The notes under the pieces were generated by a model. The model did not search any database. It was not told the DNA's origin and worked only from the letters and a program-made list of their open reading frames with translations. This document shows, one piece after another, positions 1 through 64,000 of a stretch of 64,000 nt of DNA. How positions within the stretch are numbered: position 1 is the first letter of the stretch; every line of letters begins with the position of its first letter. A program made the translations under genes and the position numbers. The DNA is from Leeuwenhoekiella polynyae (GTDB taxonomy: Bacteria > Bacteroidota > Bacteroidia > Flavobacteriales > Flavobacteriaceae), in contig NZ_QOVK01000011.1 of NCBI RefSeq assembly GCF_004104075.1, forward strand, positions 62,001 through 126,000. The letters run 5' to 3'.

Positions 1-1849
1 CCAGAATGTTTGTGGTTGCCTGGGTTTTTGAATTCACAAACAAGGCCAACGCATTTATAGGAGCGTCCAGGTTTTCAAAATGAAAATCTTTAACTACTCC
101 AATAATTTCCCTTTTGCTGTTTCCGAAAAGCAGGCTTTCTCCTATAGGATTAGATCCCAGTTTAAATTTGCTGATGGCCGCTTCGTTAATGACTACCTGT
201 TCGCTTTTAGAATAATAATGTTCGTCTTCGGGTTTTAGTTCCCAGTTTACGTCCAGGGTTTGAAAGAAGTCGTCATCTACTGCAAAAATAGGCAGGCCTA
301 TAGCATCAGGCATGTGTTCGGAAGAAACAAAAAACATATTGTAGCCCTTGTAAATAGGATATTGAGTTACTGCCGTGTTGGTTACCTGCGAAAGCTTTTC
401 GATCTCATTTCTAAAAGGCGTGCTATTGGTACCCATTGTTTTCTGCAGTGGTAACATCACGACGTCAGAACGATTTAGACCGGTATCAACACCCCGCACA
501 AAATCAAGCTGCTGATGAATGATAATCCCACTCACTAAAAGGGCTATCGCGATCACAAATTGCACAGTGGTACATACCTTACGCAAACGCACCCCTCCCA
601 TTTTTGAAGCACGACTGCTTCTCAGGTTTTCAACCGGATTGAATGCTGACATCACCAGTGCTGGATAAAAACCGGTTGCCAGAATGGTAAAGACCAGCAA
701 ACCGGCGAGTATGCTTAAAAAGGTAGGATTGAGAAAAAAGACAGCATCAATCTCAATACCCAGAATACCAAAAAACCAGGGTTTTAGAACCACACTAAGC
801 ACTACCGAAACCACAAACGCAAGCAGTACATAAAGCGTGGATTCTATATAAAACTGAAAAGCAACACTTTTTCTGCTCGCACCATTTACTTTACGCACGC
901 CGATTTCCTTAGATCGCAAGCTCGCTCGTGCTGTTGATAAGCTCAGATAATTTACTAATGCCAATATTAAAATGAGCACCGCTATTAACGGAAAAATACT
1001 GATGTATCGGGTATTTGAAGCATCTCTTCCGTTTAAATGTTTATCAGTAAGTAAACTCAGACTATACACATCAGTAGCATCTGCATTACCTTGAGTACTT
1101 AATTCCTGCATGGTTTTTTCCACCGTCTTCACATCGGATGCGTTTTTCAGTTTTAAGTAGGTTGGAAACGAACCTAATCTGAAGGCTTCGGAATCAAAAT
1201 CACGCTTATAGTCATTCATGGTAGGCATACTGCTTAACGATGCCACAAAGTCGGGGTGAATACTGGAATTGCTGGGTGTATTTTCCATAACTCCGGTTAC
1301 CGTAAATAGATAGGTACTATCCTTCCGCACCGATATCGACTCCCCTATCGGGTTTTGATTTCCGAAATACTTTTTAGCCATATCCTGGCTAAGCACCAGA
1401 GAATAAGGCTTGGTTAAAGCTTCTGTTTTGCTGCCTTTGAGCAGTTTAAAAGAAAAGAAATCAAAAAAATTAGCATCAGCATAGCTGAAATCCTTTTCAG
1501 AAAACCGGGTACCTGGTTGTTGCGTATTGGTCAGGATTACCGGTTTATACTCATCTTTTAAACGCAGGCTGGAGAAAACTGAAGGACTCGCATTTTCGAT
1601 GAGTGCCCCAACGGTTGCATTCATCGCATTCATATAGATCGTATCGCCGCCCATATTTACCTGAGCCTCTACAGTATACATACGATCAGAATCAGCGTGA
1701 AAGCTATCATAGCTACGCTCGTGTGCCACATAAAACAGAATAAGCGTGCACGCAGTAAGCCCAATTGCCAGGCCACCAATGGTAATAATACCGGAGAGCT
1801 TATTCTTAAGCAGATTCCGCCACGCGATTTTGATATAGTTTCTAAGCAT
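1..1849 (-). CDS. FtsX/MacB-type ABC permease 1, C-terminus beyond the window
   Basis: This is the last permease visible in the ten-gene array; about 616 residues are present. The frame is open from ATG 1849 to the left edge. The start MLRNYIKIAWRN matches its neighbours. One membrane segment (about 20-44) is followed by a MacB-PCD-like extracytoplasmic domain, three membrane segments, a fifth, and most of a second PCD domain. The first cytoplasmic coupling motif reads KEIGVRKVNGAS. By comparison with full-length siblings, roughly 190 residues are missing, including the last three membrane segments. It probably transmits ATPase movement to the periplasm, as in MacB/LolCDE-type systems. The substrate is unknown. 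The family assignment is firm; whether the missing end is intact cannot be seen. Confidence 0.9.
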   Translation of the reverse strand, partial: MLRNYIKIAWRNLLKNKLSGIITIGGLAIGLTACTLILFYVAHERSYDSFHADSDRMYTVEAQVNMGGDTIYMNAMNATVGALIENASPSVFSSLRLKDEYKPVILTNTQQPGTRFSEKDFSYADANFFDFFSFKLLKGSKTEALTKPYSLVLSQDMAKKYFGNQNPIGESISVRKDSTYLFTVTGVMENTPSNSSIHPDFVASLSSMPTMNDYKRDFDSEAFRLGSFPTYLKLKNASDVKTVEKTMQELSTQGNADATDVYSLSLLTDKHLNGRDASNTRYISIFPLIAVLILILALVNYLSLSTARASLRSKEIGVRKVNGASRKSVAFQFYIESTLYVLLAFVVSVVLSVVLKPWFFGILGIEIDAVFFLNPTFLSILAGLLVFTILATGFYPALVMSAFNPVENLRSSRASKMGGVRLRKVCTTVQFVIAIALLVSGIIIHQQLDFVRGVDTGLNRSDVVMLPLQKTMGTNSTPFRNEIEKLSQVTNTAVTQYPIYKGYNMFFVSSEHMPDAIGLPIFAVDDDFFQTLDVNWELKPEDEHYYSKSEQVVINEAAISKFKLGSNPIGESLLFGNSKREIIGVVKDFHFENLDAPINALALFVNSKTQATTNIL

Positions 1850-1859
1850 AATTTCTATC

Positions 1860-1902
1860 TTTTTTCCCCTTGGGGGAAATGTCCGAAGGACAATGGGGAT
1901 TA
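1860..1902. repeat. REP-like palindrome between permeases 1 and 2
   Basis: Two small hairpins lie back to back: TTTCCCC/GGGGAAA (1863-1879) and TGTCC/GGACA (1880-1892), followed by a GGGG tract. The pattern resembles the elements at 4368-4432 and 14249-14261. Short G/C palindromes of this kind are common between flavobacterial genes. It may modulate mRNA stability or simply be a dispersed repeat. Confidence 0.6.
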
Positions 1903-4347
1903 TTACTCCGTTCGTAATGATTCTACCGGGTTTCTTAGGGCTGTTCTTAAGGTTTTAAAACTCATTATTGCCAGAGCGAGCACGACCATTCCTATTCCGC
2001 TTAGGGCAAAAACCCACCAGCTCATTTCGGTTTTGTAGGCATAATCCTGAAGCCAATTGTGTAATCCCCACCAGGCCAAAGGCATGGCAATGAGATAGGC
2101 TAAAAGCACCAGCTTCAAAAAATCTCTACACAACAATAGGTTGAGTTGTACCAGAGATGCTCCCAAAACCTTACGAATGCCTATTTCTTTGGCGCGGCGT
2201 TCGGTGGTATGAATAACCAATCCCAGAAGCCCCAGGCAGCTAATCAATACCGACAATCCGGTAGCCCAGTTGAGCAGGCTTGCAATGCGTTGCTCCTGCT
2301 AGTAAAAGTTGGCAATCGTCTGATCTAAAAAAGTTATTTTAAAATCTTCACCCGGATATATATTTTTGTAAACCTGCTCAATTTCAGCTAGTGTTCCGCT
2401 CCAGCCGGAGGCTTTATCACCCAACACTAAATGCACAGTTCTGAAATTTGTACGGCGTTCTCTACCGGTATCTCCCGTAAGGACTAAGGGTACAATTCCG
2501 GTCTTAAGTGAGCGTTGCTTAAAATCCTTCATTACTCCTACTATCAGTCGTTTATTACTGTTCAGCTCAATATACTTTCCTACGATATCTTCGGGATTGT
2601 GAAAACCAAAAGCCTGCATTCCGGTTTCATTGATGATATATTCTTCGATAGTATCGTTGAGTGGTTTTCTTCCCGCCAAAATATCGATGTTATAAACATC
2701 CAAATAATCGCCATCGCCGTTGAGAACCTGAAGCTCCTGAATGACTTCCTGATTTTTGGTTTTGTAAATTCCCATTCGGGTAGCCATATTGTGAGATGCC
2801 GGAGGCATTCCCCCTAAACTAATCCTGGATATCCCTGGTAAATTCCTGATTTCCTGTTCTAAAACGAAGCGTTTATCGACCTTCTGATCTTCCCACGGAG
2901 TTTGAAGGTATACAACAGCATCTGTTCTAAAACCCAAATCACTATGCATCATAAAGTATATTTGTTTGCTCACCAGCAGGGTGACAATCACAAAAACCTG
3001 AGCAATTACAAATTGCGAAACGGTTAATACCTTGCGCAGAGAACTTTTATTTTCAGATCGTATAAGCTCGCCCTTAAGTGCTCGAGATGGCTTAAATCGA
3101 GACAAAACAAGTCCTGGATAAAAACCGGATAAGAACGTGAGGATCGTAATAAGTCCAAGCACCAGACCGGTAAACCAAGGACTTGCCATAAGCGTAGCAT
3201 CAACCCCTTTAGGGATGAAGTCATCAAATACCTTTAAAGCGAAGATTGATAAAATAACCGAAGACAGCGCTGCAAGTAAGGTTAGCAAAAAGGTTTCTCC
3301 CAGAAACTGAACAATCAACTGTCTTTTTGAACTTCCCAAGGTCTTACGAATACCTATTTCTTTTGCGCGCTGCGTCGCCTGAGCTGTGTTGAGGTTGATG
3401 AAATTGATACTTCCTAAAAGCAGCAAAAAGATTGCTATAAAAATAAGGCTGATCAATATATTCTTATTCGCTTCAGGCCGTGAATAATCGTAAACACCAT
3501 ACTCCTGATCAAAGTGTAAATCTGCAAGTGGCTGCAGATTAAATGTGCGCTTATTATTATATTTTATCATATCAGCATCTACGTGCTGCTCACTTAATGC
3601 TACTAACTGACTCTTTATTTGTGCTGCTGTACTATGCTCAGAAATCTTGATATAAAGTTGCGAGGCATTATTGGTCATCCCCCAGCTATCATTTAGAATC
3701 TGATCTTTACTTCCCGTTTGCTTTGCGGTTGCTAAAGAGACAAACTCATCAAAGAAGAAATCAGAGCGCTTGTCAAAATCTTCAACTATACCGGAAACCA
3801 CAGCCTGAATATCAGCATTATACTCAATAGTCTGCCCCATTACTGCTGTTAAGGGTAGATTAGGAAAATATTCTAAAGCACGTTTACGGGTAAGCACCAC
3901 CTGATTGGGTTTCTGTAGTGCAGTTTCTTTAGAACCGGCAATCCACTTGTATTGAAAGAGATCAAAATAACTCGCCTGAGTGAGTATGATTTTCTCCGGA
4001 TCTTTAAAAATCTGTTCGCTGGAAGCAGCCTTACTTTCACTGATCCACCAATTAAAAAAATAAGCCGATTGCTCAATTCCGGTTAATTCTTCACGTACTG
4101 CAAGTCGCATAGGTGGCGCTACTCCACCGTTTTTCATATCACCCTGAGGGGTTTCAAAATCGGTCACAACGCGATACATACGATCCCCACCCTGGTGAAA
4201 GGTGTCAAACGTAAACTCATAATACACCATCAACCCAATCACAAAAGCAGCGCTTAAACCAATAGCAAGACTGATGATATTTATGGCTGAAAAAAGCTTG
4301 TTGTTCCAGATATTCCGCCAGGCGATTTTGATATAATTTCTAATCAC
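1903..4347 (-). pseudogene. FtsX/MacB-type ABC permease 2, interrupted by an in-frame amber stop
   Basis: Read from GTG 4347, the frame gives a normal permease of about 814 residues (start VIRNYIKIAWRN, end NPVESLRTE), except for one TAG at 2299-2301. The context reads IANFY-stop-QEQRIASLLNW, and the frame is unchanged on both sides. The break falls at the end of the second periplasmic domain, so the first product (2299-4347) lacks the last three membrane segments and the second coupling motif KEIGIRKVLGAS. The downstream piece could only restart at a weak TTG near 2256. An ATG at 4419 would add 24 residues through a palindromic repeat and was not chosen. It could be a recent inactivation, a sequencing error, or a truncated but functional protein. 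No sign of stop-codon recoding is seen. Confidence 0.8.
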
Positions 4348-4367
4348 AATTTTAGTTTTTAGTTTGC

Positions 4368-4432
4368 TACTTCTCTCCCTTTGGGAGACCTGCCTGCCGG
4401 TAAAGGTAGGGATGCCCAAAGGGCAGAGAGGG
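4368..4432. repeat. REP-like palindrome between permeases 2 and 3
   Basis: Three consecutive short dyads are visible: TCTCCC/GGGAGA with a TTT loop (4374-4388), an imperfect CCTGCC/GGTAGG (about 4389-4410), and TGCCC/GGGCA with an AAA loop (4413-4425). The element fills the 85-bp junction and abuts the stop of permease 3. It belongs to the same class as the elements at 1860 and 14249. Confidence 0.6.
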
Positions 4433-6853
4433 CTATTCTGTTCGTAACGATTCTACCGGATTCTTCAGCGCTGCCCGTATGGTTCTGAAACTTATGGTTA
4501 CCAGTGAGATGAGTAATGCAGCCACACCGGCAGCTATAAACACCCAAATGCTTAACCTAATGTGATTGGCATAATCCTGAAGCCAGTTATAGGCCAGCCA
4601 CCAGGCTACCGGTGCGGCAATAGCAAAACTGATGCCTACCAGTTTTAAAAAGTCTATAGAAAGCAACCAGGTTATGCGGGTAACACTCGCCCCCACCACT
4701 TTACGAACCCCTATTTCTTTACGCCGCTGTGCCACGATAAGCAATGAGATCGCAAACAACCCGATACAACTCAATAAGATCGCCAGTATAGAACCACTGG
4801 TAATCATCGTTGACATTTTTTGTTCAGCTTTAAAGGTGCGGTCTATATTCTCGTCTAAAAACGAACCTAAAAAGTTGGCGTTAGGTTCTATGTCTTTCCA
4901 TATAACTTCCAGAAGAGCCAGTGCGCTGGCGGCTTTATTGGGAGCTGTTTTTATAAAGGCATAATATTTATTAGAATCGGGTTCGAGAAAAACAGTAAGT
5001 GGCTCTACCGCATTATCTAATTTTTGAAAATTATAATCTTTTAAAACACCCAGGACATGATACACCGTACTATCTCCCAGAATCAGACGTGCTTCTAACG
5101 GGTTCTCTTCCTGTAATTGTGCTGCCATACGCTCATTAATCAAAACCCCCAGGCTATCTGTCGCAAACGAGCGGTCAAAACTCCTTCCTGCAAGGAGTTT
5201 GAGGTCTAAAGTTTCCGGGTAATCATAACCCACGGTAAGCATATGCGTGCTGACGCCCCTTCCTTTATAATCAAATCCTAGCTCACTGGTCATCTGCCCT
5301 CCATCTTTGCCCAATCCCAGTATATTGTCTGCTGAAGTAATACTTACTATCTCTGTATGATTCTCCAGTTTATTCCGTAAAAGTTTAACCGCCTGCGCAC
5401 CCACAAGTTTTCCGTTAAGCGGTAGTGAAATCACCTGTTCTTTATTGAAGCCCAGGTTTTTATTGCGCATAAAATCAATCTGTTGCCAAAGTACAAAGGT
5501 GCCACTGATTAACACAATGGCAATACCAAACTGCACCACCATAAGAAAATCGCGCACCCGATTTTTGCGGGTAAGGTTCAACTTCCCTTTTAAAGCCTGA
5601 AGGGTTCCCAATTTAGAAAGTAGTAAAGCAGGATAGCCCCCGGCGATAAGGGTGATTAAAACAAGGGCCGCTACAAAGCCCACAACCATATCAACTGAAA
5701 CAATAGCTTCAAAACTCGCTCGAGTTGAAAAAAGCGTCCTGAATGGATCGACAAGCAGAAAAGCGAGTATACCCCCTAAAATTGCTGCAACCACAAAAAC
5801 CAAAATGCTTTCACCCCAAAACTGAAAAAACAATTGGGCTTTACCTGCACCCAAGGTCTTGCGCATCCCAATTTCACGTAAGCGCTGCGTACTTTTGGCT
5901 ATACTCATATTGATAAAATTCACACAAGCTATAAACAGAATGAGAAAACCAACACCTAAAACCAAATAAGGCATGCTCTTTTCTACCCGGGCTATCCCTG
6001 CATCAAAATTGGCATAGGCCACATCTTCAATAGGAAGAAGCCGTATTTGTCTGTAATTTCCCTGTGCATCAGGCTTTGCCCCGTCCCGTTTTAGCGATTC
6101 TATTTCATCTTCATAATGCAACTGTGAAAATCCTACCGTTGCCTTTTCAAATTGTGCCGCAGTCATCCCTTGAGCAAGTTGCATATACACCTCATGATTG
6201 TTGCTGCTCCAATTGTCTTTTATATCGGCGTATGAATAGGATGCTTGATTGCTAAAATCTAAGGCCAAATCAAACTTAAGGCTGCTCTGCTCTGGGAAAT
6301 CTTCGGTAATGGCAGCGACGGTAAAAGGCTTTTCTTCCCCTTCGGTAATGACGCGTATGGTTTTTCCTAAAGGATCTTGGGTGCCAAAAATGCGATTTGC
6401 AGCATGCACTGTTAGGGTCACGGTACTTTTATCTGATGTAGGCTTGTCCTTATTGCCTTCAATAACCGGGAAACTGAACATGGAAAAGAAATCAGGATCC
6501 ACGTAAGCAGCATTCATACGCAGCTCTTTATCGCCAAAAATCACCAGCACCCCTTTGCCGTTATACCTCGCTATTTGCCTAACACCGGGGACCTCCTCCT
6601 TTAATGCTGGTGTAAACGGCACCGCTTGAGGCTCATTAGCTTCTATACCTTCTGGCGTTTGTTCGGTATAGTAGATTTGATATAGAGACGCTCTATTTTT
6701 ATGGAAACTGTCGTACGAAAGTTCGAAAAAAGCATACATACCTAAAAGTACAGCCACCGCAAAGGCCGTACTCAACCCCACAATATTGAGCAATGTAAAC
6801 GTTTTGTCCTTCCACAGGTTTCTAAAAGCGATTTTGATATAATTTCTGAGCAT
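4433..6853 (-). CDS. FtsX/MacB-type ABC permease 3
   Basis: The 806-residue protein shows the full array architecture. TM1 (about 20-44), a MacB-PCD-like domain and three membrane segments (about 285-410) are followed by TM5 (about 440-460), a second PCD-like domain and three final membrane segments (about 690-790). The gene therefore encodes two four-TM MacB-like halves in one chain. The coupling motif occurs twice, as REIGMRKTLGAG in the first half and KEIGVRKVVGAS in the second. These loops would contact the single ATPase encoded upstream. The start MLRNYIKIAFRN and end NPVESLRTE match the siblings. The substrate is not predictable. Confidence 0.92.
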   Translation of the reverse strand: MLRNYIKIAFRNLWKDKTFTLLNIVGLSTAFAVAVLLGMYAFFELSYDSFHKNRASLYQIYYTEQTPEGIEANEPQAVPFTPALKEEVPGVRQIARYNGKGVLVIFGDKELRMNAAYVDPDFFSMFSFPVIEGNKDKPTSDKSTVTLTVHAANRIFGTQDPLGKTIRVITEGEEKPFTVAAITEDFPEQSSLKFDLALDFSNQASYSYADIKDNWSSNNHEVYMQLAQGMTAAQFEKATVGFSQLHYEDEIESLKRDGAKPDAQGNYRQIRLLPIEDVAYANFDAGIARVEKSMPYLVLGVGFLILFIACVNFINMSIAKSTQRLREIGMRKTLGAGKAQLFFQFWGESILVFVVAAILGGILAFLLVDPFRTLFSTRASFEAIVSVDMVVGFVAALVLITLIAGGYPALLLSKLGTLQALKGKLNLTRKNRVRDFLMVVQFGIAIVLISGTFVLWQQIDFMRNKNLGFNKEQVISLPLNGKLVGAQAVKLLRNKLENHTEIVSITSADNILGLGKDGGQMTSELGFDYKGRGVSTHMLTVGYDYPETLDLKLLAGRSFDRSFATDSLGVLINERMAAQLQEENPLEARLILGDSTVYHVLGVLKDYNFQKLDNAVEPLTVFLEPDSNKYYAFIKTAPNKAASALALLEVIWKDIEPNANFLGSFLDENIDRTFKAEQKMSTMITSGSILAILLSCIGLFAISLLIVAQRRKEIGVRKVVGASVTRITWLLSIDFLKLVGISFAIAAPVAWWLAYNWLQDYANHIRLSIWVFIAAGVAALLISLVTISFRTIRAALKNPVESLRTE

Positions 6854-6877
6854 AGCTGATTGATTTTGATTGATGAG
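6854..6877 (-). repeat. 24-nt conserved linker, permease 4 to 3
   Basis: This is the spacer between the stop of permease 4 and the ATG of permease 3. On the plus strand it reads agctgattgattttgat followed by tgatgag, differing at one position from the linkers at 9278 and 11723. On the coding strand it is A/C-rich with repeated ATCAATCA and no Shine-Dalgarno sequence. Confidence 0.85.
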
Positions 6878-9277
6878 TTATTCGGTCCGTAAGGATTTTA
6901 CAGGGTTTTGTAATGCGGCTTTGATCGCCTGAAAGCTTACGGTAACAAAGGCTATGAGTACAGCTGCCAGCCCAGCAAGTCCAAAAATCCACCAATGTAT
7001 AGAGGTGCGGTAATTAAAATTTTGCAACCACTCACTCATAATCCAATATGCAAAAGGGGATGCCAGCACAAAGGCAATACCTACCAGTTTTAAAAAGTCT
7101 TTGGAAAGCAGTGCCGTGACCCCGGCAACACTCGCGCCTAGTACTTTACGTACACCGATTTCTTTGGTGCGTTGCTCTGCCATAAAAGCCGCCAGGCCAA
7201 ATAATCCCAAACAGGCAATGAAGATGGCCAAAACCGAGAAAAGTGTCGCGGTACGAGCCGTACGCTCTTCTGAAGCATACAATTGCGCCACATGCTTGTC
7301 TACAAAGGCATAATCAAAAGCGGTGTTGGGTAAATTCTCGTTAAAGACTAGCTCCAGACCTTTGATCAATTGCTGCAGATTCTGAGTATTGTATCGTATC
7401 AACAAGGTGCGTATGCCTTCCGGAGCGTCATTGGCTTTATAATACATATACCCGCCGCTGTCTTCTTTGAGTGAATTGAAGTTGAAATTCGCAACGACCC
7501 CGGTGATGATCGCTTCCCCACCCAGCTCTGTATTTATCAGCTTTCCTATTGCATCTTCAGGAGATTTATAATTGAGATAGCTGAGTATTTTTTCATTGAT
7601 CAGGGTGTAGACCAGCGAATCTCCCTCGGGAATGTTTTGAGGTAGTTCAGCGCCTGCAAGAAGCTTCAACTTTAAGGTTTCAACCACGTTACCTTCAGTA
7701 CGGCAACTGGCGATGGGCATTCCGGTTTGATCGGTACTCAATCGGCGTACAGACCTCCCACTCTCATCAGCCCCGGGAATGGATTGCACAGCGGCAATAC
7801 CTTCAACGTAGGGTTTTCGGTCTAAAGCATTTTCTAAATTTCTGATCTGCTGCTTACTTTCTGCAGATTTTATCGAAACTGCCACCACTCCATCAGGATT
7901 GTAACCCAGATTTTTATTCTTTATAAAATCCATTTGCTGAATGATTACCGTAACCGCAATAATGAGAACGATAGAAGCCGCAAACTGAAAAACCACAAGG
8001 CCTTTTCGCACAAATTCAGAAGCGGTATGCTTTTTTCTGGACTTATTTACCAGAGAAAGCGGCGAAATACCGGTCATCGATAGCGCAGGATAACTGCCCG
8101 CAAAGAGTGTGACGATCAACCAGATTAAACCCAGTCCAATTAAAATAGGCGGAGCTAACAAATCCTCGTAATTCAAGGCGTTACCCGTAAAACTTTGAAA
8201 CCACGGTAATATCAGGAATGAAACCGCGTAGGCCAATACCACTGCGATACAAGCCAGGATTGCTGTTTCTACATAAAACAGAACAAGCATATGCTTTTGA
8301 GTCGCGCCCAAAACTTTATTTACTCCAATGCTCTTTCTACGCTTTCTCGAATTTGCAGTGGCCAAATTCATATAATTGATGCAGGCAATTACCAAGACCA
8401 AAACAGACAGGAATATCAGACTTCTAATAGTTGTGATGCTTCCCAACCGGGTTGCGTAGCCATCGCGTATACCTGCCGAATACAGGTGTATTTTTGTAAG
8501 CGGTTGCAGGTAAAACTGCGTGAAATACTGTCCTTCTTTAGGCACATAGGCATCGATTAATTGGGTAGCCTGAGTTTCAACCTGAGCGACCTGAGCCTGT
8601 GGCTGCAGCTGTACGTAGGTTTCATAACTGGCATTGCTCCAATACACATTAGTACCCATCCAGGAATCCAAAATATGATAGATCATATCACAGTCTATCA
8701 CACTATTTTCGGGCAGGTCTTTATACACTCCTGAAACCTGAAGTGTATCCCGGTTGTTTACCGTTATGAATGCTCCCAAAGCCGATTTTCTACCAAAAAA
8801 CCGTTCCTTCGAAGTTTTAGAAATCACAATAGAATTCGGGTTTGCGAAAGCATTTTTAGCCTCACCTTCTATAAACTTGAAGTCAAACATCTCAAAGACG
8901 GTTGAATCTGCGAGGTAAAGTCTGTCTTCTGTAAAATTCTTTGCCCCTATTTTTAAGGATGCCGTCACCCCAAAATCATCTTTGATAAGCCGGGTCATCT
9001 TTTTAACCTGTGGAATATCTTTTACCATCGCCGGTCCTACTGCATTGGGTAGTTCGGCCCAGGTCTCAAAGTTGTATTCTTCAGAAGTCTCCATATTTAC
9101 GCGGTAAATATCGGGAGCATGTGAATACATTTTATCAAAGCTGAGTTCGCTATTTACAAACGAAAACAGCACGATACACACGCATAAGCCCACTACCAGT
9201 CCTATGATGTTTAACACCGTAAACAAGCGGTTTGCTTTGATATTCCGCCAAGCGATTTTGATATAGTTTCTAAGCAT
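6878..9277 (-). CDS. FtsX/MacB-type ABC permease 4
   Basis: The 799-residue protein starts MLRNYIKIAWRN and ends NPVKSLRTE. It has the same two-half, eight-TM plan as permease 3, with TIGR-like periplasmic text such as KIHLYSAGIRDGY before TM2. The first coupling motif is degenerate, reading KSIGVNKVLGA where most siblings have KEIGVRK; the second is canonical (KEIGVRKVLGAS). This suggests unequal roles for the two halves when they dock on the ATPase. It is separated from both neighbours by the conserved 24-nt linker, which points to co-translation and recent duplication. Confidence 0.92.
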   Translation of the reverse strand: MLRNYIKIAWRNIKANRLFTVLNIIGLVVGLCVCIVLFSFVNSELSFDKMYSHAPDIYRVNMETSEEYNFETWAELPNAVGPAMVKDIPQVKKMTRLIKDDFGVTASLKIGAKNFTEDRLYLADSTVFEMFDFKFIEGEAKNAFANPNSIVISKTSKERFFGRKSALGAFITVNNRDTLQVSGVYKDLPENSVIDCDMIYHILDSWMGTNVYWSNASYETYVQLQPQAQVAQVETQATQLIDAYVPKEGQYFTQFYLQPLTKIHLYSAGIRDGYATRLGSITTIRSLIFLSVLVLVIACINYMNLATANSRKRRKSIGVNKVLGATQKHMLVLFYVETAILACIAVVLAYAVSFLILPWFQSFTGNALNYEDLLAPPILIGLGLIWLIVTLFAGSYPALSMTGISPLSLVNKSRKKHTASEFVRKGLVVFQFAASIVLIIAVTVIIQQMDFIKNKNLGYNPDGVVAVSIKSAESKQQIRNLENALDRKPYVEGIAAVQSIPGADESGRSVRRLSTDQTGMPIASCRTEGNVVETLKLKLLAGAELPQNIPEGDSLVYTLINEKILSYLNYKSPEDAIGKLINTELGGEAIITGVVANFNFNSLKEDSGGYMYYKANDAPEGIRTLLIRYNTQNLQQLIKGLELVFNENLPNTAFDYAFVDKHVAQLYASEERTARTATLFSVLAIFIACLGLFGLAAFMAEQRTKEIGVRKVLGASVAGVTALLSKDFLKLVGIAFVLASPFAYWIMSEWLQNFNYRTSIHWWIFGLAGLAAVLIAFVTVSFQAIKAALQNPVKSLRTE

Positions 9278-9301
9278 AGCTGATTGATTTTGATTGATGA
9301 A
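9278..9301 (-). repeat. 24-nt conserved linker, permease 5 to 4
   Basis: This spacer is identical to the one at 11723-11746. The flanking coding DNA is also almost identical at these two junctions (about 9248-9365 and 11693-11810), with only a few mismatches over roughly 115 bp. Confidence 0.88.
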
Positions 9302-11722
9302 TTATTCGGTACGCAGGGACTTTACCGGGTTAGCGATTGCGGCTTTAATGGCCTGAAAACTTACCGTCATAATCGTGATGATCAAAGCAAATCCGCCAGC
9401 AATGGCAAATACCCACCATTCTATAGTTATTCGGTAAGGGAAATCCTGAAGCCATTTTTGCATTATGAAATAGGCGAGTGGTGTTGAAATTAAGAATGCC
9501 ACACCTATGAGCTTTATAAAATCTTTTGTTAATAAGCGAACTACATTTTGAATGCTTGCGCCCAGTACTTTGCGAATACCTATCTCTTTTTTCTTTTGTT
9601 CGGCTATAAAAGAAACAAGACCGAAAAGACCTAAACAACTTATTAAAATTGCCAAGGAAGTAAATACGGCAGAGATTTTACTCAATCGCTTTTCTTCTGC
9701 ATATAATTTTTCGACTTCCTTATCAATAAAATTGTAAACAAAAGGGGCGTTTGGATTTATTGTTTCCCACGAAGTTTCAAGATTTTTTAAAAGTGTCTTA
9801 TAATCCTGTGTTTCAGCCTTAACAACTAAATAACTCGGTTCTGTTTCGTTATAAAGAAGCAGCGGTTTTATTTTATCTTTTAAAGCCCCAAAATTATAGT
9901 TTTCGGTGACGCCTACAATTTCAAATTCTTGAGTTTGACCGCCATAATTATTTACGAGTATAGCACCGATAGCTTTATCAAATGGAATTTTAAATGCATC
10001 AAGGGTAGCTTTGTTAACCAATATCTGATTTTCATCTTTGTCATTAAGTGTCCTGCCCGCCAGTAATTTGGTGCCTACAGTTTCGAGATATCTTGAGCTC
10101 ACACCGTTATAATGAACTAGGGTCCTATCAGCCAAACTTGCGCCAGGAAGTATAAGTCCCATATCTCCAAATATAAATTCTGAAGGATAATAGTTTGTAC
10201 CCGTAACTTCCTTAACCCCTTTTACTTTTCTAAAGTTGGTGTTTATACTATTAAATCTTGCGGAGATGTCTTGCGTACCTAATTTTACCGCCAGTAGACT
10301 TTCTTTATCAAAGCCCATATCCATTTTTTGGGAATAGTTTACTTGTTGCGTAATTATTATTACCCCTGAAATTAAACTGATAGAAATCACAAACTGAAAA
10401 ACTACCAGCACCTTACGGAAATAGCCATTACCAAAATTTAAGTTCACTGAAGTTTTTAAAACTTTTATTGGCTTTATTGACGAAAGTATGAGTGCAGGAT
10501 AAATACCGGCAACGAGCCCCGTGAAAATTCCCAAAGCTGCAAGTAAGGCCAAAATACGCCAGTCCAGAATACTGAAGTAGCTAATATCTCCTTGTGTCAG
10601 CGTGTTTACAAAAGGTAACGCAACTAAAGTAAGAGGAATACTAATTAACGAGGCAGAAATTGAAAGCAAGACAGATTCTCCTAAAAACTGGCGGATCAAA
10701 TCACCCTTTTCTGCACCTATGGCTTTACGCACACCAATTTCTTTAGCTCTTTTATTTGCCCGTGCTGTACTTAGATTCACAAAATTGACACACGCAATTA
10801 ATTGAATAAAAAACGCTAAAAGGAGCAATAAATACAGGTAATTGATATCTGAAACGGCATCTATTTGGTTTTGAATGCCTTTTGAATATAGATGAATATC
10901 AGTTACCTTTTGAAATTTTAAGGATTTATGGAAGCCCACCTCTGCAAAATCTTTAGCGCCATGTTTTTGCAAAAATTGAGGAATTTTTGCTTCCAGTTTT
11001 TCAATACTTGAGCCAGCCTTTATTTTTAAATAGCTCATTGTGAAATTTTGTGTAGCAAAGTTTTGAATTTCTAGTACGCTTTTGCCCAGCCCATTAGAAT
11101 TCATGGTGAGAATATAATTGGGGTTTAAATGCGTTTTACTAAAATCTTCTTTAAAAACCCCTTTTATAGTAAGCCTATGCTCTTGCTCCCCACTTCCTAA
11201 AATCAATGTTTTATTAAGTGCGCTTTTGCTTCCAAAAAGTTTGGTAGCTAATGCTTTTGAAAGAACAATTGAATTGGGTTGAGTTAAAGCCCCTTCTGCC
11301 TTACCTTCACTAAACGGAAAATTAAAAACCTTAAAAAACGTAGAATCTGCTAAATACCCACGCGTTTCGTAAAATGCTTCATCAGTTTCCGGGTTTCGTA
11401 ACAATCCATCGTTTCCAGATCCAAAATAAACCACCCTACAGGCCTCTGCAACTTCTGGAAAATCCTCTTTCATAGCAAAAGCTATAGGAGGTGAAACTCC
11501 TGCGGAAAGCGCCCCATCGTCATGTTCCGCGATTGATGTATTTATCCTGTAAATCAATTTAGCATCTGCAAAATCCTTATCGTAACCAAACTGTGCTGTA
11601 ACATAGATAAGTATGCTCAGGCAGCAAACCGTGCCCACCGTTAACCCAAGCAGGTTTATTGAAGTCTGTAGCCTATTCTTTTGTAAGCTTCTCCACGCGA
11701 TTTTGATATAGTTTCTAAGCAT
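9302..11722 (-). CDS. FtsX/MacB-type ABC permease 5
   Basis: The 806-residue protein has coupling motifs KEIGVRKAIGAE (first half) and KEIGIRKVLGAS (second half). The start MLRNYIKIAWRS and end NPVKSLRTE are shared with siblings. The interior looks more A/T-rich than its neighbours, and the periplasmic domains are lysine-rich and clearly divergent, while the last 60 bp are almost identical to those of permease 6. That mosaic of conserved ends and divergent centre fits tandem duplication with later divergence or gene conversion at the ends. Confidence 0.92.
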   Translation of the reverse strand: MLRNYIKIAWRSLQKNRLQTSINLLGLTVGTVCCLSILIYVTAQFGYDKDFADAKLIYRINTSIAEHDDGALSAGVSPPIAFAMKEDFPEVAEACRVVYFGSGNDGLLRNPETDEAFYETRGYLADSTFFKVFNFPFSEGKAEGALTQPNSIVLSKALATKLFGSKSALNKTLILGSGEQEHRLTIKGVFKEDFSKTHLNPNYILTMNSNGLGKSVLEIQNFATQNFTMSYLKIKAGSSIEKLEAKIPQFLQKHGAKDFAEVGFHKSLKFQKVTDIHLYSKGIQNQIDAVSDINYLYLLLLLAFFIQLIACVNFVNLSTARANKRAKEIGVRKAIGAEKGDLIRQFLGESVLLSISASLISIPLTLVALPFVNTLTQGDISYFSILDWRILALLAALGIFTGLVAGIYPALILSSIKPIKVLKTSVNLNFGNGYFRKVLVVFQFVISISLISGVIIITQQVNYSQKMDMGFDKESLLAVKLGTQDISARFNSINTNFRKVKGVKEVTGTNYYPSEFIFGDMGLILPGASLADRTLVHYNGVSSRYLETVGTKLLAGRTLNDKDENQILVNKATLDAFKIPFDKAIGAILVNNYGGQTQEFEIVGVTENYNFGALKDKIKPLLLYNETEPSYLVVKAETQDYKTLLKNLETSWETINPNAPFVYNFIDKEVEKLYAEEKRLSKISAVFTSLAILISCLGLFGLVSFIAEQKKKEIGIRKVLGASIQNVVRLLTKDFIKLIGVAFLISTPLAYFIMQKWLQDFPYRITIEWWVFAIAGGFALIITIMTVSFQAIKAAIANPVKSLRTE

Positions 11723-11746
11723 AGCTGATTGATTTTGATTGATGAA
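11723..11746 (-). repeat. 24-nt conserved linker, permease 6 to 5
   Basis: This is an exact copy of the linker at 9278-9301, lying between the TAA of permease 6 and the ATG of permease 5. Confidence 0.88.
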
Positions 11747-14218
11747 TTATTCGGTACGCAGGGATTTTACCGGGTTAGCGATTGCGGCTTTAATGGCCTG
11801 AAAACTCACGGTTATTAAAGCTATAGCCAGTGCCAAAGCACCTGCTGCTACAAATGCCCAGATGGGTATGTCTATTCGATAGGCAAAATCCTGCAGCCAA
11901 CTATCCATGGCTAACCAGGCTACCGGTACTGCAAGGATTAACGCCAGTAAAACCAACTTTAAAAAGTTAATAGCTAAAAGTTTTACGATGCTGCTTACGC
12001 TGGCTCCTAATACTTTACGTACACCTATTTCTTTCGTGCGTTGCTGTGCTGTAAAGGCGATAAGACCAAATAGTCCCAGACATGCAACAAAAATGGCAAG
12101 TATGCTAAAGCCCGTAAATAAGGAGGCTAAGCGCTGATCTTCCTGATAGGCGTAAGCCAAATCTTCATCTAAAAACGAATATTCAAAAGGAGTACTTTCC
12201 AAATAACTTTCCCACAAATCCTGCACCTGACCGATTACTTTCTTAGTATGCTCTCCGGATATTTTAAGGCTGATAAACGAAGTACGGGTATCGTAACTCT
12301 TTGATTCTTCAGCAAAAAGGGCAAATGGCTCAATGGGAGTATGTAAGGATTCCAGATTAAAATCTTTTAAAATACCTACTACCGTGTAATATTCCATGTT
12401 ACCGCCGGGATAGCGTATTTGCTTTCCTATAGGATTTTCCCAACCTATTTGAGCGGCAGCTGTTTCGTTAAGAATAACCGATAGCGAATCTTTAAACTGC
12501 TTATCAAAGCCTCGTCCGTCAACGATTTCCAAATCCAGCGTTGGTATAAATTTATCGTCTACCAGATACGAACTCAGTGAAATATCAGTTGCAATATGGG
12601 GTTCGTCAGCTGTGGGTTTTGGGGTGTAGAAATCCCCAAAATTCCCACGGGTGAGCATCCCACTCGAACTGCTTGCTGCTTCTACACCGGTTAACGCCGT
12701 AAGTTCTTTTTTGAAACTAGCCAGACTGTTCCCCAGAGTTTCGGCATTGTTAATGACCAAAACATGATCTTTATCAAAACCCAAATCTTTTTGTTGGGCA
12801 TAACGCAACTGACTAAACACCACCAGGGTGCAAATGATCAGGGTGATCGCAATTGAAAATTGAAAAACAACCAACCCGTTGCGGATAAAACTGGATTGGG
12901 TTGTTTTACCCACTTTTCCTTTTAAGGCTCGTATAGGATTGAAGGATGTAAGGAAAAATGCAGGATACATTCCGGCTAACAGGGTGGTAAGGACTACAAC
13001 AGCTAGTATTAGCAAGATTAGATTTCTATTGAAAAATGCCTGAATATCAAGCTCTTTTCCGGTCAACCCGTTAAACATCGGTAAAATCAAGAGCACCGTG
13101 ATAAAAGCCAGTAGTGTGGCACAAAAAGTATAACAGAAAACTTCGGTCATAAACTGCTTAACGAGCTGTTTCCGTTGCGATCCTAAGACTTTACGAATCC
13201 CTATTTCCTTACTGCGTTTTACAGCCTGAACGGTAGAAAGGTTCATAAAATTCACGCAAGCCAGAATGATGATAAAAAAGGCGATGATGCCTAAAATATA
13301 GAGGCTTTTAACATTGTGCTGCTCGGTTATGGAAGACGTAATTCCCTGAGAATACAAATGAATATCCGACAAAGCTTGTAAGTGCAGTTCCCAGTAATTT
13401 CCCTTCTCTATAAACTCCTCAAAAGGTTGCCCTATACGCTCAAACGCGGGTGCTGCCTGTACCTTGAGCATCTCCGGAAATCGGGATTCCAGATTCGCCA
13501 GGGTCGCCGGATTCGCACTTGCCTGTGAGGTGAGCTTTACATAAGTCGCCATATTGAGCCATACCCAACTCCAATTGAAATAGGTGACCTCATTAAAATT
13601 GGCTACCGGCATCAGGATGTCAAATTTTACCGAAGCCGGATAGCTGGTGAGATCTTCAAACACTCCGGTCACTTGTAAGGGTTTCCCAGAGTCCCCATAT
13701 GCCAATGTTTTACCCATAGGATCTGCATCGCCAAAGTATTTCTTTGCGATTTGTGGGGTAATCACAATACTGTTGGGCTCCTGCAAACAGGTAGTAGCAT
13801 CCCCTTTTTGCAAGGGATAGCTTAGAACTTCTAAGAAATTAGGATCAACAGCAAGAATTTCAGATTCATTAAAAACTTTTGTATGCGTCGCGTTTGTGTA
13901 TGCTAATTTGGTATTGTCGGGTTGATAAATGCGCGTTGCGCTTTCAATTTCCGGAAACTGATCTACTAAAGCTTGCCCGGCAGGTGGTGGTGTGTATCCC
14001 GCATAAAACGTGTTGTCCCCCATTTTGCCTTTCATATTCACTCGGTAGACTTGCGCCGCCTGATCAAACTGGGTATCATAAGCCAGCTCATTCTGGATGT
14101 ATAATGCAATGAGTATCACCGATACTAAACCAATGGTTAACCCCAAAATATTAAGCACACTATTGGTCTTGTATCTTAAGATATTCCGCCAGGCGATTTT
14201 GATGTAGTTTCTAAACAT
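11747..14218 (-). CDS. FtsX/MacB-type ABC permease 6
   Basis: At 823 residues this is the longest intact member. It starts MFRNYIKIAWRN and ends NPVKSLRTE. Coupling motifs are KEIGIRKVLGSQ and KEIGVRKVLGAS. The first periplasmic domain is slightly expanded, and IHLYSQGITSS before TM2 is shared in form with permeases 4, 5 and 10, suggesting a subgroup. The downstream spacer is the 24-nt linker; the upstream spacer (toward permease 7) has a REP-like palindrome instead. Confidence 0.92.
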   Translation of the reverse strand: MFRNYIKIAWRNILRYKTNSVLNILGLTIGLVSVILIALYIQNELAYDTQFDQAAQVYRVNMKGKMGDNTFYAGYTPPPAGQALVDQFPEIESATRIYQPDNTKLAYTNATHTKVFNESEILAVDPNFLEVLSYPLQKGDATTCLQEPNSIVITPQIAKKYFGDADPMGKTLAYGDSGKPLQVTGVFEDLTSYPASVKFDILMPVANFNEVTYFNWSWVWLNMATYVKLTSQASANPATLANLESRFPEMLKVQAAPAFERIGQPFEEFIEKGNYWELHLQALSDIHLYSQGITSSITEQHNVKSLYILGIIAFFIIILACVNFMNLSTVQAVKRSKEIGIRKVLGSQRKQLVKQFMTEVFCYTFCATLLAFITVLLILPMFNGLTGKELDIQAFFNRNLILLILAVVVLTTLLAGMYPAFFLTSFNPIRALKGKVGKTTQSSFIRNGLVVFQFSIAITLIICTLVVFSQLRYAQQKDLGFDKDHVLVINNAETLGNSLASFKKELTALTGVEAASSSSGMLTRGNFGDFYTPKPTADEPHIATDISLSSYLVDDKFIPTLDLEIVDGRGFDKQFKDSLSVILNETAAAQIGWENPIGKQIRYPGGNMEYYTVVGILKDFNLESLHTPIEPFALFAEESKSYDTRTSFISLKISGEHTKKVIGQVQDLWESYLESTPFEYSFLDEDLAYAYQEDQRLASLFTGFSILAIFVACLGLFGLIAFTAQQRTKEIGVRKVLGASVSSIVKLLAINFLKLVLLALILAVPVAWLAMDSWLQDFAYRIDIPIWAFVAAGALALAIALITVSFQAIKAAIANPVKSLRTE

Positions 14219-14239
14219 AATTCAATATTACTTTTAGTG

Positions 14240-14270
14240 TTCCTAATTCCCCCTTTGGGGGTTAGGGGGC
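14240..14270. repeat. REP-like palindrome between permeases 6 and 7
   Basis: CCCCC-TTT-GGGGG (14249-14261) is followed by a second GGGGG tract, directly before the stop of permease 7. It is the simplest member of the palindrome class also seen at 1860 and 4368. Confidence 0.6.
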
Positions 14271-16643
14271 TCATTCAGTTCTCAAAGACTTTACCGGGTT
14301 AGCTACTGCGGCTTTGATGGCTTGTATACTAAGGGTAAGCATCGCAATACCTATGGTTAGGGCCCCAGAAAGAATGTAAAGCCCATAGGGTTCGGCAATT
14401 TTATAGGCAAAACCCTGCAACCAACTCGTGGTAAAATACCAGGCTATAGGCAAAGCAATACAAAGCGCAATGCCTATTAGTTTTAAAAATTTAACTGACA
14501 GCAGGTAGGTGATTTGAACAATAGATGCACCCAGCACCTTACGTATACCTATTTCCTTTTTACGCTGTGCAACCATAAATACTGAAAGTCCAAAAAGTCC
14601 CAAACAGGAAACCAAAATGGTTATCGCTGAAAAAATATTGAGTATAGCTGCGGTACGCTGTTCACTCTTATACAAGTTTTGATAGTCATTGTCCAGGAAC
14701 GAATACGACAAGGCACTATCTGGGTTGAATTCGGTCCAAACTGTTTGAATTGCCGCTAATCCTTGACTTGTACTGCCTTGAATTTTAGCTAATATTTTTG
14801 CCGTCCAGTCATACTCTGCAAAGAGTACCACAGGTGAAATACCCTGATGCAGGGAAGCAAAGTTAAAATCTTGCAATACGCCTTTGATAAAGCCCTTTCT
14901 ACCGTTAAGATTTACGGCTTCTCCTATGGCCTCTTCAGGGGTTAAGCCCAATTGATCTACTGCTGTTTTATTCAGCATAAACGCATAGACCCGCGCTTCT
15001 TGGGGCTGTTGAACCTGTAGTTTATCACTTTCATTGAAATTGGTTCCCGCGATCAAGCGCATTCCCAGTGTGGTGATATAATCTTTATCTACCGGCGCAG
15101 CTGTAATAGACATCCCGCTTTCCTGACCGTTAACCTTCATGCTGTAGCCCCCTTTCATATCAACTGGAGTATCTGAAGAAGCGGTTACCTCATTAATGTA
15201 TTGAGAGGTTACTAATTTCTCTTTAAAAGATTCAACGGTATTCTGGCTCATAGAACTGGCATCAACCACAACGACATTAGACCGGTTAACCCCGGTATCG
15301 GCCTTACTTATAAAATCCAGTTGCTTCTTAGCTACTAAAGTGCCTATGATGAAGATAATGGAAACCGCAAACTGAAAAACAACCAGAAATTTTCGTAAAC
15401 TGGCGGTATTAGTTAGTGATGTGGCGTTATTCTTTAAGGCATTTACCGGTTTAAATCGAGACAACACGAGTGCGGGCCAACCGCCTGCCAAAAGCGCTGT
15501 GGTAAAAAACAACAACACAAGGGTTAGTACAAAGTACGTCCCGTCCCAACTCGTGAGACTTATATTTAACGTAGTGAGCTTATTAAAAGCAGGCATCAAC
15601 GCGATTGCGATCAGCGTTCCTGTGCAAACAGCCAATATGGTTAGTATAGCTGCCTCTGTCAAAAATTGAATGATTAGGCTTTGACGCGAAGCACCCATAA
15701 CTTTACGAACACCTATTTCCCGAAGTCGTTCAACAGATTTTGCCGTCATTAAATTGGTAAAGTTTATGGCAGCTATCGTCAATAACAACACCGCTATTAC
15801 CCCAAGTATGAATAAATAAGTCTTTAGATTTCCAGAAGCCGCGCTAGAAAGATGATCTTCTGTGAGCGGTATAAAATCAAACCGCATCGTAAAGCCTCCT
15901 TTAAAATCGTCCTGAAACTGATTTTGCACATAGGCATTAAATTTCTGTTCGGCTTGGAGGCGTTGTTCTGGTGTTTTTAGAAGTAAATAGGAGTGATCGT
16001 TTGCTGAATTCCAAATTTCCTGTTCTGAGCGCTTATTGGACAAGTAGGAGCCTGCCAAATCAAACTGAAGGGATGAATAAGGTGGATTATCCTTAACGAC
16101 CCCGGTAACTTCCCAAATCTTATCATTAATGACAATAGATTTCCCTAGTGCGGGCTGATTTTTAAAATACTTCTTTGCCGTACGTTGCGTAATAACAACA
16201 GTATTGGGCTTGTCTAGTGCCGTACCCGGGTTACCACTTATAAAATCAAAACTGAAAATATGGAAGATCGAAGCATCGGCAAGTAACATGTTGCCTTCAG
16301 TAAAGTGGGTATTGCCCACCTCGACCTCACGACGGTCATACCTGTAAATACGTACAGCATCTTCTACCTCATAAAACTCACGCTTCGCAACGGGAGCAAC
16401 CGCTGTGGGCGTATTACGGGTATGGGTCGCCTCTACATCAGATGGGGATTTATAACTGTAGTTTACAAAAACAATACGGACTGCCTTATCGTTAAAACGG
16501 TCGTACCGTAATTCGTTAAGAATATAAGTCCCTAAGAGCATAAAACATGTAACGCCCAGTATTAAACCGAAAAGACTTAAGGTAGTGGTCATCTTGTTCT
16601 TCCAAAGATTCCGCCACGCGATTTTGATATAATTTTTAAGCAT
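14271..16643 (-). CDS. FtsX/MacB-type ABC permease 7
   Basis: The 790-residue protein starts MLKNYIKIAWRN and ends NPVKSLRTE. Coupling motifs are REIGVRKVMGAS (first half) and KEIGIRKVLGAS (second half). Before TM2 it has DHLSSAASGNLK in place of the IHLYS motif of permeases 4-6, so its first periplasmic domain belongs to another subgroup. An 83-bp spacer (16644-16726) separates it from permease 8 and contains no clear linker; it ends in a G-rich stretch that may be a decayed REP-like element. Confidence 0.92.
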   Translation of the reverse strand: MLKNYIKIAWRNLWKNKMTTTLSLFGLILGVTCFMLLGTYILNELRYDRFNDKAVRIVFVNYSYKSPSDVEATHTRNTPTAVAPVAKREFYEVEDAVRIYRYDRREVEVGNTHFTEGNMLLADASIFHIFSFDFISGNPGTALDKPNTVVITQRTAKKYFKNQPALGKSIVINDKIWEVTGVVKDNPPYSSLQFDLAGSYLSNKRSEQEIWNSANDHSYLLLKTPEQRLQAEQKFNAYVQNQFQDDFKGGFTMRFDFIPLTEDHLSSAASGNLKTYLFILGVIAVLLLTIAAINFTNLMTAKSVERLREIGVRKVMGASRQSLIIQFLTEAAILTILAVCTGTLIAIALMPAFNKLTTLNISLTSWDGTYFVLTLVLLFFTTALLAGGWPALVLSRFKPVNALKNNATSLTNTASLRKFLVVFQFAVSIIFIIGTLVAKKQLDFISKADTGVNRSNVVVVDASSMSQNTVESFKEKLVTSQYINEVTASSDTPVDMKGGYSMKVNGQESGMSITAAPVDKDYITTLGMRLIAGTNFNESDKLQVQQPQEARVYAFMLNKTAVDQLGLTPEEAIGEAVNLNGRKGFIKGVLQDFNFASLHQGISPVVLFAEYDWTAKILAKIQGSTSQGLAAIQTVWTEFNPDSALSYSFLDNDYQNLYKSEQRTAAILNIFSAITILVSCLGLFGLSVFMVAQRKKEIGIRKVLGASIVQITYLLSVKFLKLIGIALCIALPIAWYFTTSWLQGFAYKIAEPYGLYILSGALTIGIAMLTLSIQAIKAAVANPVKSLRTE

Positions 16644-16726
16644 AATTCATGAGCATTTTATTAGCAATCTTATTCATCAATTTCTGCTGCCCTAATCCTG
16701 AAAATCTGCGGAACAGGCAGTGAGGG

Positions 16727-19123
16727 CTATTGAGTTCTTAAGCTTTTCACAGGGTTAGCAAATGCTGCTTTTAGCGCCTGAAAGCTTACCGTAAACAAGG
16801 TAATCCCCAATGCTCCCGCACCTGCCGCGATAAAAATCCAAATGGAAATCTCGGTGTGGTACGTAAATTTCTGTACCCAATTATGCATTAAATAATAGGA
16901 AACGGGAGCTGCGATAAGCAGTGCAATAAACACCAGTACTAAAAAATCTTTAGACAAAAGCATCCAAAGATTAGCAACTGATGCGCCCAGCACTTTGCGC
17001 ACTCCTATTTCCTTGGTACGTTGTTCTGCTACAAAAGAGGCTAATCCAAATAAACCGAGACAACTTATTACTATTGCTAGTGCGGTAAATACTTTTGCAA
17101 GACTTGCAATACGATCTTCTTCAGCAAATTTCTTCGCATATTCCTGATCTATAAAATCATAATGAAAAAGGGCATTGGGAAAGTGTTCTTTAAAAACTTT
17201 CTCTACCGTCGCTAAATTTTCACGCATGCTGTTTTCCGGATTCAGGCGCAGATTCCAATAACTGGCATTATTAAACCCATCAAACATATAAATGGCTTGT
17301 TTCACGGGTTCATAGGGAGATTGCACCACCATATCTTTCATAACACCTATAATTTGTAGTTTACGCATACCGCCCTCATTACTACCTTGTGTAAGGTATT
17401 TGCCCACAGGATCCTGCAGTCCCATATAGGCTACTGCAGACTCATTTAGAATTACCGCGGTAGAGTCTGTTGGAAACTCCCGGGAAAAACCACGTCCCGC
17501 AGCCATTTTAATTTTTAAGGTCTCCACGTATTCGTACGAGATCTGTGTATAGGCAAGGTCTTCTTGAAAACCTTCAGGCTTACCTTCCCAGCCATAGCCG
17601 CTTTGATTAGACCACACCTCAGTTGTTGGGCTGCTTGAAGTTGCCATTTCTAATACGGCACCCGATTTTTTAAACTGGTTGCGCATCATATCATGCTTCC
17701 CTAAAAACTGATTACTCATCACAGGGATTTGTATCAGGTTTTCCGTGGTGTATCCAGTAGGTCTGTTTTTGCTGAAATCAATCTGCGACATAACGATAAG
17801 CGTTCCAATAATCAGAGCTGCTGAAACACTAAACTGGGTTACCACAAGTATTTTCCGCGGAAGGGTAGCCAGTTTACCCACTTTAAAGGTTCCTTTCAAG
17901 ACTTTAATAGGTCTAAACGAAGACAAATACAAAGCAGGATAACTTCCTGAAACCAGAGCGGTAAAAGCTATGAAGAGTAAAATTACTACCCAAAATACCA
18001 GATTGCTCCACGGAAAGGTAATGGCTTTATCTGCTAATGTGTTAAAGGGCTTTAAAAATACTAGCGTGATTGCCAATGCCAGAATACAGGCCATAATCAC
18101 GACAAGAAAGGATTCGGTTAAAAACTGCTTTATAAGTTGGTTTTTTGTAGAACCTATTGTTTTGCGAATGCCTACTTCAATAACTCGTTTCTCACTTCGT
18201 GCAGTCGCCAGATTCATAAAATTTATACACGCCAATAGCAACACAAATGCCCCAATTATCCCAAAAAGCCACACATTCTCAATACGACCACCGGTTTGAA
18301 CACCATCTTCAAAGTTTGAATGCAAATGCCATTCTCGCATAGGAAATAAAAACAACTGTGGATTGAACGGTGCTACCTCTGCATCACTCTCTTTTTTGAC
18401 CGAAGTAATTGCAGCACTTGCACTTGCCAGATCCACCCCATCGGCCAATTCAACAAAAAGCTGAAAAGAGTTGTTTCCCCATTGATCTATCGACGATTCA
18501 ATCCAATCTTTTTTTGCATAAAGTGACCATGGCATAAGATATTCCATATCCTTAAAATCATTTCCTTCAGGGATATCTTCATAAATCGCACTCACGATCA
18601 TATGGTCAACATCATTTACTTTAATGATTTTACCCATCGCATTCCCGGCACCGAACATCGTCTTCGCAGCCGTTTGAGAAAGCATAATCGCATTAGATGA
18701 TTTTAAGGCAGCAGCATCTCCCTGTATTATTTTAAGGTTGATCATCTGGGTGAATTCTGGCTGAACAGAATATCCGTCAAGTGAGATTGCAGTCTCTTTA
18801 TAATTAAAATTTCTACTTTTTGACCAGGAAGCCATGCTTAGATACTTAAACTTAGATTCAAAGTTTTCTCGAAGTGCAAATTCTAAAGGCCGCGGTATTG
18901 CGGGCCCGGTTTGGGTCTTGCCATTAAAAGTCTGTGACTGGTATACCTGAGCAAGTCTCGGTTTGTTCTCAAAATAACTGTTGAAATTAACCTCATCTGC
19001 AACCCAAAGTCCTATCATCAACGTAACGGCCATTCCTAAAGCAAGGCCAAAAATATTTATGGCAGAATAGCCTTTGTGTTTTAAAAGGTTTCTAAAGGCA
19101 ATGTTTATATAGTTCTTAAACAT
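16727..19123 (-). CDS. FtsX/MacB-type ABC permease 8
   Basis: The 798-residue protein starts MFKNYINIAFRN and ends NPVKSLRTQ; the final Q replaces the E of its siblings. Coupling motifs are IEVGIRKTIGST and KEIGVRKVLGAS. It is closest to permease 9: both have W-H-L-(H/R)-S-x-F-x-D-G before TM2 and FMNLATARSEKR after it. The 59-bp spacer to permease 9 (19124-19182) keeps a partial linker (tgattttttgattga), suggesting a decayed copy. Confidence 0.92.
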   Translation of the reverse strand: MFKNYINIAFRNLLKHKGYSAINIFGLALGMAVTLMIGLWVADEVNFNSYFENKPRLAQVYQSQTFNGKTQTGPAIPRPLEFALRENFESKFKYLSMASWSKSRNFNYKETAISLDGYSVQPEFTQMINLKIIQGDAAALKSSNAIMLSQTAAKTMFGAGNAMGKIIKVNDVDHMIVSAIYEDIPEGNDFKDMEYLMPWSLYAKKDWIESSIDQWGNNSFQLFVELADGVDLASASAAITSVKKESDAEVAPFNPQLFLFPMREWHLHSNFEDGVQTGGRIENVWLFGIIGAFVLLLACINFMNLATARSEKRVIEVGIRKTIGSTKNQLIKQFLTESFLVVIMACILALAITLVFLKPFNTLADKAITFPWSNLVFWVVILLFIAFTALVSGSYPALYLSSFRPIKVLKGTFKVGKLATLPRKILVVTQFSVSAALIIGTLIVMSQIDFSKNRPTGYTTENLIQIPVMSNQFLGKHDMMRNQFKKSGAVLEMATSSSPTTEVWSNQSGYGWEGKPEGFQEDLAYTQISYEYVETLKIKMAAGRGFSREFPTDSTAVILNESAVAYMGLQDPVGKYLTQGSNEGGMRKLQIIGVMKDMVVQSPYEPVKQAIYMFDGFNNASYWNLRLNPENSMRENLATVEKVFKEHFPNALFHYDFIDQEYAKKFAEEDRIASLAKVFTALAIVISCLGLFGLASFVAEQRTKEIGVRKVLGASVANLWMLLSKDFLVLVFIALLIAAPVSYYLMHNWVQKFTYHTEISIWIFIAAGAGALGITLFTVSFQALKAAFANPVKSLRTQ

Positions 19124-19182
19124 ACTGGCTTGATTTTTTGATTGACGCTTTTAAAGTATCTCCTTACTATGACTAATTATTT

Positions 19183-21540
19183 CTACTCTGTCCTTAAACT
19201 TTTTACCGGATTAGCAATTGCTGCTTTAACCGCCTGAAAACTCACCGTTAACAAAGCAATTCCTATGGCAACAAATCCTGCAAAAACAAATACCCACATA
19301 TTTATTGAAATGCGATAGGCGAATCCCTGTAACCACGAGTACATTAAGTACCACGCCAGCGGAACGGCAATAAGTAGCGCGACCAACACCAGAACTATAA
19401 AATCTCTGGATAATAAGCCTACAATACCGGCAACAGTAGACCCTAAAACTTTGCGTACCCCTATTTCTTTACGACGCTGCTCTGCGGTATAAGCCGAAAG
19501 CCCAAAGAGACCTAAACACGAGATTAATATTGCAAGCAGGGCAAAAATGCGGGAGAGATTCCCTATCAATTGTTCGCTTTTGAAACGGGCATCAAAAGCA
19601 TCATCAACAAAGCGGTATTCAAAAGGATACCCGGGGTTGTATTCTTTTAATGTTGACTCAATGCTTCTCAAAACCTCGGTTGTAGCGTATTTTGGGTTTG
19701 TTTTTAAATACATGTACTGTGCTTCAGGGGGATAATTATAAAACATAACCGGATCACTGGTTCCGTACATGTCGCCGTATAAATAGTCATTAGTCACCCC
19801 AATGACGGTATACATATCCCCGTACCGGTCTATAGTCTTGCCCAGTGCACTACCAGTGCCCATCAATTGTGCAAAAGATTCGGTAATGATAACGTGTGAA
19901 CTGTCATTTACAACTACAGGACTAAAACCACGTCCCTCAATCAATTCGATTCCCGCTGTTTTAAAATACTCCTCATTTATGTATCTATAAGAAACAAGTA
20001 TATCTTCAGTACTGCTCCCTCCCTGCCATCTTAAACCAGAGCCGTTATTCCCAGCAGAAAGTATATTAGAATTTGACAATCCTAAACCAGTAATCATCCC
20101 TGTATTTTTCAAACCTTCTGCTATAGCCTTTCGGTTTTTGATCAAATCTCCATTTGCAGGTATCTCGATCAGGTTGTCCTTATCAAGTCCTAAATCGCGA
20201 TTTTTTACATGTTGTACCTGCTGGTAAACCAGTAACGTACTAATGATAAACACTATTGAAATCACAAACTGGGTAATGACCAGCCCTTTGCGAATAAACC
20301 CGGCTCCCTTAGACTGAATTCGGTTTCCTTTAAGCACGTCAATAGGTTTAAAAGAAGAGAGGTAGAACGCAGGGTATAAACCGGCAAATATCCCACAGGT
20401 TAGGGTTATAGCTAAAAGCGAAAGCAGATGCGATGGTATAGTTAAACCCAAAGCAAGTTGTTTGTCTATTAGCGCGTTGAATGCCGGAATAATGAGGATC
20501 AAAACTAAAACACTTAATACAGCTGCAAATATTGCAGTCATCAGAGCCTCTGTAATAAACTGAAAAATTAATTGCTGTTTGTCTGAACCTAAGGTTTTAC
20601 GCACGCCTACCTCATTGGCACGCTTCTCGCTACGGGCAGTGGCTAAATTCATAAAATTGATGCAGGCAATAACTAAAATAATAAGCGCTATAAAACTGAA
20701 CAACCGCACATATTCTACGCGACCACCTACCACTTCACCATCTTTAAAGTCGGATCGTAAATGCCAGTCTGCTGCCTTATGTAAGATAGCTTTGGTGTCT
20801 TCATCGCCGGTTTTGGCTGGTAAGATGTGTTTGACTTTTTCATTGACGCTATTGAAGTCAGCATCCGGTGATAGCTTTACAAAGGTCTCTGTAAAATTGC
20901 TGCCATATTCCTGCGTCCAGGGTTTGTCGTATGTAAAATTTTCAAATGGAACCAACCAGTTAAAACTATAGGTCGTATTTACCGGCAGGTTTTCAACCAC
21001 ACCGGTTATTTGAAAATTGTCCTGTTGATTAATCCGGATTACTTTTCCTAAAATATTGGTTGGATTTTCAAAAAGAATTTGTGCTACCTCTTTTGTAATT
21101 ACAATACTTTCTTTCATCTTGAAAGCATCAGTAGCATTGCCCTCTATAAATTTCAAATCAAACAGATCAAAAATATCTGGATCTGCATAGGAACCGGCAC
21201 TGCTTATTGAAGAGGAGTTTACGGTAAATAGGAAATCTCTATTTCGCAATCTTGCAGCTTTGGTAATTTCCGGAATTTCAGTTTTTAAAGCTGCGGCTAA
21301 TGGGCCGGGTGTTGCTTGAAAAAAAGTACGAACCTGTCCGTCGTATTTTTGATTGGTGGGTACGCTGTAAACCAGTTCCTGATCTGTGACAATGGTGTCA
21401 AAGCTCATTTCATCTTCTACCCAAAGCAGGATCAAACTGGCACACGTGATCCCAATGGCCAGTCCAAAAATATTAAGCGCACTGTAGCCCTTTTTCTTCC
21501 AAAGGTTTCTAAAGGCGATTTTGATATAATTTTTAAGCAT
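19183..21540 (-). CDS. FtsX/MacB-type ABC permease 9
   Basis: The 785-residue protein starts MLKNYIKIAFRN and ends NPVKSLRTE. Coupling motifs are NEVGVRKTLGSD in the first half and KEIGVRKVLGST in the second. It shares the FMNLATARSEKR segment with permease 8, and the pair probably arose from one duplication. The 24-nt linker (21541-21564) separates it from permease 10. Both halves look intact. Confidence 0.92.
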   Translation of the reverse strand: MLKNYIKIAFRNLWKKKGYSALNIFGLAIGITCASLILLWVEDEMSFDTIVTDQELVYSVPTNQKYDGQVRTFFQATPGPLAAALKTEIPEITKAARLRNRDFLFTVNSSSISSAGSYADPDIFDLFDLKFIEGNATDAFKMKESIVITKEVAQILFENPTNILGKVIRINQQDNFQITGVVENLPVNTTYSFNWLVPFENFTYDKPWTQEYGSNFTETFVKLSPDADFNSVNEKVKHILPAKTGDEDTKAILHKAADWHLRSDFKDGEVVGGRVEYVRLFSFIALIILVIACINFMNLATARSEKRANEVGVRKTLGSDKQQLIFQFITEALMTAIFAAVLSVLVLILIIPAFNALIDKQLALGLTIPSHLLSLLAITLTCGIFAGLYPAFYLSSFKPIDVLKGNRIQSKGAGFIRKGLVITQFVISIVFIISTLLVYQQVQHVKNRDLGLDKDNLIEIPANGDLIKNRKAIAEGLKNTGMITGLGLSNSNILSAGNNGSGLRWQGGSSTEDILVSYRYINEEYFKTAGIELIEGRGFSPVVVNDSSHVIITESFAQLMGTGSALGKTIDRYGDMYTVIGVTNDYLYGDMYGTSDPVMFYNYPPEAQYMYLKTNPKYATTEVLRSIESTLKEYNPGYPFEYRFVDDAFDARFKSEQLIGNLSRIFALLAILISCLGLFGLSAYTAEQRRKEIGVRKVLGSTVAGIVGLLSRDFIVLVLVALLIAVPLAWYLMYSWLQGFAYRISINMWVFVFAGFVAIGIALLTVSFQAVKAAIANPVKSLRTE

Positions 21541-21564
21541 AATTGATTGTTTTTGATTGATGAA
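21541..21564 (-). repeat. 24-nt conserved linker, permease 10 to 9
   Basis: The spacer has the same length as the other three linkers and differs at a few positions (aattgattgtttttgattg followed by atgaa on the plus strand). It joins the stop of permease 10 to the ATG of permease 9. Confidence 0.8.
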
Positions 21565-23967
21565 TCATTCGGTACGTAACGACTTTACTGGGTTAGCAAT
21601 AGCTGCCTTAATAGCCTGAAAGCTTACCGCTATAATAGCCGTAATTAAGAGCGCAGCACCCGTTGTGACATATACCCACCAACTAATCATAGTTTTGTAG
21701 GCAAAACCATCTAACCAAGAGGTCATCAAGTACCAACCCACGGGCATCGCAAAAACAAAAGCAATGCACACCCATTTTAGGAAATCTTTGTTCAATAACG
21801 TTAGGATTTGAAATACCGATGCCCCACTTACCTTTCTAATCCCGATTTCTTTTCTACGTTTTAAAATTGTGTATGAGGAAAGACCGAAAAGACCGAGTGC
21901 AGCAATGAAAATGACGAGCCCAGTAAAAATTTGAAATGCAGTAGTGAACTTTTTATCCTCTTTATACTGGGAGTCAAATTTTTTGTCCAGAAAGGTATAG
22001 TCCATGGTGCTTTGTGGAAAAATAGTTTTCCACTTCTTCTGTATGGCTGCAAGACTTTTTGCTATTCCTACTGCTGAATTTTCACGCGTATTTATTTTCA
22101 CCAAAATATTATCCATCCCAAAAACCTGAACAATCATTAATGGTTCGATCTTATCTTTTAATCCAAAGTGGTGATAATCTTCAACAACCCCTGAAACCTT
22201 CCAGTCCTGACCCCAAAAATTTACCGTCTCCCCCACAAGTTCTTCAGGATTAACATAGCCCAGTTGCCTGGCAAATGTTTCATTCATAACAATATTCTCC
22301 CTACTTGGCAAAAAGGCCTCGCCTGCTGCAAAGTTTAGATCGAGCGTTCTAAAATATTCAGGCGTCGCGCTATAGAGATAGAACAATTGGCGCTCATCAG
22401 TCTCACCCTTGGGGCTCGTGATCCCAACAGTTGAAGAAAGATTGTCATACCCATCACCCGGATAGGTACTGGATCGAGAAACCATATCCACAAACGGTAA
22501 TTTTTTGAGCTCACCTTCCAGAGTTTTAAATTTTTGTTTTGTTAAAGAGTCGGTTTGAGATTCTAATATTTCACCTTGGAGCGCAACTACCTGAGCAAGG
22601 TCAACCCCTATGGGCTGTTCCCTTAGAAAATTGAGTTGTTTGACCACAACCAATGTTCCAATAATTAGGACTGCAGTAGCAAAAAACTGAAGTGTGATAA
22701 GCCCTTTACGTATCCCAATGCTTCCGCGATTGACCTGTACTTTTCCCTTTAGTGCTTTGACCGGAGTAAATCCACTTATTACAAAGGCCGGATAAAGCCC
22801 CGCCACAATGCTCCCGATTAGAATAAATCCAAAAATAGACAGTGCCCCGGAGTAATTTGTAAAATCAAGTTGCAGCGGCTTACCAACAAAATCATTAAAA
22901 ACAGGCAGCAGCAGATAAACCAATAATATTGCCAAAAGGAAAGCAAGAACATTGAGTACAAAAGATTCCGTTAGGGATTGCAGCACCAACTGGCCTCGAT
23001 TGGCTCCGGCTACTTTTCTCACACCTACTTCGCGAGAGCGTTCCAGTGATTTTGCTGTTGCTAGATTGACGTAGTTTAGCCAGGAAAGAATAAGGATCAC
23101 AAAAGCAATGGCAGAAAGAAAACGAACACGCTTTACGCTTCCGTTAGCTTCTGCTTCATAAGGCTTATCAGAGTACAAATGAATGTCTGACAGGGGTTCT
23201 ATATTGTGTCTTTCATCTGGGTCTTCTTCAAAATCACTAGCCATTATCTTTGCCTGTAAAGATTTGGTATCAGCCTGGTCACTCACCTGAATGTACGTGA
23301 AGAAATTGTTCTGATTCCAGTTCAATTCGGCCTGCCCAGACATCGCATCCCAGGTTTTTATGGTTTCAAACGAGATGAAAAAATTCATCCTCAAGTGTGT
23401 ATTTTCCGGAATATCTTCAATAACAGCGACCACCTCCATCAAACTCTCGCTTCCATAAAAAACAGACAAGGTCTGACCGATAGGATTTTCGTTTCCAAAA
23501 ATCTTTTTAGACAGCGACTGTGTAAGGATTATGGTATTGGGTTTAGAAAAATCTTCTCGCGAACCTTTAAGCAACGTAGGTTTGAAAATATCAAAATAGG
23601 TAGGATCGGTCAATGAACCGTTGGGCTGCTCGATCACTTTTTCTCCACTTATAAATGTAACCTTTTCTAGACGATACAATCTGACCTGCTCCTCAATTTC
23701 GGGGAATTCACTTTTTAAAGTAGGACCCGTGAGATTGTAGGTTTGTGCATCGCCGGGAACATACTGCCCACCTTCAATATAATCCATGTATACCCTAAAA
23801 ATATTTTCAGATCCGTCAAAAGTATCATAGCTCTTTTCGTAGTTCACATAAAGTAAAATCACAATGAACGCCGCTACACCTAAAGCAAGTCCAAAAATAT
23901 TCAGAAGCGAGAACGACTTGTTTTTCAACAAATGTCTAAAAGCAATCTTGAAATAATTTTTGAGCAT
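21565..23967 (-). CDS. FtsX/MacB-type ABC permease 10 (promoter-proximal)
   Basis: The 800-residue protein is the first permease after the ATPase. It starts MLKNYFKIAFRHLLKNK and ends NPVKSLRTE. Coupling motifs are REVGVRKVAGAN (first half) and KEIGIRKVSGAS (second half). The second periplasmic domain includes FWGQDWKVSGVVEDYHHFG, a variant of the GVxxDFxF segment found in all members. A 90-bp spacer separates it from the ATPase. As the gene nearest the ATPase it may represent the ancestral partner, but position alone does not prove this. Confidence 0.92.
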   Translation of the reverse strand: MLKNYFKIAFRHLLKNKSFSLLNIFGLALGVAAFIVILLYVNYEKSYDTFDGSENIFRVYMDYIEGGQYVPGDAQTYNLTGPTLKSEFPEIEEQVRLYRLEKVTFISGEKVIEQPNGSLTDPTYFDIFKPTLLKGSREDFSKPNTIILTQSLSKKIFGNENPIGQTLSVFYGSESLMEVVAVIEDIPENTHLRMNFFISFETIKTWDAMSGQAELNWNQNNFFTYIQVSDQADTKSLQAKIMASDFEEDPDERHNIEPLSDIHLYSDKPYEAEANGSVKRVRFLSAIAFVILILSWLNYVNLATAKSLERSREVGVRKVAGANRGQLVLQSLTESFVLNVLAFLLAILLVYLLLPVFNDFVGKPLQLDFTNYSGALSIFGFILIGSIVAGLYPAFVISGFTPVKALKGKVQVNRGSIGIRKGLITLQFFATAVLIIGTLVVVKQLNFLREQPIGVDLAQVVALQGEILESQTDSLTKQKFKTLEGELKKLPFVDMVSRSSTYPGDGYDNLSSTVGITSPKGETDERQLFYLYSATPEYFRTLDLNFAAGEAFLPSRENIVMNETFARQLGYVNPEELVGETVNFWGQDWKVSGVVEDYHHFGLKDKIEPLMIVQVFGMDNILVKINTRENSAVGIAKSLAAIQKKWKTIFPQSTMDYTFLDKKFDSQYKEDKKFTTAFQIFTGLVIFIAALGLFGLSSYTILKRRKEIGIRKVSGASVFQILTLLNKDFLKWVCIAFVFAMPVGWYLMTSWLDGFAYKTMISWWVYVTTGAALLITAIIAVSFQAIKAAIANPVKSLRTE

Positions 23968-24057
23968 AACTGATAAAATAGTGGGAGTGATTAAGTCCCG
24001 GTTTTGATGGATTGTTTCGGCTGCTGCCGATTGATGAATGAATCCCCTAAGGAAATC

Positions 24058-24762
24058 TTAAACTTCTAAGGTTTTACTTTTATACTCTGAAAGTATATTT
24101 TCAGTCACCTTTTGCCCGTCTAGCATTCTAATAATGCGGTGACTGTATTTGGCGTCGTGCTCACTGTGCGTTACCATAATGATGGTGGTACCGGCTTCGT
24201 TGAGTTCCGTAAGCAAATCCATCACCTCATTCCCGTTACTGCTGTCCAAATTACCCGTAGGTTCATCAGCAAGAATGAGTTTAGGATTATTCACGACTGC
24301 ACGGGCCACGGCTACACGTTGTTGCTGTCCTCCAGATAATTGCTGCGGAAAGTGTTTACGACGGTGCATGATTTGCATTTTCTCAAGCACTTCGTCTACG
24401 CGTTTTTTACGCTCTGCTGGTTTTACACCGGTATAAATCAACGGAAGCTCTACGTTTTCAAAAACGGTGAGTTCGTCAATCAGATTAAAGCTTTGAAAAA
24501 CAAAACCGATGTTATGCTTGCGCAAATCGGCACGCTTACGCTCGTTAAAACCGGCTACTTCAATACCGTTAAAAATAAAACTGCCACCGTCCGGGTCATC
24601 CAGAAGTCCCAGGATGTTGAGCAAGGTTGATTTACCACAACCCGAAGGGCCCATTACGGCAACAAATTCACCTTCCTGCACCTGAAAAGACAGTTTGTTG
24701 AGGGCAATGGTGCGCACCTCTTCGGTGGCATAATACTTTTCTAAGTCTGTTATTTTAATCAT
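24058..24762 (-). CDS. ABC transporter ATP-binding protein (MacB/LolD-like)
   Basis: This 234-residue soluble ATPase has Walker A GPSGCGKST (38-46), Q-loop Q90, signature LSGGQQQRVAVARA (142-155), Walker B LILADE (162-167) with D-loop NLDS (171-174), and H-loop H199. The size and motifs match the LolD/MacB/FtsE group that works with FtsX-type permeases. It is the only ATPase gene in the cluster and is presumed to serve all ten permeases. It lies 57 bp after the adaptor gene and 90 bp before permease 10. Function is firm as an ABC ATPase; the shared-subunit role is inferred from layout. Confidence 0.95.
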   Translation of the reverse strand: MIKITDLEKYYATEEVRTIALNKLSFQVQEGEFVAVMGPSGCGKSTLLNILGLLDDPDGGSFIFNGIEVAGFNERKRADLRKHNIGFVFQSFNLIDELTVFENVELPLIYTGVKPAERKKRVDEVLEKMQIMHRRKHFPQQLSGGQQQRVAVARAVVNNPKLILADEPTGNLDSSNGNEVMDLLTELNEAGTTIIMVTHSEHDAKYSHRIIRMLDGQKVTENILSEYKSKTLEV

Positions 24763-24819
24763 CTAAGAAAGAATTAGGTTTATAAATGCTAAGATTAGTG
24801 TTATCATCGTTTTTTAGTT

Positions 24820-26073
24820 TTAATCTTGAAGTACCAGTTCCTGTACTTCTTCATAATTATCGTAACTGCTGGTGATCACCCGGTCTCCAGGTTCGAGTCC
24901 GCTTAAGACTTCATAATATTCGGTGTTCTGGCTACCCAATGAAATGTCAGCTTTATAGGCGGTACTTCCGTCTTCACTTACTTTAAAAATCCAGTTACCA
25001 CCGGTTTCCTGAAAGAATCCACCTTTGGGAATTAATAAAGCTTGTTTTTCCTGGCTAAGCGCAACACGAATCTGTAGTGTTTGCCCGCGGCGTATGCCCT
25101 CAGGCACTTCAGATTCAAATTCCATATCTACCTGAAACCTTCCGTTTGTCACTTGAGTGTATACTTTTTTGATTACCAGCGTGTAGTTTTTTCCGTCAAA
25201 ATCAAACGAGCCTTTTTGACCCGTGTAAATTCTCGAAATGTAATGTTCGTCTATGTCAACACGTACTTTATACCCGCTCAACACGTCGATTTGCCCCAGC
25301 CGCTCCCCTTTATTTTTAGACTGGCCAATCTCAGCATCAAGTGAAGTGAGTTGCCCGTCAACCGGCGCCCGAACCACCAAATCGGCTACCTTGCGACGCA
25401 TCAATTCTAAAGCATTCTGGGTACGTGCATACGAGCTTGAAACCTGATTTTTTTCCTGTTTCACAGCGATAGAATCCTGAGCCAGAATTTGCTCTGCCAG
25501 CTGCATACGTTCCTTCTGGTAGTTGTAGTCATTTTTTGATTTAATCAAATCCTGTCTTGCTATCGCATCTTTATCGTAAAGCTTTTGATTGAGTTCGTAC
25601 ACCCGTTTAGCTTCGATGAGGCTATTCTCCACATCGGTATATTGATTGAGTTTCACAATGGTATTTTGACGCGCGGCATTCTGCGAAATCTGCATTTGGG
25701 TCAACAAGTTATATACCTGGGTTTCCTGATTTACAAGGCTTAATTCCAGATCGGTATTTGAAAGGCGTAAAATGGGTTCGCCTTTTTTCATCACCGCGCC
25801 GTCTTCTACAAACTTTTCTTCTACGCGACCACCTTCAAGCGCATCAAGATAAATCGTGGTAATAGGCATCACCACCCCATTCACCGGAATGTTTTCCTGA
25901 AAAACATCTTGCTTAACCGTTGCGATGCTCAGACGCTCTTTTTGTACATTGAGTTTTGAATTGCCTGTAGTAGATAAGATCACAAAAATAATAAGTGCAG
26001 CTAAGGCAATACCGCCTGCGATCATCAGTATTTTTTGAGTGGTAAAGCGTTTCTTTTCTAAAGGGATATCCAT
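24820..26073 (-). CDS. Periplasmic adaptor, MacA/HlyD-like membrane-fusion protein
   Basis: The 417-residue protein has a short cytoplasmic N-terminus and one membrane anchor (about 15-35). A split lipoyl-like domain follows (FVEDGAVMKKGEPILRL around 85-105, later APVDGQLTSLDAEIGQS), enclosing a long helical hairpin of about 115-220. A beta-barrel and membrane-proximal domain end the chain. Such adaptors link an inner-membrane permease to a TolC-like outer-membrane channel. No TolC homologue is present in this window. It is the first gene of the array transcript. It probably sets the export direction (outward), but the cargo is unknown. Confidence 0.93.
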   Translation of the reverse strand: MDIPLEKKRFTTQKILMIAGGIALAALIIFVILSTTGNSKLNVQKERLSIATVKQDVFQENIPVNGVVMPITTIYLDALEGGRVEEKFVEDGAVMKKGEPILRLSNTDLELSLVNQETQVYNLLTQMQISQNAARQNTIVKLNQYTDVENSLIEAKRVYELNQKLYDKDAIARQDLIKSKNDYNYQKERMQLAEQILAQDSIAVKQEKNQVSSSYARTQNALELMRRKVADLVVRAPVDGQLTSLDAEIGQSKNKGERLGQIDVLSGYKVRVDIDEHYISRIYTGQKGSFDFDGKNYTLVIKKVYTQVTNGRFQVDMEFESEVPEGIRRGQTLQIRVALSQEKQALLIPKGGFFQETGGNWIFKVSEDGSTAYKADISLGSQNTEYYEVLSGLEPGDRVITSSYDNYEEVQELVLQD

Positions 26074-26100
26074 AAAATGATTGTTTGCACCTGTTTACAA

Positions 26101-26115
26101 AGCAATACCGTGCCA
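26101..26115 (-). promoter_or_regulatory. Imperfect sigma-54-like -24/-12 element before the adaptor gene
   Basis: On the minus strand it reads TGGCACGGTATTGCT, with good TGGCAC and TTGC boxes about 30-40 nt upstream of the adaptor ATG. The GG-to-GC spacing is nine bases instead of the usual ten, which often abolishes activity. The neighbouring sigma-54-type activator makes it worth noting, but this remains a weak candidate. Confidence 0.35.
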
Positions 26116-26164
26116 CAGTTTTAACCTGCTGATTATTAGTTTTTTAAAAATAAAACCCTTATTA

Positions 26165-26213
26165 AAAGTGTTCGGTTTTGATACACTTCATGTACGCTGC
26201 CGATACACTTTTG
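26165..26213. promoter_or_regulatory. Candidate activator binding sites between adaptor and regulator
   Basis: AAGTGT (26166-26171) and ACACTT (26183-26188) form a perfect 6-bp dyad with an 11-bp spacer. GATACACTT occurs again 22 bp further on (26202-26210), two helical turns from the first copy (26180-26188). The spacing and location, upstream of the -24/-12-like element, resemble NtrC-family enhancer sites. Confidence 0.45.
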
Positions 26214-26278
26214 GTACAGCTAAAAATTAGCCCAGTTCTACGGGTTGCTCAAAAGTCGAAAATTGTAATATTGTAAGT

Positions 26279-27625
26279 ATGCAACTCAAAGACGCTCACA
26301 TACTGGTTATTGACGATGATGAAGACGTACTTACGGCACTGCGGCTTTTACTCAAACCACAGGTCAAACAGGTCGTGGTCGAAAAAAACCCAAATGCACT
26401 GCAGGCTATTTTGAGCAAACAGGATTTTGATCTGGTGATTCTCGATATGAATTACAACGGACTCGTCAACACAGGCAACGAGGGTATTTTTTGGCTCAAT
26501 AAGATCAAAGCCTGGAAACCGGCCACAGACGTGATGCTGATTACGGCTTATGGCGATATAGACCTTGCCATTCGTTCCCTTAAAGAAGGTGCTTCTGACT
26601 TTTTGGTAAAGCCTTGGAAGAACGAAAAACTACTCGAGTCCATGGCCGAAATCTTATCCAAAAAGAAAAAACCCGGTAGTCAACGAATCAAACTGGAGTC
26701 TGATACTCAGATCATAGGCGATAGCGAACCTATGCAGGAGGTGTTTGTAAAGCTTAAAAAAGTGGCCCCTACCGATGCCAATGTGTTGATTTTGGGCGAA
26801 AACGGAACCGGTAAAGACCTCATTGCCCGATCCATTCACGAAAATTCCCTGCGTAAAAACCAGCCTTTTGTAAAAGTGGATGTAGGAGCGCTTACCGAAA
26901 GTCTTTTTGAAAGCGAATTGTTTGGTTACAAAAAAGGGGCTTTTACCGATGCACGGGAAGACCGCAAAGGTCGTTTTGAAGCTGCACACGGCGGCACCCT
27001 TTTTCTGGATGAAATAGGTAACATCAGCCTTCGGCAGCAAGCCAGACTGCTCACGGTTTTACAAAACAGGCAGGTAACTCCGCTGGGGTCAAACGAGTCG
27101 GTACACATTGACATCAGGCTTATTTGTGCAACCAATATTAGCCTTACCGATCTGGCTGATGAAAGTAAGTTTCGCAAGGATTTGATCTACCGCATCAACA
27201 CCGTAGACCTGATGATTCCGCCCCTACGCGATCGCGGTACAGACCTGAGTCTTTTGGCTCAGTATTTTGTAAAAAGCTATGCCGAAAAGTATGGCAAAGC
27301 AAGCTTCAGTCTGGATCCCGGTTTTATAAAAAAACTAAAAGAACACGCTTTTCCCGGTAACGTCCGTGAACTGCAATATGCTTTGGAACGCGCTGTGATC
27401 ATGGCCGAAGGTTCTGTCTTAAGTGCCGAAGATTTAGCCTTTTCGCCCATAGAGCAACAACCGGAAACCGAACTCAAACTCAAAACAACCAATCTGGATG
27501 CTGTGGAGAAAAACACCATCCTCAACGTGATTGAGAAAAATAAGGGTAATATTTCTAAATCGGCCAAAGAACTGGGCATTACGCGTACCGCGCTTTACCG
27601 CAGACTCAACAAGTATGATCTATAA
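26279..27625 (+). CDS. Sigma-54-dependent response regulator (NtrC family)
   Basis: The 448-residue protein has a receiver domain (acidic residues D12-D14, phospho-acceptor D56, K111), a sigma-54 AAA+ domain (Walker A GENGTGKD 173-180, Walker B LFLDEI 241-246) and a Fis-type helix-turn-helix (about 405-447). The sigma-54 contact loop reads GAFTDA (220-225) rather than the common GAFTGA. It starts 205 bp from the divergent adaptor gene and overlaps the kinase gene by 11 bp. It most likely activates the transporter array. The domain calls are firm; the target is inferred from divergence and the repeated sites between the genes. Confidence 0.93.
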   Translation: MQLKDAHILVIDDDEDVLTALRLLLKPQVKQVVVEKNPNALQAILSKQDFDLVILDMNYNGLVNTGNEGIFWLNKIKAWKPATDVMLITAYGDIDLAIRSLKEGASDFLVKPWKNEKLLESMAEILSKKKKPGSQRIKLESDTQIIGDSEPMQEVFVKLKKVAPTDANVLILGENGTGKDLIARSIHENSLRKNQPFVKVDVGALTESLFESELFGYKKGAFTDAREDRKGRFEAAHGGTLFLDEIGNISLRQQARLLTVLQNRQVTPLGSNESVHIDIRLICATNISLTDLADESKFRKDLIYRINTVDLMIPPLRDRGTDLSLLAQYFVKSYAEKYGKASFSLDPGFIKKLKEHAFPGNVRELQYALERAVIMAEGSVLSAEDLAFSPIEQQPETELKLKTTNLDAVEKNTILNVIEKNKGNISKSAKELGITRTALYRRLNKYDL

Positions 27626-28958
27626 AAGCTACATCGCTGCCTTATTGCTGTGGGTATTGCTTTTACTGGCGGGACTTACGGGACTGGCCTGGGGTATTGT
27701 AAATGCCCATATCTATTTTATTTTAGGAGGAGGAGTCTTTACCCTATTTGTACTGTTTAACCTTTACCGGTTTTTGACCAGGCGTTTTGTTGCCATGGAT
27801 GATTTTTTTGAAGCGGTAAAATACCGGGATTTTTCGCGCTGGTTTTCTGAAAAACACGGTCCGCAGGACATTCGCCGGTTGCATAAAGGCTTTAACAATG
27901 TCAATAAGACGATCAAGGCCATCAACAATGAGCGGCAGGCGCAGTTCGTTTATTTACAGAAAATACTGGAAATGGTAGATGTGGGCATTATCGCCTACAA
28001 TCTGGATAGCGGCCAGGTGCTATGGGCAAACGAGTCGCTGCTCAACACCCTCGATTTGCCCAACTTTAAAAACATCGGTTTTGTTGAAAAACGCAGGCCT
28101 CAGCTGTATGACGAACTTTTTGACACCTACCGTAACGAAGCAGTTTCGACAGCAATCACCTTGCGCAACGAGAACTTAAAAGTCTTGATTTCCGAAACGG
28201 TTTTTCAGGTAGAAGAAGATGCGTTTAAACTTGTGGTGCTGCAAAATATTGAAAATACGCTCAACCAAACGGAATCAGATGCCTGGAAAAAACTCCTGAG
28301 TGTGATGACCCATGAGATTATGAACAGCATTGCACCCATTTCGTCGCTTGCCGAAACCCTGCAAAACCACATTCAAAACAACCAGCAAAATGCAGCATTA
28401 CATCCGCTGGAATTGGACGATCTCAATGCAGGTATCAGCAGCATAAAAAAACGCAGCGAAGGCCTGATGAAATTTGCCAAGACCTACCGAAGCCTCAGCA
28501 AAGTCACGCACCTTAATCTGGAAACCGTTAAGGTGGGCGAACTCTTTAAAAGCATCAGCGATTTGATGCAGCCCTCACTCGCCGACAAACATGTTAGTCT
28601 TTATTTTAAGACTGAAAATCCTGAAATGCTTTTTGAGATTGACAGTTACCTTATTGAACAGGTATTGATCAATCTGATCCTAAATGCGATTGACGCGACT
28701 CAAGAGGTAAAAAATGCCAAGATCGTAGTCACGGCTTCTCAAAACAGTAAGGGCAAAGTTCAAATCAAGGTTAGAGACAATGGCAGCGGTATACCCGAAG
28801 AAATACGCGAGAGTATTTTTATTCCCTTTTTCAGCACAAAGAAGACTGGTAGTGGCATTGGCTTAAGCTTAAGTAAACAGATTATGACCCTGCATAAAGG
28901 TAAAATTCAGCTGCAGAGTGATGCCGATAATGGAACCGAGTTTACGTTGCAGTTTTAA
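27615..28958 (+). CDS. Membrane histidine kinase, partner of the response regulator
   Basis: The ATG at 27615 (MIYKSYIAALLLW) is chosen because it gives two membrane helices (about 7-28 and 32-52); a longer upstream reading lies inside the regulator gene. A linker and PAS-like region (about 110-210) precede the HisKA box with H233 in MTHEIMNSIAP, then the ATPase domain with N357 (NLILNAIDATQ), DNGSGIP (388-394) and GSGIGLSLS (412-420). The 447-residue protein has almost no periplasmic loop, so it may sense a signal in the membrane or cytoplasm. It ends just before a strong hairpin terminator. Confidence 0.92.
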   Translation: MIYKSYIAALLLWVLLLLAGLTGLAWGIVNAHIYFILGGGVFTLFVLFNLYRFLTRRFVAMDDFFEAVKYRDFSRWFSEKHGPQDIRRLHKGFNNVNKTIKAINNERQAQFVYLQKILEMVDVGIIAYNLDSGQVLWANESLLNTLDLPNFKNIGFVEKRRPQLYDELFDTYRNEAVSTAITLRNENLKVLISETVFQVEEDAFKLVVLQNIENTLNQTESDAWKKLLSVMTHEIMNSIAPISSLAETLQNHIQNNQQNAALHPLELDDLNAGISSIKKRSEGLMKFAKTYRSLSKVTHLNLETVKVGELFKSISDLMQPSLADKHVSLYFKTENPEMLFEIDSYLIEQVLINLILNAIDATQEVKNAKIVVTASQNSKGKVQIKVRDNGSGIPEEIRESIFIPFFSTKKTGSGIGLSLSKQIMTLHKGKIQLQSDADNGTEFTLQF

Positions 28959-28985
28959 AAATTTAAAACTAGTATCAAAACAAAA

Positions 28986-29010
28986 CCCCCTCGATAATCG
29001 AGGGGGTTTT
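28986..29010. terminator. Bidirectional rho-independent terminator
   Basis: A perfect 9-bp stem CCCCCTCGA/TCGAGGGGG with a TAA loop is flanked by A-rich sequence on the left and TTTTT on the right. It sits between the convergent kinase and DUF4374 genes and could serve both. Confidence 0.9.
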
Positions 29011-29039
29011 TGGTAATAGAGGATCAAGGCTTTTTATTC

Positions 29040-30395
29040 CTAGAATACCCCGATAAAGTGGCTTCCTTCTACATTTACAAGTTCAGCTCCTTTAGTAACT
29101 TCACCAGTTTCAGTATCTACAACATAGATATTACCATTCTCTCCTACAGGAGCCTGAGTAACATAGATATCGTTTCCATCAACAACAAAACCTTGATATT
29201 GGAATAAATAGAAATCTGGATCGTAAGGAATATCGTTTATTTTCTGAGCAGTTTTTGCATTCAAGTCAACTAAAGCAAAGAACCCTTGCGCTCCGGCTAC
29301 ACCTTCTGCAGAACCATCATGACGGTAAGCAACAACAGCTTTTCCGTTAGCTGCAGGTCTCCACGCTAGTATGTAAGCACCTTCAATTCCCAATGCGTCA
29401 TCTAAATTAAAGACATAAGAATCATCATACTTGTTGTCTGCCCCTATTTTTAAAATATGAGATCCTTGTGGATCGCTCTGATTAGCCTGATATACGCTTC
29501 CATTATATTCAAAAGCATTGATACTGCGGTATCCATTTGTATTACCTGTACCTACTTCTGAAATAATTACTGTCGGGTTCAATAAAGAAGGGTAATCTAA
29601 AACTATTGATCTTGATTCAAGCATTTCAGCATTTCTATCACGCTCTCCAGTTGTAGGATCTACTTTGCTTAAACGTGCGCCAATGTATAATTTATCACCT
29701 GCGGCATTTAAAGTAGGCATATCTATTCTACCTATGTAGTAACCTTGAGATTCTAATTCATCACTTAAGCTAATACTGTGTTCTTGAAATTCTTTAATCA
29801 AAGAATTTTCTAGATCTAAGGTTACAATCCCCATTTTTGCTTCAGTACGTAAATAAAAATCGTCTGTAGCATCATCTGGAGTATCATTATCACTAATTTC
29901 ATTTTCGGTAGAAACATATACAGCAGCACCCGTTTGATCTCCATCAAATAATTTAATCCATCGCGGTGCAGAACCTACATAAGGCTCTATACTTACTGCA
30001 GAACCGGTTTGAGCAAAATTCTGCCCTCCATTTACTGTATACTTGGTGTAATTCCCACCAGTATCACCGGCATAGCTAATGTTAAAAATAGTGTTTCCAT
30101 CTTGAGAAGATTGTAATCTTGCTGTTCTGTTAGAAGGTACAATAAATCCGTTATCAAAAGGCTCTATTGATATCGAAGGGTCTTTAGCATCTTCAGCGCT
30201 TACTGAATAAATAAGAGTTCCTCCATTTCCATCTCCCGGGTTTTCACCCATTCTGGCAGCAGCAACGGTAATCCATCTGGAATCTGTTCCATTTTCAATT
30301 TCTTTTACGGCATCATCAGTATCACAAGCAGTAAAAAGTCCTGCTGTAAGAGTTATTAGCGTAAATGCTTTCCAATTTAGAAATATACGTTTCAT
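29040..30395 (-). CDS. DUF4374-type lipoprotein (XusB-like)
   Basis: The 451-residue protein has a lipoprotein signal ending LFTAC (C24) and a repetitive beta-rich body consistent with a propeller, including the segment SRWITVAAARMGENPGDG near the N-terminus. It follows a TonB-dependent receptor by 19 bp. In Bacteroides thetaiotaomicron a lipoprotein of this kind (XusB) binds siderophores at the cell surface and works with the receptor XusA. The pairing here fits that model. No PepSY-type third component is seen in the window. Family assignment is from recognition of the sequence type, so moderate confidence; iron-chelate binding is inferred. Confidence 0.7.
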   Translation of the reverse strand: MKRIFLNWKAFTLITLTAGLFTACDTDDAVKEIENGTDSRWITVAAARMGENPGDGNGGTLIYSVSAEDAKDPSISIEPFDNGFIVPSNRTARLQSSQDGNTIFNISYAGDTGGNYTKYTVNGGQNFAQTGSAVSIEPYVGSAPRWIKLFDGDQTGAAVYVSTENEISDNDTPDDATDDFYLRTEAKMGIVTLDLENSLIKEFQEHSISLSDELESQGYYIGRIDMPTLNAAGDKLYIGARLSKVDPTTGERDRNAEMLESRSIVLDYPSLLNPTVIISEVGTGNTNGYRSINAFEYNGSVYQANQSDPQGSHILKIGADNKYDDSYVFNLDDALGIEGAYILAWRPAANGKAVVAYRHDGSAEGVAGAQGFFALVDLNAKTAQKINDIPYDPDFYLFQYQGFVVDGNDIYVTQAPVGENGNIYVVDTETGEVTKGAELVNVEGSHFIGVF

Positions 30396-30414
30396 TGTTT
30401 AGTATTTTAAGCGA

Positions 30415-32823
30415 TTAAAATTTATTGATTGAATAATTAAGTTTTAAGTAAAAGGCGCGTCCCGGTTTTTGAACAGAAAGGTTATCGTAAACCGGTTTGT
30501 CAAAAATATTTTTGACATCAAAACTCATAACAAAGTTGTTTCCGGGAAATGCATAACTCACCCCTATATCCTGAGCCAACTGTTCCGGAACTTTAAAGAA
30601 ATCATCTCCTACCGTATTGGATCCTTGCGGAACCAGGTATGAAAATTCACCCGTGTAGTACAGGGTATAGAATAGATTTAATCTTGATTTCTCCTGGATT
30701 AAATCTTTAAATGAATACCTCAAGTTTCCATTCATTGTTAAAAATGGAGTGTTAGGCACATCTATTTCTACGCCTCTGTTTTCTATTTTTAAATCGAATT
30801 TTGAAATATTAAAATTGACACCGAAGTTGTTATCGTAGCTATAATTAAACTGTGCGTCAAAACCTTTAGAATTACCACTACCTTGATTAACATATACAAT
30901 TAACTCTTCATCTACATTAAGCGAAGTCTCAATAGGCAGGCCTATTCTATCTTTAATATTTCGGGTAAATAAATTGGCGGATACACCAAATTGGTTTTTA
31001 TTAAGATTGAATGTTCCCAATCTAAACCCAAGATTGTAATTTTTACTCTGCTCAGGATTAATACTATAATTGGCAACAACATTGTCGCCATCATTACCAA
31101 ATATTTCAGTCTCATTAGGCAGTCGCACTGCTTTTTCTGCAGAAGCTAGTAAAGTAATATTAGGTAATACAGCATAAGAAAGCGCAAAGCCATACCCATT
31201 ATAAGTTTTATTACTGCTTATTACTTCATCTACAAGCTGATTGTTTCCGGCTGCATCTGTTTCAATCTTAGGATCTACATTTATCGTTTTTTGCTGATAG
31301 TATTTCCCAAATAAGCTTGCTTGTAACCTGTTATCAAACGCGCTGAACTCATAGGTCAGCGCAAAGATATTTTTGCGTAAATCACGCGTACCTACAAAAG
31401 TATTTTCTAAAACCGATCGCAACGCATCACTGTCTTGTCTGTCAATACTGCTAAAAACATGATTAGCAAGCACTTTATGGTTTTTATTAAAAGCATAAGC
31501 TAAACCGGTACGTACAGATGTAACATTTCGCTCTATTTTAGCAAGGGTAGGACCTCCTTCTTGTTGTGAACCCCAAGTGTACTCATATTCATTTCCTCTA
31601 AAGTCAACTGCAGGTTCTCCATTCCAACTGTAAGCTTGAGCTACAGTGTCACTCAACTGACGATTACGTTTTCCGTAATAGCCATTTACATTTACGTCGA
31701 AACCTTTAATAAAAAGATCCTCTTTCTGGTAGATCAAATTAGCCAGACTAGCATCAGATTCATAAAACCTTCCTTTATAAGGTCTTGTCGTCATAAATGC
31801 ACCATGCTGCACTTCATTATAATCTTCTGAACCGTTAAAGCCTACAAAAAATTGATCTGCCCATTTTACATCTGTAAAACCTACCTGCACCAAACCTCCT
31901 GTAGACCTATACGCATCATTAAATCTTCTGGCCGTGATAGGCGTTTGCACACCTCCCAAACCGGTTATTACAACGCTTCTTCCTGAAACTTTATAATCAT
32001 TATCAGAATAATTATGAAATCCAGAGGCTTTTACAGTAAAGCCAGATCCATCAAAGCGATATAACCCGTTTACACTAGCTTGTAGTGTATTAAAAGAGCC
32101 ATAAGAAACTGAAGCATTGAAATTTGTATTAGTCGCTTGATTGAGTACAATATTTATTGCTCCACCTAAAGCATCATCAGATAAATATCCGGGAACTACA
32201 CCTTTATACACCTCAATACGCTCTATCATTGAAGGCGGAATACTGTTTAAATTGTAAGAAGATCCAAAAGTAGAAATGGGAATACCATCTATAAAAATAC
32301 GCACTGCACTACCAGACAAACCGTTTAAAGAATACTCAACATTAGAGCCTAAGCCTCCATTTTGACGAATTTTTACACCTACACTAGTATTTAATAATTC
32401 GTTAGTTTGAATATTGCGCTGTGCAGCTTCATCGGTTTTTATTACATTGAGTGCAAAACCTTTTTTTTCCATTTTAGACTTTGCAGACTCTCCGCGTAAA
32501 GCCACTTCCTCCAACTCATAATCCTTATGATTTTTAAGCTGAATGTCATGACGCACATCAACATCGGTAATAACAACCTGATCAAATTCTATATAATCGC
32601 CACTGGTAATTTCAAGATTGAATGTACCTGAAGGCAAATCCTTAAACTCATACTTACCCGACCCATTAACGGTTTTTGTACGGGAGAGACTTCCGCCGCT
32701 TAGTTTGATTTGAGTACCTAAAACAACATAGCCATTAGTATCTTGAATAAAACCGCTCAAATCATATTGAGCCGCAACAGCAAATGGAATTATAAAGAAA
32801 AGAAGGAGTATTTTTTGTTTCAT
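30415..32823 (-). CDS. TonB-dependent outer-membrane receptor (XusA-like)
   Basis: The 802-residue protein has a signal peptide (to about AQ at 19), a carboxypeptidase-D-like regulatory domain (about 20-100), and a plug with LNTSVGVKIRQNGGLGSN and RIFIDGIPIS (about 145-185). A long beta-barrel follows, ending FYLKLNYSINKF. The shape is that of siderophore-type receptors rather than SusC (length about 800, no SusD next door). It imports a ligand across the outer membrane using TonB energy. With the DUF4374 lipoprotein it forms a two-gene operon, probably iron-regulated (see the box at 32853). Confidence 0.88.
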   Translation of the reverse strand: MKQKILLLFFIIPFAVAAQYDLSGFIQDTNGYVVLGTQIKLSGGSLSRTKTVNGSGKYEFKDLPSGTFNLEITSGDYIEFDQVVITDVDVRHDIQLKNHKDYELEEVALRGESAKSKMEKKGFALNVIKTDEAAQRNIQTNELLNTSVGVKIRQNGGLGSNVEYSLNGLSGSAVRIFIDGIPISTFGSSYNLNSIPPSMIERIEVYKGVVPGYLSDDALGGAINIVLNQATNTNFNASVSYGSFNTLQASVNGLYRFDGSGFTVKASGFHNYSDNDYKVSGRSVVITGLGGVQTPITARRFNDAYRSTGGLVQVGFTDVKWADQFFVGFNGSEDYNEVQHGAFMTTRPYKGRFYESDASLANLIYQKEDLFIKGFDVNVNGYYGKRNRQLSDTVAQAYSWNGEPAVDFRGNEYEYTWGSQQEGGPTLAKIERNVTSVRTGLAYAFNKNHKVLANHVFSSIDRQDSDALRSVLENTFVGTRDLRKNIFALTYEFSAFDNRLQASLFGKYYQQKTINVDPKIETDAAGNNQLVDEVISSNKTYNGYGFALSYAVLPNITLLASAEKAVRLPNETEIFGNDGDNVVANYSINPEQSKNYNLGFRLGTFNLNKNQFGVSANLFTRNIKDRIGLPIETSLNVDEELIVYVNQGSGNSKGFDAQFNYSYDNNFGVNFNISKFDLKIENRGVEIDVPNTPFLTMNGNLRYSFKDLIQEKSRLNLFYTLYYTGEFSYLVPQGSNTVGDDFFKVPEQLAQDIGVSYAFPGNNFVMSFDVKNIFDKPVYDNLSVQKPGRAFYLKLNYSINKF

Positions 32824-32852
32824 CTATAGGTTTGTTGCCAGCAAATTTATAC

Positions 32853-32875
32853 TTATTTAGATTAAGTACAAATAA
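32853..32875. promoter_or_regulatory. Candidate Fur-like box before the TonB receptor
   Basis: The 23-bp A/T-rich interrupted palindrome has arms TTATTTAGAT and TACAAATAA around a short centre, 30 bp upstream of the receptor ATG. Its TATTTAGA half resembles iron-box half-sites upstream of Bacteroidota iron-uptake genes. The match is partial. Confidence 0.4.
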
Positions 32876-33006
32876 AAATAAAGAACAATAGAATTCCTTC
32901 CTAAGCCCTATATATTCAGGTATTAAAACCTTTTACGTGAATTATAAACAAAAAAATTATTTTTAATAAAACTAAATAAACACGTATTAAAACGTCAATT
33001 CTCTAT

Positions 33007-33041
33007 AAAAAAAGCCCCTTCCTGTATTTTGGAAGAGGCTT
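33007..33041 (-). terminator. Rho-independent terminator of the phosphatase operon
   Basis: On the minus strand a stem AAGCC-(mismatch)-CTTCC/GGAAG-GGCTT with an 8-nt loop is followed by seven T residues. It lies 25 bp past the stop of the fused phosphatase. Confidence 0.85.
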
Positions 33042-33065
33042 TCATTTTGTAAAAAACAAATGTTA

Positions 33066-34826
33066 TTATGGGTGAAGGGCTTTTAAAATTTTATCAAAGA
33101 TCTCAGTATTCTCATAAACACCTCTAAACTCTTGCGCTTGTGGACCATAAGCAAAAACCGGCACCATAATTCCCGTATGATTCGTCGTTAAGAATTCGCC
33201 ATGCAATTTACCTGTTTTCAGATCTCCACTTATAATGCCAAACCCCGAAGTTTCGTGGTCGGCTGTTATGACTACCAATGTGTTTTTTGTTTTATCTGCA
33301 AACTTTAAAACTTCAGCGATGGTTTGATCAAAATCAAGCATTTCCTGTACGATTCCGCTTGTATTATTTGCGTGTCCGTTGCTGTCTATCTGTGCTGCTT
33401 CAATCATCATGAAAAAGGGTTTTTTAGTGTTCTCTAAAATGTCAAGTGACTGTTTTACACTATTGGGCAAGAGCGCTCCGCGTCCATCAGCAATTGAAGG
33501 TACTTTTCCATCACCCACATAAACCGCTGTTTTTTCCTTTATAGTATTAAAGTCGGTTAAGTTTTTTATGTGATACGAATCGGGTAGCAATGCCGCTTTA
33601 GACTTTCCACCGGCAATAAAGAAATCAATCTCACTTCCTTTTAAATCAGCAAGAATTCCCTGAGCATCATCGCGCTCTTTACGGTGTGCATAAAAGGATG
33701 CCGGAGTAGCCCCGTCAATCGCATCGGTTGTAATCAAACCAGTTGAGAAGCCTTTAGTCCCCAGAATTTCAGTGATGTTTTGCAGCGGTTGATCATCAGG
33801 TCCTACGCCAATCGCCCGATTATGTGTTTTGGTACCGGTAGCCATCGCCGTAGCTCCCGCAGCAGAATCGGTAACCAGATCGTCTGTTGAGGCAGTTTTA
33901 GAAAAGCCGATATCTTTCAATTGGGTAACCGTCAATGCGCCTCCATTTGCTATTTGACCCGAAGTGATTTGCGCCAAACCAGTACCGTCACCAATCATCA
34001 AAATCACATTGACCGGAGTAGTCTCATAATCGAATTGAAATTCCGGCTGATAGACTTCGATTTTCTGCGTATTTACATAAGTGTTTTGATCCAGAGTTTT
34101 AAGGTAAGTAACCGCTTCTCCCGGAGTATCAGTATTGATAAAATCTACTCCAAGATCTGCAAAACGCGTCCATGCAATCTTAGTATCGGGACTGCCCCAA
34201 AAGCGAAACTTCTTATTCACCTCATGCGCTTTTGCTATTGCTGCTTTTACCTTTTTGAGTTCAGGAGCGACCATATTCCCAAAACCATTCCATACCGAAT
34301 AATCTTTATAATTCACACTGATCAACGCTACTTTACTGAGGTCAATCTGATCTAAATCCTCTAAATCCTGATAATCAAACTGAATAAAATCCGGATAATT
34401 CTTATAGGTTTCTGCTGCCGGTCTGTTGCCTGAAATCACAAACGTAAGTTGATCTGTGTTGGCCAATTCCTGGTTTTGAATTGCTTTTATTACTGCTTCT
34501 AAAGTAGTTTCAGCATCAGATTTAATATCGATAAGCACATGGAGGCTTCTGAGTTTACCTTCTTCACTCAACTTTTTTAGCGGTTGTAAGTACAACTGAT
34601 CTAGTGTGTTCCCTGTAGAGATCTCATCTTCAGTGTGTGTAACAAAAAGGGTGTCGTTTTTTAAAAATACGTCGGCTTCAATACTGCTCGCCCCACCTAT
34701 ATAAGCTTCCCAAAAAGGAAATTCTTGTGCATAATCGTTATGTGAATGCACATGGTAAGCGGCTTTTTGTTGTGCAAAGCTTTGGATACTGACACATAAC
34801 AAAAAGATTAGAACTCTATTTTTCAT
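33066..34826 (-). CDS. GDPD/PLC-like domain fused to alkaline phosphatase
   Basis: Start ATG 34826 (MKNRVLIFLLCV) gives a signal peptide and overlaps the upstream gene by 11 bp; an ATG at 34844 would add six residues. Residues 22-248 resemble the Aim6-type PLC/GDPD fold: H29 in HSHND, E50 and D52 in IEADVF, H64, and FINTDTPG near the end. Residues 271-586 are an alkaline phosphatase with metal ligand D280 (MIGDGTG), nucleophile S321 (TDSAAGATA) and ADHETSGFG. The two domains could cleave a phosphodiester and then release phosphate from the monoester. That sequential activity is inferred. The protein is secreted, probably periplasmic. Confidence 0.88.
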   Translation of the reverse strand: MKNRVLIFLLCVSIQSFAQQKAAYHVHSHNDYAQEFPFWEAYIGGASSIEADVFLKNDTLFVTHTEDEISTGNTLDQLYLQPLKKLSEEGKLRSLHVLIDIKSDAETTLEAVIKAIQNQELANTDQLTFVISGNRPAAETYKNYPDFIQFDYQDLEDLDQIDLSKVALISVNYKDYSVWNGFGNMVAPELKKVKAAIAKAHEVNKKFRFWGSPDTKIAWTRFADLGVDFINTDTPGEAVTYLKTLDQNTYVNTQKIEVYQPEFQFDYETTPVNVILMIGDGTGLAQITSGQIANGGALTVTQLKDIGFSKTASTDDLVTDSAAGATAMATGTKTHNRAIGVGPDDQPLQNITEILGTKGFSTGLITTDAIDGATPASFYAHRKERDDAQGILADLKGSEIDFFIAGGKSKAALLPDSYHIKNLTDFNTIKEKTAVYVGDGKVPSIADGRGALLPNSVKQSLDILENTKKPFFMMIEAAQIDSNGHANNTSGIVQEMLDFDQTIAEVLKFADKTKNTLVVITADHETSGFGIISGDLKTGKLHGEFLTTNHTGIMVPVFAYGPQAQEFRGVYENTEIFDKILKALHP

Positions 34827-35952
34827 GCTGTTGATTTTTGGCATTTATGGCTTTTAAAATTTTATGATAAATGGCGCTATTCTGGTAAATTCCTTTAAAA
34901 TTTTCAGCGCCTTTTCCTGCCGCAAAAACAGGGATTAACTCTCCGCTGTGCTGATCTGTGGTAAAATAAACTGCAACCTTCTCCGGAACTTCAGTTTTCT
35001 CACCGGTTTCTTCGTCAACCTCATAGTATTTCCCAATGCTTGCCCCTCCTGTCTCGTGATCTGCAGTAATGACCAAAAGCGTATTTGGATGTGTTTCTAC
35101 ATAGTCTAAAACAGCGCCGATGGTTGTATCAAAATCAGCTACTTCTTCAATCATCATTTCAGGGTTCATATCGTGTCCGCCCCAGTCTATATACGATCCT
35201 TCAATCATCAGGAAAAAAGGTTTTTCGGCTTTGCCAAAATAATCAAGCGCCTCTAAACTAGCTTCCTTTAAAAAGTCACCACGCCCCTCTATTTTTGACG
35301 GAAGCCCTTCGTCTTCAATAATAAACGCATTACGCATCCCGGCTTTTGAATTGCCCAGCTTAAGGGTGTCCAGATGGTAATTATGCTCCAGTAACGTACT
35401 AAACAGATTCTTCCCGTCACTCCGGTTGCTCAGGAATTTACGGCCACCGCCCGCTAAAAAATCTACGTCGGCGGTAACGAGCTGTGCAGCAATTTCTTCA
35501 TGCATATCCCGGTCTTTAACATGTGCATAAAAAGAAGCCGGCGTGGCATGGGTGATTGAGGTGAGCGAGATGAGGCCGGTTTGATAGCCATCCTTTTTCA
35601 ACTTCTCTAAAATCGTTTCCTGTGGAATCGTGTCTTTTGAAACTCCTATCGCACGCTTATAGGTTTTTTGCCCGGTGGAAAAAGCAGTTGCCCCGGCTGC
35701 CGAATCAGTAATTTTATGACTGGTAGAATAGGATTTGTGCAGGCCTATTTCTTCAAAGCGTTCAAAATTGGGTGTACTTTCACCAAAATAAAACGCACTC
35801 GAAACCTGCGGAATACCCATCCCATCTCCAATCATCAAGATCACATTAAGAGGTTCTTCCGTTTGAGTTTCCTGAGCATTAAGTTTTAATAAACAGACGT
35901 TTACCAGCAGCGCACCAAGCACAACAAGACTTTTCTTCGTTACATTCATCAT
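34816..35952 (-). CDS. Alkaline phosphatase, single domain
   Basis: The 378-residue protein has a signal peptide (about 1-26), metal-binding D43 (MIGDGMG), nucleophile S84 in TDSAAGATA, EGSYIDWGGHD and TADHETGGAS metal ligands, and a C-terminal TTDQHSGELIP histidine. All the usual PhoA-family landmarks are visible, at a length near the family minimum. It precedes and overlaps the fused phosphatase and follows SusD by 68 bp. It would release phosphate from monoesters in the periplasm. Confidence 0.92.
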   Translation of the reverse strand: MMNVTKKSLVVLGALLVNVCLLKLNAQETQTEEPLNVILMIGDGMGIPQVSSAFYFGESTPNFERFEEIGLHKSYSTSHKITDSAAGATAFSTGQKTYKRAIGVSKDTIPQETILEKLKKDGYQTGLISLTSITHATPASFYAHVKDRDMHEEIAAQLVTADVDFLAGGGRKFLSNRSDGKNLFSTLLEHNYHLDTLKLGNSKAGMRNAFIIEDEGLPSKIEGRGDFLKEASLEALDYFGKAEKPFFLMIEGSYIDWGGHDMNPEMMIEEVADFDTTIGAVLDYVETHPNTLLVITADHETGGASIGKYYEVDEETGEKTEVPEKVAVYFTTDQHSGELIPVFAAGKGAENFKGIYQNSAIYHKILKAINAKNQQHEK

Positions 35953-36020
35953 TTGGTATTTTTAAAAATTTGAAACGGCAGAACTTGCGTTCCGCCATTT
36001 CAAAAATAATGTACTACATA

Positions 36021-37829
36021 TTAATATCCCTTATTTTGCTCCAGATATCCCGGGGTATTAGAAGCCCCGTCAATCGCTTCCTGAGGAATCGGGAATAATC
36101 GATGGTTTGGATCACTATCGGTTTTTGAAGTCCATGAATCTTCGTATGTACCGAAACGAATCTGGTCGCTACGACGTGCCATTTCCCAGTAGAATTCAAA
36201 ACCGCGCTCACGCAATAAAGTTTCTAAGGTAATGCTGGTTAAAGCTGGAGGGGTTTGATCTGGTCTTGCATTACGGGAAGCTCTAAGGGTATTAACATCT
36301 GTTAGTGCTCCGGCGTTATCGCCCATTCTAAGTTTTGCTTCAGCGCGCATTAAATACACGTCAGCCAAACGCAATAGAATAAGATCTACACTGCTGTAAT
36401 TGTTACCATTATCTGAGGTCTTACTGAATTGCCACTTCGCAAAACGGTAACCGCTTGCATAACCTGCGCTTCCATCCAGACTAATAGCTAGTGTATGGTC
36501 TACATAATAGGTAATGTCTTCAGGATCTGAACCATTTTCACGTGCTTCAGCAAGCGGATAAATTCTAAAGCCGCTGTTGCCATTAGCATCGGTACCGGTC
36601 ATAAAATTTCCTGATCGGTAGTTTTCTTTTCGAGGTGCCCACATCGTACCGCGAATGATTCCACGATCGATTTCAAAATCAGAACCTGCGACGAAGTAAT
36701 GGTCTTTATCTGTTTTGAACCCTAACGTATCTCGCTTATATGGCGTTAATCCTGAAATATCTTCCAAGTCATCAGGGACTTGTGCATTTTTCTTATAGAA
36801 ACGGGCATCGGCATCGGCAGGATCTACACTTCCGTAAGCATCAACCCAATACTGATAGAAATCAGGTGTTGCGGCAGGACCGTCTGTACCATCCATACTT
36901 AGATAGAAATCTCCCGGTCTTGGAAATAACGAACCCGACATCGACCAGTAGGCCCAACGATTGTGATCATTATTCAATACTCCTCGTAAATCTAAAGCGA
37001 AAATCAACTCTGCATTGTCGTGATTCTCATCATTGAACAGGTCAAAATATTCTGAAGAAAGTGCATAACTTCCGTCATTGATGATTCGATTAGTATAGTT
37101 TATCACCTGAGTCATATCTTCATCTGTGAACACGGGAGTTCCGTAAGGGTCTCTATACACCCCTGCATTGAGATACAACTTAGCCAAAAATCCATAAACT
37201 GCATGGGGTGTTATACGCCCCTTACCATTGCCAGGGCTGATAGCATCTACCACCGCCAGAAACTCTGCTTCGATATAGCTTACCGCTTCTGCACCTAGTA
37301 ATACTTCTGAAGTTTCTGAAGTAGCTTCCTTTTTGAAAGTAAGTCCCCAGCTGTCTAAAAACAGCATATTTTCATAAGCGCGTAAGGCCCGCATTTCTGC
37401 CAATCCCTGAATGGCTTCAGCATCGCCTGCTTCGGCAAGCGGTGTTAATACATCTATTGCTGCTACGGTTCTAAACAATGCGGTAGTGAGATAACTCCAT
37501 GATTCGGTAACCAAACTGTTGCTTGAAGACATCAGGTGTCTGTGTGCGGTGGTATAGGTATCATTATCTGCCCATTGCGTTCCACCCAGCCCGGTACGCG
37601 GGGGTAAGATCGCTTCGTCTGAAGGAATTTCCTGCAGCCCAAAATAGCGGGTATGTCTAAAGGTTTGCGGTAAAATACCGTAAGCCGCAGAGATCGATCC
37701 GGAGACAGGCTCTGCTAAACCGTCAGTTCCGGTTAGCGATTCGTCTAATATTTCTTCTTCGAGGTCTGTACAATTCCAGAACAGTAAAGCACTAAGCCCT
37801 ACAACCAGCGTGAGAATTCTATAATTCAT
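36021..37829 (-). CDS. SusD/RagB-like surface lipoprotein
   Basis: The 602-residue protein has a lipoprotein signal ending LLFWNC (C20) followed by the acidic stretch DLEEEI, as is usual for surface-exposed lipoproteins. TPR-like helices (MRALRAYENMLFLDSWG) and a C-terminal LLRERGFEFYWEMARRSDQIRFG segment are family hallmarks. It pairs with the SusC-like receptor 20 bp upstream and acts as the lid of the import channel. The link to phosphatases suggests a phosphorylated ligand. Confidence 0.95.
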   Translation of the reverse strand: MNYRILTLVVGLSALLFWNCTDLEEEILDESLTGTDGLAEPVSGSISAAYGILPQTFRHTRYFGLQEIPSDEAILPPRTGLGGTQWADNDTYTTAHRHLMSSSNSLVTESWSYLTTALFRTVAAIDVLTPLAEAGDAEAIQGLAEMRALRAYENMLFLDSWGLTFKKEATSETSEVLLGAEAVSYIEAEFLAVVDAISPGNGKGRITPHAVYGFLAKLYLNAGVYRDPYGTPVFTDEDMTQVINYTNRIINDGSYALSSEYFDLFNDENHDNAELIFALDLRGVLNNDHNRWAYWSMSGSLFPRPGDFYLSMDGTDGPAATPDFYQYWVDAYGSVDPADADARFYKKNAQVPDDLEDISGLTPYKRDTLGFKTDKDHYFVAGSDFEIDRGIIRGTMWAPRKENYRSGNFMTGTDANGNSGFRIYPLAEARENGSDPEDITYYVDHTLAISLDGSAGYASGYRFAKWQFSKTSDNGNNYSSVDLILLRLADVYLMRAEAKLRMGDNAGALTDVNTLRASRNARPDQTPPALTSITLETLLRERGFEFYWEMARRSDQIRFGTYEDSWTSKTDSDPNHRLFPIPQEAIDGASNTPGYLEQNKGY

Positions 37830-37849
37830 TTTAAGCAGTTTTTAATTTT

Positions 37850-40800
37850 TTAGAAGGATACATTTAACCCGAACACAACGGTACGTGCTTTTGGGTACGT
37901 GAAGTAGTCAATACCATACGATTTTGAATCGCTGGAGCTACCCGTGTTTAATTCTGGATCAAAACCGGTGTAATCGGTGATGGTAAACAGGTTTTGTCCG
38001 GTTACTGATAAACGCACATTCGTCAACCATTGTTCCAACCCGATCACCTGAGGGTCTAAGCTGTAAGCTAAAGTGGCATTATTCAAGCGCAAGAAAGCAC
38101 CGTTCTCCAGATAACGCGTAGAAACCGTATTGGAGTTACTGGGATCTTCATTAGCATACTCGATGGCTTGATCTGTAGTGTTCAACGAATTGGCAATCTG
38201 TGTTTTATTAAACAAACTCATACGGGTGTGGTTATAAATTTTATTACCGCTAACCCCGTTAAAGTTCAATCCCAGATCAAAGTTCTTATACTTGAATTTA
38301 AGGTAGAATGCATACAGAATATCGGGCACCGCACTTCCTGCTGAAATACGATCACTATCATCTATTTGACCGTCGCCGTTAACATCGGTAAACTGGCTGA
38401 GACCATCTGCTCCAATCCCATTGAATTCTCTAAGGAAGAAATTACCTATAGGTTGATCATTCATATACCCGTTGATGGTCGCTCCGGTTTGTCCTGCACC
38501 GCTGGCAGTACCGGTAGTTACAATGGTAAAAGGAGAATCGGTTATCTCATTTTTAATGTATGAAATGTTACCTCCTATATTGTAAGAAAAATCCCGACTG
38601 CGATCGCTCTGGTAATCTAAAGCCAACTCGATACCGCTGTTCTTGATCTTCATCCCCGGTATGTTTTGCCACTTATAGCCTACCTCATCAATAGGATCTT
38701 GCGTTGAGAAATACAGCAATACATCATTGGTTTCCTTCAAAAAGTAATCTACCGATCCGCTTAGTTTATAGTCCAGAAAACCAAAATCTAAACCAATATT
38801 GGTTTGTGTCGTTTCTTCCCACTGCAAATCAGGATTTGCCGTACGGGCGAAAACCAAACCGTAATCATACCCTTCCCGGGTAGTGATAGCATCATTTAAG
38901 GGATAAATATCATTATCTGCAAAACTTTCGCCATAGCTTAAACGTGTTTGTTTTGAAGGGATTTCCTGATTTCCTGATTTCCCCCAGCTCGCTCTCAACT
39001 TTAAATTGTTGATCCCTGAATCTGCCATAAAATCTTCTTTGAAAATATTCCATCCTAAAGCCAAAGAAGGGAAAGTTGCATAGCGGTTGTTTTCACCAAA
39101 TTTGGTCGAACCGTCAGAACGTAAGGTAGCCGTCACCAAATATTTGTCTTTGTAATCGTAGTTTACACGACCAAAAAACGACTGCAATTCATTGCTGGTC
39201 GCGCTAGAAGTCTGACTGTAATTATCACCCCGCGCTTGCCCCAATTGGTAACGCGGTTCGATTCCGTTATCGGGGAAATTTTCAAAATAAAAATTCTTAG
39301 CATGGATAAAGAATTTCTGGTAGGAATGTCCTGCCAGAACTGTAAGTCCGTGATCGCCAAAATCGGTAACATACGTGAGGGTGTTTTCAACGAGTGTATT
39401 TCTATTTGTGGTATATGCTGAACTCACCGAACCTTCAGCATAATCAGGATCTGCAGAATACGGCATATATTGAATATCCCGGTCTGTTGTAGAATAATCC
39501 ACCCCCAGATTCAGCTTATAGGTTAACCCATCTATAAACGCTAAGGAAGGTGAAATATTAGCGATCATTCGGTTGTTGTTTGAAAAGTCTCCGTAAATAT
39601 CCTCAAGGATCAACGGATTCAATCCTGTACCAAAAACCGTAGGTTCCCCATTTGTATAGGCCGGAGTAGTAGGATTTAAACTCAGCATATTACTCACTAT
39701 AGAACTGGTATTGGGTCTGGTATTCTCGGTACGGGTAGCAGTTAGGTTCAGATCAACCTTGAGACGATCATCCCACCCCTTTTGAGTGACGTTAGCACGT
39801 GCAGAATAGCGTTTGAGATCACTATTATTGATGATCCCTTCTTGATCATCAACGCCTATCGAAGCAAAATACGATGTACTTGCTGTACCACCACTCATCG
39901 AGAAGTTGATGTTATTGGTAATTGCCGTGCGAGTAAGCTCGTCCTGCCAGTCGGTATTAGCTCCGTTATCGCTTAAGCTTCCGCCTATTTGTGGAATGAC
40001 CGTTCTAAACTCCTCTGCAGAAAACACATCGATCGTATTGGCGATACTAGAAATTGCAGTTGAAGCCGAAAAGTTCATTTGCGTTCTTCCTGCTTTTCCT
40101 TTTTTAGTTGTGATGACCACTACCCCGTTTGCTGCACGCGAACCGTAGATCGCAGCTGCCGAAGCATCTTTCAATACGTTGATGGACTCAATATCCTGAG
40201 TATTGATGAAGTTTAGCGGGTTTGTTGCCAAACCGTTTCCGGAGTTATCTAAGACAAAGCCATCAACCACATAAAGGGGAGAGGTTCCTGAACGCAAGGT
40301 TCCTACACCACGAATGATGATATCCTGACCGGCTCCCGGTTCCCCACTGGTATTGGTAACATTCAAACCAGAGACTTTACCTTGTAATAAGTTACCCGGG
40401 TTATTGACTACCCCTTTATTGAACTCATCGGCAACCACAGAGCTTACAGCTCCGGTTAAATCAGATTTTTTTTGAGTCCCATAGCCTACCACCAAAACTT
40501 CATCAAGTTCTGAAGTATTTGCCGAAAGGTTAATGGTATAATTGGTCTGTTGAGAAACGGTAATTGTAGTGGTTTCAAACCCTACATAAGAGACTTCGAG
40601 TACATCACCGGGATTGGCAACTATACTGAAATTACCATCAAAATCTGTAGTGGTTCCGCTTGAAGTTCCTTTGACCTTAACCGATGCTCCCGGTAATAAA
40701 ACCCCATCGTTATCGGTTACCGTTCCGGTTATGGTTTGTTGAACAGCTATCTCTTCAATATTTGAAACTGCCGATGTCTTAAATTCCACAAGCGGTGTTT

Positions 40801-40885
40801 TCGCCTGGGCTTGAGTAGAAAAAAATACAATTGAGGCGAGGGCAACTATATTCTTACATGTAATAGTATTATTTTTAAAATTCAT
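37850..40885 (-). CDS. SusC/RagA-like TonB-dependent transporter
   Basis: Start ATG 40885 (MNFKNNTITCKNI) is preferred over an ATG eight codons upstream, since it fits a signal peptide ending near TQAQA. A carboxypeptidase-like domain (ITGTVTDNDGVLLPGASVKVKG) is followed by the SusC landmark VVVGYGTQKKSDLTGAV, a plug with RGVGTLRSGTSPLYVVDG, and a barrel ending ARTVVFGLNVSF. About 1011 residues is the normal length. It heads the operon susC-susD-phosphatase-phosphatase. It would import a ligand of which at least part carries phosphate. Confidence 0.95.
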   Translation of the reverse strand: MNFKNNTITCKNIVALASIVFFSTQAQAKTPLVEFKTSAVSNIEEIAVQQTITGTVTDNDGVLLPGASVKVKGTSSGTTTDFDGNFSIVANPGDVLEVSYVGFETTTITVSQQTNYTINLSANTSELDEVLVVGYGTQKKSDLTGAVSSVVADEFNKGVVNNPGNLLQGKVSGLNVTNTSGEPGAGQDIIIRGVGTLRSGTSPLYVVDGFVLDNSGNGLATNPLNFINTQDIESINVLKDASAAAIYGSRAANGVVVITTKKGKAGRTQMNFSASTAISSIANTIDVFSAEEFRTVIPQIGGSLSDNGANTDWQDELTRTAITNNINFSMSGGTASTSYFASIGVDDQEGIINNSDLKRYSARANVTQKGWDDRLKVDLNLTATRTENTRPNTSSIVSNMLSLNPTTPAYTNGEPTVFGTGLNPLILEDIYGDFSNNNRMIANISPSLAFIDGLTYKLNLGVDYSTTDRDIQYMPYSADPDYAEGSVSSAYTTNRNTLVENTLTYVTDFGDHGLTVLAGHSYQKFFIHAKNFYFENFPDNGIEPRYQLGQARGDNYSQTSSATSNELQSFFGRVNYDYKDKYLVTATLRSDGSTKFGENNRYATFPSLALGWNIFKEDFMADSGINNLKLRASWGKSGNQEIPSKQTRLSYGESFADNDIYPLNDAITTREGYDYGLVFARTANPDLQWEETTQTNIGLDFGFLDYKLSGSVDYFLKETNDVLLYFSTQDPIDEVGYKWQNIPGMKIKNSGIELALDYQSDRSRDFSYNIGGNISYIKNEITDSPFTIVTTGTASGAGQTGATINGYMNDQPIGNFFLREFNGIGADGLSQFTDVNGDGQIDDSDRISAGSAVPDILYAFYLKFKYKNFDLGLNFNGVSGNKIYNHTRMSLFNKTQIANSLNTTDQAIEYANEDPSNSNTVSTRYLENGAFLRLNNATLAYSLDPQVIGLEQWLTNVRLSVTGQNLFTITDYTGFDPELNTGSSSDSKSYGIDYFTYPKARTVVFGLNVSF

Positions 40886-40926
40886 GTTTAAGTAATTGAT
40901 TGGACACAATGCTTAATAATGGATGG

Positions 40927-40956
40927 CGCAGTTGTTGGTAGCAACTGCGTTTTTTT
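40927..40956 (+). terminator. Hairpin with T-run upstream of susC, oriented on the plus strand
   Basis: A perfect 8-bp stem CGCAGTTG/CAACTGCG with a 7-nt loop is followed by seven T residues on the plus strand. No plus-strand gene precedes it. For susC it would be a 5'-leader hairpin about 42-58 nt before the ATG. It may end an antisense RNA or shape the leader. Confidence 0.55.
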
Positions 40957-42072
40957 GTGGATTTGTGCTACATATTTTAGTGGGTTTATGCGTTTCTTTT
41001 CGCAGTGCTAAATAATTGAATTTCTCAATAAAAGGTTTTACTTAAAGGTTACGCGTGGGTTAAATAAGCGAGTTCAGGATTGTTTTAGACGTTAAATTCC
41101 TTTATACTGCTTTAGCTTGCTTTTAAAGCAGCATAGCATCTGTATTATAAGGTTTTGCAGCTCAAAAAAAAATCAATCTACTGAATAGTACGCAAGGTTT
41201 TTTTTATGATCTTAGTTAACACAGATTAGCTATCCTTAATAATTAATTAAAGTAACTGTAAAGAATTTGTTTGGGTATAGGGACGACTTAGACCCTTTTA
41301 AGTTTACGTATACCTCTGGAAAAGCTCCCCTATTTTTAGAGTCAAAAAGTATTTACCGAATACCTCTGCTTTTAAAAAAAGTTTCCCGTTATATTCAGAT
41401 ACTATCCTAAGACGTTCCGGTGTCTTTAATCAGCTTAATCCATCTGATTAGCCCAAAGTATTGTCTACTGAGGTGAGCCATGACTGAAGGATTTATTTTT
41501 GAACTTCCTGTATGTAGTTCAAAATAGCTTTTCCAACTTAGCATTTTATTTACTTAGAAGTTAAGAAAATCGATAAGCGTATTTTCTAAATTGCCGGTCC
41601 ACTGCTGTTTACCATCTTACAGCTCATAGAGGTTCCTGAAGTTATACCAGAACCTGCATATGATGTTTTTGAATGCTATATCATGGGTTGCCCTCGAGTG
41701 GGTTACTGAGGCGGTACCCATTGGGTAACCCATTAGTACCTCTTGTACTTTTTCCGTTAACGGGAGCGCTTGATCTTTCAACCACTATAGTCTCATAAGG
41801 TCCTAAATACATCTTTCTGTATAGGGGCGATTTTATTCTTGCCGTCGCCATAGAAAAATGAAATTTACACAGTGCTGCTTCACAAACCATTGCACTCATA
41901 GAAAAAGTAGGTATCGTAAAATCAATTCTTAATCTTACTTGCTGCGTAATTTCACACTTCTGGCAATTTATCTTGGACACGGAAACCACTCTGTAAATAA
42001 TGTATTTACCTCCTAAAAGCTAACAAAACCTTAGCAAAATACTTTCGAGCTCAACTGCAAAATTATATTACA
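40957..42072. other. Long intergenic region, about 1.1 kb, no convincing gene
   Basis: This A/T-rich region separates the divergent susC and PLP-enzyme genes. A minus-strand open frame at 41681-41989 (102 codons) has a composition unlike its neighbours and no motif I recognise. A dyad TGGGTTAC/GTAACCCA (41699-41732) is the clearest structure. Scattered frames with stops on the minus strand (about 41400-41700) could be remains of a decayed gene, but this is not demonstrable by eye. Promoters for both flanking operons must lie here. Confidence 0.5.
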
Positions 42073-42096
42073 TTAGTTCTTATATTATAGAACTAA
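42073..42096. promoter_or_regulatory. Perfect palindrome before the DgcN/DgcA-like operon
   Basis: TTAGTTCT and AGAACTAA are exact 8-bp inverted arms around TATATTAT, ending 30 bp before the GTG start at 42127. The form is typical of an operator for a dimeric regulator such as a GntR- or LacI-type protein; no such gene is next to it. Confidence 0.5.
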
Positions 42097-42126
42097 CTAG
42101 TCGTTCCCTTAAATTTAAAATAACCT

Positions 42127-43188
42127 GTGCTACTACGTGATGGTGTAAAATCTGCAGCTTTAAAAGTATCTTCAGAAACGCAAAAACTCAGTGATTTTGT
42201 CAAAGATAAGAGCAAATCATTGGTGGACCGCCTGGAAAGTTTTGAAGACATCATAAACCTTGAAGTAGGCGATACCGGTCTCAATCGTGCCAAAGCATTA
42301 GAGCGCGAGTTTGATATCAGGCAGTTATACATCAAATACGAAGGCGACAATCCTACGGGAACGCAAAAAGACCGCATTGCGTTTGCACAGGTTTACGATG
42401 CCCTGCGACGGGAGTATGAGGTGGTATCCCTTGCTACCTGTGGTAATTATGGAGTGGCAGTAGCACTGGCGGCAAACCTGGCCGGAATACAGTGTCAGAT
42501 TTACATCCCCGAATCGTATCACACCGAACGCATCATCGAAATGCAAAACCTCAACGCACATATTATACGTCTGCCTGGGAGTTATGAAGATGTGGTTAAG
42601 GCTAGTAGCCTTCTTGCTGAGCAAAACGAGTGGTACGATGCTAATCCCGGAGGATCAAACACCCCTTTACAGATTACGGCTTATGCTCAGATCGCAAACG
42701 AAATTGTAGAAGAACTGGGCGATGCGCCTAAGTACTGTGCGGCACCGGTTTCTAACGGGACCCTTTTTGCCGGTATTTACCGCGGTTTTGTAAGCCTCTA
42801 TAAACGGGGTAAGACCTCTCGTATACCTAAAATGATCGCAGCCTCTTCTACGCATAAAAACCCCATTATCCAGTCGTTTAAACTGGGACTTGAAGTATGC
42901 AAAGACCTCAATCCCGAAGCGATAAAAGAAACCAAATACAACGAGCCGCTTATCAACTGGCACAGCTTTGACGGCGAAGAAGCTTTGTATGCGTTGCGTG
43001 AATCAGGCGGTGAAGCCTATAACATAAGTGATGCAAAACTTAAAAAAATGACCTCACTGCTGCTTCAAAAAGAAAGTATGCGCGTATTGCCGGCATCCAC
43101 TGCCGGGCTTATCGGCTTACTTGAACTGGACGAAAAACTAAATTTAGAACCAGACCGCTTTGTGGCGGTACTAACTGCAAAATATTAA
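42127..43188 (+). CDS. PLP-dependent fold-type II enzyme (threonine-synthase-like)
   Basis: The 353-residue protein starts at GTG 42127, which lies one codon after an in-frame TAA-CCT, so no longer start exists. NPTGTQKDRIA (76-85) places the PLP lysine at K81, TCGNYGVAVA supplies the phosphate-facing loop, and PASTAGLIG the C-terminal glycine/serine loop. These are hallmarks of the threonine synthase/dehydratase family. The SFKDR form of true threonine synthases is replaced by TQKDR. It lies 4 bp before the DUF1611 gene, so it probably works in the same amino-acid pathway; its substrate is unknown. Confidence 0.82.
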   Translation: MLLRDGVKSAALKVSSETQKLSDFVKDKSKSLVDRLESFEDIINLEVGDTGLNRAKALEREFDIRQLYIKYEGDNPTGTQKDRIAFAQVYDALRREYEVVSLATCGNYGVAVALAANLAGIQCQIYIPESYHTERIIEMQNLNAHIIRLPGSYEDVVKASSLLAEQNEWYDANPGGSNTPLQITAYAQIANEIVEELGDAPKYCAAPVSNGTLFAGIYRGFVSLYKRGKTSRIPKMIAASSTHKNPIIQSFKLGLEVCKDLNPEAIKETKYNEPLINWHSFDGEEALYALRESGGEAYNISDAKLKKMTSLLLQKESMRVLPASTAGLIGLLELDEKLNLEPDRFVAVLTAKY

Positions 43189-43192
43189 TACA

Positions 43193-44272
43193 ATGAAACA
43201 AGCTATAGACGGCAAAGCACTGGTATACTGTGACGGCGCCTTCAACACCCCTAACGGAAAAACAGCACACGGCCTCGTACGTTTTACTGAACGTTACGAT
43301 GTGGTAGGTGTGATCGATCATACCTACGCCGGTAAAGATGCCGGTGAGGTCTTAGACCAAAAACCAAACGGAATTCCCATTTTTGAAAACTTTGACGCAG
43401 CACTTGTTGCTTTAGAATCTCAAAACAACTTACCCAAATCTCTGGTGATTGGGCTTGCGCCTGACGGCGGAAGACTTCCGGCCATTGCAAAAGAAACTAT
43501 CAAAAAAGCATTGGAGCGAGGCTGGAATGTAGACAGCGGACTTCATGATTTTCTGACCAATGATAAAAATCTGGTAGATATCGCAGCTGAGAAAGGTTCG
43601 CAGATTCGGGACATACGCAAAACGCCAGACCGCGATAAACTGCACTTTTTTACAGGAGATATCGAGCAGGTTGACTGCTTAAAACTGGCGGTTTTGGGTA
43701 CCGATTCGGCTATTGGGAAACGCACCACCGCCTGGATTATCGTGCATGGTTTCCGCAATGCGGGATTAAAGGCTGAGATGATAGGTACCGGACAGACTGC
43801 CTGGATGCAGGGAGCCAAATACAGTATGGTGATGGACAGTTGCATCAACGATTTTGTTTCGGGTGAGATCGAGCATGCTGTCGTGAGTGCTTATAAAAAT
43901 GAAAAACCAGACGTGATCGTGATTGAAGGTCAGGGTAGTTTGATGAATCCAGCCTATCCCGGCGGTTTTGAAATTCTGGCTGCAGGAAGACCCGATTATG
44001 TCATACTGCAGCACGCTCCAAAACGCATGGAATATGATGGGTTTCCGGGGTATCGTCTGCATTCTTTGAAAGAGCAAATCAATGCCATTGAGGTGATCTC
44101 AGGGAGAAAAGTAATTGCCATAACCGTAAATCACGAGGAGATGACACCTGACGAAATCATTCCCGCCTGTGAAGCGATTACACAAGAAACCGGTTTGCCG
44201 GCTTTTGACGTTTTGGCCCACGGATCAGAAGGATTGATCCGTGTATTGCAACAACACCTTAAAAAACACTAA
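43193..44272 (+). CDS. dgcN: DUF1611 protein, DgcN-like N-acyltransferase
   Basis: The 359-residue cytoplasmic protein has an N-terminal Rossmann-like part and a C-terminal P-loop-like GTDSAIGKRTTA (around 169-180), followed by GTGQTAWMQG and IVIEGQGSLMNPAYPGG. These mark the DUF1611 family. In marine Pseudoalteromonas, DgcN (DUF1611) acylates D-glutamate and DgcA then epimerizes the product, giving a route from D- to L-glutamate. The epimerase-like gene 5 bp downstream makes that role attractive. The symbol is given by analogy; direct function is inferred, not shown. Confidence 0.7.
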   Translation: MKQAIDGKALVYCDGAFNTPNGKTAHGLVRFTERYDVVGVIDHTYAGKDAGEVLDQKPNGIPIFENFDAALVALESQNNLPKSLVIGLAPDGGRLPAIAKETIKKALERGWNVDSGLHDFLTNDKNLVDIAAEKGSQIRDIRKTPDRDKLHFFTGDIEQVDCLKLAVLGTDSAIGKRTTAWIIVHGFRNAGLKAEMIGTGQTAWMQGAKYSMVMDSCINDFVSGEIEHAVVSAYKNEKPDVIVIEGQGSLMNPAYPGGFEILAAGRPDYVILQHAPKRMEYDGFPGYRLHSLKEQINAIEVISGRKVIAITVNHEEMTPDEIIPACEAITQETGLPAFDVLAHGSEGLIRVLQQHLKKH

Positions 44273-44277
44273 GCGAC

Positions 44278-45336
44278 TTGATGAAGATAAAACAAGTCAC
44301 TTTTGAACAACTCGACCTTAAGCTTTCGGAGCCGTATACCATCGCGTATGAGACGATTGCGCATACCACAAATTTCATACTCAAAATAGTCACCAGTAGT
44401 GGACTTACCGGCTTTGGCTGTGCTGCTCCTGATGTAGTAGTAACCCTTGAAAGTCCGGCGCAGGCAAAAGAAACCATTGAAAACATACTCATTCCCTACC
44501 TGATAGGTAAAGATGCGATGATGTCTGTTCAAATTCTGGAAGAGCTAAAAACCTTGCTTCCTACTTCGTCTTCGGTATTAGCAATGACCGATATGGCGCT
44601 TCTGGATCTCAAGTCCCGAAAAATGGACGTGCCGCTCTATCAGTTTCTAGGCGGTTACCGGCACAGCATTCCCACAAGCATGACCATTGGTATTCTCACC
44701 GTAGAAGACACACTCAAAGCAGCTGCAGCATATCACAAACAAGGATTTTTTATACTGAAAGTCAAAGGGGGACTGTCTGTTGATGAGGATGTTGAGAAAA
44801 TGATACGCATACGCGAATTGTATCCGGACATGGTTTTGCGCTTTGATGGCAATCAAGGCTATTCGGTGGAGCAAGCACTTCGTTTTTTAAAACAAGCGAA
44901 AGCCGCGAAGATCGAACTATTTGAACAACCCACCGCAGTGGGAAAAGATCACAATATGGGCCAGATCACCCACCGTACAGCTACTCCGGTGATGGCAGAC
45001 GAAAGCCTGAAAAATCTGGAAGATGCCTTTCGCCTTGCGCAAAACAGCCGCATCAATATGGTAAACATCAAACTCATGAAAGTGGGTGGAATACGGGAAG
45101 CCATGCACATCAATTCAGTAGCCAAATCAGCTGGATTTGAGGCCATGGTGGGCTGTATCGATGAGTGCGCTCTGGGTATTTCAGCAGGATTGCATTTTGC
45201 ACTTTCACGAGCAAATATCAAATATGCTGATCTCGATGGACATCTGGATATTTTAGATGATCCTTTTTCCGGAATTTTCTCGCTTAAAAAAGGTGTGTTA
45301 TATCCGAGTGAAGCTCCCGGCCTCGGGGTACTTTGA
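44278..45336 (+). CDS. dgcA: Enolase-superfamily epimerase, DgcA/dipeptide-epimerase-like
   Basis: The 352-residue protein has the muconate-lactonizing subgroup layout. LKVKGG gives catalytic lysines K161/K163, metal ligands are D190 (FDGNQG), E216 (LFEQP) and D241 (MADES), K265 lies in VNIKLMKVGG, and a late DLDGHLDIL completes the pocket. This set fits 1,1-proton-transfer epimerases such as L-Ala-D/L-Glu epimerase and the N-acyl-glutamate racemase DgcA. The gene pair with DUF1611 favours DgcA; a peptidoglycan dipeptide epimerase is the alternative. Confidence 0.78.
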   Translation: MMKIKQVTFEQLDLKLSEPYTIAYETIAHTTNFILKIVTSSGLTGFGCAAPDVVVTLESPAQAKETIENILIPYLIGKDAMMSVQILEELKTLLPTSSSVLAMTDMALLDLKSRKMDVPLYQFLGGYRHSIPTSMTIGILTVEDTLKAAAAYHKQGFFILKVKGGLSVDEDVEKMIRIRELYPDMVLRFDGNQGYSVEQALRFLKQAKAAKIELFEQPTAVGKDHNMGQITHRTATPVMADESLKNLEDAFRLAQNSRINMVNIKLMKVGGIREAMHINSVAKSAGFEAMVGCIDECALGISAGLHFALSRANIKYADLDGHLDILDDPFSGIFSLKKGVLYPSEAPGLGVL

Positions 45337-45496
45337 TTAACTCAAACAGGTTTCCTTTCCAATAAAATACATACCGTTGATCTGAAATATTTCAGCTGCT
45401 TTATAAAATAGGTTTTTTAGTTATAAATGTTTTATTTACATTTATTATTTATTTAAAGTATAAGGCTTTGAATAATCCTATTAACCTTTCGTATTT

Positions 45497-46573
45497 ATGG
45501 TATTCCTTTTTAGAAATAATTTCTTTGCTCTAACGGTTTTAGCACTTCTTTTAGCCAATTGCAACAGCATTAAAAACCAAGCCGTTAAAGACTCAGAATC
45601 GAGCAGGAGTGCCTATCTGATGACTTACTTTAAAGACGATGATCACAGTCTGCATCTGGCTTTAAGTACAGATGGTTATACGTTTACTGATGTAAATGCG
45701 GGTAAACCTGTGGTTGCCGGAGATACCATTGCGAGCCAAAGAGGCATACGCGATCCGCACATCACCCGCGGTCCCGATGGTGCTTTTTATGTCGCGATGA
45801 CCGACCTGCATATTTTCGCTAAACAAAAAGGCTATCGCGAGACCACATGGGAAAGACCTCAGGACGCATACGACTGGGGAAACAACCGCGGCTTTGTATT
45901 GATGAAATCTTATGATTTGATCAACTGGACGCACAGCAATTTTCTTTTTGATGAGCATTTTCCCGAGCTGAAAAACATTGGTTGTGCCTGGGCTCCGCAG
46001 ACCATTTACGATCCCAAAGCAGCTAAAATGATGGTGTATTTCACCATGCGATTGGGCCACGGTCTTACCAAAATGTATTATGCGTATACCAATGATGACT
46101 TTACGGAAATCGTCACCAAACCCAAATTGCTATTTACCTATCCCAATCCTGAAGTGCAGGTCTTGGATGCAGATATCGCCCCACTGGAAGATGGGCGCTA
46201 TGTGATGACCTACGTCGCTCAGGAAAATCCCGGTGGAATTAAGCTGGCATTTTCAGATCACGCCAATGGCGGTTATACGTATGATGCGGAATGGATCGAT
46301 CAGGAACCGGGTTCGTGCGAAGCCCCCAATGTCTGGAAGCGCATCGGCGAAGATAAATGGGTCTTGATGTATGATATTTTCAGCATCAATCCGCACAATT
46401 TTGGATTTTTAGAAACAACCGATTTTAAAACCTTTAAGAATCTGGGACATTTTAACGAAGGCGTGATGAAAACAACCAATTTCACTTCGCCTAAACACGG
46501 TGCAGTGATTACCCTAAGTCAGAGAGAAGCCAAAAATCTGGCTGCTCACTACTCAATGGATTTAAATTTCTAA
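45497..46573 (+). CDS. GH43-like glycoside hydrolase lipoprotein
   Basis: The 358-residue protein has a lipoprotein signal ending LLLANC (C22). A five-bladed propeller is suggested by RDPHI (base D86), DADIAPL (D224 or D226, pKa modulator) and CEAPNVWK (acid E275). GH43 enzymes remove arabinose or xylose from plant or algal polysaccharides. It lies 11 bp before a second, larger GH43 gene, and its sequence resembles the first domain of that protein. The exact sugar is not predictable. A 160-bp A/T-rich spacer upstream likely holds the promoter. Confidence 0.82.
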   Translation: MVFLFRNNFFALTVLALLLANCNSIKNQAVKDSESSRSAYLMTYFKDDDHSLHLALSTDGYTFTDVNAGKPVVAGDTIASQRGIRDPHITRGPDGAFYVAMTDLHIFAKQKGYRETTWERPQDAYDWGNNRGFVLMKSYDLINWTHSNFLFDEHFPELKNIGCAWAPQTIYDPKAAKMMVYFTMRLGHGLTKMYYAYTNDDFTEIVTKPKLLFTYPNPEVQVLDADIAPLEDGRYVMTYVAQENPGGIKLAFSDHANGGYTYDAEWIDQEPGSCEAPNVWKRIGEDKWVLMYDIFSINPHNFGFLETTDFKTFKNLGHFNEGVMKTTNFTSPKHGAVITLSQREAKNLAAHYSMDLNF

Positions 46574-46584
46574 CTGAATTGGAT

Positions 46585-48516
46585 ATGAAAACCTTTAGAA
46601 CAACCACATTATTTCTTTTTTTAAGTCTTTCCTTAAATCTTATGTTTGGCCAAAACCCAAAAATGGACGGCTACCTGTTCGCCTATTTTGAGGGTAAGGG
46701 TGACGGAGACCAACAAGAGCAAGTACGCTTTGCTGTAAGTGATGATGCCATACACTGGAAAGCCTTAAACGGAAATAAACCTATCGTTTCTTCTGCTGAA
46801 ATATCCAGTACCGGCGGGGTTCGCGATCCACATATTTTACGTGGTGGTAAAAAGGATGGTTTCTATATGGTTGCAACCGATATGTACACGCGTAAAAATG
46901 GCTGGGATTATAATCCGGGAATAGTTTTAATGCATTCTGATGATTTGATCAATTGGAAATCTTCCGCGATTAATCTCGAAGAAACTTACCCCGAAAAATT
47001 TAAAAATAATAAATGGGTTTGGGCTCCACAGACTTTTTACGATACTAAAAAGAAGAAATACCTCGTCTATTTTACAGTGCGCTCCTACGACAACCTGAAG
47101 CTTGACTTTTATGCGGCCTATGCCAACAAAGACTTTACAGCTTTTGAATCTACTCCAAAACTGCTTTACAGTGCCAAAGACGGGGCTATAGACGGTGACA
47201 TTATCTTTAAAGACGGTCTGTACCATTTGTTTTATAAAGGAAATACTAAAGACGAAAACGGCAAAGAAATTCAAAATGGAATCAAGCAGGCTACGAGTAA
47301 AAAGCTTTTAGGACCCTATGAAGAACGCTTCGATTATCTGGATGCCTATGCCGACCAAAATACCACGGTTGAAGGAAGTTCGGTTTTTAAGTTGAATAAC
47401 AAAGACGAGTACATCCTTATGTATGACCTGTATTCCAGCGGGCGTTATGAGTTTCAACGCAGTACCGATTTGTACAACTTCACTACGGAAACCGAGTCCT
47501 TTACCAAAGACTTTTTCCCACGCCACGGCAGTGTGATCAGCATCACCAAAGAAGAAGCCAAACGCCTGAATGCAACATGGGGCGGCGTTCCTCAAGCGCT
47601 ATTAACCGAAGCAGACGGAACCTTTCCGTTCCAATCAACAGGAAATCCCATAATTACGCACAAATACACTGCAGACCCGGCGGCATTAGTAGAAAATGAC
47701 ACCTTATGGCTGTTTACCGGTCACGATTATGAAGGTGGACAAAAAGGCTATAAAATGAAGGACTGGCTGGTGTTTTCAACCACTGATACTCAGAACTGGA
47801 CCGAGCATCCGGTTCCCCTAAAAATTACCGACTTCACCTGGGCAACCAGTGGTGATGCGTATGCCGGGCACGTAGCCAAAAGAAACGGCAAATACTACTG
47901 GTACATCAGCACCAACTGGAACGGGATAGGCGTTGCAGTGGCCGATCAGCCACAGGGTCCTTATAAAGATGCTTTGGGGAAACCGCTTTTAACCAATGAA
48001 GATTGTTTTGCCTCTTCTCATAACTGGACTTGTATTGATCCCGCAATTTTTATAGACAAAGACGACCAGCCCTGGATTTTCTGGGGCAACGGGGTTTGCT
48101 ATTACGCAAAGTTGAAAGACAATATGATTGAGATTGACGGTGAAATCAAAAAAATAGATTTTGAAGGCCTTGACTTTACCGAAGCTCCCTGGGTGCATGA
48201 AAAAGACGGCACCTACTATTTAACCTACGCCACCGGTTTTCCTGAAAAAATCGCCTATGCCACGGCAAACGCGGTCGATGGGCCTTATACCTACGGTGGA
48301 ATCCTAAATGAACTAGCCGGAAACAGCAATACCAACCATCAAAGCATTGTTGAATTTAAAGATGACTGGTATTTTATCTACCACAACGGCGGTATTCAGA
48401 CAGATGGAGGGAGCTACAGCAGATCGGTATGTATTGACAAGTTGATATACAATGAAGATGGAAGTTTAAAACGTGTGCAAATGACCACCGAAGGCTTAGC
48501 TCCTATTAACGAATAG
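46585..48516 (+). CDS. Two-domain GH43 glycoside hydrolase
   Basis: ATG 46585 (MKTFRTTTLFLFLSL) is chosen over a TTG two codons upstream; it gives a signal peptide ending near FGQ. Two GH43-like propellers follow. The first (about 25-335) has D81 in RDPHI, D205 in DGDIIF and E263 in VEGSSVF. The second (about 350-643) has D364 in TADPAAL, D485 in CIDPAIF and E533 in FTEAPWV. Both triads look complete, so both domains may be active, perhaps on different linkages. The first domain is a paralogue of the preceding gene. Confidence 0.85.
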   Translation: MKTFRTTTLFLFLSLSLNLMFGQNPKMDGYLFAYFEGKGDGDQQEQVRFAVSDDAIHWKALNGNKPIVSSAEISSTGGVRDPHILRGGKKDGFYMVATDMYTRKNGWDYNPGIVLMHSDDLINWKSSAINLEETYPEKFKNNKWVWAPQTFYDTKKKKYLVYFTVRSYDNLKLDFYAAYANKDFTAFESTPKLLYSAKDGAIDGDIIFKDGLYHLFYKGNTKDENGKEIQNGIKQATSKKLLGPYEERFDYLDAYADQNTTVEGSSVFKLNNKDEYILMYDLYSSGRYEFQRSTDLYNFTTETESFTKDFFPRHGSVISITKEEAKRLNATWGGVPQALLTEADGTFPFQSTGNPIITHKYTADPAALVENDTLWLFTGHDYEGGQKGYKMKDWLVFSTTDTQNWTEHPVPLKITDFTWATSGDAYAGHVAKRNGKYYWYISTNWNGIGVAVADQPQGPYKDALGKPLLTNEDCFASSHNWTCIDPAIFIDKDDQPWIFWGNGVCYYAKLKDNMIEIDGEIKKIDFEGLDFTEAPWVHEKDGTYYLTYATGFPEKIAYATANAVDGPYTYGGILNELAGNSNTNHQSIVEFKDDWYFIYHNGGIQTDGGSYSRSVCIDKLIYNEDGSLKRVQMTTEGLAPINE

Positions 48517-48521
48517 CTTTA

Positions 48522-49223
48522 CTAAAATCCGTCTTTAAGCTTCTCCAGACCAGAATGATCCAAAACTTTGATTCGTTTACCTTTAGTCTCTATAAGACCT
48601 TGCTTTTTAAATTTAGCCAGCGTGCGTATACACAATTCGGTCGCAGTACCTACCACATCGGCGATATCTGCTCGGGAAAGTATGAGCGCTAAATAACCCT
48701 CATCATCAGTACCAAAGGTCGTGCTCAGATAAAGGAGTACCTCGGCAAGACGCTGATTGACTGTTTTCTGAGCCATATTCACGATAAAGTCATCGGCGAT
48801 TTTAAGTTCATGAGCCATATGCTTTAAAATAGCTTGTGTAAATGCAGGGTTATCTTGAATACGATCGGTAATTTGATCTTTAGGAATAAAACACACCTCC
48901 ATATCGTTAAGCGCAACGGCACTCAGATTTGTCGCTTCTTCAGAAATCATAGAACGTTGTCCCATCACTTCACCTTTAGAAGCAATCTTTACGATCTGGT
49001 CTTTCCCGTTATCACTTATTTTTGACAGTTTAGAAACGCCACCCCGCACACAATAAACACCACCAAGTTTTTCTCCTTCCTTAAAAAGTGCTTCCCCCTT
49101 TTTTATGCGGCGTGAAACCTTACTATCAGAAATCGCCTTAAGCTCTTCTTTCTTAAGTGCTTTAAGTGAATTCAATTCTCTGATAATACAATTTTCACAC
49201 CGGGATTCTTCGTGTTCTGCCAT
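48522..49223 (-). CDS. Crp/Fnr-family transcription regulator
   Basis: The 233-residue protein has a cyclic-nucleotide-binding-like fold (about 35-140) and a C-terminal winged helix (about 155-225) with LSRADIADVVGTATELCIRTL. Cysteines C9, C12, C58 and C111 could form an iron-sulfur site: C9-x2-C12 and C111 lie where FNR has C20-x2-C23 and C122. The recognition helix keeps E196 and R200. It is divergent from ccoI and convergent with the GH43 gene (5 bp apart). It probably senses oxygen or redox state and acts at the TGAC-N4-GTCA dyads at 49255 and 61155. Confidence 0.88.
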   Translation of the reverse strand: MAEHEESRCENCIIRELNSLKALKKEELKAISDSKVSRRIKKGEALFKEGEKLGGVYCVRGGVSKLSKISDNGKDQIVKIASKGEVMGQRSMISEEATNLSAVALNDMEVCFIPKDQITDRIQDNPAFTQAILKHMAHELKIADDFIVNMAQKTVNQRLAEVLLYLSTTFGTDDEGYLALILSRADIADVVGTATELCIRTLAKFKKQGLIETKGKRIKVLDHSGLEKLKDGF

Positions 49224-49254
49224 ACTTCAAAATTAGCATAATTTTTTGGTCAAC

Positions 49255-49266
49255 TGACAAAAGTCA
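49255..49266. promoter_or_regulatory. FNR-like dyad between the regulator and ccoI
   Basis: TGACAAAAGTCA is an inverted repeat TGAC-N4-GTCA, centred 66 bp before ccoI. It closely resembles FNR/CRP sites. A 20-nt block around it recurs at 61155 with one mismatch. Confidence 0.75.
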
Positions 49267-49326
49267 TCTTTTATCCAATATCGCTTTCAGTCCTTTGCAT
49301 CAGGTATTTAAGCAAATTAGAGTACA

Positions 49327-51759
49327 ATGAACAAGTGTTATCATTGTGGTGACCCGTGTACAAACGGCACATTCCCACACAGAGGCAAGGCGTTTTGTTG
49401 CAACGGCTGTAAAACAGTTTATGATATTTTACAAGATAATGATCTGTCGTATTACTACGATCTAGATGCTAATCCCGGTACCTCCCCAAAGGAGATTAAG
49501 GGCAGATTTGATTTTCTCGACAACCCCGAAATCAAGGCCAAACTGCTTGATTTTGACGAACAGGCTACGCAAATCGTCTCGTTTACCATTCCGGCTATTC
49601 ATTGCAGTTCTTGTATCTGGGTGCTCGAAAACCTCAACAAACTACGACCCGAAATCACCAATACGCAGGTTAATTTTCCCGAAAAAACAGTCAGGATCAC
49701 CTTTAATGCTGATACCCTAAGCCTCAGGCAGGTAGTTGAACTGCTGTGTATGTTGGGTTACGAACCGGTGATTTCGCTTGATGACTTTGACAAAAAAGAG
49801 CGCAGAACAGACCGCTCACTCATTTACAAACTGGGTATCGCAGGCTTTGCCTTCGGGAATATTATGTTTCTCTCTTTCCCCGAATATTTTGAAGTAGAAG
49901 AATTTTGGCTAGACCGTTATAAACCGGTTTTTAGAGCCCTCATGTTGCTGTTTTCGCTTCCGGTGGTGTTTTACTCAGCCCGGGATTATATGCTTTCCGC
50001 CTGGAGGTCTCTACGCTCGAAGATGCTCAACATCGATGTGCCCATTGCTCTGGGCATTCTGGTGCTTTTTATACGCTCATGCTATGAAGTGATTTCCAAT
50101 ACGGGAACCGGCTTTTTTGACAGCCTGGCGGGACTGGTTTTTTTCTTATTGCTGGGGAAATTCTTTCAGCAAAAAACCTATGCCTACCTGTCTTTTGAGC
50201 GCGATTACAAATCCTATTTTCCCATCGCGATTACGCGAGTTGAACCTTCAGTCTCACCCGATGCAAGCAGCCGTGAAGTGCAAATTCCCGTTTACCAGAT
50301 CAAACCCAAAGACCGCATCCTCATTCGCAATGGCGAACTCATTCCGGTTGATGGGGTCCTGATCAACGGGCACGGACTTATCGATTACAGTTTTGTAACA
50401 GGCGAAGCAGAACCGGTGGCCAAAAAACCCGGGAGTATGCTGTATGCAGGAGGGATGCAACAGGGTGGTATCATCGAATTAAGTGTAACCAAAGCCGTAG
50501 AACAAAGCTACCTTACCCAGCTGTGGAGTAATGAGGTCTTCCAGAAAAAACATCAGAACGAACTCCAATCGCTCACTTCAAAAATAAGCAAACAGTTTAC
50601 TCTGGGTATATTAAGCATTTCCCTGGCAGCTGCACTTTGCTGGTGGTTTATAGACTCTTCAAAAATACTGAATGTCTTTACGGCCGTGCTCATCGTGGCC
50701 TGTCCCTGTGCGCTGGCACTGTCTGCTCCCTTTACACTGGGTAACCTGTTGCGCATTACCGGCAAAAACAAATTCTACTTAAAAGATGCCGGGGTTCTCG
50801 AGCAACTTGCCGAGATCGATACCCTGGTTTTCGATAAGACCGGCACGCTGACCACCACTTCTAAAGAACGTATTCGCTATACCGGTCAGAGTCTTACCGA
50901 ACGGGAAGAGTCCCTGCTCACCAGTACCCTTCGGGCATCAAATCATCCGCTAAGCAGAAGCCTTTATGCTTTGTTGCAGGACTATGACATTCAGACTTTA
51001 GATCATTTTGAAGAACAACCGGGTCAGGGCATCACCAGTACTAAGCGGAAGCAACAGATACGCGTGGGTTCGTATGCATTTGTCAATCAGCTTCCCCCAG
51101 ATGCAGAACCACCCACTGACCTTCTCACCAGTGTGCACATCGCTACAGAAAACGGCTATAAAGGCTATTACAGCTTTCAAAGCACGTATCGTAAAGCTTT
51201 AAAACCTGTTTTCGAAGCTTTAAACCCCGATGCCGAACTCCTTATTCTTTCCGGAGATAATAACCGCGAAGCACCCCAATTGAACCAATTGCTTGGGATG
51301 CCCGTCGAGATGCATTTTGATCAAAAGCCCAAAGACAAACTCGAGTTTATCAAAAAGCTGCAGCAAGAGGGTAAAAAAGTGATGATGCTGGGCGACGGAC
51401 TTAACGACAGCGGAGCTTTGGCACAAAGCGATGTAGGCATCGCCATTTCTGAAAATGTGAATGTCTTTTCACCGGCCTGTGACGGTATTCTCGATGCTTC
51501 CCGTTTTGAGCAATTGCCCGCCTTTATCCGGCTGGCTAAAAAGGGACGGCAGATCATCAAATGGAGCTTTGCTTTTTCGCTGCTTTACAATGTGGCAGGC
51601 ATCGCGCTGGCCGTAAGTGGCAATCTAAAACCGGTTTATGCCGCCATTTTGATGCCGTTGAGTTCCATAAGTATTGTGGCCTTCACCACACTTTGCACCC
51701 ACTATTACGGAAGCAAACTGCAGGCTGTAGAAAAAAATGAAAAGAATTTCAAAAGCTGA
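49327..51759 (+). CDS. ccoI: Copper-exporting P-type ATPase for cbb3 oxidase assembly
   Basis: The 810-residue protein starts with a Cys-rich metal-binding region (C4, C7, C11, C24, C25, C28), then an HMA domain with C93-x2-C96. Membrane helices surround the actuator TGEAEP (358-363) and the CPC motif (459-461). The phosphorylation site is D503 in DKTGTLT, and GDGLNDSGAL closes the hinge. This is the CcoI/FixI layout, which delivers copper to the oxidase through the periplasm. It is the first gene of the cco cluster and is divergent from the Fnr-like regulator. Confidence 0.95.
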   Translation: MNKCYHCGDPCTNGTFPHRGKAFCCNGCKTVYDILQDNDLSYYYDLDANPGTSPKEIKGRFDFLDNPEIKAKLLDFDEQATQIVSFTIPAIHCSSCIWVLENLNKLRPEITNTQVNFPEKTVRITFNADTLSLRQVVELLCMLGYEPVISLDDFDKKERRTDRSLIYKLGIAGFAFGNIMFLSFPEYFEVEEFWLDRYKPVFRALMLLFSLPVVFYSARDYMLSAWRSLRSKMLNIDVPIALGILVLFIRSCYEVISNTGTGFFDSLAGLVFFLLLGKFFQQKTYAYLSFERDYKSYFPIAITRVEPSVSPDASSREVQIPVYQIKPKDRILIRNGELIPVDGVLINGHGLIDYSFVTGEAEPVAKKPGSMLYAGGMQQGGIIELSVTKAVEQSYLTQLWSNEVFQKKHQNELQSLTSKISKQFTLGILSISLAAALCWWFIDSSKILNVFTAVLIVACPCALALSAPFTLGNLLRITGKNKFYLKDAGVLEQLAEIDTLVFDKTGTLTTTSKERIRYTGQSLTEREESLLTSTLRASNHPLSRSLYALLQDYDIQTLDHFEEQPGQGITSTKRKQQIRVGSYAFVNQLPPDAEPPTDLLTSVHIATENGYKGYYSFQSTYRKALKPVFEALNPDAELLILSGDNNREAPQLNQLLGMPVEMHFDQKPKDKLEFIKKLQQEGKKVMMLGDGLNDSGALAQSDVGIAISENVNVFSPACDGILDASRFEQLPAFIRLAKKGRQIIKWSFAFSLLYNVAGIALAVSGNLKPVYAAILMPLSSISIVAFTTLCTHYYGSKLQAVEKNEKNFKS

Positions 51760-51818
51760 TTTATGTCATCTTTTAAGGAACTGTGCATCGGTAATTTTAC
51801 ACCATAATTCAGGTAGGT

Positions 51819-52034
51819 ATGAGTATCATTTATATGCTTCTCGCGATAAGCGTGGTTGTAGCGTTAGTCTTTTTTGCAGCCTTTATTTTTTCGGTACGCA
51901 AAGGGCAGTACGATGACACCTATACCCCTTCGGTGCGCATGCTTTTTGAAGACGAACTGGTAAAAACCAAAAAGTCTTCGGCAAAACCACCTCAACAATC
52001 CAGTACCAATCATTCAGATCGCAAATCGAAGTAA
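51819..52034 (+). CDS. ccoS: cbb3 oxidase assembly protein CcoS
   Basis: The 71-residue protein has one membrane helix (about 2-26) and the conserved VRKGQYDD segment right after it, followed by a Lys/Ser-rich tail. Length and motif match CcoS. It lies 59 bp after ccoI and 2 bp before ccoNO. Confidence 0.9.
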
Positions 52035-52036
52035 TT

Positions 52037-54241
52037 ATGCAAACAGAACAGTTTTATTACGACAACAAAATCGTAAGAAAGTTTATCATCGCCACCCTGT
52101 TTTGGGGGCTCATCGGGATGAGCGTAGGCTTACTGCTGGCCTTTATGTTTTTATTCCCCAATGTTACAGACGGGATCTCCTGGCTGAGCTTTGGACGTCT
52201 ACGGCCGTTGCATACCAATGCCGTGATCTTTGCGTTTGTGGGTAACGCCATTTTCGCAGGGGTGTACTACTCTTCCCAGCGTCTGCTTAAAGCCCGTATG
52301 TGGAAAGACTGGCTGAGCAACTTCAACTTCTGGGGGTGGCAGGCGATTATCGTCGCTGCGGCTATCACCCTGCCGCTGGGATATACTACCTCCAAAGAGT
52401 ATGCAGAACTGGAGTGGCCTATAGATATCGCTATTGCATTGGTATGGGTAGCCTTTGGGGCCAACCTCATCGGTACCATCCTTAAACGCAGACAGCGCCA
52501 TCTGTATGTGGCTATCTGGTTTTACCTGGGCACTTTTGTGACTGTGGCGGTGCTGCATATTGTAAACAGTATTGAGATTCCTGTGAGCGCACTTAAGAGT
52601 TATTCGGCTTATGCCGGGGTGCAGGATGCGCTGGTACAATGGTGGTACGGACATAACGCCGTTGCCTTTTTCCTTACGACTCCATTCCTGGGGCTGATGT
52701 ATTATTTTGTACCTAAAGCGGCAAACAGACCGGTGTATTCGTATCGCCTATCTATCGTACACTTCTGGTCGCTCATTTTTATCTACATCTGGGCCGGGCC
52801 ACACCACCTGCTGTATACCGCATTACCCGGCTGGGCACAAAACCTGGGGGTTGCCTTTTCGGTTATGCTTATCGCGCCCTCCTGGGGGGGTATGATCAAC
52901 GGCTTGCTTACTCTGCGTGGTGCCTGGGATAAAGTTCGTACCGATCCGGTTTTAAAATTTATGGTAGTTGCCATTACCGGTTACGGGATGGCCACTTTTG
53001 AAGGCCCCATGCTTTCGCTTAAAAATGTAAATGCCATTGCCCACTTCAGCGACTGGATCATCGCACACGTACACGTAGGTGCTTTAGCCTGGAACGGCTT
53101 CCTCACTTTTGGAATGGTGTACTGGCTGGTACCGCGCCTCTTCAAGACGCAATTGTGGTCTACCAAATTGGCGAACGTGCATTTCTGGGTAGGAACCCTG
53201 GGAATCATCATGTATGCCCTGCCGATGTATGTGGCCGGTTTTGTTCAGGCTTCTATGTGGAAACAATTCAATCCTGATGGTACGCTTACTTACGGAAACT
53301 TCCTGGAGACCTTGACCGAAATCATCCCAATGTACTGGATGCGTGCTATAGGCGGTTCGCTGTATATCGCCGGTGCTTTTGTGATGCTGTATAACATCAT
53401 TAAAACCGTAAGAAGTGGAAGTCAAGTGACCGATGAACTGGCTGAAGCTGCTCCGCTTACTCCCGTAACCAGCAAGCGTACTACAAAAGAAGGGTATCAC
53501 ACCTGGCTGGAGCGTCGCCCGGTGAAGCTTACCATCTTTGCCACCATCGCCATCCTTATTGGGGGTATGGTACAGATCATTCCGTCTTTGATTGTAGATG
53601 ACTATGTACCGGTAATTTCTACGGTAAAACCCTACACTCCGCTGGAGCTTGAAGGCCGTGACCTCTACATCCGGGAAGGTTGTGTGGGCTGTCACTCGCA
53701 GATGATCAGACCGTTCCGCAGTGAAGTAGAGCGCTACGGTGAGTACTCCAAGTCTGGCGAGTATGTCTACGACCATCCCTTCTTATGGGGTAGTAAACGT
53801 ACCGGACCTGATTTATTTCGCGTAGGCGGAAAATACTCAGACAACTGGCACCTCAACCATATGTACGATCCGCAGAGTACTTCTGCCGGCTCCATTATGC
53901 CCTCATACAGTTGGTTGATTCGCAACGAACTCGACAAGTCTAAAACCGAAGATAAGATGAAGGCGATGCAACAACTGGGCGTGCCGTATACCGTAGCAGA
54001 CATCGAGCGCGCGCAGCAATGGATGAGCGAGCAGGGGGAAACGATAGAGAAAAATCTGTATGCCGATCCTGATTTTGCAAAAACCTATGAATCCGATAAA
54101 AAGGCTGCTGCTCAAAACGGAGCCGATTTTGTTGAAATGCGCAACCGCGAAATCGTAGCGCTGATCGCCTACCTGCAACGCTTGGGAACAGATATTAAGA
54201 TTAAAACCGGAGCCGAAACTTCAACCGCAAAAACCGAATAA
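52037..54241 (+). CDS. ccoNO: cbb3 cytochrome oxidase, fused subunits I and II (CcoN-CcoO)
   Basis: Residues 1-460 are CcoN: H59 (heme b ligand), H206 with Y204 (copper B and cross-link region), H256-H257 (copper B) and H344/H346 (heme ligands). A linker (about 461-495) joins to a CcoO-like part with one membrane anchor (about 497-520) and a c-type heme site C549-V-G-C552-H553, followed by the [11 protein letters not shown] and SIMPSY segments. The fused form is usual in Bacteroidota. It reduces oxygen at low concentration and pumps protons. Confidence 0.95.
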
Positions 54242-54243
54242 CC

Positions 54244-54432
54244 ATGCTCAAATTTGTCAAACAAAATCTGGAGAACATAGACGGGGTAGCCATCTACCCC
54301 ATCATCTCCCTACTCATTTTCTTTGTCTTTTTTGTCGCCCTGTTTGCCTGGGTAATCACAGCAAAGAAAAAGTATTTACAGGAAGTGAGTGCGCTTCCGC
54401 TTGAAGATCCTCAAACACCAGACCAGCCATGA
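54244..54432 (+). CDS. ccoQ: cbb3 oxidase small subunit CcoQ
   Basis: The 62-residue protein has one central membrane helix (about 17-40, IYPIISLLIFFVFFVALFAW) and a Lys-rich then acidic/Pro-rich tail. Its position between ccoNO and ccoP, and a 4-bp overlap with ccoP, identify it as CcoQ/FixQ. Confidence 0.85.
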   Translation: MLKFVKQNLENIDGVAIYPIISLLIFFVFFVALFAWVITAKKKYLQEVSALPLEDPQTPDQP

Positions 54433-55412
54433 GAAGTATCGCATCCTTATTACGTATTCTACTATTTGCAGGGTTTGCCTATCTGTTTCTCAACTATGTG
54501 GGCACCCCTGAAGATGAAGCTTCGGTATTTACCACCCAAAATTGGCTTTGGGCCATTTATGCCGTACTTGTCTTTATGTACATCGCTTTTGAGATTTGTA
54601 TCGAAAGCTTACGCGCAGTTCTTTTTAAAACCCTCAAACCTGAAGCACAGGAACAGTACAAGGCTGAAGTCGTTGCTAAAAAAGAACGCCGTCTCGCCTG
54701 GGTCAAAGGCCTCTATGGCAAACTTTGGAAAGCCAAACCCGTTGAAGAGGAAGGGGAAATTCTGCTCGATCACAATTATGATGGCATCAAAGAGCTCGAC
54801 AACCGCTTGCCCCCCTGGTGGGTCTACGGCTTTTATGCTACCATCCTGTTTGCTGCGATCTATTTGCTACGCTTTGAAGTTTTTGAGGATTACAACCAGA
54901 TAGACGAGTACGAGCAGGCTGTTGCACAAGCCAAACTGGATCTTGAAGAATACAAGAAAACCGCCAAAGATCTGGTTGACGCCAATACGGTAGAATTGCT
55001 TACCGATGCATCGGATATCAAAGCAGGGGAAGGCATTTTTACCGGCAATTGCATCGCCTGTCATAAAGCAGGTGGTGCCGGGGGTATTGGTCCTAATCTT
55101 ACCGATGACTATTGGATTCTGGGTGGCGGTATTAAAAACGTGTTTCACACCATTTCTGAAGGGGGTCGCGCCGGTAAGGGAATGATTTCCTGGAAAACCG
55201 ATCTAAAACCAAGTGAAATCGCTCAGGTAGCCAGTTATGTGTTGAGCCTGCACGGTACCAACCCTGCAGATGCTAAAGAACCGGAAGGGGAAATGTATAT
55301 CGACGAAAATGCCCCAGTAGAAGATGCTCAGGTAAAACAGGATTCTACCGGTATTGAGGTCATTCTGGAAGATGAACCGGTAACCGGCGACATCCTCACA
55401 GACGAAAACTAA
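54429..55412 (+). CDS. ccoP: cbb3 oxidase subunit III (CcoP), single heme
   Basis: The 327-residue protein has two membrane helices near the N-terminus (about 8-25 and 38-60), another at about 130-148, a Glu/Lys-rich helix, and a single cytochrome c domain with C208-I-A-C211-H212 and a later methionine in GKGMISW. Proteobacterial CcoP has two c-hemes; only one CxxCH is present here. The tail is acidic. It passes electrons to CcoNO. Confidence 0.93.
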   Translation: MRSIASLLRILLFAGFAYLFLNYVGTPEDEASVFTTQNWLWAIYAVLVFMYIAFEICIESLRAVLFKTLKPEAQEQYKAEVVAKKERRLAWVKGLYGKLWKAKPVEEEGEILLDHNYDGIKELDNRLPPWWVYGFYATILFAAIYLLRFEVFEDYNQIDEYEQAVAQAKLDLEEYKKTAKDLVDANTVELLTDASDIKAGEGIFTGNCIACHKAGGAGGIGPNLTDDYWILGGGIKNVFHTISEGGRAGKGMISWKTDLKPSEIAQVASYVLSLHGTNPADAKEPEGEMYIDENAPVEDAQVKQDSTGIEVILEDEPVTGDILTDEN

Positions 55413-55424
55413 AAAAACAAAGCC

Positions 55425-56846
55425 ATGGCTTCTCAGGATCAGGAACATTTTAGAGACAGTATAGGTACGATCAACGAGTCGGGTAAACGCGCGTGGGTCT
55501 ATCCTAAAAAACCGGTGGGTAAATTCTACGACTACCGCAAACTGGTGAGCTATGTCCTGTTGCTCTTTTTAGTTGCCGCTCCGTTTGTTCACATCAACGG
55601 CAATCAGTTCCTGATGTTCAACGTGCTGGAGCGGCGCTTCAACATTTTTGGATTTCCGTTCTGGCCGCAGGACTTCCACCTCTTTGTAATCATTATGATA
55701 ACCGGGGTCGTGTTTATCGTCCTGTTTACGGTTGCCTTTGGCCGCATCTTTTGCGGGTGGATTTGTCCCCAGACCATTTTTATGGAGATGGTCTTCCGCA
55801 GGATCGAGTACTGGATTGACGGCGATCGGGGGAAACAAATACGCCTCGACAACATGCCGTGGAATGCCGAAAAAATACGTAAACGCCTGCTTAAATGGTC
55901 GGTCTTCTTTGTGATCTCGTTTCTCATTGCCAACGTGTTTCTGGCCTATCTCATCGGTAGCGACCGCCTGCTGCAGTATATCGTAGACGGACCTGCAAAT
56001 CACAGCAGTACCCTGATCTCCCTGTTGATTTTTACGGCAGTGTTCTATTTTGTATTTGCGTGGTTTCGCGAGCAGGTATGCATCATCGTTTGCCCCTATG
56101 GCCGGTTACAGGGCGTACTGCTCGACACCAAGTCTATCGTGGTTGCCTACGATTACAAACGCGGAGAAAAAGAAGCCGGCAGGGCCAAATTTAAAAAGAA
56201 CGAAGACCGTGAAGCTACCGGCAAGGGCGATTGTATTGACTGTTTTCAGTGTGTGAACGTATGCCCTACGGGGATAGACATCCGCAACGGTACCCAGCTG
56301 GAGTGTGTGAACTGTACCGCCTGTATCGATGCCTGTAACCAGATGATGGAAGCGGTAAATCTGCCTAAAGATCTTATCCGGTATGCCAGTGAAGAACACA
56401 TTGAAAAGAAGACGAAGTTTGAGTTTACACCCCGTCTTAAAGGCTATACCGCCGTGTTGATTATTCTCATTGGGGTGCTGAGCGGAATGCTGTTTTTACG
56501 AAATGATGTAGAAGCCACTGTGCTGCGCTTACCGGGACAATTGTATGAGCATAAGGCCGATGACCTCATCAGCAATGTGTACACCTTTAAACTCATCAAT
56601 AAAACCACAAAGGAGATTGAAAACGTGCACTTTGAATTGATTTCGCACAGCGGAAGCATTCGCGTGGTCTCTCAGGAGACGCTCAACGTTCCGGCTCAGG
56701 GACTTGCGGAAGGCACGCTTTTTATCGAGATCAACCCCTACACGCTTGAAGGCGAAAAGGAAAAACTAAAAATTGGAGTCTATAGTGGTGCGCGTCTTAT
56801 AGAGACCACCAGTACCATCTTTTTGGGCCCCAGAAGCTATAATTAA
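55425..56846 (+). CDS. ccoG: cbb3 oxidase accessory protein CcoG
   Basis: The 473-residue membrane protein has helices at about 40-58, 86-106, 158-178 and 198-214. Two ferredoxin-type clusters follow (C270, C273, C276, C280 and C294, C297, C300, C304), then another helix (about 332-350) and a periplasmic Ig-like C-terminal domain. Two further membrane cysteine pairs (CGWIC, CIIVC) are typical. CcoG is a Cu(II) reductase-like factor for oxidase assembly. Confidence 0.94.
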   Translation: MASQDQEHFRDSIGTINESGKRAWVYPKKPVGKFYDYRKLVSYVLLLFLVAAPFVHINGNQFLMFNVLERRFNIFGFPFWPQDFHLFVIIMITGVVFIVLFTVAFGRIFCGWICPQTIFMEMVFRRIEYWIDGDRGKQIRLDNMPWNAEKIRKRLLKWSVFFVISFLIANVFLAYLIGSDRLLQYIVDGPANHSSTLISLLIFTAVFYFVFAWFREQVCIIVCPYGRLQGVLLDTKSIVVAYDYKRGEKEAGRAKFKKNEDREATGKGDCIDCFQCVNVCPTGIDIRNGTQLECVNCTACIDACNQMMEAVNLPKDLIRYASEEHIEKKTKFEFTPRLKGYTAVLIILIGVLSGMLFLRNDVEATVLRLPGQLYEHKADDLISNVYTFKLINKTTKEIENVHFELISHSGSIRVVSQETLNVPAQGLAEGTLFIEINPYTLEGEKEKLKIGVYSGARLIETTSTIFLGPRSYN

Positions 56847-56853
56847 TACGACT

Positions 56854-57003
56854 ATGGAAACTACAAAAAAACACAACTGTTGCCTGGGCTGCCAAAACGG
56901 AAAGCCGGGTCAAAATCAACATTGCAACGTACGTCTGCTTAAAGAAGAACAAAAACAAAAGAAAGCTTTAAGTCAGGAAGAACTGGCTAAAAAGTATGCC
57001 TGA
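56854..57003 (+). CDS. Small cysteine-rich protein, 49 residues, unknown function
   Basis: ATG 56854 opens a 49-residue frame starting METTKKHNCCLGCQNGKPGQ. Four cysteines (C9, C10, C13, C24) sit in the first half; the second half is a charged helix rich in Lys, Glu and Gln. No signal peptide or membrane segment is visible. It starts 7 bp after ccoG and precedes ccoH in the same direction, so it is likely part of the oxidase transcript. A metal-carrier or assembly role is possible, but I do not recognise the family. Confidence 0.65.
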   Translation: METTKKHNCCLGCQNGKPGQNQHCNVRLLKEEQKQKKALSQEELAKKYA

Positions 57004-57195
57004 TCCTGGCGGGGACGATTTTTAACGAACTAGAAGAGGTCGAAAAAGTAACCTTAAGGTGTCTAACTGCCCCGATGTTCCGGGGGTCGAAGTTCTCAAT
57101 AGACGGATAGCCAAATAGTCTTCGACAGGCTCAGACTGACAATCTAATGTAATATGATTTTGGCGACAGAATTAATTATTTAAAATACTGAAACT
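57004..57195. repeat. Spacer with REP-like fragments between the small gene and ccoH
   Basis: This 192-bp gap includes CCCCGATGTTCCGGGG (57069-57084) with self-complementary ends and a TCTTCGACAGGCTCAGACTG segment (about 57119-57138) of a type widespread between flavobacterial genes. No coding frame is evident. Confidence 0.5.
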
Positions 57196-57642
57196 ATGAA
57201 ATTCAATTGGGGAACCGGACTCGTCATAGGGATGGTAGGCTTTATGAGCTTTATCATGTACTTTGTGATTACCATGTCAACAGACCAGAAGTACAGCTAC
57301 GACCTGGTCATCGAAGATTATTACAAGCACGAGATGAATCTGCAGGCGGCCATTGACGCCTCAGCAAACAGCAGTAAGCTTGAAACACCGGTAACCGGTA
57401 TCAAAACCGAAGCAGGTTACCTCATCGCATTTCCTAAAAATCTAGATCCTAAAGCCATTACCGGCACAGTGTTCCTGTATAGACCGTCTGCCCGGCAACT
57501 TGATTTTGACATGCCCATACGCCTGTCATCTTCTAATTTGCTCATACCTGACAAACGCCTGGTAGGCGGTCGCTGGAACATTACCATAACCTGGGAATAC
57601 GCCGGTAAAAAATACCGCTTTGAGGATGAAATAACCTATTGA
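57196..57642 (+). CDS. ccoH: cbb3 oxidase assembly protein CcoH/FixH
   Basis: The 148-residue protein has one membrane helix (about 7-27, with GTGLVIGMVGFMSFIMYFV) and a periplasmic beta-sandwich of about 120 residues, with YYKHEMNLQAAIDA and GGRWNITITWEYAGK. Length and layout match FixH, which binds the oxidase during assembly. It is 2 bp before the SafE-like gene. Confidence 0.9.
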   Translation: MKFNWGTGLVIGMVGFMSFIMYFVITMSTDQKYSYDLVIEDYYKHEMNLQAAIDASANSSKLETPVTGIKTEAGYLIAFPKNLDPKAITGTVFLYRPSARQLDFDMPIRLSSSNLLIPDKRLVGGRWNITITWEYAGKKYRFEDEITY

Positions 57643-57644
57643 TC

Positions 57645-58352
57645 ATGATTGCAACGGCATTACTTTTTGGGCTTTTGGGCAGTTTGCACTGTGTGGGGAT
57701 GTGCGGGCCTATCGCATTTTTAATGCCGGTAGATCACCACAATCCGTTTAAAAAGTTTCTGCAGATACTCAGCTACCACAGCGGGAGGCTACTCACTTAT
57801 GCACTCATCGGTTTTCTGTTTGGAGCCGTGGGAGAACGCCTCAATCTGTTTGGGCTGCAACAACAACTCTCTATTGCCGTGGGGGTCTTGATGATTAGCG
57901 CAGTAGTGATCCCTACCCGCATCTTTAACCGCTATAACCTGTCAAAACCGGCTTATAAACTGGTGGGGCGTATCAAATCGGCATTGGGACAACAGCTCAA
58001 GAACAAACGCAAAAGCACCTTTTTTACGCTGGGCCTATTAAACGGCTTGTTGCCCTGTGGGCTGGTATATATGGCGGTGTTTGGTGCCCTGGGTACCGGC
58101 GGTGCATTTAACGGGAGTCTGTATATGCTGCTCTTTGGTTTAGGCACCCTACCCTTAATGACCTCAGCGATTTATCTGGGGAATTTTTTAAAAGGTAAAG
58201 CCAAAAGACGCATTGTCAAACTCATTCCGGTACTGGTGATCCTGATGGGTTGCCTGTTTATCCTCCGTGGCCTCGGATTGGGTATTCCCTATGTTTCCCC
58301 CTCCGAAAAAGTAACGGTTGCACAGGTGGAGGCGAGGCATAGTTGTCATTGA
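57645..58352 (+). CDS. SafE/DsbD-like membrane protein of the cbb3 cluster
   Basis: ATG 57645 (MIATALLFGLLGSLHC) is preferred to a TTG two codons earlier. The 235-residue protein has about six membrane helices, HCVGMCGP near the start and NGLLPCGLVYMA in the second half. These paired Cys/Pro motifs mark the TauE/SafE-type family that accompanies cbb3 genes and is thought to handle copper or thiol transfer. The last gene of the run, it ends with His/Cys residues (RHSCH). Confidence 0.85.
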   Translation: MIATALLFGLLGSLHCVGMCGPIAFLMPVDHHNPFKKFLQILSYHSGRLLTYALIGFLFGAVGERLNLFGLQQQLSIAVGVLMISAVVIPTRIFNRYNLSKPAYKLVGRIKSALGQQLKNKRKSTFFTLGLLNGLLPCGLVYMAVFGALGTGGAFNGSLYMLLFGLGTLPLMTSAIYLGNFLKGKAKRRIVKLIPVLVILMGCLFILRGLGLGIPYVSPSEKVTVAQVEARHSCH

Positions 58353-59250
58353 AAAAGTTTATTATTGATCTTATTGAGGAAGCTTCTAACCTTAGTTTGA
58401 ATACTACTTACTTCAGATTGTGTTCATTTATTTTCTTTAGCTCGCTATTGTTTAGTGGTTTTGGAGCTTGTGAATCTCTTAAAGTCGATTTGATTATTAT
58501 AGTTGCTATAGCATGCTATGTTCATTTTCTTTAGCTCGTAATCGTTTATTGGTTTTGGAACTCGTGAATCTCCTAACGTCGATTTGCTTCTCCAAAGAAA
58601 ACGAACCAAAAGAAAAGAGCCCCTCGCTTAGGAATTTTTCGCTCGATGATCGAGATCATAACTTTTTGAACCGGTCTTGAATCCTAGATTTAGTCCTTTG
58701 GTATAGAGCACTCGCTTTACAAAGCCGTTTTACGGGCGAAAACCGCCTTGTCAGCTCCGCGTCGCTAATCAGGTTTTACTAATAGTAATTCTTACTTGAA
58801 GTAAAGTAGTCCATTCTAAAGCCTACGCGCCACCTGGCTCATTCGCTAAAAAGGTCTACCAGACCTTTTCTTAACGCTCTGCCCTTACGGCTATTCTGAA
58901 CCGAGGGAGTGCTTAAGAATGATATTCTTAGCTCCTATTTTAGAGACAGCCTACAAGAAAATATCGTAAAATTTGAAGTGAGCGCAGCGTCGCAGGCGGT
59001 TCTGTTTGGGGCCGCGGTAGCGGTCGAGTTAAGCGCATGCAGCGCTGCGAACGATAAATATAGATATCTTCTTGAGAGCCTTGATCTTTTGTTTCTTTTG
59101 CATCAAGGCAAAAGAAAAGAAATACTAATTGAAGTGATATTTCATACAATTTGTTTCTTTTTTTTCTATAGCTCCAACTGTTCGCGCGCGATTGCATCGC
59201 GTGCATACCTAATTCAATTTTTCTTCCAGCAGCCTTTTGTCGGTGCCGAA
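58353..59250. repeat. Repeat-rich non-coding region
   Basis: About 0.9 kb with no convincing gene. An imperfect direct repeat of about 70 bp occurs at 58421-58492 and 58519-58586 (core TTTCTTTAGCTCG, then TTTTGGA, GTGAATCTC and GTCGATTT). A perfect hairpin AAAAGGTCT/AGACCTTTT lies at 58849-58869. Purine-rich AAAGAAAACGAACC (about 58597) and pyrimidine-rich TCTTTTGTTTCTTTTGC (about 59085) stretches are roughly complementary and bracket the middle part. Short open frames here do not look like proteins. Confidence 0.65.
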
Positions 59251-59296
59251 AAAACCTGTCTCAAACACTGAATAATCAGCATTCAAGACAGGTTTT
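59251..59296 (-). terminator. Rho-independent terminator of hemN
   Basis: An 11-bp perfect stem AAAACCTGTCT/AGACAGGTTTT with an inner CTGA/TCAG helix ends in six T residues on the minus strand, 31 bp past the stop of hemN. Confidence 0.88.
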
Positions 59297-59326
59297 ACCA
59301 ACTAAAATCAAATGAAACGTAATCTT

Positions 59327-60691
59327 CTAAACCGTCATGGAAAACAGTTTAGTTTCCGGTTTGTTACGCTGCAAACGCAGGTCAAAAGGCAAACAGATAT
59401 TGCGTACAAAAGGCTTTCCTTTTTCAGTTACGCGAAGTGCTTTAGTTTCAAAAACCAGCAATCCGTCTGCTTCCAGTTCTTTCAGCTTGATCAGCACTTC
59501 TGGTAACTCCTCAAAGTACAATGCAGGTTCGTTCCAGCTTGTCTTAAAGTGACACATCAGATTCAGGATATGTTGACGGATTTTCAAATCTTCATCGGTT
59601 AGAATATGTCCTCTAAAAACGGGGAGTATGTTATTTTCAAGCAGGTGATAGTATTCAGAGAGTCCTTTTACATTTTGTGCAAAGCTGTACCAGCTGTCAC
59701 TGATGGCAGAAACACCCAGCCCCAGCATTACCTGGGTTTTAGAAGCATTATAGCCCATAAAATTACGGTGAATGCGTTCTTCTTGTTGGGCGTGATACAG
59801 ATCATCAGTAGGCAAAGCAAAATGATCCATTCCGATCTCCACATAACCGGCTTCGAGCAGCAATTGCTTACCAGTCTCATACTGTTCGCGTTTTTCTTCC
59901 GCCGTAGGTAAATTGGCGGCATCATAACCGCGTTGCCCGTTACCTTTAATCCACGGCACGTGCGCATAGCTGTAAAACGCAATACGGTCTGGAAACAACT
60001 GTATGGTCTTTTCTATGGTGTTTTTAACACAATCCAGCGTTTGAAAAGGGAGTCCATAAATAATATCGTGCCCCACTGAGGTATATCCCGCTTGTCGCGC
60101 CTGATCGGTTGCGCGCTGCACATGGGCAAAGGGCTGAATACGGTTGATGGCTTTTTGTACGGTTTCGTTATAATCCTGTACTCCATAACATACCCGTGTA
60201 AAACCAAACGATTCCAACGTTTCTAAATGCTCTAGCGTGGTATTATTGGGATGGCCTTCAAAACTCATCTCACAAGCTGCAGCTTTATCCGCTACTTTAA
60301 AAATACCCGTCATGAGCGTGGCCAGATTTGCTTCTGAAAAAAAGGTAGGCGTACCTCCTCCTAAATGTATTTGTTGTATCACCGGGCGTTCTCCTACTAA
60401 ATCCCGGTACAAGGTGAGTTCTTTCAATACGGCTTTAATATAAGGCGTTTCGAGACTGTGGTTTTTGGTAATTCGTTTGGTACAGCCGCAAAAGGTGCAC
60501 ATCGATTCACAAAAGGGTAAATGTATATACAGACTGATCCCTTCTTTTTTATTACTTGCTGAAAAGCTTTTTTTAAAGGTCTCTTTCCAGTCTTTAAGGC
60601 TGAAGTTCTCATTGTCCCAATACGGTACCGTTGGGTAGCTGGTGTATCGGGGACCGGGAACATTGTATTTGGTTATTAATGGATTACGCAT
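59327..60691 (-). CDS. hemN: Oxygen-independent coproporphyrinogen III oxidase
   Basis: ATG 60691 (MRNPLITKYNVPGPRYTSYP) is the likely start; an upstream ATG adds five residues. The radical-SAM cluster motif is C61-x3-C65-x2-C68 followed by C70, and QIHLGGGTPTF and VGHDIIYGLPFQT complete the SAM-binding face. The 454-residue length matches HemN, which converts coproporphyrinogen III to protoporphyrinogen IX without oxygen. It would supply heme for the cbb3 oxidase when oxygen is low. It lies downstream of a small membrane-protein gene but behind a hairpin (60711-60746). Confidence 0.94.
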   Translation of the reverse strand: MRNPLITKYNVPGPRYTSYPTVPYWDNENFSLKDWKETFKKSFSASNKKEGISLYIHLPFCESMCTFCGCTKRITKNHSLETPYIKAVLKELTLYRDLVGERPVIQQIHLGGGTPTFFSEANLATLMTGIFKVADKAAACEMSFEGHPNNTTLEHLETLESFGFTRVCYGVQDYNETVQKAINRIQPFAHVQRATDQARQAGYTSVGHDIIYGLPFQTLDCVKNTIEKTIQLFPDRIAFYSYAHVPWIKGNGQRGYDAANLPTAEEKREQYETGKQLLLEAGYVEIGMDHFALPTDDLYHAQQEERIHRNFMGYNASKTQVMLGLGVSAISDSWYSFAQNVKGLSEYYHLLENNILPVFRGHILTDEDLKIRQHILNLMCHFKTSWNEPALYFEELPEVLIKLKELEADGLLVFETKALRVTEKGKPFVRNICLPFDLRLQRNKPETKLFSMTV

Positions 60692-60710
60692 AACTCGAAT
60701 AATCAAAAAT

Positions 60711-60746
60711 AGCTTCCGGAGACCTGTTTTCAGATATCCGGAAGCT
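60711..60746 (-). terminator. Hairpin between the small membrane gene and hemN
   Basis: A perfect 10-bp stem AGCTTCCGGA/TCCGGAAGCT is followed by ATTTTTGATT on the minus strand. It probably ends the transcript of the upstream small gene, at least partly, so hemN may need read-through or its own promoter. Confidence 0.8.
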
Positions 60747-60804
60747 CGGTTAAAAAAAATTGAATAAACTGATCCTTAAAAGAGCTTCGTTGCTCTCACC
60801 CCTG

Positions 60805-61089
60805 TTAAAGAATCAATCCTCCAATAATTATCAACACATTAACTACAGTACTTATGACTAAAAGTTTAAAGATCAATCCGGGTTTTTGCACCGTAAGGAT
60901 CGAAGCATTGTGTAAACTGCAAAAAACGACGCTAAGCATCACAAAAAACATGTGTACCATATGATGCCCGTGCATCAATGTAGTCATCACAGCTACCGAA
61001 CCTAAGCAGGTGCTTAGAATAATTCCTATTGCAGAATACCCAATGATGTTATGGGTAAAATCGTTTTGAAGTTTTGAAAAAGTGGTCAT
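60805..61089 (-). CDS. Small His/Met-rich membrane protein, 94 residues
   Basis: The 94-residue protein has about three membrane helices (about 15-37, 45-60, 70-92). Between or within the first two lies MHGHHMVHM (39-47), with H40, H42, H43, H46 and three methionines, a possible copper or heme ligand set. I do not recognise a named family. Its promoter region carries an FNR-like dyad nearly identical to that of ccoI, which suggests a role in micro-oxic respiration. Confidence 0.7.
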   Translation of the reverse strand: MTTFSKLQNDFTHNIIGYSAIGIILSTCLGSVAVMTTLMHGHHMVHMFFVMLSVVFCSLHNASILTVQKPGLIFKLLVISTVVNVLIIIGGLIL

Positions 61090-61154
61090 ACCTGAAAAAT
61101 TTAATAGTTATCAAATTACCCGGTAAAAGTACCAGACCTCTTCAGCCTATTTTA

Positions 61155-61166
61155 TGACTTTTGTCA
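61155..61166. promoter_or_regulatory. FNR-like dyad before the small membrane protein
   Basis: TGACTTTTGTCA is the same dyad as at 49255, in opposite orientation relative to the plus strand, so both read the same way toward their genes. It is centred 71 bp before the ATG at 61089. The GH43 operon on the plus strand starts about 200 bp away and could also be affected. Confidence 0.72.
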
Positions 61167-61362
61167 GTTCACCCTTTTTTCTTCAGAAAATTTAATCTCA
61201 AAGTTCATCAAATCGTCTCATTGTGCCCGTTTGCCAGAAAAATCAGGTATTTTGAAACAATCTATTGCAAGAATGAGCCAAGCCAATACCTCCAATACTC
61301 CGTATTTTCTGAATTTCGTCACGATAACGTTTTCGGCTAGTTGCCGGTTGTACTTAATGCTT

Positions 61363-62394
61363 ATGAAATACTCCATCAGTCACACCATTGTGATCCTGTT
61401 CCTCTTCCTTTCGTGGGGAAATCAGGCGCAAACTTTTCAGAATCCCTTATTAGATTCCGGGGCAGATCCGTTTAGCGTTTATGTAGATGGCTATTACTAC
61501 TACACCCATACGACGGGCAACGGTGTGGTGCTTTGGAAAACCAAAAATCTTGCAAACCTTAGGGATGCAGCTTCTAAAACCATCTGGACCCCTCCTGCAA
61601 ATACGATGTATAGCAAAGATATATGGGCGCCTGAGATTCATTATATAGACCATAAATGGTATGTATATGTGGCTGCAGATGACGGCACTAATGAAAACCA
61701 CCGCATGTATGTATTGGAGAATACTACTGCAGACCCTTTAAATGATCACTGGGAATTTAAAGGTAAACTCGCAGCACCTTCAGACAAATGGGCGATAGAC
61801 GGCAACGTGTATACGTATAAGGGCCAACTCTATATGGCTTGGTCAGGTTGGGAAGGAGCTACGAACGGGCAGCAGGATATTTTTATCGCAAAGATGAGCG
61901 ATCCGCTTACTATTTCAGGAAAACGGATTAAGATCAGTTCGCCTACCTACCCCTGGGAATTGAACGGAGATCTGGGTACTGCCGGTAATCCCGCGCATGT
62001 AAGTGTAAATGAAGGACCGCAGTTTTTAGAGCACGACGGGAACCTGTTTATTGTGTTTTCGGCGAGTGGCTGCTGGACCGATCACTATGCATTGGGGCTG
62101 TTGAGCCTCACAGGAAACGATCCTATGGATGCCGCTGCCTGGAGCAAAAAAGAAGCACCCCTATTTAAACAAACTCCAGAAAACAGCGTGTACGCCCCGG
62201 GGCACAATTCATTCTTTAAATCTCCTGACGGAAAAGAAGACTGGATCTTATACCACGCCAATTCCAACCCCGGAGAAGGCTGCGGCAACAAACGCTCCCC
62301 GCGCATGCAACGCCTGTACTGGCAGGAAGACGGCACCCCGTATATAGGTACACCCTTTCCTACTTCAGTGATACAACCGATACCCTCAAAATAA
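61363..62394 (+). CDS. GH43 arabinofuranosidase-like hydrolase
   Basis: ATG 61363 (MKYSISHTIVILFLFLSW) gives a signal peptide ending near QAQ; upstream in-frame starts lack one. The 343-residue protein is a single GH43 propeller with base D35 (GADPFSV), D146 (AIDGNVY) and acid E217 (VNEGPQF). The segments SKDIWAPEIHY and SPRMQRLYW resemble exo-acting alpha-L-arabinofuranosidases of the GH43_26 type. It is secreted. It heads an operon with a GH-A enzyme and an aldose epimerase. Confidence 0.85.
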   Translation: MKYSISHTIVILFLFLSWGNQAQTFQNPLLDSGADPFSVYVDGYYYYTHTTGNGVVLWKTKNLANLRDAASKTIWTPPANTMYSKDIWAPEIHYIDHKWYVYVAADDGTNENHRMYVLENTTADPLNDHWEFKGKLAAPSDKWAIDGNVYTYKGQLYMAWSGWEGATNGQQDIFIAKMSDPLTISGKRIKISSPTYPWELNGDLGTAGNPAHVSVNEGPQFLEHDGNLFIVFSASGCWTDHYALGLLSLTGNDPMDAAAWSKKEAPLFKQTPENSVYAPGHNSFFKSPDGKEDWILYHANSNPGEGCGNKRSPRMQRLYWQEDGTPYIGTPFPTSVIQPIPSK

Positions 62395-62420
62395 TTTAAA
62401 GGACACTAACGCTATTTATT

Positions 62421-63488
62421 ATGAAAAAAACCCTCTTAATTTTTGCGCTCGCTCTTGGCTTTTTTGGCTTTAGCCAGAGCGGTGCAAATCTAGACGCTAA
62501 CAAATGGTCTAAAGAAAAGGCAAAAGCATGGTATGCTGAGCACGACTGGATCACCGGCGCTAATTTTATACCCAGCACTGCAATCAACCAACTGGAAATG
62601 TGGCAGGAAGACACCTATGACCCGGAGACTATAGACCGCGAACTGGGTTATGCTGAAGGTATTGGGTTCAATACGATGCGGGTGTATTTACACAGTCTGG
62701 CGTATAAGTCTGATAACGAAGGGTTTAAAGATCGGGTAGATGATTACCTGAGTATCGCCGACAAACACCACATCAAAACCATCTTTGTGATCTTTGATGA
62801 CGTCTGGGACGCCAATCCTAAGATCGGGAAACAACGCGAACCTAAAACAGGAACGCACAACAGTGGGTGGATGCAAGATCCCGGCTACCCGGCTTCTAAG
62901 GAGCTGGCAAACTCACCGGAACTTAAAGCCTATGTGCAGGATATTATCAAAACCTTTAAAGACGATGAGCGCGTCTTGTTCTGGGATTTGTATAATGAAC
63001 CCGGAAATAACGATAAGAACACCGAGAGTCTTCCTTTGCTGACCAACGTTTTTAAATGGGCGCGTGAGGTCAACCCGAGTCAACCGCTTTCTGTAGGTTT
63101 ATGGAGCTGGGGCTATAAGGAACTCAACACCTTTCAGGCGCAACATTCTGATATCATCACCTATCACGATTATGAAAATGCAGCTATGCACCGCCGTGTA
63201 ATTGAACTTTTAAAAACACATGACCGCCCGATGATCTGTACCGAATATATGGCGCGCACCAATGACAGCCGTTTTTCAAACACCTTACCGATGCTTGCTG
63301 AAAACAAGATCGGAGCGATCAACTGGGGACTTGTAAATGGCAAAACCAACACCATCTATGCATGGAATACGCCTATAGCTAATGGGGATGAGCCGGTAGA
63401 ATGGTTTCACGATGTGTTTAGAAAAGACGGTACTCCGTATCGTCAGGATGAGGTGGATCTCATTAAAAAATTAAATGATGCAAATTAA
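62421..63488 (+). CDS. Clan GH-A glycoside hydrolase
   Basis: The 355-residue protein has a signal peptide (to about FSQ at 19) and a TIM barrel. WDLYNEPGNN supplies the acid/base E193, and MICTEYMAR the nucleophile E275. The arrangement is that of GH5-like/GH-A enzymes often annotated as xylanases or mannanases in Bacteroidota; the exact family cannot be fixed by eye. It is 26 bp after the GH43 gene and overlaps the next gene by 11 bp. Confidence 0.8.
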   Translation: MKKTLLIFALALGFFGFSQSGANLDANKWSKEKAKAWYAEHDWITGANFIPSTAINQLEMWQEDTYDPETIDRELGYAEGIGFNTMRVYLHSLAYKSDNEGFKDRVDDYLSIADKHHIKTIFVIFDDVWDANPKIGKQREPKTGTHNSGWMQDPGYPASKELANSPELKAYVQDIIKTFKDDERVLFWDLYNEPGNNDKNTESLPLLTNVFKWAREVNPSQPLSVGLWSWGYKELNTFQAQHSDIITYHDYENAAMHRRVIELLKTHDRPMICTEYMARTNDSRFSNTLPMLAENKIGAINWGLVNGKTNTIYAWNTPIANGDEPVEWFHDVFRKDGTPYRQDEVDLIKKLNDAN

Positions 63489-64000
63489 CCTAACCACTAA
63501 TTTGTGCATCCGCTTATGCCTAGTGCTTGTTTTAGGCATAAGCTTTTCTTCTTGTAAAGAAACTACCGCACAGCAAAACGAACAGCAATCCCCACAGGAA
63601 ATGCCCCTCAACGAGCAGGCTTTTAAAAGCAGTATGGCCGGTAAAAAGACAGCCCTTTACTGGATCAAAAATGAGCATATTGAGGTGGCGTTTACCAATT
63701 ATGGCGGACGCATCGTGGGTCTTTGGGTTCCCGATAAAAATGGAACGATGACCGATGTAGTCGTGGGTATGGGCAGCGTACAGGAATTTGCAAATGCCAC
63801 AGAACCCTATTTTGGAGCGACCATCGGGCGTGTGGGTAACCGCATCGCTAATGGTGCATTCCGTCTTGATGGAAAAGACTACCAGGTGCCTACTAATAAT
63901 GGTGATAACGCACTACACGGGGGAGATCAGGGGTTTCAATATAAAGTATGGGATGCACGCCAGCCAAACGCGCAAACCTTGATCCTTAACTACCGCTCTA
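63478..64000 (+). CDS. Aldose 1-epimerase, 3' end beyond the window
   Basis: ATG 63478 opens a frame that stays open to the right edge (174 codons). A lipoprotein signal ends SFSSC (C26). FTNYGGRIVGLWVPD, TIGRVGNRIANGAF and NALHGGDQGF are hallmarks of galactose mutarotase (GalM). It interconverts sugar anomers, here likely in the periplasm for the sugars released by the upstream hydrolases. It overlaps the preceding gene, so the genes are co-translated. Confidence 0.9.
   Translation, partial: MQINLTTNLCIRLCLVLVLGISFSSCKETTAQQNEQQSPQEMPLNEQAFKSSMAGKKTALYWIKNEHIEVAFTNYGGRIVGLWVPDKNGTMTDVVVGMGSVQEFANATEPYFGATIGRVGNRIANGAFRLDGKDYQVPTNNGDNALHGGDQGFQYKVWDARQPNAQTLILNYRS

Follow-up and report, generated by a model that had tools for sequence, protein, structure and literature searches.

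A row of eleven FtsX/MacB-type permease genes with two ATPases, one adaptor and a TolC-type gene: a candidate shared export platform in Bacteroidota

An ABC exporter is usually pictured as one permease with its own ATPase. MacB, of the MacAB-TolC system, is a fused ATPase and permease. The darobactin exporter DarBCD has a separate ATPase, an adaptor and a single two-half permease, and the ADOP permeases (TIGR03434) are described as orphans, their model having been built on permeases without neighbouring ATPases. In the portions of the papers available to us, MacB is said to act as a homodimer (PMC5985334); YbbAP, which binds the periplasmic hydrolase TesA, has a fused two-half permease (YbbP, 10 TM helices including two linking helices) with two periplasmic domains, two coupling helices and a separate ATPase (PMC12646458); in Bce permeases a single periplasmic domain accompanies two linking helices (PMC5985334; PMC12646458); and MsmK/MsmX is a case of one ATPase serving several transporters (PMC4519317).

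We analysed a stretch of 64,000 nucleotides from Leeuwenhoekiella polynyae (the window; contig NZ_QOVK01000011.1, positions 62,001 to 126,000) together with the sequence adjoining it. The genes follow one another on one strand in the order adaptor, ATPase 1 (ATP1), eleven permeases, ATPase 2 (ATP2) and TolC, with a histidine kinase and an NtrC-type regulator divergent from the row (Table 1), and the same arrangement is seen repeatedly across Bacteroidota. Ten FtsX/MacB-type permease genes lie on the minus strand between 1 and 24 kb of the window, the number given in the first-pass annotation. That annotation took the ten for the whole array; the row holds 11, the last of them outside, and ten were counted because the window edge hid part of the array, beyond which lie the eleventh permease, the second ATPase and the TolC gene. 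Nor are all ten full-length, as had been stated: eight are intact, P9 is split by a frame break in this assembly and P10 is cut at base 1. Two open pieces of P9 remain, one within a 706-aa ORF (2299-4419) and the other a 117-aa ORF (1903-2256); against the two closest intact homologues (in G002 and G003), either piece shows 95-97% identity. Intergenic gaps in the row measure 24-90 nt, the split gene excepted, and no terminator-like sites were seen in the gaps within 6500-26300; we infer co-transcription of the row. All 11 permeases of the array type found in the genome are in the row, the sole other match at E 1e-20 being a half-size permease (85 bits). The DarC-like adaptor also has one match in the genome, in the row, in keeping with the single MacA-like adaptor annotated earlier; the MacA-type adaptor of another system in the genome (L003) is distantly similar (36 bits).

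Table 1. Features of the permease row and its divergent regulators. Positions are those of the window unless preceded by L001.
Feature	Description	Position	Strand
Adaptor	MacA/HlyD-type periplasmic adaptor, DarC-like, 417 aa, one N-terminal TM	24820..26073	-
ATPase 1 (ATP1)	DarD/LolD/MacB-type, 234 aa; Walker A, LSGGQ, Walker B and H-loop intact	24058..24762	-
Permease P1	800 aa, 8 TM, two periplasmic domains	21565..23967	-
Permease P2	785 aa, 8 TM	19183..21540	-
Permease P3	798 aa, 8 TM	16727..19123	-
Permease P4	790 aa, 8 TM	14271..16643	-
Permease P5	823 aa, 8 TM	11747..14218	-
Permease P6	806 aa, 8 TM	9302..11722	-
Permease P7	799 aa, 8 TM	6878..9277	-
Permease P8	806 aa, 8 TM	4433..6853	-
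Permease P9	frame broken before TM6	1903..4347	-
Permease P10	798 aa in full, cut by window edge	1..1849, far end L001:11453	-
Permease P11	outside window	L001:9039-11399	
ATPase 2 (ATP2)	225 aa, after last permease, outside window	L001:8299-8976	
TolC-type gene	outside window	L001:6791-8215	
Response regulator	NtrC family: receiver, sigma-54 AAA+, Fis HTH; divergent from adaptor	26279..27625	+
Histidine kinase	about 447 aa from likely ATG (ORF from 27531)	27615..28958	+
TGGCAC-N4-TTGC element	sigma-54-like, 42 nt before adaptor start	26102..26115	-

Every intact permease (eight in the window, with P10 and P11 completed from outside it) has eight hydrophobic helices by hydropathy (10/10) and two coupling loops, so the earlier description of each permease as a complete two-half chain with eight TM helices and two coupling motifs holds for the intact ones. 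An AlphaFold model of P1 (pLDDT 86.5, pTM 0.83) likewise has 8 TM helices, with predicted coupling helices at residues 311-319 and 705-713; by sequence and in the P1 model, the coupling helices sit between TM2 and TM3 of each permease half. MacB_PCD and FtsX exceeded the Pfam cut-offs in 5/5 window permeases scanned, a set that includes the cut gene and the longer piece of the split gene, and FtsX matches occur all along the row. In both domain content and coupling helices, the permeases are those of type VII ABC systems (MacB/FtsX superfamily). They are about 32% identical to one another. Between paralogs of the genus (ORFs of at least 760 aa), the ends and coupling loops are 48-62% identical and the periplasmic domains about 22%, which bears out the conserved ends and divergent periplasmic domains noted on first reading.

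The row resembles MacAB-TolC in its MacA-like adaptor and TolC-type duct, and in the MacB_PCD and FtsX domains and coupling helices of its permeases. It differs in having separate ATPases, both halves in each 8-TM permease and many permeases per adaptor; no ATPase is fused to a four-TM permease, and the array permeases score 29-44 bits against a MacB equivalog cut-off of 966. The separate ATPase, adaptor and two-half permease are shared with DarBCD, which has one permease where the array has many. Against the DarBCD equivalogs, ATP1 scores 298 and ATP2 246 bits (cut-off 375), the adaptor 184 (cut-off 450) and the permeases at most 151 (cut-off 700), and none of the cut-offs of NF038007, NF038008 and NF038010 is reached. 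The best NCBIfam matches of the permeases are to ADOP and extend over most or all of the 800-aa two-half chain (E about 1e-80 for the intact ones), with scores of 166-270 bits against a cut-off of 622, the two lowest belonging to the cut and split genes. Unlike the orphan ADOP permeases, those of the array sit with an ATPase at each end, an adaptor and TolC. The separate ATPase, the fusion of both permease halves, the paired periplasmic domains and the two coupling helices of YbbAP recur here. The two linking helices between the halves, and with them the 10 TM helices of YbbAP/BceAB, are absent from 10/10 intact permeases and from the P1 model; a YbbAP-like pair is found elsewhere in the genome. 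The transporters served by MsmK/MsmX are sugar importers, not an exporter-type permease array. A literature search in the open library found no description of such permease arrays; the available part of one paper lists 28 and 33 ADOP-type permease copies in two Dyadobacter genomes (PMC11573002).

At the window locus ATP2 is 52% identical to ATP1 (48-54% across 31 loci), and the two form separate clades with support of 0.89 and 0.94, the sole exception being G033a, which belongs to another system. Walker A, LSGGQ and ADEPTG are present in 71/71 ATPases and the H-loop reads TH in 70/71 and SH in one; within the genus, identity of ATP1 is 90% or more across the 10 loci compared. The single ATPase of the first-pass annotation is thus an error for this locus, where the window edge hid ATP2. 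It does describe one Emticicia locus, in which 26 permeases accompany ATP1 alone within the 140 kb read; that genome may carry another ATPase elsewhere. Finding a dedicated ATPase for each permease would have spoken against a shared ATPase; a DarD-model search of the genome showed none, and the proposal stands on that point. The other close ATPases of the genome, all scoring under the models' cut-offs, are YbbA-like (beside its own YbbP), LolD-like, FtsE-like, DarD-like (beside two half-size permeases) and MacB-like. The last of these, C3, has no permease beside it and could serve some of the permeases.

Among annotated Bacteroidota loci with ATP1, 37/44 have ATP2 in the stretch read, and 35 of these 37 bracket 2-40 full-length permeases, a range that is not a population estimate because the loci were picked from best matches, some by eye from a phylum-wide draw. 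Bracket, type and length counts use permease ORFs of at least 700 aa, and the entries G033a, G030a and G030b, the last two being pieces of G030, were left out. The comparison of permeases per ATPase in relatives, proposed at first reading, thus gives very different numbers between the same ATPases. In the phylum draw, which is less biased than the chosen loci and in which the best 19 candidates per genome were scored, ATP1 (at least 281 bits) occurs in 41 of 148 genomes, and in 24 of the 41 another ATPase follows within 60 kb downstream in the same orientation. ATP2 is not obligatory at the locus: the stretches read at the Emticicia locus and at G013, G088 and G101, the latter three with two permeases each, lack it. 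A rule that two-permease loci lack ATP2 was dropped, since G180 has two permeases and ATP2.

Coupling residues are kept across 433 permeases in 44 locus pieces (ORFs of at least 760 aa): the loop-1 glycine in 433, the loop-2 arginine in 432 and the loop-2 glycine in 433, with 387/433 satisfying a stricter two-motif pattern. This retention is not specific to sharing, because the same coupling loops are found in 38 permeases from 20 loci where no ATPase gene occurs in the sequence read (up to about 22 kb). Coupling-loop identity showed no clear difference between ATP1-only and two-ATPase loci.

We favour, with a rough probability of 55%, an export platform of the MacAB/DarBCD kind, whose permeases are alternatives that would use one or two ATPases, an adaptor and an exit duct in common. 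One operon, under the divergent two-component pair, would encode a tripartite type VII ABC system with a single adaptor and a single exit duct, two ATPases, each of its own clade, and eleven alternative permeases. With its two coupling helices, a permease probably engages two ATPase subunits, either both ATP1, both ATP2 or one of each, and by analogy would physically dock to the adaptor and TolC that all permeases share. Its periplasmic domains, divergent between permeases, would determine the compound or partner handled, presumably one per permease and with export as the activity. As suggested at first reading, the permeases might compete for the shared parts and serve different cargos or signals. 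The permease gene pool would change quickly around an unchanging engine. Were tens of permeases to share one adaptor and two ATPases, exporter specificity could evolve by single-gene gain and loss, counting pumps by permeases would mislead, and the poorly understood ADOP-type permeases would gain a testable energy source and a context. More tentatively, and as a possibility rather than an expectation, Bacteroidota may have a shared-engine envelope platform in which ATP1, ATP2, adaptor and duct drive interchangeable 8-TM mechanotransmission permeases, as many as about forty, encoded in one bracketed operon and drawn from a family-wide, fast-changing pool, with the permeases perhaps also acting as sensors for the adjoining kinase.

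The 81 permeases of the genus fall into 25 types, none of which is present in all 12 genomes (mean Jaccard 0.28); L. blandensis MED217, for example, has 6 permeases. Of the types in the row, 8/11 have a counterpart of at least 50% identity in another genus; the permease set is a fast-changing gene pool beside a constant engine. For 60 pairs more than 75% identical in both periplasmic domains, dN/dS is about 0.065 for the permeases and lowest in the coupling loops (0.035), values that are rough because median dS is about 1.1 and saturated in 6/60 pairs; pN/pS lies at 0.05-0.17 in the 25 listed pairs of least divergence. Selection on periplasmic domains and on coupling loops, which the first-pass annotation had suggested comparing, is purifying in both and strongest in the loops, and no diversifying selection on periplasmic domains was found in the 60 pairs. 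Chimeric permeases arising by recombination were sought, and 3/3081 pairs looked mixed, all with protein G008_8; the permeases therefore evolve as units. By another reading, the array would mostly be paralogues piled up from a widespread family of duplicated permeases, one or two using these ATPases and the rest idle or ATP-free. The ADOP model as best NCBIfam match suits that reading, as do the frame break in 1/11 permeases here and the split permeases in G004, G008, G121 and G131. We nevertheless hold it very unlikely given the purifying selection, the conserved coupling residues, the types kept in another genus and the few short ORFs (14/407 permease ORFs under 700 aa, stretch ends counted in).

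Larger arrays have other genes between the permeases, with products that, judged by eye, start like signal peptides. They include 13 related ORFs that form one family (both of those scanned match DUF2807), a protein with DUF2911 and others that appear hydrolase-like by eye, and they suggest that some permeases may serve periplasmic partners rather than export. Such genes, together with the binding of TesA by YbbAP reported in the available part of PMC12646458, would fit permeases that extract lipids or hydrophobic compounds for periplasmic enzymes or binding proteins, with adaptor and TolC serving some of them. This is quite unlikely in our judgement: the idea that the 13 related ORFs are partners of a single permease type was rejected, since no one type goes with them, the window array has no in-line gene, and YbbP has 10 TM helices.

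In many loci the kinase and regulator genes point away from the operon. The window kinase has two TM helices with a 7-residue loop between them and lacks a periplasmic sensor domain; across loci, 22/29 kinases have two TM helices and a loop of 0-14 residues, and the remaining 7/29 differ by an overlooked helix or an additional predicted segment, none having a large periplasmic domain. The permeases might then be mainly receptors, their periplasmic domains binding envelope-stress ligands and permease and ATPase signalling to the adjoining kinase, as in Bce modules. The sensor-less kinases and their divergent position are consistent with this, as is the enrichment of COG0577 permeases under predicted sigma-54 promoters in Bacteroidia described in the accessible part of PMC12316311. 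However, Bce permeases have two linking helices and one domain against the 8 TM helices and two domains of the array permeases, the kinase may instead have its sensing part in the cytoplasm, in a PAS-like region recognised by eye (Pfam finds the ATPase domain alone), and the adaptor and TolC point to export. We consider a mainly receptor role unlikely and retain the export platform as the preferred reading.

No consensus sigma-54 site was found at the promoter of the row, and a single match at 38919 is at chance level (2.53 expected). The TGGCAC-N4-TTGC element has a spacing one base short of the sigma-54 consensus and is suggestive of a sigma-54 site. The pattern is absent from G001, G006, G007 and G008 and present in the other 8/12 genus loci, at -42 in five of them and at -25, -45 and +7 in others, according to the ORF starts chosen.

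The permease array is real and belongs to a widespread two-ATPase system, in which the Leeuwenhoekiella polynyae locus is of intermediate size. The first-pass annotation had described ten full-length permeases with one ATPase because the window edge cut the row before the second ATPase gene (ATP2), which lies just beyond it; the sequence past base 1 holds the remainder of P10, P11, ATP2 and a TolC-type outer membrane protein (permeases are numbered from P1, nearest the first ATPase gene, ATP1). Ten permeases are present in the window, yet P9 is frame-broken and P10 is cut by the edge. The single adaptor was confirmed: a profile search found one adaptor in the genome resembling DarC of the darobactin exporter. 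The frame break in P9 lies directly upstream of TM6, and since both pieces match the closest intact homologues (G002, G003) at ~96% identity, it either happened very recently or is an artefact of assembly. Single permeases are also split in L092 (G004), L100 (G008), L132-L137 (G121) and L138-L143 (G131), through draft-assembly errors or real breaks.

Features of the array, its surroundings and example genes between permeases (window positions unless L-prefixed)
Feature	Position	Strand	Remark
MacA/HlyD-type adaptor	24820-26073	minus	
ATPase 1 (ATP1)	24058-24762	minus	
Ten permeases	from ATP1 down to base 1	minus	
TonB-dependent receptor	30415-32823	minus	top model MxcH (myxochelin siderophore receptor), below cut-off
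Two alkaline-phosphatase-type genes adjoining SusD and TonB-dependent receptor genes	33066-40909	minus	resembles phosphate-related uptake locus
GH43 glycoside hydrolase	46579-48516	plus	
Heavy-metal P-type ATPase	49327-51759	plus	N-terminal metal-binding domain
GH43-like gene	L001:4262-5641	minus	other side of array; by eye only
Gene between permeases	L136:15917-16636		larger array
Gene between permeases	L118:16481-17215		larger array
Gene between permeases	L134:13294-14397		larger array

Ten of the 11 permeases are intact (785-823 aa), each with eight hydrophobic helices. The AlphaFold model of P1 (52-row alignment, pLDDT 86.5, pTM 0.83) predicts eight long helices, a mixed helix-strand domain between helices 1-2 and another between 5-6, and two short helices (residues 311-319 and 705-713) within the coupling loops. 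The nearest sequences with solved structures are 3is6 (putative ABC permease domain, E 3.5e-29) and MacB 5lil (E 9.8e-24). Among genus paralogs (2859 distant pairs), ends and coupling loops are 48-62% identical and periplasmic domains ~22%, so the contrast drawn in the first-pass annotation is true, yet it is general to the family: 38 control permeases, from 20 loci where the stretch read shows no ATPase gene, retain these loops, at 55.6 and 61.7% identity (655/703 pairs) versus 48.6 and 62.2% here, and conserved ends with divergent middles are therefore a family trait.

Among relatives, a kinase and an NtrC regulator recur divergent from adaptor, ATP1, permeases and ATP2, TolC either closing the row or preceding the adaptor. 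The number of permeases per ATPase does vary among relatives, as the earlier reading had invited one to ask, yet mostly with two ATPases: ATP2 is in the stretch read at 37 of the 44 annotated loci with ATP1 above 300 bits, and 35 of these 37 have 2-40 full-length permeases between ATP1 and ATP2, the two genes being adjacent with no permease between them in G186 and G198. The largest array, in Ulvibacterium marinum, has 40 permeases plus one split over 107 kb. The seven loci without ATP2 comprise Emticicia sp. BO119 (26 permeases, ATP1 only in the 140 kb read; further ATPases may lie elsewhere in that genome), G013, G088 and G101 (two permeases each), G033b (three), G008 (ATP2 detected by tblastn only) and G012a, where the locus reaches the end of the stretch taken. 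No opposite-strand permease was found in the 44 loci; the first-scan loci L034 and L049 have one each. ATP1 (281 bits or more) occurs in 41 of 148 genomes drawn evenly from the phylum, and at 93-100% identity in 11 of the 12 other genomes of the genus (absent in G009). At some distant loci (L187, L188, L034, L072) ATP1 adjoins ATP2 and the permeases are not bracketed.

Complete loci of the genus hold 3 to 11 permeases between the ATPases. Counting genus permeases of at least 700 aa, the 81 sequences represent 25 types, of which 13 have a single member; no type occurs in all 12 genus genomes, the most widespread is in 10, and the mean Jaccard index is 0.28. No two permeases of the array exceed 41% identity, and for eight of the 11 a counterpart with at least 50% identity occurs in another genus (best matches for P11, 47%; for P4 and P10, only 38%); P1 is 64% identical to a Gillisia permease versus at most 37% in other Leeuwenhoekiella loci. 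Over 60 orthologue pairs with dS near saturation, dN/dS is ~0.065 overall, 0.035 in coupling loops, and 0.079 and 0.063 in periplasmic domains; this comparison, proposed earlier, gave no diversifying signal. Turnover and selection fit many working proteins with set jobs, whole genes being gained and lost; they do not match an evolutionary arms race over the periplasmic domains, nor decay of the permeases.

All 11 array-type permeases found by profile search of the genome are in this row. The first-pass annotation had set a dedicated ATPase for each permease against sharing; a search and classification of the genome's ATPases found none. The other close ATPases, all scoring below the cut-offs of their models, are YbbA-like (beside its own YbbP), LolD-like, FtsE-like, DarD-like (adjoining two half-size permeases) and MacB-like (without a permease in the 5 kb read). 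ATP1 and ATP2 form separate clades (support 0.89 and 0.94), with the G033a ATPase of a different system outside, and are 48-54% identical to each other in 31 loci. Walker A, LSGGQ and ADEPTG are present in 71/71 ATPases; in the H-loop, SH replaces TH in one ATP2.

In YbbAP, one two-half permease is reported to be bound by two ATPase subunits via two coupling helices (PMC12646458). By analogy, the most likely mechanism is that every permease of the array would engage a pair of ATPase subunits, and the shared adaptor and TolC would yield an exporter family whose members differ in permease alone. Such ATPase sharing is plausible. Permease arrays bracketed by ATPases were not described among the matches listed in the open-access literature; this is weak evidence of novelty because most subscription journals lay outside the search.

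A less likely alternative is a receptor role, in which the permeases would signal to the neighbouring kinase. That kinase has no large periplasmic domain, with two TM segments and a loop of 0-14 residues in 22 of 29 loci (for the remaining 7, prediction overlooked a helix or added a segment). Intergenic gaps in the L. polynyae row are short, and those within 6500-26300 contain no terminator-like sites; overall there are 26 such sites versus 17.6 expected, every one inside genes. Near the adaptor start, 8 of 12 genus loci carry a TGGCAC-N4-TTGC element, one base short of the sigma-54 consensus spacing. In Bacteroidia, COG0577 permeases are reported to be over-represented among genes with predicted sigma-54 promoters (2025, PMC12316311).

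Another less likely alternative is lipid handling, in which permeases would pass hydrophobic compounds to periplasmic proteins; the genes that intervene between permeases in larger arrays favour it for some permeases.

Such intervening genes occur in G121, G044 and others and, by eye, have signal-peptide-like starts. Thirteen of the ORFs form a related family, with DUF2807 (head GIN) in both scanned; others carry DUF2911 or look hydrolase-like by eye. The 13 related ORFs show no link to one particular permease type.
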